Source: Heliocidaris erythrogramma (Eukaryota > Echinodermata > Echinoidea > Camarodonta > Echinometridae). Taken from it: a stretch of DNA of 64,000 nucleotides. Positions within the stretch are counted from its first letter, which is position 1, and every line of letters begins with the position of its first letter. Location of the stretch: NCBI GenBank assembly GCA_025617745.1, contig CM046873.1, forward strand, positions 24,101,547 to 24,165,546, written 5' to 3'. The notes beneath the pieces are model-generated. The model did no database searches, was not told where the DNA came from, and worked only from the letters and a program-made list of their open reading frames with translations. Below are positions 1 through 64,000 of this stretch, piece after piece. The position numbers and the translations under genes were made by a program.

Positions 1-130
1 TGAAAAAGAATTAATAACATAATATAACAATAGTCATAATAATAATGATGATAATAATGATAATAATGATGATAATGATAATAATAATAATGATGATAAT
101 AATAAAAATAACAATAACAATAAAATGGGT
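1..130. repeat. AAT/ATG trinucleotide microsatellite
   Basis: Interrupted runs of ATAATAATG, AATGATGAT and AATAATAAT occupy the left edge. Confidence 0.9.
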
Positions 131-149
131 ATTCATATAAAGATCATAG

Positions 150-535
150 TAGGCTACCGATATCTGCACTCACAGCATTCCAGGAATTTCTTCCTGCTGG
201 TACCCACGTAATACTTGGGTGGATGTAACATTAAGCCTTATACGGGTTCATTTAACTGATATTCTAGACTCGAACAGCAGAGAGTAAGTAGATGTATTTT
301 ACGTGTGTGAGAGAATGGTGTTTTATTGAGAGCAACCAAGTGAGCCCTCTATCTGAATAAACACTATAGTTTGCCAGTTGAGTAAATCACATAAACAGGA
401 TACTAGAATAGTACTGTTACAGTGGAGAGTGGCAAATGTAGATTAATGTCTTTCCAAAGGACAGTAACGCCACGCGGGGGTTCGAACCCTCAACCTTCCA
501 ATTTCCATTAAAGTGTTCATACCAATCGACTTCGA
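150..535 (-). mobile_element. tRNA-derived SINE, minus orientation
   Basis: Read on the minus strand: a head with a B-box-like GGTTCGAACCC near 480, then CTTTGGAAAGACATTAATC, ACATTTGCCACTCTCCACTG, and a tail resembling CCAGCAGGAAGAAATTCCTG (around 180-205). The same body and tail words recur at 7.8, 38.1, 44.5 and 49.1 kb, so this is one dispersed family. RNA-polymerase-III-type head plus shared tail is the SINE pattern. Confidence 0.65.
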
Positions 536-982
536 CACCTCGACATTATGGATAGGCATTAGGTTTTGCAGTAACAAGGCCTACATAATATTCTTCCATC
601 CTTTTGGAAATAAAAAGTAATACATGTCCACCACCCCCTCTCAGATTTCATTCATTTCATTTCATTTATTTCCTCAATATCAGCAAATAGAGTTTGTTTC
701 TATAATAAATAGGCCAAGACAGTTCGTTGAATCAATAATATCAATATATGTATTATTGAGAGAGACATTACCGTTTAAAGCTGAAATTGAATTTCAGCTT
801 TATAAATGATATGACCTTAGAAGAATTCTGAAAATCATTAATATACAAAATAACTATACTGACGTTTCCTTGCTAACAGCTCATCATCATGGTGAAAAAT
901 GATAATTTCATCATTTACTCTATTTGATGAATGTGTAATAAAAGAGTAAATGGAAAGAATTAAAAAAACATCTTTAAATTAC
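536..982. other. No gene seen
   Basis: AT-rich sequence downstream of the last visible UPA exon. Short open frames only. No recognisable Death-domain exon on the minus strand. Confidence 0.6.
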
Positions 983-1148
983 CCAAAGGCTCATTGAACA
1001 TGGGGAATCTCGGCATAAACATGATGTCCATCGCAAGTTGTGCATTCATCAATTTCAGCTTTACCAGTGGGTCATCCGATTTCCCTTTGAAATCCAACTG
1101 GAAGTAGAGAGTGTGCTTGATTTTTTGTAGGAAAGCTGAATCAACATC
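983..1148 (-). CDS. UPA domain exon (continuation)
   Basis: Acceptor TTTTTTTATAACAG and donor TTTGG|GTAATT bound a 166-nt interval, open in the frame required by the preceding exon. It encodes DVDSAFLQKIKHTLYFQLDF then KGKSDDPLVKLKLMNAQ and ends MFMPRFPMFNEPL. The alternating hydrophobic strands and position right after the UPA start suggest it continues that beta domain. It leaves one codon base for a following exon outside the window. Too short for the open-frame survey, so it rests on phase, splice sites and context. Confidence 0.6.
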
Positions 1149-1204
1149 CTGTTATAAAAAAATATTTGACATTGATAAACAAACGCATCTGTATTGGTGT
1201 ACAA

Positions 1205-1325
1205 ATATCTGGAGCTCGGCTCACGCGAGCCGCCATTTAGATTGCGTCCTTACCCGGGCTAATCCATCCAGTTATTAAAAGAATTCTTTTCACTGACGCG
1301 GTCCTAACGTCACCAAATGGCACCG
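1205..1325. repeat. Dispersed repeat with GGCTC..GAGCC hairpin
   Basis: GGCTCACGCGAGCCGCCATT, later GACGCGGTCCTAACGTCA. Related words (GGCTCGCACGAGCC, GCTGACGTTAGGACCGAG) occur at 63.91-63.96 kb in rearranged orientation, so these are fragments of one dispersed element. Confidence 0.5.
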
Positions 1326-1329
1326 ATCG

Positions 1330-1626
1330 TGATAATCGTAAACCTGTTCGTAAAGTTACACATGATCGTACGAGCAACTTGAATATGAAGTGCCAGATAG
1401 GATTCCCAAAGTTTTTCCCGATGTTTTACCAATTTAATTATGGCAAAAAAAAATATATACTTTGCATTAAAAATGTCTGTTATAATAAGAATGTTATTCT
1501 ACATCTGCACAGTTCAACTTTAGTTGATGCAGTTAAATATGACTGAGCATTCCATTTGGCTTGTCATATTTAAGTCAGTCGTAAAGTCATGCGTAACTTT
1601 ACGAACAGCTTTATGAAACACCCCCA
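1330..1626. mobile_element. Palindromic MITE (GTTCGTAAAGTTACGCATGA family)
   Basis: Left arm CTGTTCGTAAAGTTACACATG (1347 on) is matched in reverse by CATGCGTAACTTTACGAACAG (1590-1610), with further matching outward to CATAAAG/CTTTATG and inward to CTTGAATATGA/TCATATTTAAGTC. The right end reads CTTTATGAAACACCCCC. A degraded copy lies at about 24.06-24.31 kb. Both lack coding capacity. Confidence 0.7.
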
Positions 1627-1649
1627 AATCTTCAACATTTCTAATTGAG

Positions 1650-2240
1650 GTGCAGTTACTTACTACGATAAGGCCCGCTACACAAGAGGCGTTATTTCAA
1701 TCGCGCCATTCAAGGAAATTCAGGCTTGTGGATGCATAGAACAGGTCCAGAGACAATTTCTAGCCAATGACGTAACCCCTTGAAGCAGGGTGCGATGGCC
1801 TAGCGCAGGGTTCCGGATTTGTACGAAAATCGACTATATAGCGTATCAATCTACTCCAACAGATGAGTGCTTACAGAACATAATTATGTCATTGTCAACG
1901 TGGCCTATTGTTCACGGATTACTCTTGCACGAATTCTATGGAATTGAACGATTAGGTGGCGTAGCTGGCGGTAGTGGAATAACGCCTCGTGTGGATCGGG
2001 CTTATTAAACTCTGTCACCTCCTCAACGGCGTCGCTGTCATTTAGTTGGCACCTGACTTTCAGGCTTTCGTCTTTGACGTCCATCTCATCGTCATCATCT
2101 TTAGCGGGTTGATAGTCTGCGTCCTTACTGATGTCATGTATATCTCTCTGTAGCAGGGTGAAGTGGGGAAGTAATTATAAAGAATGTCTACAAATGATCG
2201 CAAAAAAAGAACAAAACTACAGATTAATGCGACTGCGTCT
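1650..2240. other. No gene seen
   Basis: Unique-looking sequence with one 72-codon open frame (1790-2008) that shows no family resemblance. Confidence 0.5.
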
Positions 2241-2244
2241 CTTA

Positions 2245-2830
2245 TATGCCTCTGCCTAAATTCAGTTGATGGCTCAAACTATTCTTGAATTATTGTGATA
2301 ACCAGAATAAAAGCTTACAATAACATGTTAATTGACATCTTTGACATTTGACCTTACACCTTATAGCCCCAAAGTGTGATAACTTTATCTCCTCTTAGTC
2401 ATGAATACACAATATTTGAGATATTGTGATAACAAAGCTAAAAAATAAAAAAAAGAAATCACATAATTATAATGACCTCTATGACCTGTCACTTTTGAGC
2501 TACGTGAACCAAAATCTAATCAGTTCGTCTCACTCTGGTGATGCATACTAGTTCCAAGTTTGGAGTTAATGACTCGACTTGTTCAAGAGAGTGTCAACAA
2601 GGCAAAAACCTGAAATTTCATGGTAAATGACCTCTATGACCTTTGACCTTTGACCTACATTTTCCAAGATCTAATCAGATCGTCTTCCTATGGTGATACA
2701 TACTAGTACCAGTTTGAAGTTAATACTTTTAAATGGTTCTTGAGTTATCGCGAGAACGGGAAAGCGGGACGGACGGACGGACGGACAACACGAAGACATA
2801 ATGCCTCCTTCGGTGGGCGGAGGCATAAAA
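2245..2830 (+). mobile_element. Dispersed repeat ending GACGGACGGACGGAC...GGCGGAGGCAT
   Basis: Contains repeated words TGACCTCTATGACC, TTTGACCTTTGACC, AATCTAATCAG, TCCAAGTTTGGAGTTAAT, TTCTTGAGTTATCGCGAG, then GACGGACGGACGGAC and ATGCCTCCTTCGGTGGGCGG. It is built of related sub-blocks (2470-2620 and 2620-2760). I know this kind of repeat as widespread in marine deuterostome genomes; its class is unclear. Confidence 0.6.
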
Positions 2831-3290
2831 AGGAGTACAGGTACATTCCCGCTTGTGGCGCTGACGACTTTTGCCCGAATATCAACTGTTCGTCTTCAAA
2901 ATACACTAGATAATACCTACAATTACATATTCGAGCAGCGACGTGCCGCCTAGATATGTAATTTTTTTATTTCAGGCACCACCCTGCCCGAATATCCTCA
3001 TATGCCAGCACCTTGCTACTCGAGTATGATTGGTAGTTTCCCGAATATCGGAACTTCAAGGGGGAGGGGCTGCAGCCCCCGTTCCCCGCAGTAGGCCTGT
3101 GGTGATAGTGATACCAACATTCTGAAAACGTCCAGCGGAAGTTTAGTTGGACTCTTTATAACAAGTGATCAATACAATGTAATCGCATGACCAGAACTCA
3201 TCTTTATTTTTAATCAGCATTTGCAATATATGCCCATCTGCTCAACGACGAAAAGAGGAAAGTTATGATTTATACATTAAATTTAAGGCC
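2831..3290. other. Intronic sequence, no gene seen
   Basis: Intron between the two UPA exons. It holds a small palindrome GGGGCTGCAGCCCC near 3066-3079 and no exon-like stretch. Confidence 0.5.
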
Positions 3291-3293
3291 TAC

Positions 3294-3538
3294 CCATGAT
3301 GTTCCATGAGGCTTGTTGACCATACGAAACTCCAAGACCATGTTCCTCGAAGGCGGCATTCTCCTCGGTATAAACGGCATGAAGGACAGTCGTTTGCCTC
3401 TCATGTAACACCAATCTATGATGAAGGCTAGGAATCCTCCTGAGAAGTGCTCCAAGCAAATCTCAGCGTGATGTGGAGTAACCCGACAGGTTCTTGATGT
3501 TTGTAAGATGCGTTCATGTTTGCCCTCTTCAAATCCCT
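3294..3538 (-). CDS. ZU5 C-terminal part with HFS motif, then start of UPA domain
   Basis: Acceptor CCTTTTTTATCCTAG precedes the exon; its first two bases complete the Glu codon begun by the ZU5 exon. The donor is TGG|GTAGGC, ending on a codon boundary. The protein continues the ZU5 fold: EGFEEGKHERILQTSR, then CRVTPHHAEICLEHFSGG, the closing strand of ZU5. After GFLAFIIDWCYMRGK it enters a UPA-like start (RLSFMPFIPRRMPPSRN, then MVLEFRMVNKP). The tripeptide HFS (3441-3449) sits at the ZU5 end, where PIDD and the FIIND of NLRP1/CARD8 are cut between Phe and Ser. Whether cleavage occurs here is unknown. Confidence 0.8.
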
Positions 3539-4241
3539 CTAGGATAAAAAAGGTTGTCCGACACATGCTCAGGATCCATTTACCTCACGGTAATTTCATA
3601 CCATGACTGACTTCAATCCTGGACAAAAAGCAATACCTAACAGTACTTTTACCTTAACCCTAAACCTAATCATATATCTTTCACGAAATAAAGCCGGGAG
3701 CATATGTCGGAGCACCGATAAACGAAAATAATTGATGAATATGTGCGTACCACTTTATCGGTCGGAGAACTAGGGGCGGAGGCGGGGGGTAAAGAAGAAG
3801 GAAAAGGACGAAACACTGGGGAACAGAACGTTAGGATTTTCTCCTCCTACCTTCCGCCCACCCCTTTAAAAATAAAACAAAAGCCGACAGGTACGAACAG
3901 AGCATTACCATATCGAGTGATTGATTTTCCCTTATTTCAGAAATGGGTAACCACTTGGCACCAAAAGGAATCATAAAACATTACTGAGATATGTTTTTAT
4001 AATGCCTTATTCATGACGCCTAGATAGCGACCCATTATGATCCTGGAGGTACAACAGATCTATGTGTGTTTGCTGGTAATTAGGTACACATATGATTAAT
4101 GAAACATACCACATACATTTTACAATAACTGAAGTTTATGTTTATGAGTCCTACGATCCAAACGGCTGGACTATATCAAAGACTATTTCCTGTAATATAG
4201 ACAGTTTAATATAGTTTTAATTTCTTCATCGCAGTGCTTAC

Positions 4242-4556
4242 CATGATTCCAGGAGTACAATACAACCTGAACCTTCTGCGGATCAATCAGGTCGGCACAG
4301 TGGGGTATCGTCAATCTCACTGGTTTCTCTGCTGCAAATTGTAGTCCAGACGGAAGGAAATGGAAGCTGTTAGTTACAATCATCTCGTCATCTCTCAGAA
4401 GGATATCACCGGGGATGTGTCTTCGGACCTGTACAGTAATCCTCTCACTGACACCCTCTTCTAGTGCTCCAGGAGGGATGGACAGAGTGACTCCCTGTGA
4501 CGGAATCTTCAATTCTCCTCCCCGTTCGTCAAATAAGCCCTCGGTATAATACTGAT
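4242..4556 (-). CDS. ZU5 domain exon (N-terminal part)
   Basis: Exon ending at the canonical donor CATG|GTAAGC (GT at 4241-4240). Two acceptors are possible: ATTACAG at 4556 (two bases complete a codon) or the next CAG, giving a start at 4551 in phase with the linker exon. The protein reads DERGGELKIPSQGVTLSIPP then GALEEGVSERITVQVRR, which is the signature start of a ZU5 domain (GG-L-IP-GV-L-IPPGAL). It continues through SFHFLPSGLQF and PVRLTIPHCADL to VQVVLYSWNH, where the exon stops in mid-domain. ZU5 is a beta-sandwich found in ZO-1, UNC5, ankyrins, PIDD and the FIIND of NLRP1/CARD8. Confidence 0.85.
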
Positions 4557-4574
4557 CTGTAATTATACAGTGTG

Positions 4575-5270
4575 AGTCAGAAAAAGTGTTATACTTTTTG
4601 AATTGAAAATTGTTCTAAAAATGTGGGACTAACAGAGTATTTTAGCACGTATGGATAGAAGTATATATTCCTTTATTGTTTGGTAACATTTGTTTCAATA
4701 TTGCTGTAACGATTGAGCTCACAACAGCCATTGTTTGAAAGATAGTCAAAACTCAAGTCGTATGATTACCTGCTGAAACAGAGACAACAACATTCACACA
4801 CACAATGAGCGTAAAATCTATCGATGTGTTTAATCAAGGCAAATAAACATGAGAACCAATAAATAAATGAATAAATAAATAAAGCCAGAAATCATAACTT
4901 TTTCATAGTCATTTTGGGCGTTTGGACATAGCTTTTAGTCTTCCACATGGCATGCATGGCGTCCGTTTCTCTCGATGCATTTCTAAGCTCGATGGAGCAT
5001 CGCTGCCATGGCCCTACGAAACGTCTGTCTGTCTTCTCGCAGACTGATTGCTTCTCTGACTATTCGGTGGTGCAAGTCATCCAGGTCTGCAGGTGAGCTG
5101 ATGTACACTTTGGACTTCAGGAACCCCAGACAAAGAAGTCCATGGGTGTTAAGCATGGAGATCTTGGGGGCCACTCCACAGGAGCTGTTTACACTCTTAG
5201 GTGGTAAAATAACATGTCGTTGTAAAAACAGTTGTAAAAATATGTGTCAAAATGTACACATATCTGTGTA
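4575..5270 (-). pseudogene. Degraded DDE transposase fragment (C-terminal end)
   Basis: Minus-strand frame 5174-4983 reads PKISMLNTHGLLCLGFLKSK then VYISSPADLDDLHHRI, which resembles the PRSPDLNPLDFFLWGYLKSK-VY...L..L..RI block near the end of mariner/IS630-type transposases. The DFF-Trp residues are eroded (GLLCLG). After an in-frame stop the matching frame goes on KCIERNGRHACH, the expected RCIERNGGH-like tail. Only the last third or so is present. It lies in the intron upstream of the ZU5 exon. Confidence 0.65.
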
Positions 5271-5299
5271 GAAGCTTGAAACAAGGGAACACAGCATGC

Positions 5300-6890
5300 G
5301 AGTTAGACGTTTACACCTGCACAGCGGTAAAAAGAAACCCGATTCTGGTCAAACTTCGTCCACATGTCAAAAAGGCTACCCCATTTGTGGTAATCATCAA
5401 CACACTTTACTCAAAAATTTCATTGATTCGAAGTGTGTGTAGGCGCGAAACGTGGCCGGGTACGATCACATGCAGTGCAGTGGTGAAGCTACACTATAGC
5501 ATCGACTCCCGGTGGGACAGTTTTGCAACGTAACCCTGCAGTTTTTTCTCAAAACGGAAGTCATATAGGAGGAAAATTACTTTAGCTACGCAAAGTATTT
5601 CTCTCATCTAGTATATTTCTCACATTATACTGGGCGTTTAAAAAAATATAACCCAAATTTGAATAATTCCTGTAAATGAACAATATATTTACTGAAAATG
5701 AAATTCATACCGTATGGAAGAATAGTTCATAATCTTTCCAATGGTAGTTTGTTTAGGTTTCCAGGTCATGCATCACTGAACACCATTGTCTTCAAAATTT
5801 TGTGCAAATATCTAGATGGTTCACTTTCTTGTAAAACACAATAGGCATGATGTTAAGGAGATGCCTTTTGTGAAATGGCCTGGGTGATCCAATTCTTATT
5901 GTGGATAATTGCCTTTTTCCAATTTGTGTTAATGAGATGTTATTCACCCATGATTCAGGATTTTTTTTGTATAAAACCCTTTTCAATGTTAAAAGGAATC
6001 ATTTTGCAAAGAAGACAGTTTCGGTGAAGTTTAACAAGGCTGCATATGCCAAAAACACGGTGCGGACCAAAAGTAGTGCAATATCACAAAGAATTGCAAA
6101 TCCAAGACAAAAACATAAAGAAGGAAAATAAAAAACTCATACGTGTGATTGAAGATTTTACTTTGCTGATTTTCAAAAATGTCCGCTTTTAGTGGAAAAT
6201 CGGCGGAAGATGCCTGCAGCACTAAAGACAAACGAATATAACTTGTCCCTATAGTGCTCTCTGAAAATCTCAATTCTTCTTGGTCAAAGTTTATGATTAA
6301 CAGCTCGTTCCATGCTTAATGAAGTTCATAAGACTCTTAGTTAAGGCGTAAACTTAATCATTATGAGATTTGCTTACTAACGGATGGCCATGAAGAGCAA
6401 CCAAGCTAGTTGACAATGTCATTCAACCCAAACCATGCCTAATGGCCTATGCATTTTATTCAGTTATTCAATTTCTGAATTTTGCATGATTTCCGTTTTG
6501 TTTCTAGTTTCATTTCATAAAAAAATAACTTCATGGTCATTCTTAAAAAGCGCTGTGATTTTGGAAGACACTTACTTCTTAACAGAGGGTACTCGAAGTG
6601 CTCTTCAGTCGTTGATATTCTGAAAATAAAATTTGTAATGATATTCCATGAAGGAAAACTTATGCAACTTTCATTTTTCCGTGAGATGATCTTGTGTGAC
6701 ACAGATATATAAAAATGAACAAAAACAATCACAAGATTTTGATAAACAGGGCCCTGCCTGATAAAGAGTCAAAAGTTAATGTAAGTGGAGAGTTGAGATT
6801 GAAATCACACTTGCAATTATTCAGCTCAGTTACAATTATGTATTAGACCGTGACCCATATTGGCCTAGACTGACTTGTAAAAGACTGCAA

Positions 6891-6931
<41 letters not shown>

Positions 6932-7400
6932 AATAAAAAGTGACAAGTTCAATCGATTAATTAAAACATAACCCGAAAGAGATTTTTTTTTTGGTCACGG
7001 AATAAGTGAATGTATATGTGTACGTCTGTTTGTAAATTGAATATGAAAGAGCTGGGTAAAACTTCCCAAATATTAGGTAAAAAGGAAACATGCATGTTTA
7101 TTGCATGAAATAGTATTACCCAAGTAACCGATTTCGGTTTCTTTTTACCCAATATTTTGTGTTAACTTTTTTTCTTCAACAAACATGCTTGTTCCCTTTT
7201 TTACCCGATATTGGTTGAAATATTACGAAAAAACTGATTTGAAAGTGTACAGATCATATTCCTTCACTTGCTAGTGGGTGACTGTATTTTGAATTTTTAT
7301 CCGACTCGATGTCGTAAATGTAGAAGAAGTAGAATTTCCAGAGGAAAACCTTTTATATACACATAGAAATTAGTTCGTAGTAAAACTTATCAGCGGTTGA
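5300..7400. other. Intronic sequence, no gene seen; A-tract at 6892-6926
   Basis: AT-rich intron of the Ank-ZU5 gene. A poly(A) run of about 35 near 6.9 kb may be a retroposed tail. Several 60-90 codon frames are unsupported by composition or family resemblance. Confidence 0.5.
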
Positions 7401-7428
7401 CTCATGTGCTGGAAGAGAGCTTCCTTAC

Positions 7429-7532
7429 CTTTCAGCACCTTCACTGTGATCCGATGGTTGCAATGAAAGGCGATTTAGAGATCGAGTGGGTGAAAGAGAT
7501 TTCTCCGTTGTTACCTCTCTCGTCTGAGTTAC
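7429..7532 (-). CDS. Candidate extra linker exon (low confidence)
   Basis: A 104-nt interval with acceptor-like GGACTTAG and a strong donor GAAAG|GTAAGG. One frame is open throughout, starting VTQTREVTTEKSLSPTRSLN and rich in Ser/Thr/Arg, plausible for a linker. The phase does not fit simply: using this donor it would leave two codon bases, whereas the ZU5 exon needs one or none. A weaker donor ten bases upstream (GAAG|GTGCTG) would fit the 4556 acceptor. It may be an alternative exon or chance. Confidence 0.25.
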
Positions 7533-7774
7533 CTAAGTCCAAGTATCAGATAAAAAGGAGATGAGATTTTTATATTACATGGTGGTGGGGGGGGGGGGGG
7601 GTGGGAAGTATTTGAAATTTTAAAGTAAAGACTATCTAAAAACGTTTTCACCCGTCTTTACATTTTGCAATTCACAGCCAACGTAATTTGTATGTCATTT
7701 AATTAAGCATCTCACTGAACGTTTGGCGATAGCGGCGAATAGCGATTAGTCAAATATATACAATTGAACGTTGG

Positions 7775-7915
7775 ATAGAGATGTCGTGGTCTAGTGGACA
7801 CGACACCGGACTATGGTTCGCGGTTCGAATCCCGCGACGGCGCTAATGTCCTTTTGGCAAGACATTCATCTACATTTGCCACTCTCCACCCAGTGCCCTC
7901 CCCGCCCCAAGAAGA
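7775..7915 (+). mobile_element. tRNA-derived SINE head
   Basis: GTCGTGGTCTAGTGGACACG carries an A-box-like TGGTCTAGTGG, and GCGGTTCGAATCCCGCG a B box, about 40 bases apart, followed by the family body TCCTTTTGGCAAGACATTC and CATTTGCCACTCTCCAC. The tRNA-like part does not close a good acceptor stem, so it is a SINE and not a tRNA gene. Same family as 150-535. Confidence 0.7.
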
Positions 7916-8204
7916 TTCCGTTTTCAACGAGAAGTATTAATAGATTTTCTGCTCGCTCTCTACGCTCGCTCGCCTAGTCAAAAATTAACCTTCCTTAAAT
8001 ATGATTATGATTAAAATCGAACATTAAAAAGGGGCTCGCTCGCGAATATAAAATGAACACTTATTTGATGTGGAACAAGTGATGGTAGGTGGTGCTTTAT
8101 TTAGAAATCGGCAAGAATTTTAAAAAATTCGAATTAGATTTGTTAAATGAAAATAGACTCACGGTTGACAATGGTTGAGAACAAATTATTTTGTTACTTG
8201 CTTC

Positions 8205-8365
8205 TGCACTTGCCCCCCCCCCCCCCCCCCAACAAAAAAAAAATATGTCGTCGTTCACAAACAAAGGTCATCGGAAATCGGTCGCACACAGACTCAGGCT
8301 TAGTGGTCTCGACACCCCCCCCCCCCCCCCCCCTCCAACTCAGAAAGGTGTGTGTGTGTGTGTGT
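8205..8365. repeat. C homopolymers and (GT)n
   Basis: C-runs at about 8212-8230 and 8317-8333 and a TG run at 8348-8366. The open frame across them (8147-8509) is a composition artefact. Confidence 0.85.
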
Positions 8366-8594
8366 AATTGGGTTTTTACAGACGTATATCAATCAGATAT
8401 GATTATTTACGTCTGGGACCAACCTTTAACATCACCATCCGAAAGACGTGACTCAGTCTCGAACCTGGGTCCGCTGAATCAGTTTATAACTGTTTATAAC
8501 ATTGGATAGCGACCCCTGGGTCGATCCAATCTTTCATGATGACATTGTACTTTTAATCCCACTAGGATGACTTTTTCCTCTTCATAAGAATCTG

Positions 8595-8760
8595 ATGTCA
8601 CCGGCGGATCCAGGATTTTTCAAGGGGGGGGGGGGGGGGGGAAGTCTCTACGTGAAAGAGTGATAGGCGAAAAAAAGAAAGGCCTCTGCCACTAGATGTC
8701 TATCAGGGATAATCTAAAATTCTCCGCCAAAAGCCCCCCCCCCCCCTCTGGATCCACCAC
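8595..8760. mobile_element. Short element with inverted GGATCCA ends around a G-run and a C-run
   Basis: CGGCGGATCCAGGATTTTTC followed by a G-run (8625-8640), and about 110 bases later a C-run followed by CTCTGGATCCACCACTGG. The ends are inverted relative to each other. A similar GGATCCGCC/C-run association is seen at 50.2-50.4 kb. Confidence 0.5.
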
Positions 8761-8875
8761 TGGATGTCACAACACGCTATATTATGCTCGCTTGGAAATT
8801 AAATGAATATACAGGCCATCGCAGACCCTCACACTCAACTGCACACTGTGATGTAAAGAGAGAATCATATCAGCT

Positions 8876-10152
8876 AACCCTAATGAATACCATCGATATA
8901 TGTATGTACTATGATCTTTGCATGACTTTCAAACATAAATTTCAAAAGTACTTACTCTGACTTTTTACGGTTCTTATCTTAGATGACAATCCACAAGGTT
9001 ACAGGAACTATGTATGGGATATTTTATTTTATACCGGTCACGTGTTTTTTAAATCCTGTAGTCTCATTACTACATGGATGTTATCCACATTCCACATTAG
9101 GCTTAGGCCTTAGATAATATACTCAACTGGTTATTTTTGAAATATTCATATCCGTTATTATTGTTGATTTTACTTGTTACGTTAGTTTTTTTTATTACAT
9201 GCCTATATTACTTGTATTTTCTTATAAAAATTGTAACCAATTTATGATATGCATTAGTGTTTATTCCTGTTACATCAGGACCATGTATCATGCAAAACAG
9301 TTTTATACTGATCATGCTTTTATCCTGTGTGAATAAGTTCAAATAAATAAATAAATGAATACATAAATATATAGATAAACTTTTGAATGAATCAAGTAGC
9401 AGGTGTTGTCATCATGTTCAAGGCGAGAATTTGGGTATCACCCATTCTATTGAGGACACAAATCTTCTGGATCTAGATTTGAATCAAGTAAACAGAAATT
9501 CCGGTAGAAAGACAACACCACGTTTTGTATTAGCTACCACTTTTTAGTAACAGCTAAAGTGGTCACATTCACAGCCAACGAGCATATTCGAATCGCTGAC
9601 AGTGATTGTTAATCTGGTATATTGGTTAGTAACATTTCTTTCTTTAGTTGAAAGAGGTCATCTTCATTAACATTCTGTATCCATTGCAACATATTTTTTT
9701 ATAATCAAATTTAGCTCTATTTCAAACTAAAGTTTTGAATATAATCAAACAGGCGGCAAAAGCTATTAGATGTTACCATTATTTCATGTTGAAAACAACC
9801 ATAGTATTTTTTAAAAATACAACACAATAAATGTATTTGTTACCATGGTAACTGCCTACACGTGTACCATGGTAACTGCCTACACGTGTAGTGGTCACCT
9901 CCATCACCCCTTTACTTAAACAAATTATGATCAGTGCGTGTCCTGTAAGAGAGAAGATAATCATGTACACTATAAATGTATTAATATTTACTTTTTAAAC
10001 TCTTATTTGGGTTTTAATCAAGTGAAAAACTTTTGATACATTATTCTAAAATGTTACAATGTGATTTTGTACTTCCTTAATCACGAACACATGACATTTT
10101 CTGAAATTCTACTGTTCTTGATCCGTTGCCATGGTAATAGCCCTTGTGGTCA
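8876..10152 (+). repeat. Segmental direct repeat, copy 1
   Basis: Runs from CCTAATGAATACCATCGAT to GATCCGTTGCCATGGTAA. Nearly the same sequence recurs at 10345-11645. It contains AAATAAATAAATAAATGAAT near 9345, like a LINE/SINE 3' tail, and a doubled GTTACCATGGTAACTGCC at 9839-9890. No intact open frame. Confidence 0.85.
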
Positions 10153-10344
10153 CGCCCACCTCTTAATTTTCAAGAGAAGTTCTTTTTCTGCTGGTGTCTA
10201 CTTTACCCCATCCCCCTATCACAAGACGCTTTTCCGCCCTGGTCTGTGACCAATATTGATTAGTTGCCAACTCGTGATTTTAAGTCGCTGCACTTTACAT
10301 CAACACTAAATTTGTCATTATACCATACTTAGTTGCCAGCTAAA

Positions 10345-11645
10345 GCCCTAATGAATACCATCGATATATGTATGTATTATGATCTTTTTATGACTTTCAA
10401 ACATAAATTTCAAAAGTACTCTGACTTTTTACGGTTCTTATCTGAGATGACAATCCACAAGGTTACAGGAACTACGTATGGGATTTGTTTATTTATTTTT
10501 GTATACCTGTCATGTTTTTTTAAAAATCATGTAGTCTCATTACTACATGGATGTTATCCACATTCCACATTATTTTAGCCTTACATAATATACTCAACTG
10601 GTTATTTTTGAAATATTCATACCCGTTATTATTGTTGATTTTACTTGTTACGTTAGTTTTTTTATTATATGCCTATATTACTTGTATTTTCTGAAATATT
10701 CATAGCCGTTATTATTGTTGATTTTACTTGTTACGTTAGTTTTTTTATTATATGCCTATATTACTTGTATTTTCTGATAAAAATTGTCACCAATTTATGA
10801 TATACCTTAGTGTTTATTCTTGTTACATCAGGACCATGTATCATTCAAAACAGTTTTATACTGATCATGCGTTTATCCTGTGTGAATAAGTTCAAATAAA
10901 TAAATGAATACATAAATATATAAATAAACTTTTGAATGACTCAAGTAGCAGGTGTTGTCATCATGTTCAAGGCGAGAATTTGGGTATCACCCATTCTATT
11001 GCGGACAAAAATCTTCTGGATCTAGATTTGAATCAAGTAAACAGAGATTCTGGTAGAAAGACAACACCACCTTTTGTATTAGCTACCACTTTTTAGTAAC
11101 AGCTATAGTGGTCACATTCACAGCCAACGAGCATATTCTAATCGCTGACAGTGATTGTTAATCTGGTTGCTATATACATTTCTTTCTTGAGTTGAAAGAG
11201 GTCATCTTCATTAACATTCTGTATCCATATCAACATATTTTTTTATAAATCAAATATAGCTCTATTTCAAACTAAAATTATGAATATAATCAAACAGGCG
11301 GCAAAAAACTATTATATGTTACCATTATTTCATGTTGAAAACAACCATAGTATTTTGTTTAAAATACAACACAATAAATATATTTGTTACCATTGTTACC
11401 ACGTGTAGTGGTCACCTCCATCACCCCTTTACTTAAACAAATTATGATAAGTGCGTGTCCTGTAAGAGGGAAGATAACCATGTACACTACAAATGTATTA
11501 ATATTTACTTTTTTAACTCTTATTTACATTTACATTATTATAAAATGTTACAATGTGTTTTTGTACTTTCTTAATCACGAATACATGACATTTTCTGAAA
11601 TTCTACTGTTCTTGATCCGTTGCCATGGTAAAAGCCCTTGTGGTC
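10345..11645 (+). repeat. Segmental direct repeat, copy 2
   Basis: Second copy of the 8876-10152 unit, separated by about 190 bp. It differs by indels, including an internal tandem duplication of about 83 bp (the block from TGAAATATTCATA through TTACTTGTATTTTC at 10607-10690 is repeated to about 10773), and loses the doubled CCATGG segment of copy 1. Confidence 0.85.
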
Positions 11646-11649
11646 ATTT

Positions 11650-12320
11650 GAGATTATTTCCAAGGGGGTGGGGAAATTTCAGTTTTTGGCCCATAGACTA
11701 TACTGATAATAAATGGGATAATTGCCTTATGTACATGTACACACTAGATGTATATTCAAATAGTGTTTTCATTCAAAATGTGCATCCAGTAAAAATACAC
11801 AAAAATAACATAAAATGAGTTATCTATCACCTTATCGGATAATTTCTTTTCTGTGTGTGACATGACAATATATATGATATGTTTAATCAAGAAAAAGCGT
11901 TTAAATGGACAAATTTACGTTGGGTAAACAACTTTGAAATATATTACTGGTAGTTTTCACAACCTATTATTTTGAGTAAATCACAGTTTTATGTTTCATT
12001 ACGCCATATGTGTGTAATATCCAAATTTCAGTTGTATATTAATCAGGTTTATAACTTCAAACTCAAAATAAATATGACATCACTTGAAAAGTCTTAATCA
12101 GGTATTACATACTAGGTCAAAAAATTAAAAATGGTGATTTTTGACATTCTTTCAAATTTTGAGCAAAAAAAGGGCATTTTTAGGCAAAAATGCACGTGGC
12201 ATCCGCCGCACCTTATTCCTAAGTATTTTTGCAAGAGTTTAGCATGGATGCCGAGCATTACCCCAAAATGCCGTCCAAAGTAAAAAAAATCTTCTTGGCT
12301 GGTCTACTATTTGGTAAACA
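11650..12320. other. Intronic sequence, no gene seen
   Basis: AT-rich; no element boundaries or exon recognised. Confidence 0.5.
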
Positions 12321-12325
12321 TGACT

Positions 12326-12505
12326 TTTTGGTAAAATTGACTGTAAATATGCGCCACAGTCATCTAATATTATTCAACTGGTCAGCAAAGGTTCTTTTTG
12401 AAAGGTTAAGAATAGTTGACGATCACAAAGAACTTTTGCAGACAAGTTGCAGACAAGAATAGTTGATGATTGTGGCGCATATATTTACAAACCATTTTGC
12501 TAAAA
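12326..12505. mobile_element. Palindromic MITE
   Basis: Left arm TTTTGGTAAAATTGACTGTA-AATATGCGCCACAGTCATC is matched in reverse by GATGATTGTGGCGCATATAT-TTACAAACCATTTTGCTAAAA at 12466-12505. The centre has a short tandem TTGCAGACAAG x2. Confidence 0.7.
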
Positions 12506-12559
12506 AATATAAGTATAATAATGCTGTAGTGATGTATAAGTCTATGACAAATCAAGTTC

Positions 12560-13412
12560 TGCTTTATCCAAGTTAGAAATTTTCACACATAAAACATATT
12601 TGTGATACGCAACGAAGTAGGTTTTGTCCGAAAACTGAATCCGGCAAACGCACATATATATACAGGTGCCCAAATATGGAACTCACTTCCAGAGGAGATT
12701 CAGAGCGCCCCTCATATTGGTAATTTTAAATCTAAGCTGGTATATGAGAATATTGCTTCTCCTTAATTTGTTAAACAATAAAGATTTGCTAGATAAAGAG
12801 CAATCAACAAATAAACTTCTTATGATGCTTTAACGTACAATTAGTCGAACTACAGAATGAATTCTTTTCGGAAATATAAATACTATGATATCTTATGGTT
12901 GTGGACTGGAATGATAACATAAATCTAATTTTGAGACACCGAAAACTTACTTTGTTTGAGATTTTATTCCTCTAACGTTTTACTCTGTTTTAAATTTGTT
13001 TTTGTAATAGTTCTTCTTTGCCTAATTTTATCGAGACATAATACGTGATAGATTTCCATATTTTTAACATAACCAAATATTTTAGTCATTTTACATTACT
13101 ATATCGCATTTTATTTTTCATATTTCATATTATATATCTTTAAAATGTGTTTATATATATTAATTTTTACACCTTATTGTACTGAACCCTTTCACTATAT
13201 ATAGTGAATATTGTAATATTTTTCTAATCTTTATCTTAATTTCTATGTTTTATATATATATATATTATTTTCTATTTTCTATGAATGTAATTGTTGTTTT
13301 TTTACTTGTATTTACATTTTTTACATTGTATTTTATTGATACATGGCCCCATTGTAAATCAGCTAAGTAGCTGAATGGGGCTTTTACTGTTTTTGAATAA
13401 ATAAATCAAATT
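12560..13412 (+). pseudogene. LINE 3' end: ORF2 C-terminus and 3' UTR
   Basis: Plus-strand frame ending at 12765 reads RNEVGFVRKLNPANAHIYTG then AQIWNSLPEEIQSAPHIGNF and FKSKL, the typical C-terminus of jockey/CR1-group LINE reverse transcriptases (G..WNSLP..I....L..FK..L). A long AT-rich 3' UTR follows, with an imperfect hairpin CCCCATTGTAAATC..GCTGAATGGGGC (13348-13382) and an end TGAATAAATAAATC. 5'-truncated. It sits in the intron between linker and ZU5. Confidence 0.75.
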
Positions 13413-13414
13413 AA

Positions 13415-13700
13415 CGAACGTTTGGTGGACATGGCGTACAACTGCAAAATATTTCCAGAACTTTAAAGAAAATAGGCCTAATTCTGGCAAATGTCTGAAA
13501 ATGCCTAGTCGCCGCTTTCGCCAACCCTCGGAGTGAGAAACTTACTTAAGGGCAGTGCTTTCCTCTCAGTTTCGAACACGCCATGCCATTTTTTAAAAAT
13601 CGTCTAATCTTAAACACTTACAGATCAGGATGAGAGAGAATTTCGGAGACCACCTAACACGGTATTATATGTTTGGCTTGAATGTGTATCATCGTAAATC
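13415..13700. other. Intronic sequence, nothing seen
   Basis: Short stretch between the LINE end and the linker exon. Confidence 0.5.
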
Positions 13701-13704
13701 ATAC

Positions 13705-13901
13705 CTCAGAGGGCGGGGTAAGGCTCGAAATGGTACTGGAGAATGCACTGCTCCCCGAAGAATACACACTCTCTGTTGATCCTGAAGAACATGAAGAAGA
13801 CTCAGGGAGAGTGGTAAGGATCAAATAGCTATTGGAGCATGCACGGCTCCGAGAAGAATACCCACTATCTGCTGATCTTGAAGAAGATTCGTCTTGCCGA
13901 C
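13705..13901 (-). CDS. Ser-rich linker exon between ankyrin repeats and ZU5
   Basis: A 197-nt exon preceded by a pyrimidine tract and AG (13903-13902) and followed by donor GTATGA (13704 down). Its first two bases complete the Gly codon left by the ankyrin exon, giving KKG-RQDESSSRSADSGYSS. About 65 residues, nearly half Ser, ending SSLTPPSE. It reads as a disordered phospho-linker. It contains DSGYSS, matching the DSGxxS consensus of beta-TrCP degrons. The exon is internally duplicated at DNA level: two related halves carry GAAGAATAC-type segments about 110 bp apart, encoding the two ESVYSSGSS/DSGYSSRS-like stretches. The exon ends on a codon boundary. Confidence 0.75.
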
Positions 13902-14330
13902 CTGACAATAGTAAGAAAGTATTAAGTTTCGTTCACATATAACGCGGCAGACCTCTTCAAAATATCGCCAGGGCAAAATGAAAATCTTATTATCATTCTA
14001 CGTGATTGGGAAGTAGGAGTAGAAATAAGAGAGGAGCTGCGAACAGCAAAGATCCCCTCACGTGATACAGAAATATGAAGTGCACTGCCACTACGCTAGA
14101 AACAAAGCATAATTTGCTAAATATGAATACATGTACCTTTCTTACCATCCGTTTATTGCACACATACACTTTGTTTTCTTGGTGTAAATTTTCGGTTGTT
14201 ATAAAGGGATAAAAAAAACCCACGAGCACATTTTCGACCTTCATAGGCTGTGCACATTTTCTAAAAGAAAACAATAAGAAAATACGTGTATATACATCGA
14301 GATGATCATTGAACGATGAGTAGTGATTAC

Positions 14331-15120
14331 CTTTCTTAATCTGTACTGGTATACTACCGAGATACTGAACTACATCATGATGACCATTGCTCAATGCAGA
14401 GTGAAGAGGTGTCCAACTATCTTTATCACCCTTATTAATCTCCGCTCCATTACTAACGAGATACTGAACTACATCAGTATGACCACTGTGTGATGCAGAG
14501 TGAAGAGGTGTCCAACTATCTTTATCACCCTTATTAATCTCTGCTCCATTACTAACGAGATACCGAACTACATCAGTATGACCACTGTGTGATGCAGAGT
14601 GAAGAGGTGTCCAACCATTGTTACCACCCTTATTAATCTCTGCTCCATTAATAAGGAGATACCGAACTACATCAAGATGACCTTTGTATGATGCATGGTG
14701 AAGAGGTGTCCAACCATTGTTACTACCCTTCTTAATATCTGCTCTATTAAAAACGAGATACTGAACTACATGAAGATGACCACTTCCTGATGCAAAGTGA
14801 AGAGGTGTCAAACCACTGTCACTACCATTTTTAATTTCGGCTCCATTACTAACGAGATACTGAACTACATGAAGATGACCTTTGTATGATGCATGATAAA
14901 GAGGTGTCCAACCATTGTTACCACCCTTCTCAATCTGTGCTCCATTACTAACGAGATACTGAACTACGTTAAGATGACCCTCGTTTGATGCAAGGTGAAG
15001 AGGTGTCAAACCACCCTTACTACCTTTCTTAATGTCTGCTCTATTACTAACGAGGTACTGAACTACATCAAGATGACCACTGTGTGATGCAGAGTGAAGA
15101 GGTGTCCAACTATCTTTATA
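14331..15120 (-). CDS. Ankyrin-repeat exon, array copy B last part (8 repeats) and splice donor
   Basis: After the one-base deletion near 15120 the array resumes in another frame with about eight repeats, the first starting DSWTPLHSASHSG. The last repeat is divergent (SALSNGHHDVVQYLGSIPVQIKKG), as expected for a C-terminal cap. The exon leaves at AAG AAA G|GTAATC, donor bases 14330-14329, with one base of a Gly codon. The open frame continues to 13993 but that stretch has no ankyrin character and is taken as intron. The seven repeats before the cap are the same series that ends copy A at 16310-17070, unit for unit, which shows that A and B share both ends and differ in the middle. Confidence 0.8.
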
Positions 15121-16310
15121 ACCTTATTAATGTCTGCTCCATTACTAACGAGATACTGAACTATATCAAGATGACCACTGTGTGATGCAGAGTGAAGAGG
15201 TGTCAAACCATCTTCATCACCCTTCTCAATCTGTGCTCCATTACTAACGAGATACTGAACTACATCAAGATGACCCTCGTTTGATGCAAGGTGAAGAGGT
15301 GTCAAACCACCCTTACTACCTTTCTTAATATCTGCTCCATTACTAACGAGGTACTGAACTACATCAAGATGACCACTGCGTGATGCATGGTGAAGAGGTG
15401 TCCAACCATTGTTACTACCCTTCTTAATATCTGCTCCATTACTAACGAGGTACTGAACTACATCAAGATGACCATTCCGTGATGCAAAGTGAAGAGGTGT
15501 CAAACCATCTTTATCATCCTTCTCAATCACTGCCCCATTACTAACGAGATACTGAACTATATCAAGATGAGCACTGTGTGATGCAGAGTGAAGAGGTGTT
15601 CGACTATCTTTATCATCTTTATCAATCTGTGCTCCTTTACTAACGAGATACTGAACTATATCAAGATGACCACTGTGTGATGCAGAACGAAGAGATGTCA
15701 AACCATCTTCATCACCCTTATTAATCTGTGCTCCATTACTAACGAGATACTGAACTACGTCAAGATGACCCTCGTTTGATGCAAGGTGAAGAGGTGTCAA
15801 ACCATCTTCATCACCCTTATTAATCTGTGCTCCTTTACTAACGAGATACTGAACTATATCAAGATGACCACTGTGTGATGCAGAGTGAAGAGATGTCAAA
15901 CCATCTTCATCACCCTTATCAATCTGTGCTCCATTACTAACGAGATACTGAACTACATCAAGATGACCCTCGTTTGATGCAAGGTGAAGAGGTGTCAAAC
16001 CACCCTTACTACCTTTCTTAATATCTGCTCCATTACTAACGAGGTACTGAACTATATCAAGATGACCACTGCGTGATGCATGGTGAAGAGGTGTCCGACC
16101 ATCTTCATCACCCTTATCAATCTGTGCTCCATTACTAACGAGATACATAACAACATTAAGATGGCCATTGTCTGATGCTTCGTGGAGAGGTGTCCTACCA
16201 GTGTTATCAACCTTATCGAGCTGTGCTCCTTCAGAAATAACACACCTTACAGTGTCTAGACATCCCTTTTGTGAAGCAATATGTAGGACCGTTCTTCCGT
16301 CGTTATCTGA
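15117..16310 (-). CDS. Ankyrin-repeat exon, array copy B first part (12 repeats)
   Basis: Starts with the same residues that follow the N-terminal cap in copy A (SDNDGRTVLHIASQKG) and repeats its first two distinctive units (GCLDTVRCVISEGAQLDKV and the GHLNVVMYLV unit), so it is a second copy of the array beginning rather than a continuation. Twelve repeats follow before a frame change near 15120, where a one-base deletion in the usual codons for NKGDKDSW turns the frame to VIKIVGHLF. The frame is one base off that of copy A, so the two cannot be translated together as written. It could be a tandem duplication inside a real exon, or a second haplotype inserted by the assembler. Confidence 0.75.
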
Positions 16311-19300
16311 AGAGGTGTCCAACTATCTTTATCACCCTTATTAATCTCTGCTCCATTACTAACGAGATACTGAACTACATCAGTATGACCACTGTGTGAT
16401 GCAGAGTGAAGAGGTGTCCAACTATCTTTATCACCCTTATTAATCTCTGCTCCATTACTAACGAGATACCGAACTACATCAGTATGACCACTGTGTGATG
16501 CAGAGTGAAGAGGTGTCCAACCATTGTTACCACCCTTATTAATCTCTGCTCCATTAATAAGGAGATACCGAACTACATCAAGATGACCTTTGTATGATGC
16601 ATGGTGAAGAGGTGTCCAACCATTGTTACTACCCTTCTTAATATCTGCTCTATTAAAAACGAGATACTGAACTACATGAAGATGACCACTTCCTGATGCA
16701 AAGTGAAGAGGTGTCAAACCACTGTCACTACCATTTTTAATTTCGGCTCCATTACTAACGAGATACTGAACTACATGAAGATGACCTTTGTATGATGCAT
16801 GATGAAGAGGTGTCCAACCATTGTTACCACCCTTCTCAATCTGTGCTCCATTACTAACGAGATACTGAACTACGTTAAGATGACCCTCGTTTGATGCAAG
16901 GTGAAGAGATGTCAAACCACCCTTACTACCTTTCTTAATGTCTGCTCTATTACTAACGAGGTACTGAACTACATCAAGATGACCACTGTGTGATGCAGAG
17001 TGAAGAGGTGTCCAACTATCTTTATCACCCTTATTAATCTCTGCTCCATTACTAACGAGATACTGAACTACATCAATATGACCACTGTGTGATGCAGAGT
17101 GAAGAGGTGTCCGACTATCTTTATCACCCTTATCAATCTGTGCTCCATTACTAACATTTTTAATTTCGGCTCCATTACTAACGAGATACTGAACTACATG
17201 AAGATGACCTTTGTATGATGCATGATGAAGAGGTGTCCAACCATTGTTACCACCCTTCTCAATCTGTGCTCCATTACTAACGAGATACTGAACTACGTTA
17301 AGATGACCCTCGTTTGATGCAAGGTGAAGAGATGTCAAACCACCCTTACTACCTTTCTTAATGTCTGCTCTATTACTAACGAGGTACTGAACTACATCAA
17401 GATGACCACTGTGTGATGCAGAGTGAAGAGGTGTCCAACTATCTTTATCACCCTTATTAATCTCTGCTCCATTACTAACGAGATACTGAACTACATCAAG
17501 ATGACCACTGTGTGATGCAGGGTGAAGAGGTGTCCGACTATCTTTATCACCCTTATCAATCTGTGCTCCATTACTAACGAGATACTGAACTATATCAAGA
17601 TGACCACTGTGTGATGCAGAGTGAAGAGGTGTCCGACTATCTTTATCACCCTTATCAATCTGTGCTCCATTACTAACGAGATACTGAACTACATCAAGAT
17701 GACCCTCGTTTGATGCAAGGTGAAGAGGTGTCAAACCACCCTTACTACCTTTCTTAATATCTGCTGCATTACTAACGAGGTACTGAACTACATCAAGATG
17801 ACCACTGCGTGATGCATGGTGAAGAGGTGTCCAACCATTGTTACTACCCTTCTTAATATCTGCTCCATTACTAACGAGGTACTGAACTATATCAAGATGA
17901 CCATTGCGTGATGCAAAGTGAAGAGGTGTCAAACCATCTTTATCATCCTTCTCAATCACTGCCCCATTACTAACGAGATACTGAACTATATCAAGATGAG
18001 CACTGTGTGATGCAGAGTGAAGAGGTGTTCGACTATCTTTATCATCTTTATCAATCTGTGCTCCTTTACTAACGAGATACTGAACTATATCAATATGACC
18101 ACTGTGTGATGCAGGGTGAAGAGGTGTCCGACTATCTTCATCACCCTTATTAATCTCTGCTCCATTACTAACGAGGTACTGAACTACATCAATATGACCA
18201 CTGTGTGATGCAGAGTGAAGAGGTGTCCGACTATCTTTATCACCCTTATCAATCTGTGCTCCATTACTAACGAGGTACTGAACTACATCAAGATGACCAC
18301 TGCGTGATGCAGAGTGAAGAGGTGTCCAACCATTGTTACTACCCTTCTTAATATCTGCTCCATTACTAACGAGATACTGAACTACATGAAGATGACCATT
18401 GCGTGATGCAAAGTGAAGAGGTGTCAAACCATCTTTATCATCCTTCTCAATCACTGCCCCATTACTAACGAGATACTGAACTACGTCAAGATGACCCTCG
18501 TTTGATGCAAGGTGAAGAGGTGTCAAACCAACCTTACTACCTTTCTTAATATCTGCTCCATTACTAACGAGGTACTGAACTACATCAAGATGACCACTGC
18601 GTGATGCATGGTGAAGAGGTGTCCAACCATTGTTACTACCTTTCTTAATATCTGCTCCATTACTAACGAGGTACTGAACTACATCAAGATGACCACTGTG
18701 TGATGCAGGGTGAAGAGGTGTCCGACTATCTTTATCACCCTTATCAATCTGTGCTCCATTACTAACGAGATACTGAACTACATCAATATGACCACTGTGT
18801 GATGCAGGGTGAAGAGGTGTCCGACTATCTTCATCACCCTTATTAATCTCTGCTCCATTACTAACGAGGTACTGAACTACATCAATATGACCACTGTGTG
18901 ATGCAGAGTGAAGAGGTGTCCGACTATCTTTATCACCCTTATCAATCTGTGCTCCATTACTAACGAGGTACTGAACTACATCAAGATGACCACTGCGTGA
19001 TGCAGAGTGAAGAGGTGTCAAACCATCTTTATCATCCTTCTCAATCACTGCCCCATTACTAACGAGATACTGAACTACGTTAAGATGACCACTGTGTGAT
19101 GCAGGGTGAAGAGATGTCAAACCAACCTTACTACCTTTCTTAATCTCTGCTCTATTACTAACGAGATACTGAACTACATCAAGATGACCACTGTGTGATG
19201 CAGGGTGAAGAGATGTCAAACCATCTTCATCACCCTTATCAATCTGTGCTCCTTTACTAACGAGGTACTGAACTACATCAAGATGACCACTGTGTGATGC

Positions 19301-20053
19301 AGGGTGAAGAGATGTCAAACCATCTTCATCACCCTTATCAATCTGTGCTCCATTACTAACGAGATACTGAACTACATCAAGATGACCCTCGTTTGATGCA
19401 AGGTGAAGAGGTGTCAAACCACCCTTACTACCTTTCTTAATATCTGCTCCATTACTAACGAGGTACTGAACTACATCAAGATGACCACTGTGTGATGCAG
19501 AGTGAAGAGGTGTCCAACTATCTTTATCACCCTTATTAATCTCTGCTCCATTACTAACGAGATACTGAACTACATCAAGATGACCATTGTTTGATGCAGG
19601 GTGAAGAGGTGTCCAACCATTTTTATCACCCTTATCAATCTGTGCTCCATTACTAACGAGGTACTGAACTATATCAAGATGACCGTTCCGTGATGCAAAG
19701 TGAAGAGGTGTCCGACCATATTTATTACCCTTATTAATCTGTGCTCCATTACTAACGAGATACATAACAACATTAAGATGGCCATTGTCTGATGCTTCGT
19801 GGAGAGGTGTCCTACCAGTGTTATCAACCTTATCGAGCTGTGCTCCTTCAGAAATAACACACCTTACAGTGTCTAGACATCCCTTTTGTGAAGCAATATG
19901 TAGGACCGTTCTTCCGTCGTTATCTGAAGTATTTACAAGAACCGCTCTTGTATCACCTGTCTCCCTTTGTAAAATAGATCTTACTTTCACGAAATCACCT
20001 TGCTTCGCGGCGCTAAAAATGTCCGTAGCTGCTGTTGTCTGTGTTGTTTCCAT
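16256..20053 (-). CDS. Ankyrin-repeat exon, N-terminal array copy A (36 repeats, then frame break)
   Basis: Open frame of 1265 codons starting at ATG 20053 (METTQTTAATDIFSAAKQGD...). A non-repetitive cap of about 40 residues precedes 36 complete ankyrin repeats of 33 residues and a truncated 37th. The repeat consensus has TPLHxAS, a GHLDVVQYLV helix pair and a SNGAxIxKG turn; core positions are nearly invariant, while the residues before TPLH (DKDS, SNNG, SKGG, DEDG) and after AS (HSG, RSG, NEG, YKG) vary in a small set of combinations. Ankyrin arrays form a protein-binding solenoid, so the role is presumably ligand binding in the cytoplasm. One repeat is shortened in frame near 17150. At about 16310 the frame runs into sequence matching the start of the array and ends 20 codons later. 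No signal peptide is seen. Confidence 0.88.
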   Translation of the reverse strand: METTQTTAATDIFSAAKQGDFVKVRSILQRETGDTRAVLVNTSDNDGRTVLHIASQKGCLDTVRCVISEGAQLDKVDNTGRTPLHEASDNGHLNVVMYLVSNGAQINKGNKYGRTPLHFASRNGHLDIVQYLVSNGAQIDKGDKNGWTPLHPASNNGHLDVVQYLVSNGAEINKGDKDSWTPLHSASHSGHLDVVQYLVSNGADIKKGSKGGLTPLHLASNEGHLDVVQYLVSNGAQIDKGDEDGLTSLHPASHSGHLDVVQYLVSKGAQIDKGDEDGLTSLHPASHSGHLDVVQYLVSNRAEIKKGSKVGLTSLHPASHSGHLNVVQYLVSNGAVIEKDDKDGLTPLHSASRSGHLDVVQYLVSNGAQIDKGDKDSRTPLHSASHSGHIDVVQYLVSNGAEINKGDEDSRTPLHPASHSGHIDVVQYLVSNGAQIDKGDKDSRTPLHPASHSGHLDVVQYLVSNGADIKKGSNNGWTPLHHASRSGHLDVVQYLVSNGADIKKGSKVGLTPLHLASNEGHLDVVQYLVSNGAVIEKDDKDGLTPLHFASRNGHLHVVQYLVSNGADIKKGSNNGWTPLHSASRSGHLDVVQYLVSNGAQIDKGDKDSRTPLHSASHSGHIDVVQYLVSNGAEINKGDEDSRTPLHPASHSGHIDIVQYLVSKGAQIDKDDKDSRTPLHSASHSAHLDIVQYLVSNGAVIEKDDKDGLTPLHFASRNGHLDIVQYLVSNGADIKKGSNNGWTPLHHASRSGHLDVVQYLVSNAADIKKGSKGGLTPLHLASNEGHLDVVQYLVSNGAQIDKGDKDSRTPLHSASHSGHLDIVQYLVSNGAQIDKGDKDSRTPLHPASHSGHLDVVQYLVSNGAEINKGDKDSWTPLHSASHSGHLDVVQYLVSNRADIKKGSKGGLTSLHLASNEGHLNVVQYLVSNGAQIEKGGNNGWTPLHHASYKGHLHVVQYLVSNGAEIKNVSNGAQIDKGDKDSRTPLHSASHSGHIDVVQYLVSNGAEINKGDKDSWTPLHSASHSGHLDVVQYLVSNRADIKKGSKGGLTSLHLASNEGHLNVVQYLVSNGAQIEKGGNNGWTPLHHASYKGHLHVVQYLVSNGAEIKNGSDSGLTPLHFASGSGHLHVVQYLVFNRADIKKGSNNGWTPLHHASYKGHLDVVRYLLINGAEINKGGNNGWTPLHSASHSGHTDVVRYLVSNGAEINKGDKDSWTPLHSASHSGHTDVVQYLVSNGAEINKGDKDSWTPLQITTEERSYILLHKRDV

Positions 20054-20800
20054 TACCGCTGAATATGTAGTTCAAATGCATGACTAACGCGATACATGTT
20101 AACACTTTCTTTACAAGAAAGGAGTTTACACCTTTATAATCTAATAGCCAGTGGTCCGAAATGCAAGCCATTAAGACCACCCACAGGGCGCTTATTCATG
20201 AGTTTATCAAATATCATATCCACCACTTTCTCAACTAATTTCACGTCCAAATCATGGAATTAACTACATGTTGAAAATATCCACGGTCATCCCGATAGTT
20301 TACACTGCTGTTGATTTAATCTATATACGAATAGACTTTTCGGTAATTATAATGAAAATCACATAAAATAACACAGTTGACACTGGTTGCTTTCTTTCCG
20401 CCAATATCTTCCTGGTATTATTTTTACACCACTCCCGAAAGGATATACACAGCACGCTACTTCCTGGAATACAGTGCGGATAAAAATATACCCTTGGCAA
20501 CTTCGGTAGCTGCTATTCGTGACAAGGTTTAGCGTCTATGATCTTGAAATTTATTTCATGTTATTTTATGTCTCGAAATCTCCTTGCCCCAATTTTGGGC
20601 TGAAGCAATTATGTGTTAACTATTTCAGTCTGAAATTATTGCTAGTTTCAGTATTGATTTGGGGGATTAGAGTAAACAAAAAAGCCCCAAAAGTATTCAA
20701 CGCAATAAAGCTGATTACAGGAAAAATTTTATGGTACTTCATTTGTCATAACGATACAATCTTGATTTCAAAAGCATTTCTTGTTTTACAAGGTATCCGG
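20054..20800 (-). other. Upstream region of the Ank-ZU5 gene; promoter not certain
   Basis: The minus strand reads GGGTATATTTTTATCC at about 20480-20495, some 430 bp before the ATG, the only TATA-like word noted. I could not identify an initiator or upstream exon. The plus-strand frame 20519-20833 has no recognisable content. Confidence 0.25.
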
Positions 20801-20810
20801 ACTCTTACCC

Positions 20811-21340
20811 CCTGGACCACCACCACCGGATAACCACCCCTAGGATAACCACCCTCTACGACAACTACACCCTAGGTCAACTATCCACCCCCAGGGCTAC
20901 CAACCTCTAGGTCGACTACCCCCAGGACAATTACCCCCAGGAAAAATTAACCCCCTCCTAAAATGACGATTACCCCGATAACCCCCCCCCCCCACCCCCG
21001 AAGAAAGTTTTAGCCCCCAGCCCCCAGGACAACTACCCCTTGGACAATCACTCCCCGGATAACTACCCCAGAATCCGGGGCGGGGTATTTATCCGGGGGT
21101 AATTGTCCAGGGGTAGTTGTCCGGGGGTAGTTGCCCAAGAGTAATTGTCCTGGGGGTGATTGTCCTAGGGGGTAGTTGTCGGGGGGGGGGGGGTATTTGT
21201 CCTAGAGGGTAATCATTCCTAGAGGATAATTGTCCCGGGGGGGGGGGGGGTAGTCGTCCTAGGAGGTACTTTCCCTAGAGGGTGGTTATCATAGAGGTGG
21301 TTATCGGGGGGTGATTGTCCAGGGGATAGGTGTCCTAGAA
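20811..21340. repeat. Foldback minisatellite (CCxxGGAYAACTACCCC units, inverted at centre)
   Basis: The left half (20811-21075) is C-rich with degenerate 16-20 bp units such as GACAACTACCCC and GGATAACCACCCC. The right half (21076-21340) is the G-rich reverse: GGGGTAGTTGTCC, GGGGTAATTGTCC. The centre lies near 21072-21082 (AATCCGGGGCGGGGTATTTATC). Runs of C (20986 on) and G (21181, 21236 on) are embedded. Confidence 0.85.
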
Positions 21341-21349
21341 CCATTTTCA

Positions 21350-22525
21350 GTGCAGAATTTTCTAATGCTATCTTTATTAGGAAAGTCAACTATAATTTAC
21401 TTTGCAATTATTGACTAATATAACCTTTATTGCATTTTTTATTCTTTGATGTTGGTAAACGATTGATTCCGTTCCAGATAAATAAATTATGCAGGCAAAT
21501 TTGTGCAATTGTCCAAGTGACCCCTGACTGAAAAGAGCTTTTTTGTAGCAAGATAATATCAAAAGAAAAGATGTGTGAAGGCAGATTAAACTGAATTAAA
21601 ATTAATCTATGAATTGAATCAGGAACCTTGAAAGTCTACATTTAATCACTCTAAACTTGAATGAGAGAAGCGCAAATCAGAATGAAATGTTTCAAATGAT
21701 TTTAGATTACAGCAACACAGGCATATATATATCTCAAAGTCTTTGCAGTAGCCCAAACCTGATGAACCTTTTTGAAAACCTTGTTGCTCAGACATCCATC
21801 GTAGTAAAGCTATACATGCATTTATCATGAAATGGATTCCACATAAAAAGAAGCTATGGATAATGTACCATTGGACAGCCTAACAGATACTATTTACCAT
21901 AAATTTTCAAAGTCACAGAGGATAATTGTAAAAGTTTTATCCGGATCTTTAAAATATGGCATTCTTGTTCCTTTTCATTTTTTTTAATACACCATGTATA
22001 CTCGCTATAGTAAAGCTTGTCAAAGCGGAAACAACAGGTCAAAGTCCATTAAATAGGAATGAAATGATCATATTCACATCAACCCTTTTAAATGCAATTT
22101 CACCATGTTTTGAGCCTCTGTAATGCATGTACAAATGAAATGAAATCAAGAAAATTTGTGTTGAAATCGTCCCAGTAGCAGTTGTGTTGACAGTAAATGA
22201 ACTCAAATATTAGATAACGGGGAACCTCTCCTCATTTTCGAAAAATCCGGACGAGAACTTCTACTTGGCCCAATTGATTAGCATAGTAATAGTTTGCCTC
22301 ATGAACGGATTAACAACTCATGTGTTGCCTTGAACAAAATGGACTGTCGCCCCCAGGAGTTGACTGCGTACTAAGATGTTTTCACGTATATCCACGCTCA
22401 TATGCGTCCAGCTTTAATATTGGGCTTTCTCTGCCACACTAGCACTCGTATGTAGATGCAACTTACATTGGTGATCTCAGCTTTTGAAACAGCATCATAT
22501 TCCCTTGGGGAATAAACATGTCTTA
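21350..22525. other. No gene seen
   Basis: AT-rich intergenic sequence; short open frames only. Confidence 0.5.
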
Positions 22526-22529
22526 GGAC

Positions 22530-22740
22530 CTTGGTATTCTCGGCAAGGTTTATTTATTTATTAATTTATTTATTTCTGATATTTATACAGGGTAGCTCAT
22601 TTTCGCCAGTATTGGTGGTCTTCCATAAGGCCCTGTTTGATAAGAAATATATTAAGTAACAACAATATAAACTCATTACAGCAACAAAACGTAATAAAGA
22701 AGATTGTTAAAGACCCCGGCCGGAGCAGAAAATAAATAAG
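22530..22740 (-). mobile_element. LINE 3'-end fragment
   Basis: On the plus strand TTTATTTATTTATTAATTTA is followed by TATACAGGGTAGCTCATTTT and GGTGGTCTTCCATAAGGCCC. On the minus strand this is a 3' UTR ending in TAAATAAATAAA, as in CR1-group LINEs. No coding part. Confidence 0.5.
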
Positions 22741-22889
22741 ACAAATTATATATCAATGTAGAGCATTCGACTTATGGAACAACAAAATCCAAACCGATTG
22801 AGATGTCAATGACTGTGAAAGGAGTAACAACATCAGAAATCTTTGAAGCGGGGGCTTGGTAAATGGCCACCGGAGAAATTCGTTTTTCG

Positions 22890-23335
22890 AGTCCGCATTC
22901 CGTGAGCTAGTGATGACGTCACATTGTGTAGAATTCTCGCTCTCCCCAGTCTGCATGCAAGTACGGTATGTAATCTATTGTATTTTTATACTATCAAAAT
23001 AGGGAATAAATCTAGTTCTAGTTTGTTTTTAAATGCATTTCTTTAGTAAAAGGATGTTCACTATTTAAATTCACTTCACACTGTGATAGAAATAATAACA
23101 ACATGATATTAATGCCGAATTCTGACTGAAATAAATTCACAGACCGTGCGTCTGGCCCCGCGTCTGCACCACCTACTCTATGCTGTTCTTGCTTTGAGAT
23201 CGAGGTTGCTGTTAGTAGCGGTCGGGACAGGGCCGGCTGGCTGTACTGAGCGTCGCGCCTTGCCGCCAGCTCTGCCTCTGGCATTGGTTTACATTCATCA
23301 TTCATGGCGATCTATTATAAAGTTTGGGTTTTAAA
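22890..23335. promoter_or_regulatory. CpG-bearing patch upstream of the small gene, possible promoter
   Basis: GTGATGACGTCACATTG (CRE-like TGACGTCA) at about 22910 and a GC/CpG-rich block at 23140-23290 stand out from AT-rich surroundings, 500-900 bp before the first coding exon, which itself begins after a splice acceptor. A minus-strand frame here (23305-23018) may be chance. No TATA box assigned. Confidence 0.35.
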
Positions 23336-23771
23336 TATCGAGTTGCAATTCCCTCATATTGGGAGTTGATATTGTTCCTGTGAAATTATCGACCAGATAT
23401 TCAAAATCAGTAATTAGGACAATTAGTCTCTGTTCTGCTTATATAGGCCTAAGGCTAATGACATGTTTTATTGTTATTGTTAGTGTTACTGTGATGTGTT
23501 TTGTACTTTTACTTTTGTTGTGTGATACGTGCACTACAGACAGAGTGCCTGGCTGTCACATCATTGTTAATGTCATAGGCCTATGGCTTAGAGCAAAAAA
23601 AGCTTTATTCTCTGTCATTTCCGTACCGTTGGTTGTTCCACTGACTATGTTGTCTCCACCTAATTTTTGGTCAATATTAATTTCATATTTGTTCCTATTT
23701 AAATTGACTTGAATGTACTAAGAGTAAGAGTTGATCAATGGTATATTATTATTCTCTTATAGATCGCAAAT

Positions 23772-23946
23772 ATGTCTAAATGTGATAAAGGAGAGGATGT
23801 TCCTGGAGGGTCAGGACACGTGCCCATTGGAATGAGAACTGAGATAGATCACAGGCTACCAGTGAATCCAGTGTACAAGATGAAGTATCCACGCTCTAAG
23901 AAAGGAGGTTATACTGTGGAGAGAGTCCTCACTGCTTGCACATATG
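23772..23946 (+). CDS. Unrecognised small protein, coding exon 1
   Basis: Starts MSKCDKGEDVPGGSGHVPIG, the first ATG after an acceptor TTCTCTTATAG at 23762, which implies an upstream non-coding exon. It ends at the consensus donor ACATATG|GTAAGT, leaving one codon base. The residues are basic and Pro/Tyr-containing (NPVYKMKYPRSKKGGYTVER). No signal peptide or membrane segment. I do not recognise the family. Codon usage, canonical splice sites and exact phase match to the second exon make it a credible small gene. The CpG-rich patch at 23.14-23.30 kb is a plausible promoter and first-exon area. Confidence 0.65.
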
Positions 23947-24054
23947 GTAAGTGGCTGTGTGTCCAGTGAAAATTTTCATTTTTTAGCCATAATATGCTCT
24001 GGCATATAAAATCTTTTAAGATTTCTTTAAAATTCCAGCTAATAGTAATATGAC

Positions 24055-24313
24055 ATTATGACCGATTAGTCATAAATTTATTTATTAGTTACGAATAACT
24101 TTGATAACTTGAATACAGATTGCCAGATGGAATGCGCAAAGTTTCCTCAAGCTTTGAACCTAATTTATTACTTCAAAGAGGCAAAAATATGCTTTGAATT
24201 AGGAGTACATGTATTTGCTCTACTGAACAGGCAGTGCATTTCTGTCTGTTTTGTGGCTTTTCATATTCAAGTCATTGTAAAATGAAGCATAACTTGCAGC
24301 TTGAAATGCCCCC
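24055..24313. mobile_element. Degraded copy of the 1330-1626 MITE family
   Basis: Contains TAACTTGAATACAGATTGCC, AGATGGAATGCGCAAAGTTT and, near the end, TTCATATTCAAGTCATTG and AGCATAACTTGCAGC, then a C-run. These match in order the MITE at 1.33-1.63 kb. It lies in the intron of the small gene. Confidence 0.6.
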
Positions 24314-24612
24314 CCCCCCACTCTTTAGTAGAAAAAATTACAAAACTTTTTATGTAGAAATCATGCACACTGGAATGTTTTTAGTAGACAGCACAATAAT
24401 GTACATACAACTGTATATTTGTTGTATACCTTCTGAATCACAGGGATGCCAACCAATACGATTAATATTAAAATAATGAAATATGATAATACCACATAGG
24501 GTCATGAAATTATGTATATAATACAATGGAAATTAAAATAATCTGTGAAATCACAAAGAAATATTTAAACTTCCACAAACCTTCCAAAATCATTGAATAG
24601 CAAGCATTAATT

Positions 24613-24810
24613 GGCACACTAGGTATTCTCATGATTGTGGGTGAACAATTGCGACCGGAATCAACTTGTTGATTACGGTCGCTCAACAGGAAGAAGTATG
24701 TATTGAGCTATGGTCAGTGCGCTAGTTAGCTATCCAGCACAGACCATGTGCATGCCATTGACATTATATGAAGATTGTTCACCCACAACCATGAGAATAC
24801 ATAGTGTGCT
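24613..24810. mobile_element. MITE with 37-bp inverted ends
   Basis: GGCACACTAGGTATTCTCAT-GATTGTGGGTGAACAAT at 24613-24649 is matched in reverse by ATTGTTCACCCACAACCATG-AGAATACATAGTGTGCT at 24774-24810, with few mismatches. Non-coding interior. Second MITE in the same intron. Confidence 0.8.
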
Positions 24811-24920
24811 TGGTATTCTTTTTTTTTTTCCTATCCTCTCTTTTTTTTCTTTTGGTAAAAACGTTGGCATCTGTGGAATAAGTTTCAAGCTATAGTTTTG
24901 TATTTTATCATATCTTGCAG

Positions 24921-25117
24921 ATTATGTGATAGCTCTAATGAGAGTTGTTCTAGATCTGGTGGAGAACAAGCAACAGATCAGAGATGACATGGAAGAGCTG
25001 CAGCCCAAACCATCTCGAAGTGCGTCGTATCAGCACCCCAACAAGGATAAAGCTGTCCAGGCTTTTGAGGAACACCATTTTGAATGTGAACACATCACCA
25101 TCAATACATGTAGATGA
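24921..25117 (+). CDS. Unrecognised small protein, coding exon 2
   Basis: Acceptor ATATCTTGCAG precedes the exon; its first two bases complete an Asp codon with the G left by exon 1. The protein continues DYVIALMRVVLDLVENKQQI then RDDMEELQPKPSRS and ends with TGA at 25115-25117. A helix of about 25 residues with heptad-like hydrophobics suggests a short coiled coil or helical adaptor, followed by a polar tail with His and Cys (EEHHFECEH, NTCR). The full product is 123 residues. The stretch after the stop is taken as 3' UTR; I saw no certain polyadenylation site. Confidence 0.65.
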
Positions 25118-25119
25118 TA

Positions 25120-25725
25120 ACTCATTGAACAAGATTTTCTTTCAGAATAATATATGTTTTTCATAGACCCTAAGACTTTTCTATCATTACGCATTGGATC
25201 ATTTATAATTATGCAAGTAAACAAAGCAGGTGAGTGTAGAGTACTAGTAACTTGAGAACTTCATGCATGCTAGCATAACAAAAACTACATGGTACACAAA
25301 AAATAAGTTGATCAGGTAAATACATGTACTTGTACTTGATATTTTTTGAAAAAAATTTGCCTGATAAAGAATTTCTGCAACATTTGAACTATGAAAAGTG
25401 TCTAGATATTTTACGATGTGATTATAGAATGTTTATTTAGTACCATTTTTTTTACTTTGATAAATCAGACTTCTGATACATAAATAGGTTATAAAACAGT
25501 GAAATGTGTGGGTTCTGAAACTCACATTTGAAGAGAAATCTCAGGTTACTTAGCTATCCAGAAAAGTACAGTGATTTTTTTTAATTCTATCAATGTAACC
25601 ATAGTTTGAGTAAAGAGGAAAAATCAGGAATGGACACCCAAAAGAATTACACTGTATGTGCGTTTCTTTTTCTATGTCTAGTAGAAAGCTTATCTTTAGG
25701 ATGGAAATTGATGTGAAACAAGAGA
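25120..25725. other. Likely 3' UTR and flanking sequence of the small gene
   Basis: AT-rich; no further exon or certain polyadenylation signal seen. Confidence 0.4.
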
Positions 25726-25728
25726 TAG

Positions 25729-26030
25729 AGAAAGAAAGAGAGATAAAGCAGTGGGAAACTAGGAAGGAGAAAGATGAATGGGGGAGATAGAGGCAGGAAG
25801 GGGGAGGATGGAAGAGGGAGAAAGAGAAATGGGAGGGGAAGGTGGAAGAGGGAGAAAGAAATAGGAAGAGAGGGCCAGGGTGGAAGAGGGAGCAAGAGAA
25901 ATAGAGAGATAGAAGGAAAGTTAGGGTGGAAGAGGGGAGAAAGAGAAATGGGATAGACAGAAGGAAAGTTAGGGTGGAAGAGGGAGAAAGAGAGCAAGAT
26001 GGGAAGTGAGGGAGAGAAACAGAAGGAACA
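25729..26030. repeat. Purine (GA-rich) minisatellite
   Basis: One strand is almost pure A/G. Degenerate units of about 30-50 bp such as GGTGGAAGAGGGAGAAAGAG and AAATGGGATAGACAGAAGGA recur. Open frames on both strands here are low-complexity artefacts. Confidence 0.85.
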
Positions 26031-26039
26031 TTTCACTTT

Positions 26040-27160
26040 CCTGGGTCATATCTCGTTGGTCCACAGAAATCTGTTTCTAGACAGATTTATGTTTTATTTT
26101 TTCCCCAAATGTATTTTGTGATATTAGAGTCTGCATAAGTCAAATAATCTCCAAATTCGAGGAATATTTTTTCAGACCAGAATATGTAAAATGTGTTATT
26201 TACATTTCCCAAGTCCAATTTCTTCCAAGTCGAACTGATTTCTGTGCTCCCGAGAGATTTGAATTGTGCAGATTCAACTGTACATGTATTTTGTATATTG
26301 GTCAAGTTTAAGTAGACAATTGCCTTTTCAATTTGGAAGGGGGGAATTCTGTGAAAAGAAATTGATTGCTTTGATTTTATTATGAGTAATATTAATCATA
26401 CACACCCAATTTTACGATCAGAAAATTCCTTATCTTACTCTCTGTATCTTTGTTGTCTCCAAACTTTTATCTTTCTCTACCCCTGTCTCTTTCTACCAAT
26501 TGCCCTTTCTATTTCTACAACTGTATCTCCCTTTCTCAACATTCTATTTGTCTTTCTCAACCTTTCCATTTCTCTTGCTCTTTCCACTCACGATGTTCAC
26601 TCTACAATTTTCTCAAGTTCAAATTATAAAAAAAAATATATATACAACATCTCTTTACCTATGCTCAAACTTCTAAAAATAATGCCCGTCTTGTAACATT
26701 AAAACAACTGGTATTACAGGGTACACATAAAGAGGAGACATGACAATTTCTTTTTAGGCTTGCTAGTTTATATACATGTAGATTCAAACATTCTTCCTCA
26801 CATGCAAAGTTCACATGTTTGGCTGATCAAGAAATTACTTTTAGATGTTGAATATAATTGTGTTATACTCAGGTTGAAATTCAAACATGTACAATAAGCA
26901 TCAAATTCATATACCTGTGCCCAGACTTTTGTTCTTGATTAAATGTTAGTTACTTTTGTAGACTTCACTATCAGTATACATCAGTAGTGTCACAGATGGA
27001 CATTTTTCATCAATAATCTTTCCTATGATGAGCTAAACCTATTTATAGAACAATCATTACTTCCAAATGTCTCAAGTTTTGCGCTCATGTACAGAATATG
27101 TGAATGAAAACAATTCCATTCAACATTGCAATGACTTTATGCAATCAGTCAATCACATAC
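26040..27160. other. No gene seen
   Basis: AT-rich sequence with a CT-rich stretch at 26440-26590. Confidence 0.5.
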
Positions 27161-27165
27161 ATGTA

Positions 27166-27251
27166 CAGTGAAACCTGTCTGTAAAGACCACTCAAGGGAG
27201 ACAAGAAAAGTGGTCTTTATGAGCAGGTGGTCGCTAAAGCAGGTTTGACTG
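27166..27251. mobile_element. Small palindromic MITE (CAGTGAAACCTGTCTGTAAA family), TA flanked
   Basis: CAGTGAAACCTGTCTGTAAA-GACCACTC pairs with GTCTTTATGAGCAGGTGG and AAAGCAGGTTTGACTG; both sides are flanked by TA. A longer relative lies at 42968-43156. Confidence 0.75.
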
Positions 27252-27259
27252 TACTAGTC

Positions 27260-27870
27260 TCAGAAGATATAATGCTGATAACATTACACATCATATTGTG
27301 GCTCAAGTTTTCAGGAGGAAATGTCTGCTAAAATAAATAATCCAGTTCATTCATTGATAAGCAAGCTAAACTAGTTTTTGTTCTGGCGATTATCCTTATC
27401 TTAATCGACGTAGGATGGTGCCTTTGTATCGATCCCCTCCATCTGGATATGCTTCCATAATTGTAGTGTGGATGCATGCAGGCAGTTGCACACTTACATC
27501 TTTGCTAAGCCAGCTCCAGCACCACCTCACCACTTTCCTGTACTTTCTTTAATTCAAAACAAAACAAAAACAATTTTGGGTAAGATTGATATTTACAATG
27601 ATTTCGTGTGAAACCAATAATTTATTACAATTTATTTATAATTTTTTTTTAAATGATTCATAAATCCAACTGAACAAAGTTGGTCATTGTCAGTAGGGTC
27701 AGATTCAGGGAATCATTTCCAAAATTATAATCAACGTTTGCTATAGTAAAATTTAATTTTATCTTATTTTTAAATTTATTTTTCTTCATCTTTATTTTTG
27801 ATTTCTACTTTTTTAAATTTTGAATTGTTGAATTTGTTACAATGGAATAAACGCTGTCATGAACAATTCA
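27260..27870. other. No gene seen
   Basis: AT-rich intergenic sequence. Confidence 0.5.
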
Positions 27871-27884
27871 TAGCCGAAAAAATA

Positions 27885-27992
27885 TCAGTCAAGAAGAGCG
27901 GGAATCGAACCCGTGCCCTTACGTCAGTGCAGTTCAGAATTAAAATACTCTAACCACACATCTTTACCACTAGACCACTGACGGCAAAGCGT
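27885..27992 (-). mobile_element. tRNA-like sequence (tRNA-derived SINE or pseudogene)
   Basis: Minus strand: GCCGTCAGTGGTCTAGTGGT (A box TGGTCTAGTGG), then a long variable middle, then GGGCACGGGTTCGATTCCCG (B box GGTTCGATTCC). The 5' and 3' ends do not pair as an acceptor stem and the anticodon arm is expanded, so it is not a functional tRNA gene. Confidence 0.6.
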
Positions 27993-28447
27993 GCACTAAA
28001 CTAAGGCTTTATAGTATTATACCTCCACTCGTATGCCAATAAGGATTACTGGGCATATTAGCTAATATAGCCAATACTTTATTAGTGATTACAGTGCAGT
28101 GAAATTGAGGCAAAAATATTGAATGACTTGCGAGTTGAACTTTGAAGGCTACAAATACAACAACTTCTATTTCTAACTAACTCTGAGTCTGATTGTCAGT
28201 CAGGACTGAGTGAGTCTTTCTAAAAATGAAATTTTTGTAATAGGCTAGAATAGAATGCACAAAAAATGGACAATAAGTCTTACCAATCATCGACATTTTC
28301 ATGCAGTCGATTTTCGTTGGCTGGCCCTGCAATCGCCAATATTTTGTCCAGGCTCACAGTCACACCACGGGGTAAGGGCTCGTAACCCCATTCGACGAGA
28401 CGCCGGTGTTCTCCGCAGTACTGGCCTCGCTGTCGTCTGTATCGCTA

Positions 28448-28579
28448 CTACGATTGCTCTGGCTGTCGCTGACTGACACTGTCATTTTCACTGTCAATTT
28501 CAACACTTTCAGTTTCAAATTCCATAACCAAGTCGTCTTGATCAGGTTCACCTTCTTCCCTGACAACTGAGGCAGCCAT
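28448..28579 (-). CDS. Short acidic open frame, possible first exon (unrecognised)
   Basis: Begins MAASVVREEGEPDQDDLVME and continues with acidic/Ser residues for 43 codons to TAG. The overlapping frame on the same strand (28360-28566) is also Ser/Asp-rich (SDSQSNRSSDTDDSEAST), so the composition alone gives long frames. It lies beside a CpG-bearing stretch with TGACGTCA near 28.7 kb. It could be the start of a gene whose other exons I cannot place, or part of a repeat. Weakly supported. Confidence 0.2.
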   Translation of the reverse strand: MAASVVREEGEPDQDDLVMEFETESVEIDSENDSVSQRQPEQS

Positions 28580-28639
28580 CCCTGTAACTATTTCTAAAAA
28601 CAAAAATGCAAACAACTTCTCCGAACTTATAACAACAAA

Positions 28640-29400
28640 CTTCAGTAGTCACACAGTATACCGGTGGGGAAAACAGGAAGTGTGATTGCGACACTGCTCT
28701 TTCTACACAGTATGACGTCATCATTTCCAGGCGATGTGGGGCTGGTCGATCCCGACGGATTTGGGAGGGGCGGTCAGTTTTGATTTTAATTTCAGTTTTT
28801 CGATAAAACGGAAGGATATATATCATATATTTTTGTATATTTGTATTCTATGAACCAGCAGCTTTCTATGCATGTATGGTTGTATTCACTCCTTTCAGGG
28901 TCTTTAAATATATACATACATCTGGTATCCTTGTAATAAATGGAAACTTTCAAAAGCGTATTGAATATATTTCTAAAATCATCATTGGTTTTTAAATGAG
29001 ATGAAATGCTTTTTGACATCCCCTCAAAATATAGTAACATTTATGAAAGCTCATAAACAAAGTAAAGAGAGGATCTTAGTTCAATATAAATACCCACTTT
29101 GAATACCCAAAATGATATATACATATTTCCATAGAATATACATGTATATAACGTTCATTATACAGCATAATAATTGAGTATGTACATCATAAATACCAAT
29201 GAAAGCACCGATATATATATAATGAGTATGTGTCATACATTCAGTTTCAAAAAGATTCATGTCATCAAAAAGTTTGTGAATACACAAGTAAATTTCATAG
29301 AGAATTTTGGCAGCAAACACCCGATAATCAATATGCAACGTAAACGATATTCACTTAAACGTTTTCTGCAGATAGCAGCACTTTCAAGTTATGTTTAAAA
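28640..29400. other. No gene seen
   Basis: AT-rich with TATATA-type stretches. Short frames on both strands without resemblance to known families. Confidence 0.5.
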
Positions 29401-32018
29401 ATGTTCAATGTAGGTGATTTCTTCAAGTTCCATACTCTAATCTCCGAAACCAAAGGACTGTGTCCGTCCTAAATTTTGGTACACACAAGGCATCCTTTCC
29501 AGCTTGTCTTGTATTGTAATCATGTAATAAACTGACATGATTTAAATCTCCCTTTAAATATGTGGGTGTCATATCATGTGTATAATTATGCATCATCACT
29601 GCACGTCCAAACTGGAAACGTGTCTGAATAGGCATCCATCCTAGACGCGTGAACATGGCACTGGAAAAAACATCAAATCCTTCTCCCAACACTACACGGG
29701 CAGCTCGTTTTTGAACATTTTGTAATCTTAATCGTTTGTCTTTGAAATCGTCCAGACCAGACCGAGGAGCAATAATCAAAGTGAGGTAGAACAATGGCAT
29801 TATAAATAAGTTTAAGAGATCGTGAAGGAACATAGCTTTTAGCATGCTTAATCACACTGATATTTTTTTGAGTAGTTTTGATAATTTTTCAACATGTTCA
29901 GACCTACGTAACTTCGTCAATCATAACACCCAGGCATTTCGCCAGTTTTACTCTTTTCAAAATGCTTCCTTTTAGTGTGACAGAAAAATCATTTACACTA
30001 TTAACAACCGATCTTGATCCTACTAGCATGACGTTTGTCTTATCAGCATTAACGACTAAACGTTTATTAGTTACCCATGCAAGTACATATTCCATATCTC
30101 TGATTAATTTTTCTTCTACTTCTTAAACGTTGCTTCCGCTGACTATTAGAGTCGTGTCGTCAGCGTACATATCAAAAATGCCAACATCAATATATTTAGG
30201 CAACCTATTTATATACAAAGAAAACAGAAGTGGCCCTAAACTTGAACCTTGCGGGACTCCCATGATAACTTTTAAGGAACTTTTAAAACAAACCGACTGT
30301 TCTCGGTTGGACAAATACGATTTAAACCACTGAACACTGTGATCAGAACATCCAATGGCCTTTATTTTACATAACAGAATATCATGATCGACTGTATCAA
30401 ATGCATTGTGCAGATCAATAAAAGCAACACCTGTTAACTTATTGTTAGAAGAACACTGATCTACAAGCTTCATTGGCGCTGTTGCAGTAGAGTGCAAAGG
30501 ACGAAACCCAGACTTGTTATGACATAATATATCATTTTTCCGTGAAGAAAGTCAGAAATTTGTTTGCGAACTGCCTTTACTAAGATTTTACTCACAATGG
30601 ATAATACCGATATTGGTCTGTAATTACTTGGAGTGGACATATCAGCACTCTTGTATATTGGAATTACCCCTGCTTTCTTCCAGCCTCTTGGTACATGTCC
30701 TTTGGTAATGGATATATTGATAAGACATGTCAAAGAGTCCAAAATAATATATCCTGCCATTTTTAAAAGGCGACAACTTACTCCATCATCCCCTGTTGCT
30801 TTATCATTACTCATATTTTCAATTTCCTTTAAAACAAAGGCACTTGTTACTGGCTGTAAATCAAATTAACGTTCAGTATTAGTGAATTCATTGTGGTCTA
30901 AGATAACTTCAGAATCCTTTGGGATACCACTACCAGCGCATGTAATGAACAGTCATTGAAGCTTTGCGCAATGCACTTATTATCTAGAATCCTGGTCCCA
31001 TTCACTTCTATACTACGAGGTAAGACCTGATTAGATTTAGGGATAATATGTTTGATACTCTTCCACATCTCTTATTTCCTTTACTATTATTTATTTGGGC
31101 ATCGCGGTATTTTCTTTTTTCTTTCCTCAAAAGATGATTCACCTTGTTCTTTAGTTCTTTGTTCTTTTTCCATGACGAGTTATCAGCCCTGTGCAATGCA
31201 ATATCATGGGCATGATCTCTTTTGTGCATTGCTTCAATAATCTCGTCATTAATTCAAGGGCATGCATTTTTGCGAATTCTTTTCTCGCAAAAGGGTATAT
31301 GTTTATTAACAATATTCATAAAAAATACAAGCCATGTTTCCCATGCGATGTCCATATCGTCTGTATTTAAGCATGTTTGCCATGGTACATTTTGTAAGTC
31401 AGATAAAAAAATCATTTACAGTGAGGTTTTTGAATGAACGAAGCTTAGTAGACTTTGCCCTCAGTTAATGTTCGGATATCATTATTGAAACCTCTCACAG
31501 TGTACACTAGAGAATGATCACTGATGGTAGCTTTAAACATGCCAGTCTCTGAGTATAACTTGGACAAACATTAAATCAATAAGTGAACATACAATTCAAG
31601 CACAAATTTTAATTTGTCCGCATTGGCATCTCTTTTTTATCTAAGACGTTACAGTTAAAGTCACCTAATATCTAACAACTTATATCATCCAACATCGCCC
31701 TTGCTCGGCATAAATCAAGCTTCTCAAAATAATCTGATGTCGAATTTGGTACGGTACGTGGTCTATAGATTGATCCTACTAACATAGGAGGTTTGTGAAG
31801 ATAAGAGAGCTCTAGCCACAAACATTCCAGATCATAGCTATTCAAATTAACTTGAAATCAAATGTATTGGATATTTAAACAGCAATGCCTCCACCACGTC
31901 CTGACAAAGTAAAACAAAGCCATCTATTTTGTTTAATTTGTAAACAAATCTTTCGGCATATTACTCCCAGTGTTAAAGATCGTATGCTCGATCTGTAATG
32001 AAAAACACAAGTCAGAAA

Positions 32019-32097
32019 AAATTGGAACCAGCGGGATTCGAACCTGTCATCTACTGCTTGCCGGGCAGCGACTTAACCACCAGGCTATTCTGGTTCA
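32019..32097 (-). other. tRNA-like sequence, left arm
   Basis: Mirror copy of 32392-32462. Reading on the minus strand it begins GAACCAGAATAGCCTGG and ends CGAATCCCGCTGGTTCC. The ends pair as a 7-bp acceptor stem (GAACCAG/CTGGTTC). See the right-arm copy for details. Confidence 0.6.
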
Positions 32098-32387
32098 CGG
32101 CCAAGTCACGACGAACTAGAATCAAATACCCAAGATCCTCTTCTTTCTGACTCATTAATATTCAAACGGTCCGCCGTAGACAATGGTTAGTAAACGAAGA
32201 AGCTTGACTGGGGAGGAATTTTTTTAATTTGTAAACAAATCTTTCGGCATATTACTCCCAGTGTTGAAGATCCCAGTCAAGCTTCTTCGTTTACTAACCA
32301 TTGTCTACGGCGGACCATTTGAATATTAATGAGTCAGAAAGAAGAGGATCTTGGGTATTTGATTCTAGTTCGTCGTGACTTGGCCGT

Positions 32388-32462
32388 GAACCAGAATAGC
32401 CTGGTGGTTAAGTCGCTGCCCGGCAAGCAGTAGATGACAGGTTCGAATCCCGCTGGTTCCAA
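32388..32462 (+). other. tRNA-like sequence, right arm (Ala-GGC-like anticodon loop, position 33 not U)
   Basis: GAACCAG...CTGGTTC forms a 7-bp acceptor stem. A-box-like TAGCCTGGTGGTTAAG and B-box GGTTCGAATCC are well placed. CTGC-CCGGCAA-GCAG gives an anticodon arm whose loop would expose GGC, but base 33 is C. This is much better preserved than the other tRNA-like pieces here, yet sits inside a transposable palindrome, so a SINE-type promoter is more likely than a working tRNA. Confidence 0.55.
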
Positions 32463-32869
32463 TTTTTTCTGACTTGTGTTTTTCATTACAGATCGAGCAT
32501 ACGATCTTTAACACTGGGAGTAATATGCCGAAAGATTTGTTTACAAATTAAAAAAATTCCTCCCCAGTCAAGCTTCTTCGTTTACAAAGCCATCTATGTT
32601 TAATCCAGAGTCCAATATTGATGAATCACACAGTGTCTCGTTCAAACATATTACACCAAAAGGGTCATTATGAAGTAATATTTTTAGCTCATCAATTTTA
32701 TATCTCAAGCTATAAATGTTCAAATGAGGAAATTTGATCCCTCTTTTTTTAATCACGCAGTTTGTCAGTATCTGACTTATTTCTGTGATTACTCTTATTA
32801 ACATTGCCAATAAATCTCGATGACTTCGGTTTTAATTCGTCATTACCTGCATAGGTTTCAATCGTTAAC

Positions 32870-33990
32870 ATTGACTCTAACATACAAAATGCAACATGTT
32901 GTGTCCCACAAGGTTCTATCTTGGGTCCGCTTCTTTTTCTTGTCTATATAAATGGTTTTTGTAAATCCTCGGATGTTTTATCATTTAATTCTTTTTACAG
33001 GTGACTCTAATATTTTCTTTTCCCACAAAGACCCACACGTTTTGATTGCCACAATCAACCAAGAATTAGAACGAGTTTCTGAATGGATCAAAGCCAACAA
33101 ATTATCAGTCAATCTACTAAAGACCTCCTACATGGTCTTTAGTAATATCATAAAATTAATGAGCTTCCAGGTAATGTAGTTTTTGATACTACAAATATAA
33201 AAAGTTCAATATGGCACGAAAAGGAGACATGATAACGAAGCTTTTCGAGCTGCACTCATCAGGTTATCACGCAGGTATATAACAAATTACGTGAAATATT
33301 ATACACGGTGAACCCGGCCGCAACCTAGACGCAACCTAGACGCCGTAATTTCAGAACAATCGCAAAGCCTGGACGAACTCCAAGCTAAATATAAGAAGAG
33401 TTTTAAACACTAAATTTCTGGGAATCACCATTGACGATAAGCCATTATGGAAAGATCACGTAGACAAAATTTGTTTCTAGAAATATTGGTATAACAAGCA
33501 ACGTCAAATTTTACCTCCCAACTCGTATACTCTTAAATCTGTATTCCACGCTGATCCTTCCACATTTAAACTATGGTATAGTAGCATGGGGCAGTTGTGT
33601 TGACTATCAATTAAATAGAGTTTTACTTTTACAGAAAAAAAAAGGGCTGCGTGACAGTGTTATATGTCATTCGGATTACCGAGCGCACACCGATGCATAC
33701 TTTCATAAAGATAACATACTAAAGATAAGCGATTAATATAGTTATAATCTTGGAATATTTATGTATAATCTAAATATAAACGAACTGCCCAATGTATTTT
33801 ATTCAATATTTTCAAAGAATCTCAATATTCATCATTACCCTACTAGGTCTGCCGGGCTTTTTCATCTTTGTCATCAAAGAAAATTTGAAGAAAATATTTG
33901 GTCGTTCGCTTCACTCGTTCGCAAACTAATATTTATCAAAATGAATAATTTTAGTATAAATTAAGAAGAGATGGAAAGAAATGTCCGCCG
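32870..33990 (+). pseudogene. Degraded LINE reverse transcriptase, plus strand (5'-truncated)
   Basis: Plus-strand fragments: CCVPQGSILGPLLFLVYING (about 32898-32957), then a shifted frame GDSNIFFSHKDPHVL and SEWIKANKLSVNLLKTSYMV (to 33179), then TKFLGITIDDKPLWKDHVDK (33409 on) and near the end INIHHYPTRSAGLF-like residues (33815-33870). The YADD box is damaged (TGDS). An unrelated insert of about 220 bp lies at 33186-33408. This is the C-terminal half of a jockey/CR1-type ORF2, opposite in orientation to the neighbouring LINE. Confidence 0.75.
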
Positions 33991-34273
33991 CCATACACCT
34001 CCAATCCACGCAAATAAGGGTCAATAGAGTAATTTTTCTTGCTGAAATACACGGATCACCATTAGCTCAGATGTCTCCCCCACCGATGCCAAGGTCCAGA
34101 TACGCCACTGGTTTGGGCATGGATATGGGTGAAGAAAAAAATTTAATTTCGTAAAAGGGTGCCGTGACTTGAAAAAGGTTGAAAAACGCTGGTCTAGATA
34201 TAAGGATGCAAACATCAAATAAGTTTATGGGTGAGGGGCACTGAGGTTATATCAGCCCCAAATTATTGAACGT

Positions 34274-35087
34274 TACAATTCGAGGGATCGACAATAGCTG
34301 CAAGACATTCGCCGATGGCGGCGCCATATTCTTATGCTGTGACGCCTACTTCCGGTCCAGGCGTGCGTTATGAGTGTTCCTGTTGATCAGCTGATGTGTG
34401 TTAGGGGGTGTTACAAGAAAGTTGCAATCAATTGCAAATCCTCCAAATCAGTCGCAAGTCTTGCAATTGATTGCAAGTTCCATTTAAAATACATGTATCA
34501 TATTTGCAATCGATTTCAAATGGGGATTTGCAATTGATTGCAACTTTCTTGCCACACCCCATTAGTTAAGAAAGGGTCTAGCTACTGGAAAGTGACTTGT
34601 ACATGATTTAAATCATACCGAAGAGTTTTTGTGGGTATGGGATTCCGTTGCAAAGCAACGTTGTGCTGGGCGGAGGAAAATAAGAGTAGAACTGTATCAT
34701 GTCGTACGTAGCCGCGGCTGTCGATGCAAGCTAGACTGACAAGCTCCACTCTTCATTTACCATTTCATGTTACGCCTCTCTCTGTTAAAAAACTTACGAA
34801 GTTGTAGAACAGTCATGTTCTAAAAATCTTCGTATTCAGAACCATCCCTTATGATATGACTGATAAAAAAAAATGGGCAAAACTTGATGAATGCTTTGTG
34901 TAGCTGAAGTAAGTTGACAATCGTGCATAGAAATGTACTGTAAACGAAAAGACCGAAAGAAGTGGACAACACAACCGAAAGCTGGAACCACTGCTTCCGC
35001 AGAGTGCGTCACCCAATCAAAAGCAAACATTTGATAAATACCAGTTGACGCCCTCTAGCGGCTAAATAGTCGACCCCTCGAATTATA
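34274..35087. mobile_element. Element with short inverted ends (ACAATTCGAGGGATCGAC)
   Basis: TTACAATTCGAGGGATCGAC at 34274-34293 is mirrored by GTCGACCCCTCGAATTATA at 35069-35087. CpG-containing subterminal sequence on both sides (GGCGGCGCC; CCCTCTAGCGGC). The interior carries a separate MITE at 34404-34560. No transposase. Confidence 0.5.
34404..34560. mobile_element. MITE with 37-bp inverted ends, nested
   Basis: GGGGTGTTACAAGAAAGTTG-CAATCAATTGCAAATCC is mirrored by GGATTTGCAATTGATTGCAA-CTTTCTTGCCACACCCC. The interior repeats GCAATTGATTGCAAG-like words. It lies inside the 34274-35087 element. Confidence 0.8.
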
Positions 35088-35099
35088 CTGGGATAGTAT

Positions 35100-35480
35100 T
35101 GGTAAGTCTGATCAGTCAGTATTAAAGGAAACTTATTGTAATAGTTTTGGGGATTATTAGGAAGCTTTCTCAGCTGAATTACAAACACCTCCGCCTTATT
35201 TATAGAACTTAACGTCACTCGCTCTTTAATTCATTGAATGATTTGACCGATGTTTTCTTAACGACTTTGGAGCTTTCGAATAGTTTTTGGCACTTTATCG
35301 ATAAGATGGTCTGTCATATAACCAATAGCTAAAGAAAAGAAAAGAAATTATTGTCAATGTTTTAGCGTAAAGCGAGGCTCTGGCCGTGGCGGAGTATATG
35401 TGTGTGTATTATTGCTTCATGTATCCTCGACATTTGATGTGATTATTAAAATAATTTATTTCACCGCTATTAGAACGCGA
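35100..35480. other. No gene seen
   Basis: Unremarkable AT-rich sequence. Confidence 0.5.
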
Positions 35481-35486
35481 AATGGG

Positions 35487-35715
35487 CACTAATTACACGA
35501 AAACATGGAAGTTATTAGATTTCATAAGGGGGAGTAATGTCTGAGGTTAAAGGGGGCACTTATCAGAAGGTAAAAGGGCACTTATTAGAAAGAAAAAAGT
35601 GCATTATACGAAAGGGGGGGGGGCACTTAGCTATGAAAAGAGGCAATTTTCATATATAAAAAGGTGCACTTTTGGGGTACTTGAAAAAGTGGGGGGGGGG
35701 GGGGGGCACTGATTC
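35487..35715 (+). repeat. Degenerate minisatellite GGGCACTTATYAGAA with G-runs
   Basis: About seven imperfect copies of a 25-35 bp unit centred on GGGGCACTTATCAGAAGG / GGGCACTTATTAGAAAG / AAGTGCATTATACGAAAGG, ending with a G-run (about 35692-35706) and GGGCACTG. Confidence 0.75.
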
Positions 35716-35719
35716 TCTA

Positions 35720-38090
35720 GTGCTACAAGACCAAAGTTTCACAAGAACGATTTTGGGTCAAACATGACCAAAAGTTCATTAGACAGTGGATGCCAGTCTG
35801 GAATCCTATACAAAAAATTCATAAGACCGAGAAGGGACCGAGAAGGGACAAGACAGGAGACTCAGAAGACCTTAGATAAATGTAACTCAAATCCCAAAGG
35901 AACAAAGCTTTGGCTTTGGCCTAACTTTCACTTTCGAAATTTCTAGAAAATGAAAGTTCATGACATTTCTCATTTTTTTCTATCTTGTGGAACATCGACC
36001 GAATGTACATATATGTATGATATTGACAATTCAACAACTGTATTTACTTAACTAAACTTGATTTCGTGAATTATGCACAAGCCCTAGAACGAGTAATAGA
36101 GTCTGTGACTGCGAATATATCTTTCAAACGATCTATAGAATAGATAAAGCTTAAAAAACAAAATTCATTTAATATAATCACGGATTTATTAAGATAATTA
36201 TGGTTTCCTTATATAACATCCTATGCAGGATTATCCAAAGATATTTTCCGAATAAAAGGAGTCGTGTTTTTTTATTTATTTAATTTATAGGCTGTATATC
36301 AGCTCTTGTCATCACCTTTTAGCAACCCTGGCTTCCAAATTATTAATACTATAGTTATATTAAATTACCTAAAAAACGGATGTCAGCATCATTTACAAAA
36401 GTGTGGATAAAGATAAAGACTGCATTCAATGTGTACAATTTTTACATAATCTTTAGCAAATGTTGAATATTTTCTCTCTTTCTCTCTTTCCTGTTATTTA
36501 TCTCTCTCTCTCTCTGTGTATATGTTTATATGTTTTATATGTTTTATATATCTCTCCATGTTTTTATGGCTATATTCTTCCTGTCAGTCTGGCATATTTT
36601 CCACTTTTTCTATATCTCCTAATTTCACAGTATAAGTTTTAAACCCCAGCTAAATTCCATTTCTCATACCAGACGTGTAAACTCGATGCATGTGTATCTA
36701 CTTCGATGCCACCCGAACCACTTTTCATAAACATTCATGGTCTCGTAGCAATGCACCATTTTGCACCCTCTCATGGTCAGTAGCTTTCTCACACCCACCT
36801 TCTAACCGAGCTAATTCCGTGTCCCTTAACCCTGATTGTTATGTATAGGAGGATGTTCGCCGCTCTGTCGTGTAACATTATCTCCTACATGTATTCAATG
36901 CATCTTCGCCTAAACCAAGTGACTACTTTTCATATCCAACCCTTCTTTAAACATCTCTCGCCATCGATTTCGACTGCTTGCGATCAAATTTTGACCCCTT
37001 TCTCATCAAGGCCGCTGCGATTTTGAGTAAGGTCACCATCACCAATCTCCAGTGCTTTGAGAAGTTTGCAAGGTAGGTGTATAATTTACCTTTCTTATCT
37101 CAACATTTAATCGGATTTTAGAGGCGAAGAAAACTCTATAGCATGTGGGCGTCAAACTATCCATACCGGGTATTCGCTGTTCTACGAGTTAAGGTTAACG
37201 CCGCAATCATCACCGCCTACACATTCACATTCTTTGCGGATCAAACTTAAATCAAGCGAAACTTTTCCTTTGCGCCATTTCTCGAATTAAGCTGTTTTTT
37301 CGTGTGTTCCTTATCCGGTAACAATTCAAATGTTACTGCTTTAAATGTACCATTCATCGGGAATACGCGCAGTGCATGTTTAGGGAATAACATATGCAGT
37401 CTGAATAACTATTAGGGATAAGCATCAGAAATATTATTCAGTGGTCGATAGTGATAAATATTATTCAATAATAAGATTCACCATCGTTTTAGTGAATTTA
37501 TTAAGTATACATTAGCATCGCTTCAAAAGGCTAAGGCACAAACAGGATCATATTTTTGTCGACGGGGGAGAACAATATATGTATTTTGTTTAATTAAAGA
37601 AACGGTAGAGAAAGGGGGCATTGAATGATTAATATTTCGTTACATTTTCGTTTATTATTATCAAGAAACGTGTGTACACCTCTCTGTGTTAGGACATTTA
37701 TTTTAGGAAACAATATGTAAAACAAAGTTCATATGCGTATGTTTAATGATGAGTTTCTTCTACAATGTAAATACTTTATATGATTTATGAATTGGTAACG
37801 AAAAATAAATGAATCTCGAATCTTGAATCTTGAATATTTACCATTATTGCAAAAACTGAAGGCTGGGTTCGAAAATTAGTTGTTTGGTTTTTTAAAAATA
37901 TGAGAGCTATTTGATGGAAACGACATTTGGGGCAAAGTCTCATGCCGTCACTCATGCAGTTACTATTTGATTTTCTTGGAGCTCTTGCTTACTCGACTTG
38001 ACGTTTAATTAGTCTTTCATAATTATTCGCTAAGTAATAATAATAAAAATGGTGGCTTCAACATTATTACCCCAATCATAGACTGGCGGC
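35720..38090. other. No gene seen; CT-rich tract near 36.47-36.53 kb
   Basis: Two kilobases of AT-rich sequence. Frames of 60 codons at 35764, 36460 and 36841 show no protein-family features. Confidence 0.5.
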
Positions 38091-38104
38091 CAAATAATTA
38101 TGTA

Positions 38105-38430
38105 GCGCTCTAGCATAGCGGTAGTCATTTACACCGGGGAGGAGAATGACAAACGTGGATTAATATTTTGGCAAAATACCTACAGCCCTTGAAAAAATTA
38201 TTAGACCAAGCTTCTGTAATAAGGGTACTATAATATGCATACAGAATTATAAAAATGATTTGTCTTTGGATTTCATTGAATGAATACCAAATTCCAGCAA
38301 TTATACCTTACAATTATTATATTGTATTTCCTTCTTACCACAAAAATAAAACTATCAATAACCATTCTTTGTCTAATAATTTTTCCATGGCTGTATATGC
38401 CGGGCCGGGATTCGATCTCTCAACCATTTG
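38105..38430 (-). mobile_element. tRNA-derived SINE, minus orientation, interrupted by a MITE
   Basis: The plus strand shows the reversed body GGAGAATGACAAACGTGGAT and ATTTTGGCAAAATACC, and after the inserted MITE the reversed B box GGGATTCGATCTC (38408-38420). Same family order as 150-535. Confidence 0.55.
38183..38393. mobile_element. Tc1/mariner-type MITE inserted in the SINE
   Basis: TACAGCCCTTGAAAAAATTATTAGAC at the left (split: TACAGCCCTTGAAAAAA, TTATTAGAC) is mirrored by GTCTAATAATTTTTCCATGG-CTGTA. TA flanks both ends, as expected for Tc1/mariner insertion. The interior of about 160 bp is non-coding. Confidence 0.75.
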
Positions 38431-38639
38431 ATATTACTACATTAACAATTTTGTCCGGCTTAAGAGTTACAAAGCAAAACATTAGATTATTCTTTCACAA
38501 AGTTAAGCCTTCACGTGTCTATGGGCGGGAGGGAGTATTATACCGTCATTATTTGTTTTTGCGGGGGCCCGGAAAAGGTGGGGAGGTTGTAGTCCAAGCA
38601 CATGTGTCAACAACTTGAACAAGTGAAACATGTTCATGT

Positions 38640-39930
38640 TTCGCAAACAAAAAGGTAAGTGTAACAACAATATTAAAAAAACAAAAATTAAACCTTGTAG
38701 GCCCTCACCTCTTTTCCGTGTGAAAGTGAGATTTGATGAGCTCGTTTACGTGAGGGAGTGCGCGCCTTATGCAAGCTCACTTTTATAGTTATTGGATACG
38801 TTCATGGATGTATGGAGAAGACTTGCAAGAGGGGGGGTTAAAGTGCAACCCCATTCATTTTATTTTAGCTTTCATAGTAGTACCTGATGCTATATATGAA
38901 GAGTGCAGCTCCTAAGCATGTTATATACATCCATAAAACTAAGTTCTGAGAAAAAAGGATTTCCAATTCTTTTTTTATTTTCCACTTCATCGATTTGATA
39001 TGTAACTTGTGTAGTCGGATAATTACACCTACTGGACATTAGTACATTCATACAAGAAGAAGAAAAAATCATTAACAAAATCTGTAGAACGCTTTGAAAC
39101 TAAAATCTGCATATTTAAATATCTAATTGTTTTAAACTTGCAAAATATGAATCTCATGAAAATTTGTAAGGTAAAAAAAAGAAGAGCAATTCATTTAACT
39201 GTTTTTTACGAATCAAATAAAACACATAAATATATTTTGTCAGAATGTCACAGTCACGATGCACTATAACTGATTGTTATCTTAAGTTGTATTCTCCAGT
39301 GTCTCGATTAATAGGTAGAGTGAAAGTTAAATAATCCATCCACGGCATGTTCATGCATTATTGGAAGCGAGAACTTTGCATGATATCTATAATGAAACGG
39401 CATGACAAGATTAAATACATCATTTATGCAGCTGCTTTCGTGGGTTTATGACGCTTAATCACCATAACAAATTAATAATCCGACTTGGCAGGTCTTCGTC
39501 TGATGTTTTAATGCCTTCCATGAATAATGAATATTATTTTAGCGTTTTATCAAGCATGCAGGTGTTGTTCTTAATATGGAATTAGCTCAATCCGATATTA
39601 AAATGGCATTAAACTGGCAAAATCTGAACAGCGCCACCTTACAGTAACTGCTAAATTGAGATTATAATTTGAGATTATAAATTGATTGCATTTGGTTTTG
39701 AATTTTGACTAAGAGCTGTTTGGAAAATAGGCACATTTTATATTTCAAACTATTATTTTTGACGTTGCACATGTGGAAAATTGCCTACAGATACATTCTA
39801 AGCTTCTACAAACTAGAATGGGGCATGATGGGAAAATTAGAGGCACAGCTACTTTCCAAATCCTGTTGAAAGATGGCACCATTATAGGAGCTTCAATTTA
39901 CTGTCACTTCAAAGTGAACATGCATCGTAA
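38640..39930. other. No gene seen
   Basis: AT-rich; the only long frame begins at 39773 and runs into simple repeats. Confidence 0.5.
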
Positions 39931-39934
39931 AATA

Positions 39935-39980
39935 TTGTTAGTAATATTGTTAGTAATATTGTTAGTAATATTGTTAGTAA
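39935..39980 (+). repeat. 12-bp tandem repeat (TTGTTAGTAATA)
   Basis: Four near-perfect copies, translated as ILLVILLVILLV in the spurious frame across it. Confidence 0.9.
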
Positions 39981-40249
39981 TTTCTTTTCCTGATTGCAAG
40001 CTCGTGACTATTTTACACAGGGCTTTTGTTATCATTATTATCATTATTATTATTATCATTAATTCATTACAATTTTATTTTAGATGTTGTCTGCAGGTCT
40101 CCATAATTAGTGAGAAGTATTATTCTATGTTGCTTGTCGAAAATAAAGTAAAGATGAACCCGAGAAATTGGATAAACCTTTTTCCTTCATTTGTTTGCAA
40201 GGGACAAGGCACCCCAAAAGATAGCAAACTGAATCCGCCACTACCTTCA

Positions 40250-40325
40250 GCCCCTCCCCAACCCCCAACCCCCCCCCCCAAAAAAAAAAAAAAAAAGAAA
40301 GAAGAAAGAAAGAAAGAAAGAAAAC
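40250..40325. repeat. C-run, A-run and GAAA tract
   Basis: CCCCCCCCC, poly(A) and (GAAA)n succeed each other. Confidence 0.9.
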
Positions 40326-40892
40326 ACCTGCTCCCAGTACCATGCTTAATTGTACCGTATTTGATTTTCAACATCACGCAATGTAACAGACTGGCAATGG
40401 CGATTTCCATAATGTTTCATGTGGAATATGATACGGATATCTCTTCGAAATATGCGGTCTCGAAGGTACCCTAACTGATGAGCGATCAAAATGATTATGA
40501 TTATGAAGAAATCAGTTTCATTCGCTTTCAAAATATACACGAAACCTTGTGTCATTCTCGTGTATACGCTGCTTATGTTATTTTCATTGGTCTACCCACT
40601 GTGATTGAAAAGCTTCGATTGTTTGATTAATTATTTCGAAGCTGGCGCATAATACGCAAACTCTGCACATGGAATGCATCGGTTGCACTGACCGATATAA
40701 GTGGAAATGTCATCAATTAAACAGCTTGTTCCCATGGCCAGGAAATCTATTTTGGCGCTGGCTCCGTATGGATAGTTTGCTTAGGCAATCGATGCAGGGA
40801 GTTAATTTCTAGTCCCCTGGCCACTGTGTTTCATGTAATGAAGTAGCTTACTCAGTGCATTATGATTAGTGACCAGAAGAAGGTGGGCGAGG

Positions 40893-40895
<3 letters not shown>

Positions 40896-40923
<28 letters not shown>
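40896..40923. repeat. G homopolymer, 28 nt
   Basis: Uninterrupted G-run, preceded by GGCGAGGGGA. Confidence 0.95.
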
Positions 40924-41064
40924 TGGGCGTTGTGTTAATTATCTAACACCGTTTGCAGAGTTGGATATTTATTAGCAGTGTGAAAGGATCTTTACCTTGT
41001 CCATAACTGGGGACACGAATGTGGATATTATAGATTGTGAATTTCATCCTTTCCTGGGAGAAAT

Positions 41065-41119
41065 TACGAAATAGAGAAAGAGTGAGAGAAAGAGAGAAAG
41101 AGAGAAAGGGAGTGTGTGG

Positions 41120-41160
<41 letters not shown>

Positions 41161-41445
41161 GTAAATAGAGGGAGAGAGAGAGAAAGGGAGTGATGAGAGA
41201 GAGAGAGAGAGAGATTGATATATAGAAAGAGAAAGAAAGAGCGAGCGAGCGAGAGAGAGAGAGATGGAAAAAGGGGAGGGTGAATTTAAGAAAGAGACAA
41301 AACAGATAGAGTGAGGGGGGGGGGGGAGTTAAAAAATAAATGAAATGTAGCCTTTATATAAAAGTAATACATAAAATAAAGGAAAGAGAGAGAGAGCGGG
41401 GGGGGGGGCAGAGGGGGGGATAAGGGTGGGAGGGGGTGCTCATTT
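41065..41445. repeat. GA-rich microsatellite region
   Basis: Runs of (GA)n, GAAA and G, including GAGAGAGAGAGAGAGAGAGA at 41131 on and two short G-runs at 41318 and 41399. Confidence 0.9.
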
Positions 41446-41449
41446 TCAA

Positions 41450-42330
41450 CTTTGGTAATGATATAATCGGTCCATTCTTTGACACAGGGTGATGACTGTC
41501 TTCTGCATAGCACAGGGAAAATATTAATCACCTCGTATATGTCGTAATGCATCATTGGGAAGGCGATTGTGATGACTTTATAATTTAGTCATAGCTTTTA
41601 TTATAAAAAAAATATTAAATTTAACTATTCTATTTGAAAAAAAGTAAAAGGTGTAAAAAGTGAAACATCCGCGATCTCATATGTCGTACACATAATACAC
41701 ATGTTTATAAAACACATATGAATTGAGTTTATGTTTCATATCGTTGCAAGATATTCACCGTCATGATAGATGTATTGCAGTTGATTAGCACCCCTTATTT
41801 CAATAATGTACTTTTGGAATTGATGTTTTTTTAGGGATGCGAAAACACATCGATAATTATCACCAGTCATGACAAGCTGTACCAATATCATGCATTCGAA
41901 AATGATTTCCTTGTTGGTATGATATTACCGCTAGGTGTGTAATTGTAGTATTAGGTAGGCCATACTATTTATCCCCGATACAATTGGTTTCTGCCAAAGA
42001 GATATAATTTCTAGTTTCTCGTCCCCTCCTCCTTTTTTGCACTTGCCTCATTTATTTTGTTCTCTGTTATTTTTGTCCTAAAATGAAATAAATAATAAAT
42101 ATGCATTAATGTAGTGAATTTTTAGTTTTGTTTTGAGCTACTAAAGTGAACGTAAAAAAGAAACTGAAACAATAAAATCTGTGTTAAAATAGACCAATAG
42201 CATTTTTATAAAAAAATATCAAATATAACATGGAACTCCCTCCTCCTCAAATAAAAAAAATCTGGACAAGAAACTAGGAATCCATGTTAATTTTCTTTAG
42301 TGAGGAGAGCATGGAAAGTGTGGCCTCTGT
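41450..42330. other. No gene seen
   Basis: AT-rich intergenic sequence. Confidence 0.5.
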
Positions 42331-42349
42331 TAAAGCAATACAAGGAGAA

Positions 42350-42397
<48 letters not shown>

Positions 42398-42410
42398 GGA
42401 GCTGGGGAGG
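42350..42410. repeat. (GA)n followed by G-run
   Basis: GAGAGAGAGAGAGAGAGAG then about 13 G. Confidence 0.9.
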
Positions 42411-42967
42411 AAAAAAGAGGAAAAGAATATGTATACGTAAGTGGATGTGGTTTTACATATATAGTCTTGTGGGGTACAGAGAACAAAAGAGCACAATGAT
42501 GGCCTTTATTCCGTCATGCTTGTGGGGTACAAAATATAATAGAAGTACTTGCGAGTACAAAATACAATAGGAGAAAATAATAAAGTTCCCCACAAGTCCA
42601 TGTATGTGAATGTGTGTGTGCGTGTGTGTGTGTGGGGTGTATTTGTGTGTGTGCAGTGCAATACAGTTAAAAACACCAATGAGATATTTGCTTCATATGA
42701 AATATATTTAGTCATTTATATTGATACTGTTGCACTATTCTGAAATGATTGCATATGCCATTGCATGGATTAGGAAATTATGACGACCTTCGCTTTGACA
42801 TTCAATTTGGAGGCATTATTGCAACGTGATTTGTTACAGTCTTTTACATCAATTGATAAATTAGAATTTCATGGTCTTTCGTGTTGCAGGGGGTGGTGAG
42901 AAACTGAAATGACGATGAAGTCATAATAATGATGAAGATTATGAAAATGATGATAATAATGAAAGTG

Positions 42968-43156
42968 CAGTCAAACCTGCTTTAGCAACCACCTGTATAG
43001 AAAGACAATCTGTCTGTAAAGACCACAATTTTTGTTTCCCTTGAAAAGTGTTTCTCATTGAAACGTGTATTAAACGAACCTGTGCATAAAGACCACCTGC
43101 TCGTAAAGACCGCTTTCTTGTCTCCCTTGAGTGGTCTTTATAGACAGGTTTCACTG
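42968..43156. mobile_element. Palindromic MITE, longer relative of 27166-27251
   Basis: CAGTCAAACCTGCTTTAGCA at the left and GAGTGGTCTTTATAGACAGG-TTTCACTG at the right are inverted; internal copies of CTGTAAAGACCAC recur. The shared ends identify the same family as the 27.2 kb element. Confidence 0.7.
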
Positions 43157-43174
43157 TAATACTACTTCTGGTAT

Positions 43175-43410
43175 TACTAATGATGATACTACTACTACTA
43201 CAGCAGCAACTACTACTACAACTACTAGTAATAATAATGATAGTAATATAAAGAGAGTGAGAGAGAGACAGAGAGAGACAGAGGAGAGATAGACAGAAGG
43301 GGGGATTTAGATAAATTGATAGAAACAGAAATATAGAGAAGATAGAGGATATAGAGGAGAGAGAGACAGAGAGACGAAGGAAGTGATAGCAAGAGGGAGA
43401 TAATGAAAAA
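43175..43410. repeat. (ACT)n and GA-rich simple repeats
   Basis: ACTACTACTACAGCAGCAAC then degenerate GAGAGACAGA runs. Confidence 0.85.
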
Positions 43411-43973
43411 CGACAAAGAAGGAGTAAGATTGATATTCGGATGGTAATGGCAATAATCACATTTTTGCTTTAATATCCTCTTCCTTTTTTTTTTGTTCAT
43501 CGAAAAAGCAAGATAAGGAAAGGAAACAACAAACAATATGTGAACAGGCCGCCTATTAATCACATCACCCTTGTTCTGACTATTATCACCGCCAGAGCTT
43601 CAGGCATGCGGAAAGCGGGGGCGAGGTATGGAGATTAAATCCGAGCTCACTTCGTGGTTTTAACCTGTTGCGTGTGTTTGCTGTCATTTGTTGAATTTCT
43701 TTATGTAATATTTTGGCGAGCCTTCAGATATGCCGACATAAATAAATGCTTAAAAGATGACAATGTACGTTCTGAATTGGGGAAATTGATAATTACACTA
43801 ATGAATGTACTCTCAGAATATTGCATATTTCCCAATCTGAATAGATCGACAACCTTGAATGATAATAATTTAGAGAAACGCCATTTCGTTCGTTTTCGAT
43901 GTCGCTCTCTAGTTTCAAGACTAATATGACAACATACATGTAACAATGATTTCAAACCTTAGGTCTTGATAGG

Positions 43974-44123
43974 GGCCCTGTTTCATAAAACTTGTTATCA
44001 GTAACAACTGCGACATTTCTGAGACAAATTTGCTCTCAGCCAATCAGATGCAACGATTTCTGTAGCTTATAACAGTCATTGCAACTTGTTATTGATGACG
44101 AGATTTATGAAACAGGACCAGGG
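43974..44123. mobile_element. Palindromic MITE (CCCTGTTTCATAAA ends)
   Basis: CCCTGTTTCATAAAACTTGT-TATCAGTAACAA is mirrored by TTGTTATTGATGACGAGA-TTTATGAAACAGGACCAGGG; the middle has CAATCAGATGCAACG. Non-coding. Confidence 0.75.
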
Positions 44124-44129
44124 ACTAGA

Positions 44130-44460
44130 GGTATACACTTCATAGTTTAATTTGTGTTAGGCCCAAAGTAGTAATTTATAGTGAGAAGTGTTTATCAATG
44201 ACAAAATAATTATACAGCTATTAGTTTATCGAACCCAGTCACGCACTCCGTGCAGAATGTGAAATTGATATTATGGTTCCATTTCTAAAGGGTTTGGCTA
44301 TGAATTACATTAATGGCAAAATGCACAACAATAGGGAAGTTCAGAGTTAATCCCGTCAATCTTTTGGGCACATTAAAAAGAGGAGAGAGAAAAAAGAAGA
44401 AATAAAGTCGAATTAATCTCCACTGTGTAGTTACGCAAACATATTAAGACAAAATGATTA
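44130..44460. other. No gene seen
   Basis: AT-rich intergenic sequence. Confidence 0.5.
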
Positions 44461-44467
44461 ATGGATC

Positions 44468-44680
44468 GAGGGAGCATTGTGATTTAGTGGTTCATTTACT
44501 TAACTCTCAATTAAATAAAGGTTGAAGGTTCGAATCTCTGCCCGATGCGTATATCCTTAGACAAGGCATTTGTCTACAGTCGTCTCTCCCGCGCCTCAGG
44601 TGTGAAAGGGGTACCTGGCAGGATTTATTCCTTAGAATGTGCACTGTGCACTGATGACGTGTGCTGATGCTAAAGCGCGG
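44468..44680 (+). mobile_element. tRNA-derived SINE, plus orientation
   Basis: GTGATTTAGTGGTTCATTTA (A-box-like), GAAGGTTCGAATCTCTGCC (B box), then body CTTAGACAAGGCATTTG, and tail GGTACCTGGCAGGATTTATTC, matching the tail words of the 150-535 and 49.1 kb copies. Confidence 0.65.
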
Positions 44681-44681
44681 G

Positions 44682-44720
44682 GGGGGGGGGGGTATGGTAT
44701 TTAATACCCCCCCCCCCCGA
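44682..44720. repeat. G-run followed by C-run, inverted pair
   Basis: GCGCGGGGGGGG... then TATGGTATTTAATACCCCCCCC...GAAGCGC: a hairpin with GCGC/GCGC at its base. Confidence 0.7.
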
Positions 44721-45104
44721 AGCGCACAGGGACGTAACATGTTCTGATATCCGCTCTTGAAAACGAATTATTATTATATATTATTATCATTTTAAAAATC
44801 TTCATCTCTGTCTTATTATGAATATAAATACTTAGCCGCATCTAATAATAACGGGTAAATTGCTGTTGTCAGTCATTAGAACATTATAAATGTAACAAAT
44901 TATTAAAAAAAATATTCAGACTTACTTCATACACGTGTATATATCTACACACACACACGCACACAAATACTTGTGTGTCTTTCCCTTTGTTCTCTCTATT
45001 GTTCAAATAGCCACATAAGCAGCAAAAAAAGCCACACAAGCCTGACGGAATAAAGGCATCTATGGTGTTTGACTGTCCAATTAGTCACATAAGTATACCT
45101 CCGT

Positions 45105-45300
45105 TGGTACACACCCACACACACACACACACATCTATGTTTTCTATTGTTCGAATTTCAACCGATGACTCCACTATTGAATTGCGTCACAAAATTCATT
45201 GACGGAATAAACCTCACCAATTGTTGACAACCGATGACCTATTGAATTACTACCGATGACCCATTGTTCTCTTTGTTCGATGTCATCGGTTTGAATGCCT
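45105..45300. repeat. (AC)n and ACCGATGACC repeats
   Basis: ACACACACACAC at 45115 on, followed by several copies of ACCGATGAC..ATTGAATT spaced 50-60 bp. Confidence 0.6.
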
Positions 45301-45307
45301 ATACATG

Positions 45308-45311
<4 letters not shown>

Positions 45312-45391
<80 letters not shown>
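45312..45391. repeat. (AC)n-(AT)n compound microsatellite
   Basis: ACACACACACACACACACAC followed by more than 20 AT dinucleotides. Confidence 0.95.
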
Positions 45392-45396
<5 letters not shown>

Positions 45397-45399
45397 TTA

Positions 45400-46085
45400 T
45401 TTGGGGAGGGACCGGGAGCTTACAAACGCTGTACACTGGCTTTAACCGTGTATCGATTTAATACCCTCTTGGCAACACTTAGTTATGTGCGAGAGAAAAT
45501 GTGATCCCTGGTAAACATTACTGCGGCCATATGGAGGAGAAAATTGGTAAGGCGAAACGGCGGTTCATTGTGGAGGGCTTTGCGAGAGCGGCCGGGGATG
45601 TCTTGAATTCAATACGATCCCGTAAGGCTAGCAGGATGATGTTTCTCATGTTATCTATTACTCCGAACTATTTTTACACACGCGCGTATAAGCCCGGATG
45701 TAGGTGATATTAGCGTGGATGAAATTGTACGCATAGCTTTATCGCCATGATGAAAACTCTCCATGCCTCTAATTGTGAAATATAGCTAAAGAATGATGAA
45801 TTTTGATGGACGCGCTGAAAATTATAATGTTCATAATATTTATGATCATGCAACCGCTTTGCAATCTTAGTTAGTCAGGCGGGCCAGAAATATATTGAAA
45901 TTGCATAGTGGGCAATTAAGTAACGCGATGGCCAATGGTCCATGCAGGGGCAGTGAACATTAAAAGAAGAAGAAGAAAATGTTGTTTTCACCTCGTCGCA
46001 GGGATAGAACATTATTAAAGCTTCTTGACAAGCTATCCATTTCTATGGACGGTTGAGAAAAATCTCACTTCATTCAGTCTGACAC
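45400..46085. other. No recognised gene
   Basis: A 68-codon frame (45501-45707; EEKIGKAKRRFIVEGFARAA) has a helical basic look but no identifiable family. Nothing else stands out. Confidence 0.4.
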
Positions 46086-46089
46086 CCCT

Positions 46090-46620
46090 CTACCTTAATT
46101 CATGATCATCATCATCATCATCGTTGTCGTCGTCGTCGTCTTCATCATCATCATGTCCCATAACCACCTGGTCTTAGAGGCACCACTGATGATATTTTGA
46201 CCACTTCCTGCCATCTTGTTCTTGTCCTTGGTAAAGATTATGCCTGTCCATTCTTTGATATTGTCTCCCTGCTGTCCATACCATTTCAGTTTTCGATTTC
46301 TCACTATTGTCAAATGATCATCATATTTTCAAATAGCTGCCTCTATTTTACTGCGTAACTTTTCATTGGAATATGGTCTCTGTATATGAAATATTTAAGC
46401 TTTTCCGATAAAATCTCATCGCCATTGCTTGGATCCTCCTCAGTTTGCAGCACTGATGCGAGGGTCTAAATATAGCCATAACTAGGGAGCGCAGAAGTCT
46501 AACTTTTGAGTTAGTGCTGATGTTGTGGTCACGCCAAATTGTCTTGAACTTTGAAAGAGTTGTTGATGCTTGTGCGATTCTGGCCATAACTTCTGGTTTG
46601 CAAACTTCACCTGCCACAAT
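46090..46620 (-). pseudogene. RTE-type LINE reverse transcriptase, C-terminal fragment with trinucleotide tail
   Basis: Minus-strand frames read ARIAQASTTLSKFKTIWRDH then NISTNSKVRLLRSLVMAIF and RRIQAMAMRFYRKSLNISYT, then RNRKLKWYGQQGD and ASKTRWLWDM. This order (RI..A...F..L..IW....S...K..LL..LV..I; E.FEM.C.R..L.I.W; KLKW.GH; G..RTRW) is the classic C-terminus of RTE-like endonuclease-reverse transcriptases. The 3' end runs into (ATC)/(GTC) repeats, typical of RTE insertions. Frameshifted and 5'-truncated. Confidence 0.7.
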
Positions 46621-46629
46621 TGCTACTAG

Positions 46630-47985
46630 ATACTTGAATCTATTTAAATCTACCGAAATTGCACAATGCTAGTGGTTCAATGTGAAGTTGTAGCGAAGCG
46701 AACACACTGTGTAGGGGGAATCAGGGTTGACAAATGCAAACAGTTGGTAAACCCTGGGCACAATCACCGAATGCAGGTAATAATATCCCTGGGAATCTTT
46801 TGAGTTTCTCGCTCTGTCACCTCAACAAAAAAAAAAAGAATAAAGAAATAGAGACGTAAATTGGCGCTTCTTGAACGTGTGTCGGGAAGCATCATTGATC
46901 TTATATACCCCCCCCCCCTCTCTGCCTATCACTGTCTCTCTCTCTCCTTTCCAAACAAAGTGCCATTTATCCTTCTTTCTCCTTCTTATGCATTTCCCCC
47001 TTTCTTTTCAACCAGTAGGGCATATGTTTACAAGCATAGCTTTTTTTTTAGGTCCTTCCACATGCAAACATTTTCTTTTTGTTGTATATTACAAAACATG
47101 TATAGACTTTTATATGTACACAGCCTTGTCTATAATGCCTATGTATCGAACTTTTTTGTATTATGTATTATATATTGTGTATAATTATCATGTATTATGT
47201 ATTATGCATTTGTATGTTTGAAAGAAAACAAAATGGCCCATCCACCATTAGGTCCCTTGACCTTTTCATGATGTTCTGTCGTATGATGTTCTGTGGCAGC
47301 ATTTCCGGGTGAATGTGTATATATATTTATAGCTTTCTCGTAATTCTTTTTAACTACCTTCCTCTCTATTCTCTGTCCAGGTCCGTATTTTACCACGTTT
47401 GCTGGGCTTCTCATGTTTCTTCTTTAACATAATTTCCTCTTCCTATCTCTACCATTTTCAGTTGCACTATACTTAATGCTTCTCGCCCTCTATTTTTGTC
47501 TTTTAATTTCATTCATAAAAAAACATATCAAAGTAATTTTACAAAAAAATTCAATTGTGATTCTACCAGTTTCTAATTCAAGACTTGTCGTAATTAGTAA
47601 ATTTATGCACGTCCCGTCTATAGAATATTTATTCCCTTTATGTTTTTGCTATTATGTGTGTTTGTATGTGCGTATTGGGTGTGTTTGTGTGTGCGTACTG
47701 TGGGTGAGGATGTGCGTGTGGTGGATGACTGCAGGCATGTTTAGAATTCTCATTTTGCTCTTTCTTCTTTTCTCTCTTTCTTTCATGTCTGTGCTTCTTA
47801 GTTCTAATATTTGTTTCAATTATTCACTCCCGTTCTGTTACGATATAGGTATGTCCATTATTTGTTTTTCTTATCTGCCTATTCTTGTGTCGTTTATTTT
47901 TGCTGTTCGATAATTTTCTCTTTGGTTGTTCTTGCTTACGTGGGGTATTATTTTTTGATGAATCTCTTTATCCGCCTCCCTCTCT
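46630..47985. other. No gene seen
   Basis: AT- and CT-rich sequence. Frames of 100-145 codons (46861, 46871, 47476) are hydrophobic from pyrimidine bias and match no family. Confidence 0.5.
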
Positions 47986-48009
47986 GTCTTGATACCCACA
48001 TTCCATGAG

Positions 48010-48370
48010 ACTCATTCTCTTCTATTCTCCTTCTTCAACTCTCTTCTTTATCCCCCTTCTCCCCCTTCTCCCCTCGCTCTCCTCTCTCGATCCCCCTCTC
48101 CTCCAACTCTCTTCTTTATCTCCCTTCTCCCCCTTCTCCCCCCTCTCTCTCTCCTCTCTCCCCCTCTCCTCCCTCCCCCTCTCCTCCAACTCTCTTCTTT
48201 ATCCCTCTTCTCCCACTTTCCCCCCTCTCTCTCCTCTCTCCCCTTTCCTCCAACTCTCTTTTATCTACCCTCATGACTCTCTTTTTCTTTCTTCCCCTTC
48301 TCTGCTCTCTCCTCCCCTCTCTCTCTCTTTCTCTCTCGCCCCCTCTCTCCCCCTCTTTCACCTTCACCTT
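48010..48370. repeat. Pyrimidine (CT-rich) minisatellite
   Basis: Almost pure C/T on the plus strand, with about 60-bp units containing CTCCAACTCTCTTCTTTATC repeated at least three times. The open frames here are artefacts. Confidence 0.9.
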
Positions 48371-48379
48371 AACCTTCGA

Positions 48380-48900
48380 TTTCCCATATCAATACATCAT
48401 ACCTGCGCCTCAGGTACGCGGAAAGCGGGGGCAAATTGAAACACGCACCGGCTCCCGCAGGCCACTCAAAATCTCTCCCCTCCCTCCAAGGCTGACATGC
48501 GAAGAAAAGAATATTCGAAAGAAAAAAAAAACAGTAGACAGGGAAAAGAAATACCGCAGACGGAGATTTTCGTCTCGTCGGTATGAACTATACAGGCTGC
48601 AGCGTAGGTGGACTATGAAAAAGAGGCATTAGTCTGCTAAACGCTTCCCCCCTTCCATTCGCTTAATTTCTCTTGTCAATTATCCTATTTCAGCCGCGGG
48701 GTATAGAGGCGGAGACGGAGGATTTGACAAGGATGCAACACCATTGAAGAACATTAAGTATACACAAGGGGTAAGTCGGGAGTTTAAACCTACGCCGTTT
48801 GCGGTTGTAGCATATTGAGATAATTGAACTTTCCCAATTATGGATCTTGAAATAATTTTAGGCGTTTTGTTGTAGCGAACGAGTATACGCTGTTGGCTCT
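48380..48900. other. No gene seen
   Basis: Mixed sequence; a frame at 48273-48632 begins in the pyrimidine array and is not credible. Confidence 0.5.
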
Positions 48901-48929
48901 TTTGCAACAATCATGGGCGTCGCTAGAGT

Positions 48930-48931
<2 letters not shown>

Positions 48932-48988
<57 letters not shown>
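48932..48988. repeat. G homopolymer, 57 nt
   Basis: Uninterrupted run of 57 G after ATGGGCGTCGCTAGAGTGA. A second G-run follows at 49016-49030. Confidence 0.95.
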
Positions 48989-49074
48989 CTGCCACCTCTG
49001 TCGGCCAAGGGGATTGGGGGGGGGGGGGGGAGGGAAGAGGAAAAAGAAAAGGAAAAGGAGAAAAAACTTATAAT

Positions 49075-49260
49075 AGTGGGTTCGTATAGCGCACATGAAA
49101 CTCCTGGCGCTCCACAGTAATTATTAGCCCGGCTTTAGCACGGCTGCTCTTACGGCGCTCTATAGCATTTCAAGGAATTCATTCCTGCCAGGTACACATT
49201 TACTTCACCTGGGTCGAGTGTGGCAAATGTAGAGTAATATCTTGCCAAAATATGCTAAGA
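49075..49260 (-). mobile_element. SINE body and tail, minus orientation
   Basis: CGCTCCACAGTAATTATTAG, GGCTTTAGCACGGCTGCTC, TTTCAAGGAATTCATTCCTG, GGCAAATGTAGAGTAATATC: the reversed body and tail of the SINE family at 150-535, with a longer 3' part. The tRNA-like head is missing. Confidence 0.65.
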
Positions 49261-49264
49261 GAAA

Positions 49265-49620
49265 GGAGAAGAAAAAAGAGCAAAATAAACAAGAAAAGGG
49301 GAAGGAAAGGAAAACAAATACGGAAAGAAAAACAAAAAGAAGAAAAGAAGGAAAGGAAAAGGGGAGGAAAGAGAAATAAGGAAAAACTGGCCAATTTTTT
49401 GATCGCTTGCTTCGTACCCTCGATCGCAAAGACACTGGAAAATTGTTTGGCCAGAGATGTCAGTCCCCTTCTTGAAACTGTGCCCGTACGTGTATAAAGA
49501 AAGGGATACAGTTATGTGGAAGAAGAATATGAGAATGATAAAGCCAAATGGTGGTGAGGAAAGAATTAGAAAATAAAAAACAATAACGGAAAAAAAAGAT
49601 ACGTAATCATGATAATACAT
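49265..49620. repeat. GA-rich tract followed by unremarkable sequence
   Basis: AGGAAAGGAAAACAAATACG and similar purine runs to about 49390. No gene. Confidence 0.6.
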
Positions 49621-49629
49621 CATCCTTAA

Positions 49630-49750
49630 AAATTCCCCCCGGGGGGGGGGGGGGGGAACATTGCGGTGCAGCAATTTTTTTCGGCAAACTTGGGTGTCAC
49701 TGCCCCCATTCAAAATGTTGTAGCAACCCCCCCCCCCCCCCCCCAGCAAT
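49630..49750. repeat. Inverted C/G-run pair
   Basis: CCCCCCGGGGGGGGGGGGGGGG at 49636 on and a C-run of about 20 at 49728-49744 bracket AACATTGCGGTGCAGCAAT. Confidence 0.7.
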
Positions 49751-49759
49751 AATATAGCT

Positions 49760-50160
49760 AAATATAGCTAAAACAAAATGGAGGCACTGAAAAAAAGAAT
49801 CTTGAGAGATTGATTAGACCAGTAAGAAAGCGGAAAGAAATAATGAAAATGTCGTTATCGCTATCGTTTTCGCTATAGTTATCGGACAAGTCTGAAATTT
49901 ATAATAGTGACAAAATAGCCGGATGATAAATAACAGTGGTATGAACCATAACAACATCTCGATTAAGACCAGAAACATTACGCTTTGATATATACACTAG
50001 CAGAAGCAGCCCGTGGACATCCACGGGCGCTAGCTGTGTTTATGATTAATCACCGTGCCGTATATTTCTTACAATAATCAAGTGAATAAATAAAAAAGTC
50101 GGGTAAAGTTATTTTACCAAGAAGTATTTACAACATGTGCATTGGAAGGAAAGTATGCAT
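49760..50160. other. No gene; short hairpin at 50003-50032
   Basis: GCCCGTGGACATCCACGGGC is a perfect 9-bp-stem palindrome flanked by GCAGAAGCA and GCTAGCTG. Otherwise unremarkable. Confidence 0.5.
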
Positions 50161-50323
50161 TTTGACCATAGACGATCCACCCTTTTGTCGATTGTGCCCC
50201 CGCCCCTTTTAGAATGAAACCTTTTTTTTTTTGCTTGGCAGAGAATTATGGAGGGACCCCCCATAACCACCCCCTCCTGAGCGAATTTTGTAGGTCTGAC
50301 GACAAAAAAAATCTCGCCATCCC

Positions 50324-50324
<1 letters not shown>

Positions 50325-50365
<41 letters not shown>
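50325..50365. repeat. C homopolymer, 41 nt
   Basis: Uninterrupted C-run, followed by a doubled CTGCACTTGTG and, 40 bases on, CTGGATCCGCCCCTGA. Confidence 0.95.
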
Positions 50366-50738
50366 TGCACTTGTGACAAACCTGCACTTGTGTTCACCGC
50401 CTTATACTAAATTCTGGATCCGCCCCTGATCATGTGAGTATGTCTTATTTATCCAAAGCTTGCATGAGTTCTGAAGAAAATGCATTTTCATCTTGATGAA
50501 AATTAATGATATGGATATAATAATGTTCGAGTAGAATATCCATGCATAGACCTAGAGGGAGCGATTTGATCTTGCCATGTTTCTGTGGTTTAATACTCAG
50601 AGAAATTAAGGCCATGAAAACATAACATCCATAATTAGCGGTACGTCCCAAGTAAAGGATGCAAAAATGAGAAAAAATGAATTTGTCATTTTATTTATGA
50701 TGGGTCTTGGGAGAACCGACGGATTGACTTTCCCTACT

Positions 50739-50739
<1 letters not shown>

Positions 50740-50769
<30 letters not shown>
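50740..50769. repeat. C homopolymer, 30 nt
   Basis: Uninterrupted C-run. Confidence 0.95.
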
Positions 50770-52075
50770 ATTCCATTGTCATCCCATCACCCCCAGCGCG
50801 AGGGGAGAAGGGATTAATATCATTATACGTATTCATATCATAGTGGAAATATTTTCCGAAGGAATTTTCTTCTTATCAGATTTTCTGATAAAGTGTCGAA
50901 TTAGGGTCTGTGCTTGCAGACTATACCGTAACATGAAGCTTCAAATGATGTAACTCTATGCGTAATAATGTACCTGTATGACCTGTACACGTGCGAACGA
51001 TCTAACACGTGTGTATAATACTGTACTGTACATTGAAGCCATCCATGCATGCGGATATGGCCACGCTGTTCTAATTTGTCATACCTCCCCTTCACAGGTA
51101 AAGGGTATGGGTTGGCTGGGCATGAAGCTACAAACCCGCTTCATGGGTTGGCAGAATGATTAGGCCTACTCCCTGCGGAAATTCAATGTTTAAAAATTAA
51201 TTTATGAAATATGGACGGGACGTCAGCCCTTAAGAAGTGCCTCCCGCCACTCTAAGAACCATTCCCCACCCATGGGTACCAAAAGGCGGGGACCCGAAAG
51301 GGCCAGGGGAGGAGCCTATTTGAACTAAAAATCAAATTGGTATTAACAAAAAATTTGAATTGACATGGTTTATTGATTATACAAATCATTGCTGCTGATA
51401 GCCAAAATCGAGATTGTTTTCCATCGAAAATAAATACATAGAAAATGTGAATATACAATATAACAATAAATAAACCTTAATAACAACAAAGTAGGTCATG
51501 GAGTATAAATAAAAATGAGTGTCTTTCGTTGAGTTATTGGGAATAGTAATTAATTGCAAGTGTTAATAAAATATATTTCAAGGGAAAAGTTTCAAGGCGA
51601 TAATGAAAGGCATAACAATTTCTTTGCGTTGGAGGCATTATGGTAATCAACTGTTACAACAAAAGAGTAAAACAAAAACCAAACCAAAACAACCAACAAC
51701 AACAAAACACAACAGATACATTATATTTACGTAATATATTTTCTATAGGAAGTGCTGAGTACTGGGAAAAGTAAATGAAAACAAATAAGCGAAACAAAGG
51801 GAGTTATCTATTTTTAACTTATTTTTTAGTTTTTTTTTTTTTGAGTTTCCTCACATCATGTTTAAAACAATTCTGGAAAATCTCTAACATGACCAGAATA
51901 GCCTCCAACAGTCTTAGACCAAAATAATTAACTTTGTGCATCATCTTTATTGTACTTTTTCAGTATCTTTTTTAGTTGCCAGAAATATGATTCTGTATGA
52001 ATTGTAATAGTCTTAACCCTTTAATACTTCGATAGTTCTTACTTCCTTCAAAACGGTGTCGTTTAATTAGTGGTT
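50770..52075. other. No gene seen
   Basis: AT-rich; a CAAC/AAAC-rich tract at 51660-51715. No protein resemblance. Confidence 0.5.
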
Positions 52076-52079
52076 TAAT

Positions 52080-52330
52080 TAGGCTGTTGAATAGAATTTG
52101 AAGGGTGCTGGTTCAAGCCCCGGAATGGCACCCAGTGTCCTTTGGAAAGACGTTATTTTGGAACAATTCATTTATGCCATATATCGACCCAAGTGTAGTT
52201 TTGTAGGGTTCTTCCTTGAAATACACTGAGCCTTCATAAAGGTTGCCAAAGCACCAAGAAGGAACAAGGAAAAGACAACTTATGGCATTCGCTATGTAAT
52301 ATTCATATTATTGTCACTATTACTATTATT
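52080..52330 (+). mobile_element. tRNA-derived SINE, degraded
   Basis: GGTGCTGGTTCAAGCCCCGG (B box GGTTCAAGCCC), then body GTGTCCTTTGGAAAGACGTT, and an end with ATTATTGTCACTATTACTAT. Same family body as at 7.8 kb. Confidence 0.55.
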
Positions 52331-52339
52331 ATCAAAATA

Positions 52340-53300
52340 AACATTTTATTTAAAAAATATATATTTTTTCTTTTACCATAAGTACGCACATTCGCGGTTG
52401 ACGCAGCTTTTATAGGACAGTATTTCACGAAATGGCAATACTCATTATTCATGATCGTAAAAACAATTGGCTTCCCTCTGGGAAAGCAAGAGATACACAG
52501 CGCCTATGAGTGATTACGCTAGTCTTATCCAGTCTGAAATTTCCAACCAGGGTTTGATAAATTCTTCCTAATACCAGGTACTCTTCAACTATACCTGGAA
52601 GATAAGAAGAGACAATTTAAATATAAAATGCTTTTTGTGAAATCATCGGGTTGTGATTCGATCCCGCATCTCAACACCTTTGATAATGATGACAGCAACA
52701 CATTAATCTTCATTTTCTTTTTCTTTCATCGTTCCAATATTTTATCCTCGAGAGGGGCGGTATGGGTTTGAAACATACACCACAATATCCAAGATTATCT
52801 CCCGTTGTCATGACTACCCTCGTACTTACACAGGATGGCGCTTATATGTTTTTTTAATTTCCCCCAAACGATGGCAACCATTTTAACTCTCCGTTTTTTT
52901 TTTAATTCTTATTTTTGCTACACTTCTTGTCAAAGCGACATTATTATTATCCCTTAACACATTCTAGGGAAAGTACTTCTTCAAGTTTGATTAACCCTTT
53001 GTTTGCCACATAAATCTTCTATGGGATGTGTGTAGAGCCTGTGTCAATTATGGCACAATGGTAGAGTAAGCGTTGAGTGCCACAACGAAGATGGTATGCC
53101 CCTTTGTTGTCTAAACCACTCCAGATCAGATTGAGGGGGACAACTTTAATGCGGTTGGTTTCAGATAACACTTGACGAATTCCTCCGATGAATTATATTA
53201 TTAAATGCTAGTTCTACTCTCTCACTGCCACTGCTGCTTCCACATCTCTAAGACTACTCCTTCCTGTGTATTTTGTGCTTCTACTCTAGCAAGGTTATGC
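52340..53300. other. No gene seen
   Basis: A partial A-box-like word TGGCACAATGGTAGAG near 53051 without a matching B box. Confidence 0.5.
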
Positions 53301-53309
53301 AACTTATTA

Positions 53310-53315
53310 TTAAGT

Positions 53316-53342
<27 letters not shown>
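53310..53342. repeat. (CT)n microsatellite
   Basis: TCTCTCTCTCTCTCTCTCTC and continuation. Confidence 0.9.
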
Positions 53343-53347
<5 letters not shown>

Positions 53348-53887
53348 TCCCTTATTTATCTCTCCTGTTTCTCGCATGCCCATTGCAGTTATTACAAGAG
53401 ACGCGGCGCTGATAATTACCATCTTCAGCCCAACTGCAGTATTCCTTGCTACTGGCAAGTAATATCATGCATAGATTATCTTCCATCATGTCTCTTCGTC
53501 CCATAAATCACCCCAGCGGCCCCGTCATCCTTCCAGACAACCCATTTTCCTACGCCGTTATAGATTACATCCAGTAAGGGTATAAGGGCGGAATAAAACC
53601 ATCAACAACGGAAGAAATGCGTTACTGGCAGCTGCGTCGGTCAAACACCATCATGGCCGTATGTACAGTGACATTCTCTTCAGAGATTTAACAGTCTTAT
53701 TTGCACCGTGCGTTCCTGACCAAAACGTGTTGACAAAGTTACATTTATACTTGAAGCCAAATAAATATTAATACCATTATAATATAAATGTACTTATGTT
53801 CTGTAATATATTCTTAATCATTGACCTGTATCACTTTAGAAATAAAATAACAGAAAAGGGTTTAAGTCAAGACATTCTAGCTCACGG

Positions 53888-54525
53888 TATCATCTGCTAA
53901 CACTTTACATGGGGGCTGCCATTTTCTTAATGACAAGGAGTTTGACATGGAGTTGTACATGAACCATTGGAAACCGTTCCGGTCAGGAAGATATTTTTAA
54001 TCGTCGAGCTAAATTGCTTCTCTTCATTATAAAAAATCCCCATATATGATGGAAAATACATAACAGGTGTATACATATATTCTAAAGTTTGACATTTATA
54101 GATTTCTTTTTAAATTCTTTGGTTTTGCTAGCTAGAAATTGTTTTCTTGGGCTTGCCTGGCAGCGCAGAACATAATTTATACAATGCGCATTCTGACTTT
54201 TGAAGTCCATTATCTCAAATCAGGTGAATGCATAGTTTGTCACTATTGACGCTGGGAAAGTCATCTGGCATAAATTTGAATTAATTCGCTCCGTCGCGTA
54301 CGTCATAGTATCAAGAAAATAGAGTTATATTTAGTACAATCGTAATTTTCAAATAAATATAGAACACATTTTCGTTTTTAGAATATATGTATATATCTGT
54401 TAAATATTTTAAATCTTAAATGGGATTTTGTATCAGGAAGAAAGACAATTTTGCATTCGGATTAAAAATATCTTGATGTACACGTCAAGAAAATGGCAGC
54501 CCCCGGGTATCGCTAGCAGACGATA
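53888..54525. mobile_element. Element with about 45-bp inverted ends
   Basis: TATCATCTGCTAACACTTTA-CATGGGGGCTGCCATTTTCTT is mirrored by AAGAAAATGGCAGCCCCCGG-GTATCGCTAGCAGACGATA. The 550-bp interior is AT-rich and non-coding. A non-autonomous DNA transposon is the simplest reading. Confidence 0.7.
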
Positions 54526-54529
54526 AATC

Positions 54530-55725
54530 TTGCTGATAAAATCTTGATTTATACCCATCTCGTATATTTTAATGCAAAACTACGTATGATAACAAGAGGG
54601 AATAGATTACATCTTTGAATATAAGCATATTTATATTATGAGGTTAATTCCCCTTTAAGCATATTTACATGTGACGTTAAAATGATCATACGTATGAGTG
54701 TGAAGAACCACTGCACTTTTCCAAAAATAGAGTGTGGGAAAACCTCTAGGTTTAATGCTACACCTGTACATCTTACCAAGGTATACCGGAAAAGAGACCT
54801 GATGGGCAAAACGATCGCTTTGCCCTCATCATATTAATATTTATTACTGTGGTACAAGTATATATTTTTGTTGTTGGGGTAAATTCTCGGTTTTTCCCAA
54901 ATCTGCTTCAAGGTACATCTAATAGAATCATTATATTACACATCTGTCATAATGTATCAGTGTTCTGCAGTCTGTTTACACTTTTTGGAAATACAGCTTA
55001 AATCACTCTCAAGAATAAAATGTCATTGGAAGATTGTGCCTCGGCTGCATTTTATGATGCAGACATTTTCTCTTTTTGCCCTCCAGTAAAACAAGTATCT
55101 AGAATTAAATCAACATTTAAAGATGATGTGCTCTCTGTTTTTTGGCCGTGTTGAACTGGCCAACTGATGACAATCCATTCAAGGAACTTTTACTTGTCTA
55201 AAAAACAACTCAAAGGAGCTCTACGTCAGGTTCGTTGTTTGCTCAAAATGCTTACAAATACAAATTAAAGAGAGGGGAACCCTTTAATATTTCTAGAGGA
55301 AACAGGGATGAGACTGCTTTCCATTATCGTGGCTTTTCCGAAATGTACAAAATATAACTTGACATGGTATATAGTTGTGCTTGTTTTAGGCCAATTCCTC
55401 GTTTCTGACTACTGTATGTTCCAAAATGGAAAATGCCAAGGTCACCCTAATACCGAATATGCAGAAGGGAAAAGTAACGGAGCGAAAGAGATCGAAGTTT
55501 GTACAGCGATAATGTGGTTAGTTTGCCATGCCGAAGATGTTTTTCTAAAGAAATGTCAGTAAAAAGCACAAAGCATTGTGATCATGAAGACGCGTATGCT
55601 AGCATTTTTATAGATTTCTTTTTAAAGGGAAATGTCATATTGATTGAGAAATGCTGGGAACTGGCTTGCAGAAGCAGAAATATAAGCATCACTATTTTTT
55701 TGAACTTGAGAATAAAATGTTTAGA
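54530..55725. other. No recognised gene
   Basis: Frame 55308-55562 has a hydrophobic stretch followed by several Cys, but no supporting context. Confidence 0.4.
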
Positions 55726-56291
55726 AATATGTATATATATATATATAAATATATATATATAATATGTATATTCACGAAAATGTCATATCTGTGGTTAACC
55801 TAGGGTCTCCTCTATTAAATGACACCAAAATATTAAACAATATTTTACGCTTGAGTGAGCAAAAGCCACTGTTGTGAAATAGTACATAAAACATTCTTCA
55901 CAGATGTTTGTTTTTGTTTTGACTGGTATTAGCCTAGTTGAGAGTCTTGAAAACACTTAACAATTTTATATTCTGATCATTAAAAGACGATTTATGAAAG
56001 AATAGGCTTTGTTCAATGTATGTGCTCATATATCCCATCAAAACCTTTATGGTTGAGTTAGCAAGCCAGATGAAATTAAACGACTCACCGGAAGTAACAT
56101 TTTGAAAGACTCAACAAAGTAGTTACTTGCTCACTCAAGACAGTATAAGATGTTGATGTGATGTGTAAAGATATACAGAGAACATAGCCCGTTATTTCAT
56201 AAATTGTCTTTTATTGATCAGAATATGGACATTCTTAAGCCATTACATAGCTCTCAGCTAGGCTGATACCAGCCAGAGCTATTAACAATTC

Positions 56292-57093
56292 CCCTGATAG
56301 CAGAAAGTGGTAAAAATGACGTGATATTTACGTCGTGGTTTTCGTCTTTTTTACGTCCTGTAATTACGTCAATAAGACGACAACTTGCACCAACGCAAGA
56401 CGTCAAGAGGACGTCTTATTTTGACGTCATCTGTACACTGTAAAAACTGAAGTGCTGTATATAGCACTTTTTGAGGGCATGCATAGGGACTGCACTCAGA
56501 GTGCTATTGAATGCACACAGCGTGCTATTTCAGCACTTTCACGGGAGCTGGACCGGCTCCTTAAACTGCTAAACATTCATTAAAAAAATGATTTGGGCGA
56601 GCTTCGAACCAGGGTCCGCTGATCGAGAATTGCTGGCATTACCGCTAGACTAACTCACATTGTACGATTTAGAGCAGATCATATTGTTACATAGTGAATT
56701 TACGACACCACATAGTTCATGTTATCTACTTGACTCCCATGACTAAACTGGATTGCAAGAAGTATTCGTTAGTCCATCGGTAACGTCAGCGCCTCTCAAT
56801 CAGCGGAACCTGGTTCTAGGCTCGGCACGGTCACATATTTTTTTTGCTGGTAAATTAGCACACTACAAGTGCTATAAACATCATTTCAGGTGCAGTCACT
56901 TTACATGCCCCTAAAAGTAGTACTTTAGTTTTTACAGTGTACAAGACGTAGAGATGACGTCAAAATAAGACGTCCTCTTGACGTCTTGCGTTGGTGCAAG
57001 TTGTCGTCTTATTGACGTAATTACAGGACGTAAAAAAGACGAAAACCACGACGTAAATATCACTTCATTTTTTAACACTTTCTGCTATCAGGG
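56292..57093. mobile_element. Middle palindromic element (P2), GACGTC-rich arms of about 150 bp
   Basis: Starts CCCTGATAGCAGAAAGTG and ends CACTTTCTGCTATCAGGG. The arms are rich in ACGTC/GACGT words (TTTACGTCGTGGTTTTCGTC; GACGTCAAGAGGACGTCTTA) and nearly perfect reverse complements. The loop is occupied by P3. Confidence 0.85.
56437..56938. mobile_element. Inner palindromic element (P3) with tRNA-like sequence in each arm
   Basis: ACTGTAAAAACTGAAGTGCT at the left and AGTACTTTAGTTTTTACAGT at the right, bounded by GTAC on both sides. The left arm has a minus-strand tRNA-like (TTAGTCTAGCGGTAATG, CTGGTTCGAAGCTCG; 56586-56660), the right arm a plus-strand one (CCATCGGTAACGTCAGCG, CTGGTTCTAGGCTCG; 56770-56826). 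Confidence 0.7.
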
Positions 57094-57189
57094 TCTTGTC
57101 AAGACTGGATTTTGCACCTTTCGGTAAATTGGCTTTAACTCTCTCAAGCGTAAGTTATTTTGGTGTCATTTGATAGATCCTAAACTATA

Positions 57190-57277
57190 CACAGGTATGA
57201 ACATTTCCTAACAATATTTGGAAACATTTATTTGGGGAGAATTTTTCCAACTGTTAACAATCTTATGCGACGTACTG

Positions 57278-57325
<48 letters not shown>

Positions 57326-58265
57326 ATAGAATAGAATAGAATACGTTGTGTGATATTCCCTGTTACCACTTTTGCCCACATAATATGTCACACAGGGTAA
57401 ACACAGTGTTCATACGTAGTCAACATTAGGAAAATGTTCCAGTTCCTTCTGTGACCACGCTGTGGTGCTTATATACATTCTGTGCCATTCCCTGCTACCA
57501 CAGTGCCCCACACTCCACGACATATAATGAACACAGTGTTTTTACATGGACAACACTATTCCTTTCTGTAGCCACGGCTGCTCAGTATGGCTTGTACCCT
57601 AATTGACTTTTTTTGTGTCACGACAATTTGTCACATAGTCGACACTGTGGAATTGTTCTAAATCCTAGGCATGTGCTCACACTGTAGGGCAATCACTCAA
57701 TTTCTTTCTTTCTTACTACAGTGTATCACCGAGGTTGAACACAGTGCTTCTGCATAATCAGCAGTGTGAGAGTTTTCAAAATTCTTCCTGTGGTCACTCT
57801 CTTTAATACTGTATTCTTTTTGATCAAGATTGATTGCCAAGTTAATATAAGTACGCCATCTTGATTGGATGAAAATCAAGTTTGGATACTTTTAAAAGTT
57901 ACTTTTAATGCAAGAGGACCCAAATTTCATAATTTTTTTCATTTTAAATTTTGATCCTTACCTATTCAAATTTCCTGAGATTTTGACTTATCCATGGGAT
58001 TTTTGTTCAGTTTTACGTCCTTTATTAAATCATAACCTTTCAAAATAAATAAAAAAAAAAACCATGCCACGTGAATGTCAACGTAATTGTAAATAATGGT
58101 TGTGTCAATAGTTTTGCTTTGCCAATAAATCAACTCATTTAAGACGGTAGCAATTTTGCTTTCATGCTTGTCGATTCCACTTCGCTGGCCACTCTCATTT
58201 TACAATTCTATCTCTTCGTTAACCCTTTGTTGATATATGGTGGTAGTTATAATTGGTGCAAGAGC
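57190..58265. other. No gene; (GA)n at 57291-57320
   Basis: TATATATATATATAGAGAGA microsatellite, then sequence with recurring CACAGTG/ACACAGTGTT words (57390-57770) spaced 60-120 bp. Confidence 0.5.
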
Positions 58266-58275
58266 AGGGTAGGAC

Positions 58276-58276
<1 letters not shown>

Positions 58277-58307
<31 letters not shown>
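58277..58307. repeat. C homopolymer, 31 nt
   Basis: Uninterrupted C-run followed by ACACACAAAAC. Confidence 0.95.
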
Positions 58308-58633
58308 ACACACAAAACAAACAGACAAGAGGCCCGTTGGCAATCATTTGTCCCTTCAATCAAGCAGGGATTATGTTTGTGTTTTGGGGGCTGGAGAAAA
58401 TGTATAAAATGTATACAATGAACATTTCTAAATTTAGCATGTCTGAACTAATCTATAGTTGGAAAGGTTACTCTGCATGTATAAATTTAACCCTTAACAT
58501 TTGAATGATCAAGACGAAAGGGCTGACGAAGACTTCAGTTTACTTGACATTTTCCCTATCGGCATAGCCTGTAACATTATCTGGGTTACACTATTGATTA
58601 TTTTGATCTCCTTTTGACGAAGGAATTTTCTTG

Positions 58634-58927
58634 CTTAAAGGGATACTCCACCGCAGATTGTGGACGTTTTAATGCCGCGAGAGGGCACCGTGATCGTTAC
58701 CGGATCATGCCGTTGCCCCGCGAGGCGCAAACCTCGGATAGACTGGAACATGCACGCTCCGCCTGAGCTCGAGCTCTCGTGCGAGATTCGGTCTGCTTCG
58801 TGCAGGCGAAATGTAATCCCACTTAGTCCAACGGACGCGTTCGACGCACAAACTTTGTGTACGAGTGAATGGGGCTTACGCAATCCTGAGTTTCCCGACG
58901 GCCGCCCGGTTGCGTATCCCCTTAAAG
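58634..58927. mobile_element. GC/CpG-rich insert with short inverted ends
   Basis: CTTAAAGGGATAC at 58634-58646 and GTATCCCCTTAAAG at 58914-58927 are inverted. The roughly 270-bp interior is strikingly CpG-rich (CCGCGAGGCGC, CGACGGCCGCCCGG) compared with the AT-rich flanks and is open on both strands over 80-90 codons, probably because stops are rare in GC-rich DNA. A MITE-like element or captured CpG island. Confidence 0.5.
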
Positions 58928-58929
58928 TC

Positions 58930-60200
58930 TATTAGCCTGTAATAAAGGCGCTTGTCTCAGCCCTCTCTGACAAGCAAAACAAAAAAAAAAAAGGAAAAGA
59001 AAGGAAATAAAAATTATAGTAATAAAATTGCAAGAGAATGTCAATGGTTTATCACCTTTTTTCGGGTGTGTTTTTCTACTACAAGGAAGACAGTTTTCAG
59101 AGTTTGAGATATTAGTTTTTGGCATAATAAAAGACCACAAAACGTGAAGGAAATTTTGTATTGCCCCCCCCCCCCGACCGGGTTTCCGCCCATGGCTGCT
59201 CGCATTCACTGAAAATTACATGTGAGATTTCTACCATCACTTCGAACGGCGTATCGCTGCAGCCATATGCGACTTGATAAACCTTTTATACCCCATGAGT
59301 GCCATTTGGCACAATGGCGGTCGTGTAACAGATGCATATCGGCACAATAATAGGAACCAATTATAAAGAAGATTTCTACTGAGCTACCTGATAATCCCTT
59401 GATCACCTGTATGTAGACCTACTAAACTTATACTGGAAATTATTAAATAAACTTGAAAACGTTGCTTAAAAAAAAAAAAAGCATTGAGAAATACACTTGG
59501 GTACAGGCATGTTATTTGAGTGGCACCTAAAGGGTTAAAAGTTGAGAATATGAAATTTTGAATGCTTTTACACGATTTCATTTTGACCGCTTTTAGTACA
59601 ATGCCGAACTGCAAACTACTGCATAGCATCCTGTAACCACTTCAGGAAAGAAATATGCGTTAAGAATTGTAAGGTATATGTTGATCGGTTGTAGCTATAA
59701 ACTTAATACGCGGACGATTTCACGACGTTTGATCTGGCGACAATGTGGTCAGTGTATCACACCAATTTCTACCCTCCAACTCAATAACGAAACACAATCT
59801 TAATCAAAACCCCTACCTCTGTCTATGAGTATATTAAACTCTGACAAATTTTCGCAGAAGCAAATATTCGATGGGTCAACACAAACTTCACTGTGGCCCA
59901 AAAAGTTAGAATAAAATATTCTTTACTAGTTTTTATGAAATTATGAAATGATTATGACAATGTGATTAACTCTTGATGTATAAAGTATATATGTTATCAA
60001 ATATTTATTGAATAATCTCTTCCGAACATATCACAATACAAATTCACTTCAACAACCTTTACATGGACAGGATTGTTCAGTATTACTCCTTTAGGTGTCA
60101 CCGGCTTACCGTGTCACCTAGTCACTAATATCGCGTTCGGCCACAAGTGATCAGTGCGTTCAGAGGTCGCGACATGTCGTGGAATACTATGCACAAGCTT
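58930..60200. other. No gene seen
   Basis: AT-rich with A-runs (58979, 59467) and a C-run (59165). Short frames only. Confidence 0.5.
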
Positions 60201-60239
60201 GTTGATATTGCCAGTGGGGAGAGCTCCCCAATTTTCGGT

Positions 60240-60885
60240 CAGGGCTTTGTTAACTTCTGCAGATTTTTAAAGGAATACTGTTCCTCTCAATGAATGCTCC
60301 CTCTAAGGCATCCCAGGGAAGTTCGAAATGGTTCCTATCAAGGGAGCAAGCAGGTCCTGACATCTTCGGCATCCCGTCTGCCTCAAGAAATTTCCTCACT
60401 GCAGCTGTTCCATGAGCTCTAGCTTTGTCTTGCAGCTGAAAGTTGTTCACACTCACCCTTCTTGCGTGTGGGAGGCAATGGCTCTCCCGAATGTCCCGGT
60501 ACAAGACGGCATTGACGTTTCCATCCGGGCACTACCACTGGCGTTTTTCCTCGGAATGAACTCTGGCCCATACCACCAGTGAGCCGCCACCGCCTTGAGT
60601 TGTTTCATAGATGCAGACGTCGACGATGTAATCGCCGCACCCTGTGCCTTTCAGTTGGACGGTCAAGGATACAGTTGCTTGCATTGTAAGGATGACATGT
60701 TGCCTGAGCCCACACTTTATTCTTCTGTGCCCTCGAGCCCAGCGAAGTGGAGTAAATCTGTGTGGAACAGTCAGGCATGGACACTTGGCCATTCCTCTTG
60801 CTCGCTAACCATATTAAAGCAATCCCCACTTGAAAGTTTGGCTGCAAACGTTTATTCCATGGTGTCCTCTCCATAATCGTCGAAG
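60240..60885 (-). pseudogene. Tc1-like transposase, degraded DDE domain
   Basis: Minus-strand frames: RFTPLRWARGHRRIK (60792 on), GGGGSLVVWARVHSEEK, then YRDIRESHCLPHARR and VNNFQLQDKARAHGTAAVRK and SGPACSLDRNHFELPWDALE (60504-60250). These correspond to the Tc1 blocks R..WA..H..W, GGGS.MVWG, F.QQDNARPHTA and P..SPDLNPIEH.WD.L, with key Asp and Pro residues altered. Two or more frameshifts. The N-terminal DNA-binding region is not recognisable and no terminal repeats were found. Confidence 0.7.
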
Positions 60886-61615
60886 GCTACTTAAGGCTGG
60901 TATTTTCCTGTTTCTACGGCACACATTCTGCAGTTGCTGATAATCTCATCTGGTAGTCAGTTATGGTAGTCCTGGAGATCATTGTGGCCTCAAATGCTTC
61001 CTCTCGATTACGTGTATGATTTTACAGACCGCCCTCTACGATGGTCCAATGAAATCAGCATATCAGCTTATTTGTGTCCGTCCTGTCGCAGGGCAAGCAC
61101 TTTCTTTCGGCGCAATGCCAATGGCGTCAGAAGGGGACATATCTTGGGAAATGTCTGTGCCAAATTTGGTTGAAAATCATTCATCCATCTCCGAAAACGT
61201 GGAATTTTTACAAACAGAATTATTGCAGGCAAATGGCATCACAGGAAATGCATTGTCTTTGATAGGCCTAAACCAAAGCGATGTTACGTAATGGAAAATT
61301 AGCATGAATTAATTTCACTACGTTTATGGGGTCTCATTATGTAATCATTACACCTGGTCATGAGTGATTAATAATTTGTTTAAATAGGAATAAACAGAGG
61401 AATATGTCTGAAAATAAGATTATTCCACCTATTTGGGCAACAGTGCATGTTTTAAGTGTGCCAGTCACCTAAAACAATAATTTATGAACGACTACAATGT
61501 GTAAAATCAACCTGACATTGTTTGGTTTATTAACTAGTAAGGAGTATGAAGAAAATCAAGGATAATTTATGGAACCTAGGACGGACTTGGGTTTCCATGC
61601 GCGCCCTATTCTATA

Positions 61616-62498
61616 CTGAACTACAAAAGAAACGTCGCACTTTTCAAATTGATATCTTTTACACATGATATTGGAATTTGATACGTAAAATCACATTTTA
61701 TGCTTTTTTAACATCACAGATATGGCATTGACCGTCCATAACACATCATCATAACAAAATGTGATTTCTGTGTAGGATTAAAACTCATATCCTTTCCGTG
61801 AACATGGTAGTGCACTCGAGTGCAGCTTTTTGAAAAGCATGATGCACATGCACATCCTCTATCCAGTGGGTTTAAAAGGGACCCAAAACCTTCATCCTGT
61901 CATTCGTTTCCTGAGCGCTGTTACCATGCCACGTCTGACTCGAAACCAGAAGGAACAAGCCATCGGACGTCTTCATGTTGGCCAACGTCCTAGAGTAATT
62001 GCCAACGACTTCAATGCAGCGTTCGGACAGTAGAGAGACTGCGGGAGCGATACAATGCAACCAACAGCACCAACGATCGTCAGCGCAGTGGTCGTCCCAG
62101 GGTGACAACAGCACGTCAAGATCGCCATCTTCACCGGGACCACTTGCAGGATCGCTTCCGCAGAGCAACAGAATCGGCTTTACAGACTATTGGCACACAC
62201 GACAGACCAATTTCTGCAGCAACTGTTCGTCGTCGGCTGAGAAGCTTCAACTTGTCTTGTCGGCGTCCTGCTCGGGGCCCTATCCTCACCGTTCGACATC
62301 GTCGGGAACGTCTCCTGTGGGCCCAACAACGTCAGAACTGGCGCTATCAACGACGAGAGTCGTTATTGCACATCTGTACTTGTTAATCAAAACAAAGCAA
62401 AACATTTTCTCAGTTTTCACTTTGAATAAAGAATATGTGTCATTGTAAATAAAACAGTTTCAAACACATACATGTGCGACGTTTCTTTTGTAGTTCAG
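61616..62498 (+). mobile_element. Tc1/mariner element with intact terminal repeats and deleted catalytic region
   Basis: CTGAACTACAAAAGAAACGT-CGCAC at the left and GTGCGACGTTTCTTTTGTAG-TTCAG at the right are exact inverted repeats of 25 bp, flanked by TA on both sides. The element is 883 bp, about half a full Tc1-like transposon, and holds the N-terminal part of a transposase. Confidence 0.9.
61926..62386 (+). pseudogene. Tc1-like transposase, N-terminal DNA-binding part only
   Basis: ATG at 61926 opens MPRLTRNQKEQAIGRLHVGQ. A one-base frame change at about 62027 moves the reading to TVERLRERYNATNSTNDRQR, then GRPRVTTARQDRHLHRDHLQ and RPISAATVRRRLRSFNLSCR, ending RHRRERLLWAQQRQNWR. This is the paired helix-turn-helix plus GRPR hook of Tc1-like transposases. 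Instead of the DDE catalytic domain it stops after about 12 unrelated codons at 62386, so the catalytic half is deleted. Confidence 0.8.
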
Positions 62499-62504
62499 TA
62501 TATG

Positions 62505-62919
62505 TGCGCGAATACTGGGTGAGTCGACTAGTCTTCTCACTAGTCGCTTGTTAATTGAAAGTGTATTTGAACTCGCAATATATCTTTATAGACAAAATAG
62601 AAGCAATATTTGAAGCTTAAATTTAAATACTCTATATAGTGACACCCCTAACGTGCGGAGCAAAATACTTTTTGGTGTTTGGTACCCTTTAAGTGTTGTT
62701 TATATTATTTTCCCCGACAGATGGGTCATAATGTAGCTATCCAATGAAGATAATATGAGCCCATAATAAGTGGAAATATATCTCCATGCATCTACATGGG
62801 TGAGGCCTCTTCCATAAAAAAAGCCTGTCCTTAAAACCAAGCTTTAAAAATCAAACGCAACTTAAATTTCACCATTTTGCCCCAAATAGCGGGGCTTTTT
62901 GTTTGTTTGTTGTTTTGTT

Positions 62920-62950
<31 letters not shown>

Positions 62951-63540
62951 AATAATGGGGGTAATAATCTTGACAGTGGAAAGAGATTAAAATAAAGAGA
63001 AAGGAAGTGTATAACCGTGTGTGTTTGTCTTTACTCTCTCATCTTTCTCACCTTAACATTTTCTTATTCTCTTTTCATCGCTGTATCTCTCTCCTTCTTT
63101 CCTTTCCCTCTCCTTCATTCCTTACTGTTTTCTTCCTCTTTCTCGCCTTGTTCTCGCCCCCGCTCCATTTCTCACTCTCTTAATTCATGTATCCAAACAT
63201 ATTATGGATTTTAAACAGGATTTCTATCAAACATAGAACATAATCTTCCTTTTTTTTCATGACTGTGAATCTTTGTTTCATGAATATATCATTTCAGTCT
63301 CTTTTGTTACCACAGCAACGGACCTAAGTGAAATTAAGCTCGGCGCATCAGTCCTCCGTTTCTTTATAGTAGTCATGTCGATTATTACTTCATGAAAATG
63401 ATTTGTCATCTTAATGAACATCATGTTTTAATAAGTCTCTCCACATCATCATCACTCAGCGTAGCGTGTCTGACATTTTGCGAATGGTAATGAAGACCAG
63501 TGGGGTATCCAGAACCGGTTAGAGCCAGCCTCCCCACATC
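62505..63540. other. No gene; (GT)n at 62927-62950
   Basis: GTGTGTGTGTGTGTGTGTGT and CT-rich stretches near 63030-63180. No coding evidence. Confidence 0.5.
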
Positions 63541-63549
63541 AAGTTTGAA

Positions 63550-63660
63550 TCCCCCCCCCCCCACCAAAAAAAAAAACACAAAAAAAACCCCCACAAAAAA
63601 CAACAACAACAAAACAACAACAAACAAACAAACCGACAACAACAAAAAAACCCACGCAAA
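63550..63660. repeat. C-run and (CAA)n low-complexity tract
   Basis: C-run at 63550-63562, then A-runs and ACAACAACAACAAAACAACA. Confidence 0.85.
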
Positions 63661-63899
63661 CATAAATTGCGCAGCCAAGGTATGTACGCACCCTCCCATC
63701 TTCGTCCAAGGAGGGTTTCGACCGTCCCCATGTTTATTAAGACCTGGGTACGCCTGCTGAATACTGATTTATCGGGGATTGGCCTGTAGGGCAATATGAT
63801 GTAGTGGTTGTACGGCACATTCTCTGGCTACAATTACTCCACATATTTTGCAATTTCCTACATTGAACCGAATTTCTCATTTCAGCCCTGGACCAAATA

Positions 63900-63970
63900 C
63901 TTTATTTAAAGCCCGGCTCGCACGAGCCTTCATTCGCTGACGTTAGGACCGAGTCAGCGACCGGTCTTGG
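63900..63970. repeat. Dispersed repeat with GGCTCGCACGAGCC hairpin
   Basis: CCCGGCTCGCACGAGCCTTC and CGCTGACGTTAGGACCGAG; related to 1205-1325 in rearranged orientation. Confidence 0.5.
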
Positions 63971-64000
63971 AAGAGGGATATCGTTTGATTATCTTTGTAA

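Follow-up and report, generated by a model that had tools for sequence, protein, structure and literature searches.

PIDD, NLRP1 and CARD8 are self-cutting ZU5 proteins of vertebrate cell death and inflammasomes. PIDD1 is described with LRRs, two ZU5 domains and a Peptidase-S68 domain in the available part of PMC9573974. According to the available part of PMC3210808, PIDD is cut at HF/S directly after each ZU5, the autocleavage Phe of CARD8 (Phe296) corresponds to Leu677 of UNC5b, and His252 is necessary for CARD8 processing; the UNC5b residues named there are H624, C663, E666, C670 and L677. A C-terminal CxH motif is given for ZU5 autopeptidases in the accessible text of PMC3482391.

Ankyrin repeats occur in other related architectures. 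Ankyrins have 24 repeats, as stated in the accessible text of PMC4358367, and according to that of PMC5135030 the one ankyrin gene of echinoderms contains a long exon. Caiap is a zebrafish inflammasome adaptor with a CARD and 16 ankyrin repeats (PMC5662874, available part).

The gene described here lies on the minus strand of a 64,000-nucleotide stretch of Heliocidaris erythrogramma DNA, called the window below. Its best reading, as judged from sequence, is that of a self-cutting ZU5 with a sensor of repeats attached, and it would act like PIDD, NLRP1 and CARD8. The features are as follows.

16256..20053, minus: start-codon frame (open reading frame) with a short N-terminal segment, units 1-36, an out-of-frame tail and a stop
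16325..19915, minus: ankyrin units 1-36 (Pfam Ank), first array version, frame 0, with units 28 and 29 spaced 126 nt apart
16308..16312, minus: junction, 5 nt common to the last first-array unit and the stretch before unit 1 of the second array (sequence)
15112..16298, minus: ankyrin units 38-49, start of the apparent second array version, frame 2, without an in-frame start codon ahead
15112..15128, minus: tail of a hybrid unit with a net 1-nt loss, frame break (98-nt step, sequence)
14331..15111, minus: ankyrin units 50-57 in frame 1, up to a phase-1 donor (phase; 34 of 1332 GT sites outscore the donor)
13705..13901, minus: exon 2, Ser-rich linker, 26 Ser in 66 residues, with one DSGxxS-like stretch (phase, splice sites)
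4242..4614, minus: exon 3, ZU5 (Pfam match about 4542-4258); start 4614 in phase, 4556 not
3294..3538, minus: exon 4, end of ZU5 and start of a UPA-like region (UNC5B alignment, splice sites)
3441..3449, minus: exon 4 codons for His-Phe-Ser, of which the Phe matches the CARD8 autocleavage Phe in position (UNC5B alignment)
2019..2147, minus: candidate exon 5, acidic, UPA-like by position only (phase, splice sites)
983..1148, minus: candidate exon 6, UPA-like by position only, phase-1 end (weak donor, outscored by 146 of 1332 GT sites)

Comparison with known proteins

Like PIDD (LRR - ZU5 - ZU5 - UPA - Death), the gene has repeats followed by a ZU5 with His-Phe-Ser at its C-terminal end. Unlike PIDD, its repeats are ankyrin rather than LRR, one ZU5 was found, Peptidase_S68 has no match, and the window shows no Death domain. 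With NLRP1 and CARD8 (FIIND-CARD) it shares one ZU5 and an F/S site in the same register, and with NLRP1 also a long N-terminal part. However, the site reads HFS instead of SFS, FIIND has no match, and neither NACHT nor CARD was seen.

The nearest solved sequence relative is the cytoplasmic part of UNC5 (ZU5-UPA-Death), but UNC5B has Leu-Gly where this gene has Phe-Ser, and no receptor part was seen here. Ankyrins R, B and G and the echinoderm ankyrin also place an ankyrin solenoid before ZU5. Cytoskeletal ankyrins carry two ZU5 domains, whereas one was found here; the gene further differs from them in having 36, 12 and 8 units in three frames rather than 24 repeats, and in matching the ankyrin ZU5 at just E 0.099-0.6. 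Caiap likewise couples an ankyrin array to a death-fold pathway, but its CARD comes first and its ankyrin part last, and no ZU5 is mentioned in the available part of PMC5662874.

An ankyrin - autoproteolytic ZU5 protein of such make-up was not found in the literature searched, a weak absence given that subscription literature lay mostly outside its scope; none appears in the available parts of PMC10855541, PMC2575513, PMC12314368, PMC11508797, PMC8683736 and PMC8229355. Among viral contigs scanned with the N-terminal ankyrin part (two pattern matches) and the ZU5 (four), none was confirmed.

The ankyrin array

From 19915 to 14418 on the minus strand, 57 ankyrin-type units follow each other. 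Their spacing is 99 nt, except for one step of 126, one of 26, which is the junction, and one of 98. Pfam Ank families match the array reading frames with E-values down to 0, and the units show the 33-residue TPLH...GH...GA pattern of ankyrin repeat proteins. The start codon at 20053 and the candidate exon end at 983 that an earlier note had proposed are both confirmed, and the first frame is open over 3.8 kb.

The units lie in three frames (units 1-36 in frame 0, 38-49 in frame 2, 50-57 in frame 1), which rules out a single 57-unit frame. Unit 37 is a cut unit at the end of the first array version. Past the out-of-register junction (16312-16308) the first frame runs into a stop at 16256, and a net loss of 1 nt near 15120 makes the second frame break. 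The earlier note had put at least 20, and possibly about 57, repeats in front of ZU5. Neither number holds as written, since only units 50-57 share a frame with exon 2 and ZU5. An exceptional in-frame repeat number is likewise unsupported: in the assembly, two array versions follow one another in different frames. Given the frame shift between these versions and the base missing from one unit, the gene copy as assembled cannot give the full fusion by end-to-end joining of its exons.

The array seems to be present a second time, in shorter form, as units 38-57. At the 3' ends, units 50-56 and units 30-36 are identical at 690 of 693 nt, and at the 5' ends units 38-39 and units 1-2 at 194 of 198. 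The second version may be either a real tandem duplication or the result of two alleles standing end to end. Array length would seem to change easily, the window holding one version of 36 units plus the cut one and another of 20.

It is only a little less than an even prospect that the double array is a product of assembly, in which alleles of about 37 and 20 units were set end to end, the 1-nt loss is a sequence error and the true alleles are intact. The match between the 3' ends despite the differing unit number suits this explanation, as do the two breaks, both of kinds that are common where arrays are assembled. Against it, an overlap of 5 nt is little for an assembler to work with, and there is no unique flank on either side of the junction. 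Alternatively, a real out-of-frame tandem duplication through 5-nt microhomology, together with the 1-nt loss, may have left a decaying pseudogene that encodes at most a free 36-repeat protein. Two frame breaks, one novel junction with 5 nt in common, and a stop at 16256 that would fall far upstream of splice junctions point that way. Yet no stop interrupts the 3.8-kb first frame or the frames of exons 3-6 once joined, and any duplication must be recent, since the array ends are near-identical; decay is considered rather unlikely.

The exon chain

The earlier note had also proposed minus-strand exons with matching splice phases. This stands for the joins of exon 1 to 2, 3 to 4, 4 to 5 and 5 to 6; for exons 2 and 3 it holds only if exon 3 starts at 4614 (or at a very weak site, 4593). 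The start at 4556 was rejected, being out of phase in a direct join of exons 2 and 3 and having a weaker acceptor. Because the end of exon 6, at 983, is in phase 1, further exons are expected outside the window.

Splice sites were scored with a splice-site matrix against a background of 1332 GT and 1270 AG sites. Five of the six donors are outscored by at most 34 GT sites and the sixth by 146. Four of the seven acceptors are outscored by at most 32 AG sites, and the remaining three are the rival starts of exon 3 (101, 367 and 753). Profile matches, phases and splice-site scores support the predicted chain Ank - Ser linker - ZU5.

Exons 2 and 3 lie 9 kb apart and are joined by phase only. This gap, together with the moderate in-phase acceptor of exon 3 (4614, outscored by 101 of 1270), would fit two transcription units, with an ankyrin-repeat gene whose last exon is the Ser-rich one and an independent ZU5 gene 9 kb further along. 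Such a split is improbable, as both parts are on the same strand, the phases match with the 4614 start, and exon 2 ends at a good donor (outscored by 22 of 1332), hence is not a last exon. A search of the gap for intermediate exons, within limits of length and score, yielded two candidates, 6753-6576 and 8647-8602. Both were set aside, their content being unrecognised and their presence superfluous if exon 3 starts at 4614.

ZU5 and the His-Phe-Ser site

Exon 3 encodes a ZU5 (Pfam E 3.6e-16). Among solved relatives, UNC5B comes first (2.9e-7), followed by ZO-1 (3.2e-6 and 5.5e-6) and the ankyrins (0.39-0.6; 0.099-0.6 with a second search included). By these matches the domain is of UNC5 type and differs from the ZU5 of cytoskeletal ankyrins. 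The alignment with UNC5B extends over the joint of exons 3 and 4, where local confidence is low, and just enters the UPA side. A tblastn search of the whole window with the exon 3 ZU5 returned only itself, though a divergent copy could escape such a search.

The module named in the earlier note was ZU5-UPA, of which the ZU5 part is borne out. UPA is absent from the Pfam matches of exons 3-6 joined (E<=1) and of the candidate UPA region (E<=10), where the sole match is an unrelated phage family at E 0.3. In the PDB this region found only two dehydrogenase chains (E 0.91), and the assignment of UPA by profile was rejected. FIIND and Peptidase_S68 are also absent from the Pfam matches (exons 3-6, E<=1; exons 3-4, E<=10). 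A Death or CARD effector has no Pfam match in the selected reading frames, and past 983 the exon chain lies outside the window. Of the domains that the earlier note had proposed for a profile search, Ank and ZU5 were found, UPA was not, and Death was absent from the frames scanned.

The Phe of His-Phe-Ser in exon 4 aligns with Leu677 of UNC5B (chain index 137 of 3g5b); with an offset of 540, indices 84, 123, 126, 130 and 137 are H624, C663, E666, C670 and L677. An [HS]F/S site therefore stands at the C-terminal end of ZU5 in the register of CARD8 Phe296 and UNC5b Leu677, with middling local alignment confidence. In realignments under 120 settings the Phe fell on L677 in 98, on Phe682 in 18 and on nothing in 4. 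When exon 4 was shuffled, HFS appeared at that exact place in 83 of 200000 cases, and [HS]FS anywhere in 4.7%. The HMMER posterior declines along Glu-His-Phe (8, 7, 5), the Ser stands opposite a gap, and one further alignment ends three residues short of the site. The evidence on register is mixed, its low posterior and its stability pulling in opposite ways.

The His of 'IPHC' is kept at the place of UNC5b His624 and CARD8 His252. Of the other CARD8 helper residues, the place of Glu285 (UNC5b Glu666) holds Thr, and His270 and Glu279 could not be placed. At the C-terminal end of ZU5 the sequence reads Cys-Leu-Glu-His just ahead of Phe-Ser, rather than CxH. His-Phe-Ser, which the earlier note does not mention, is a newly noted feature and the better clue to mechanism.

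The proposed product is an intracellular ankyrin solenoid with a Ser linker, a ZU5 with a PIDD/CARD8-type His-Phe-Ser, a divergent UPA-like region and an effector outside the window; the chances for this explanation are put at about even. By the likeliest mechanism, the chain would cut itself after the Phe of His-Phe-Ser. The ankyrin-linker-ZU5 half would then stay bound to the UPA-effector half and keep the effector quiet, until the effector half is released by an event on the ankyrin half, be it binding, modification or degradation.

An uncleaved adaptor would need no such cut. It would be an ankyrin/UNC5-like scaffold whose ZU5-UPA serves only to keep a C-terminal domain shut, as it does in UNC5 or ankyrins, and His-Phe-Ser would be incidental. 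That the best solved relative, UNC5B (E 2.9e-7), has Leu-Gly at the site favours the adaptor, as do the missing UPA, FIIND and Peptidase_S68 matches and the middling confidence of the alignment. The presence of HFS, with its Phe in the known cleavage register in 98 of the 120 realignments, counts against it and leaves it a minority prospect. If the self-cutting sensor is the true form, it would illustrate how a conserved self-cleavage switch can be fitted with an adaptable, fast-changing ankyrin sensor, and differences in repeat number among individuals would be directly testable variation in sensing.

Variation among the units

Across the units examined, eight framework codons do not differ at any nucleotide. 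The 'invariant core' is thus invariant also at synonymous sites, which argues for recent amplification or homogenisation; homogenisation, and not constraint alone, would explain the sameness of the units. The six surface positions show 22 distinct combinations, in 52 of 55 pairs of neighbouring units, a pattern compatible with the reshuffling of only a few types of unit.

Entropies were counted over 49 units (40 distinct), with units 1, 2, 28, 38, 39, 49 and 57 of the 56 dropped and the cut unit 37 outside. The turn before TPLH and the residues after AS are variable, as the earlier note had observed, but they are not alone: positions 7, 26 and 28 vary equally. Positions 2, 3, 5, 13, 14 and 33, which we take to be the DARPin binding positions, rank high in variability (rank test, P=0.004). 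These library positions are among the most variable here, although this is a natural gene whose variation is confined to few unit types. In the available part of PMC3308923, position 10 of the ankyrin unit faces the binding surface, and positions 26 and 33 do not. A permutation test of positions 2, 3, 5, 10, 13 and 14 gave P=2e-5 for a set chosen after the entropies were known, with 10 taken from PMC3308923 and the others kept from the first set.

Pairwise pN/pS is 1.49 over all codons, 1.74 for the first six positions and 1.28 for the remaining ones. A split by the positions' own entropy, which is circular, gives 2.16 against 0.47. Positive selection is not claimed, because the units are not independent. 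A recognition role of the array is possible and weakly argued, since surface positions of repeats vary in ankyrin proteins in general and the core is invariant at synonymous sites too.

Through splicing within the array, a self-cutting ZU5 could carry a natural ankyrin sensor that resembles DARPins and varies in length, a speculative and quite improbable idea. Such splicing could close the array at any of many units, would keep the frame into the Ser linker and ZU5, and might even skip the part where the frame is broken; a single locus would thereby supply one trigger with sensors of various lengths. An in-phase G|GT donor-like site is present in 46 of the 56 units examined, among them the real exon end in unit 57, to which the other sites are homologous.

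Ankyrin array

On the minus strand, 57 ankyrin-type units were counted from the start codon at 20053 to 14331. The units are spaced 99 nt apart, with three exceptions: 126 nt between units 28 and 29, 26 nt at the junction of units 37 and 38, and 98 nt between units 49 and 50. Their sequence is reminiscent of sea urchin ankyrin-rich genes. The exons considered here are as follows.

Proposed exons of the ankyrin-ZU5 chain
20053-14331, minus: exon 1, ankyrin array; ends in phase 1
13901-13705, minus: exon 2, Ser-rich linker (26 of 66 residues Ser); starts in phase 1, ends in phase 0
4614-4242, minus: exon 3, ZU5; in phase
3538-3294, minus: exon 4, end of ZU5 and His-Phe-Ser; in phase
2147-2019, minus: exon 5, candidate from phase and splice sites alone; in phase
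1148-983, minus: exon 6, candidate from phase and splice sites alone; in phase

The end points of the gene claimed in the earlier note, 20053 and 983, coincide with a start codon and with the last base of a candidate exon, respectively. The array does not form a single frame but occupies three: frame 0 for units 1-36, frame 2 for units 38-49 and frame 1 for units 50-57. Unit 37 switches after "TPL" to the stretch directly preceding unit 1, with 5 nt (16312-16308) common to both, and the open reading frame through the first array terminates at 16256. Near 15120, within a hybrid unit, there is a net loss of 1 nt. As a result, only units 50-57 share a frame with the exons downstream. G/C-rich minisatellites (20828-21305; units of 14-16, 28 and 51 nt) lie about 0.8-1.25 kb upstream of the start codon.

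Of the 198 nt in units 38-39, 194 are the same as in units 1-2; for units 50-56 compared with units 30-36, the figure is 690 of 693 nt. Between these two stretches, the closest first-version units are 22/14 for unit 40, 6 for 41, 7 for 42, 6 for 43, 19/7 for 44, 20 for 45, 21 for 46, 22/14 for 47, 6 (23 next) for 48 and 21/8 for 49. Plain order is kept only by units 45-47, which follow 20-22. The window thus contains two versions of one array: the longer has 36 units plus a truncated one, the shorter 20. Either a genuine tandem duplication or two alleles joined during assembly would account for the pair.

In 46 of 56 units, counting the real donor of unit 57, the Gly codon at position 30 supplies a G|GT site that shares that donor's phase. 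With a splice-site matrix, these unit sites score between 2.2 and 5.9, and the real donor scores 6.4. Candidate donors of this kind in units 1-36 would lead into exon 2 in frame, bypassing both frame breaks.

Eight codons do not vary at any nucleotide among 40 distinct core units; six of the eight are fourfold degenerate (ACA, CTT, GCA, TCA, GTT, CTC). Such identity at synonymous sites points to recent amplification or conversion of the units. The most variable positions are 7, 28, 10, 26, 33, 2, 32 and 11. Six of these eight (7, 10, 33, 2, 32, 11) serve for binding in designed ankyrin proteins, which exceeds the chance expectation (P about 2e-5); the set of binding positions was taken partly from PMC3308923 and fixed after the data were seen. 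For these six positions, 22 combinations were found in 52 of the 55 neighbouring unit pairs examined. The pattern is consistent with a binding role, but such variation is also usual for ankyrin repeats in general. Ankyrin contacts are described as involving finger loops and inner helices (PMC8229355, in part).

ZU5 and the His-Phe-Ser site

For exon 3, the acceptor at 4614 is outscored by 101 of 1270 AG sites, and that of an alternative phase-0 start at 4593 by 753. A start at 4556 was rejected; its acceptor is out of phase, and 367 of 1270 AG sites score higher. The remaining splice sites of exons 3-6 score high, except the exon 6 donor (outscored by 146 of 1332 GT sites). The long intron contains a tandem duplication, 8871-11646 (10337-10692 against 8871-9222, 90.6%; 10685-11646 against 9132-10152, 89.3%). 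By eye, the minus-strand reading frame 4986-5246, which has no Pfam match, resembles a DDE transposase end.

Two of the domains named in the earlier note were recovered by Pfam, Ank in the first open reading frame (E down to 0) and ZU5 in 4614-4186 (E=3.6e-16), but UPA was absent from the Pfam matches listed for exons 3-6, as were FIIND and Peptidase_S68. The nearest solved sequences to the ZU5 are UNC5B (E 2.9e-7) and then ZO-1 (3.2e-6, 5.5e-6); ankyrin structures gave 0.39-0.6 in one search and 0.099-0.2 in another. The UNC5B alignment spans the joint of exons 3 and 4, with low confidence exactly there.

Exon 4 reads Leu-Glu-His-Phe-Ser-Gly, and its Phe aligns with UNC5B chain index 137. With an offset of 540, all five residues named in PMC3210808 (His624, Cys663, Glu666, Cys670, Leu677) match their letters, so the Phe falls on the place of Leu677. 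The relevant part of that paper makes CARD8 Phe296, the residue preceding the cut, the counterpart of UNC5b Leu677; the cut requires the Ser that follows, and PIDD is cleaved at HF/S after each ZU5. When the realignment was repeated under 120 settings, the Phe was paired with Leu677 98 times and with Phe682 18 times; in the other 4 settings it had no partner. Shuffling exon 4 gave HFS at the same place in 83 of 200000 shuffles, and [HS]FS anywhere in 4.7%. Against the site, the HMMER posterior drops to 5 at the Phe, the Ser is aligned to a gap, and a second alignment ends before His-Phe-Ser. Unlike CARD8, which has Glu285, this protein has Thr at the corresponding place, and the CxH motif (PMC3482391, in part) is inexact. 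The lack of FIIND, Peptidase_S68 and UPA among the Pfam matches likewise counts against the site.

Proposed function

NLRP1 and CARD8 cleave themselves after ZU5 and their halves are held non-covalently; destroying the N-terminal half releases the C-terminal one (PMC7483925, in part). By analogy, the same logic most likely applies to the ankyrin-ZU5 protein. The array would be the sensing half, the chain would be cut after ZU5 with the halves staying together non-covalently, and destruction of the N-terminal half would free the C-terminal half; the effector would be encoded outside the window. Exon 2 contains DSGYSS, which resembles a DSGxxS phosphodegron, a motif present in 1.8% of shuffles; speculatively, it would suit degradation-based control.

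Extracts of two papers describe a lineage-specific expansion of ZU5 in sponges (PMC3482391) and animal TRADD-N proteins fused to FIIND and UPA-ZU5 (PMC8195603). An animal sensor/ZU5 fusion would thus be a variation on a type already known.

Other features of the window

A reverse transcriptase fragment (Pfam RVT_1, 3.6e-24) lies at 30126-30865, near an inverted pair of 287 nt with 99.3% identity (32272-32557 / 32212-31926). A Tc3-like transposase HTH fragment (Pfam HTH_Tnp_Tc3_2, 5.7e-10) is found at 61994-62383. Mononucleotide runs of G or C occur at 48932-48988 (57 nt), 50321-50365 (45 nt, imperfect), 50740-50769 (30 nt) and 58277-58307 (31 nt).
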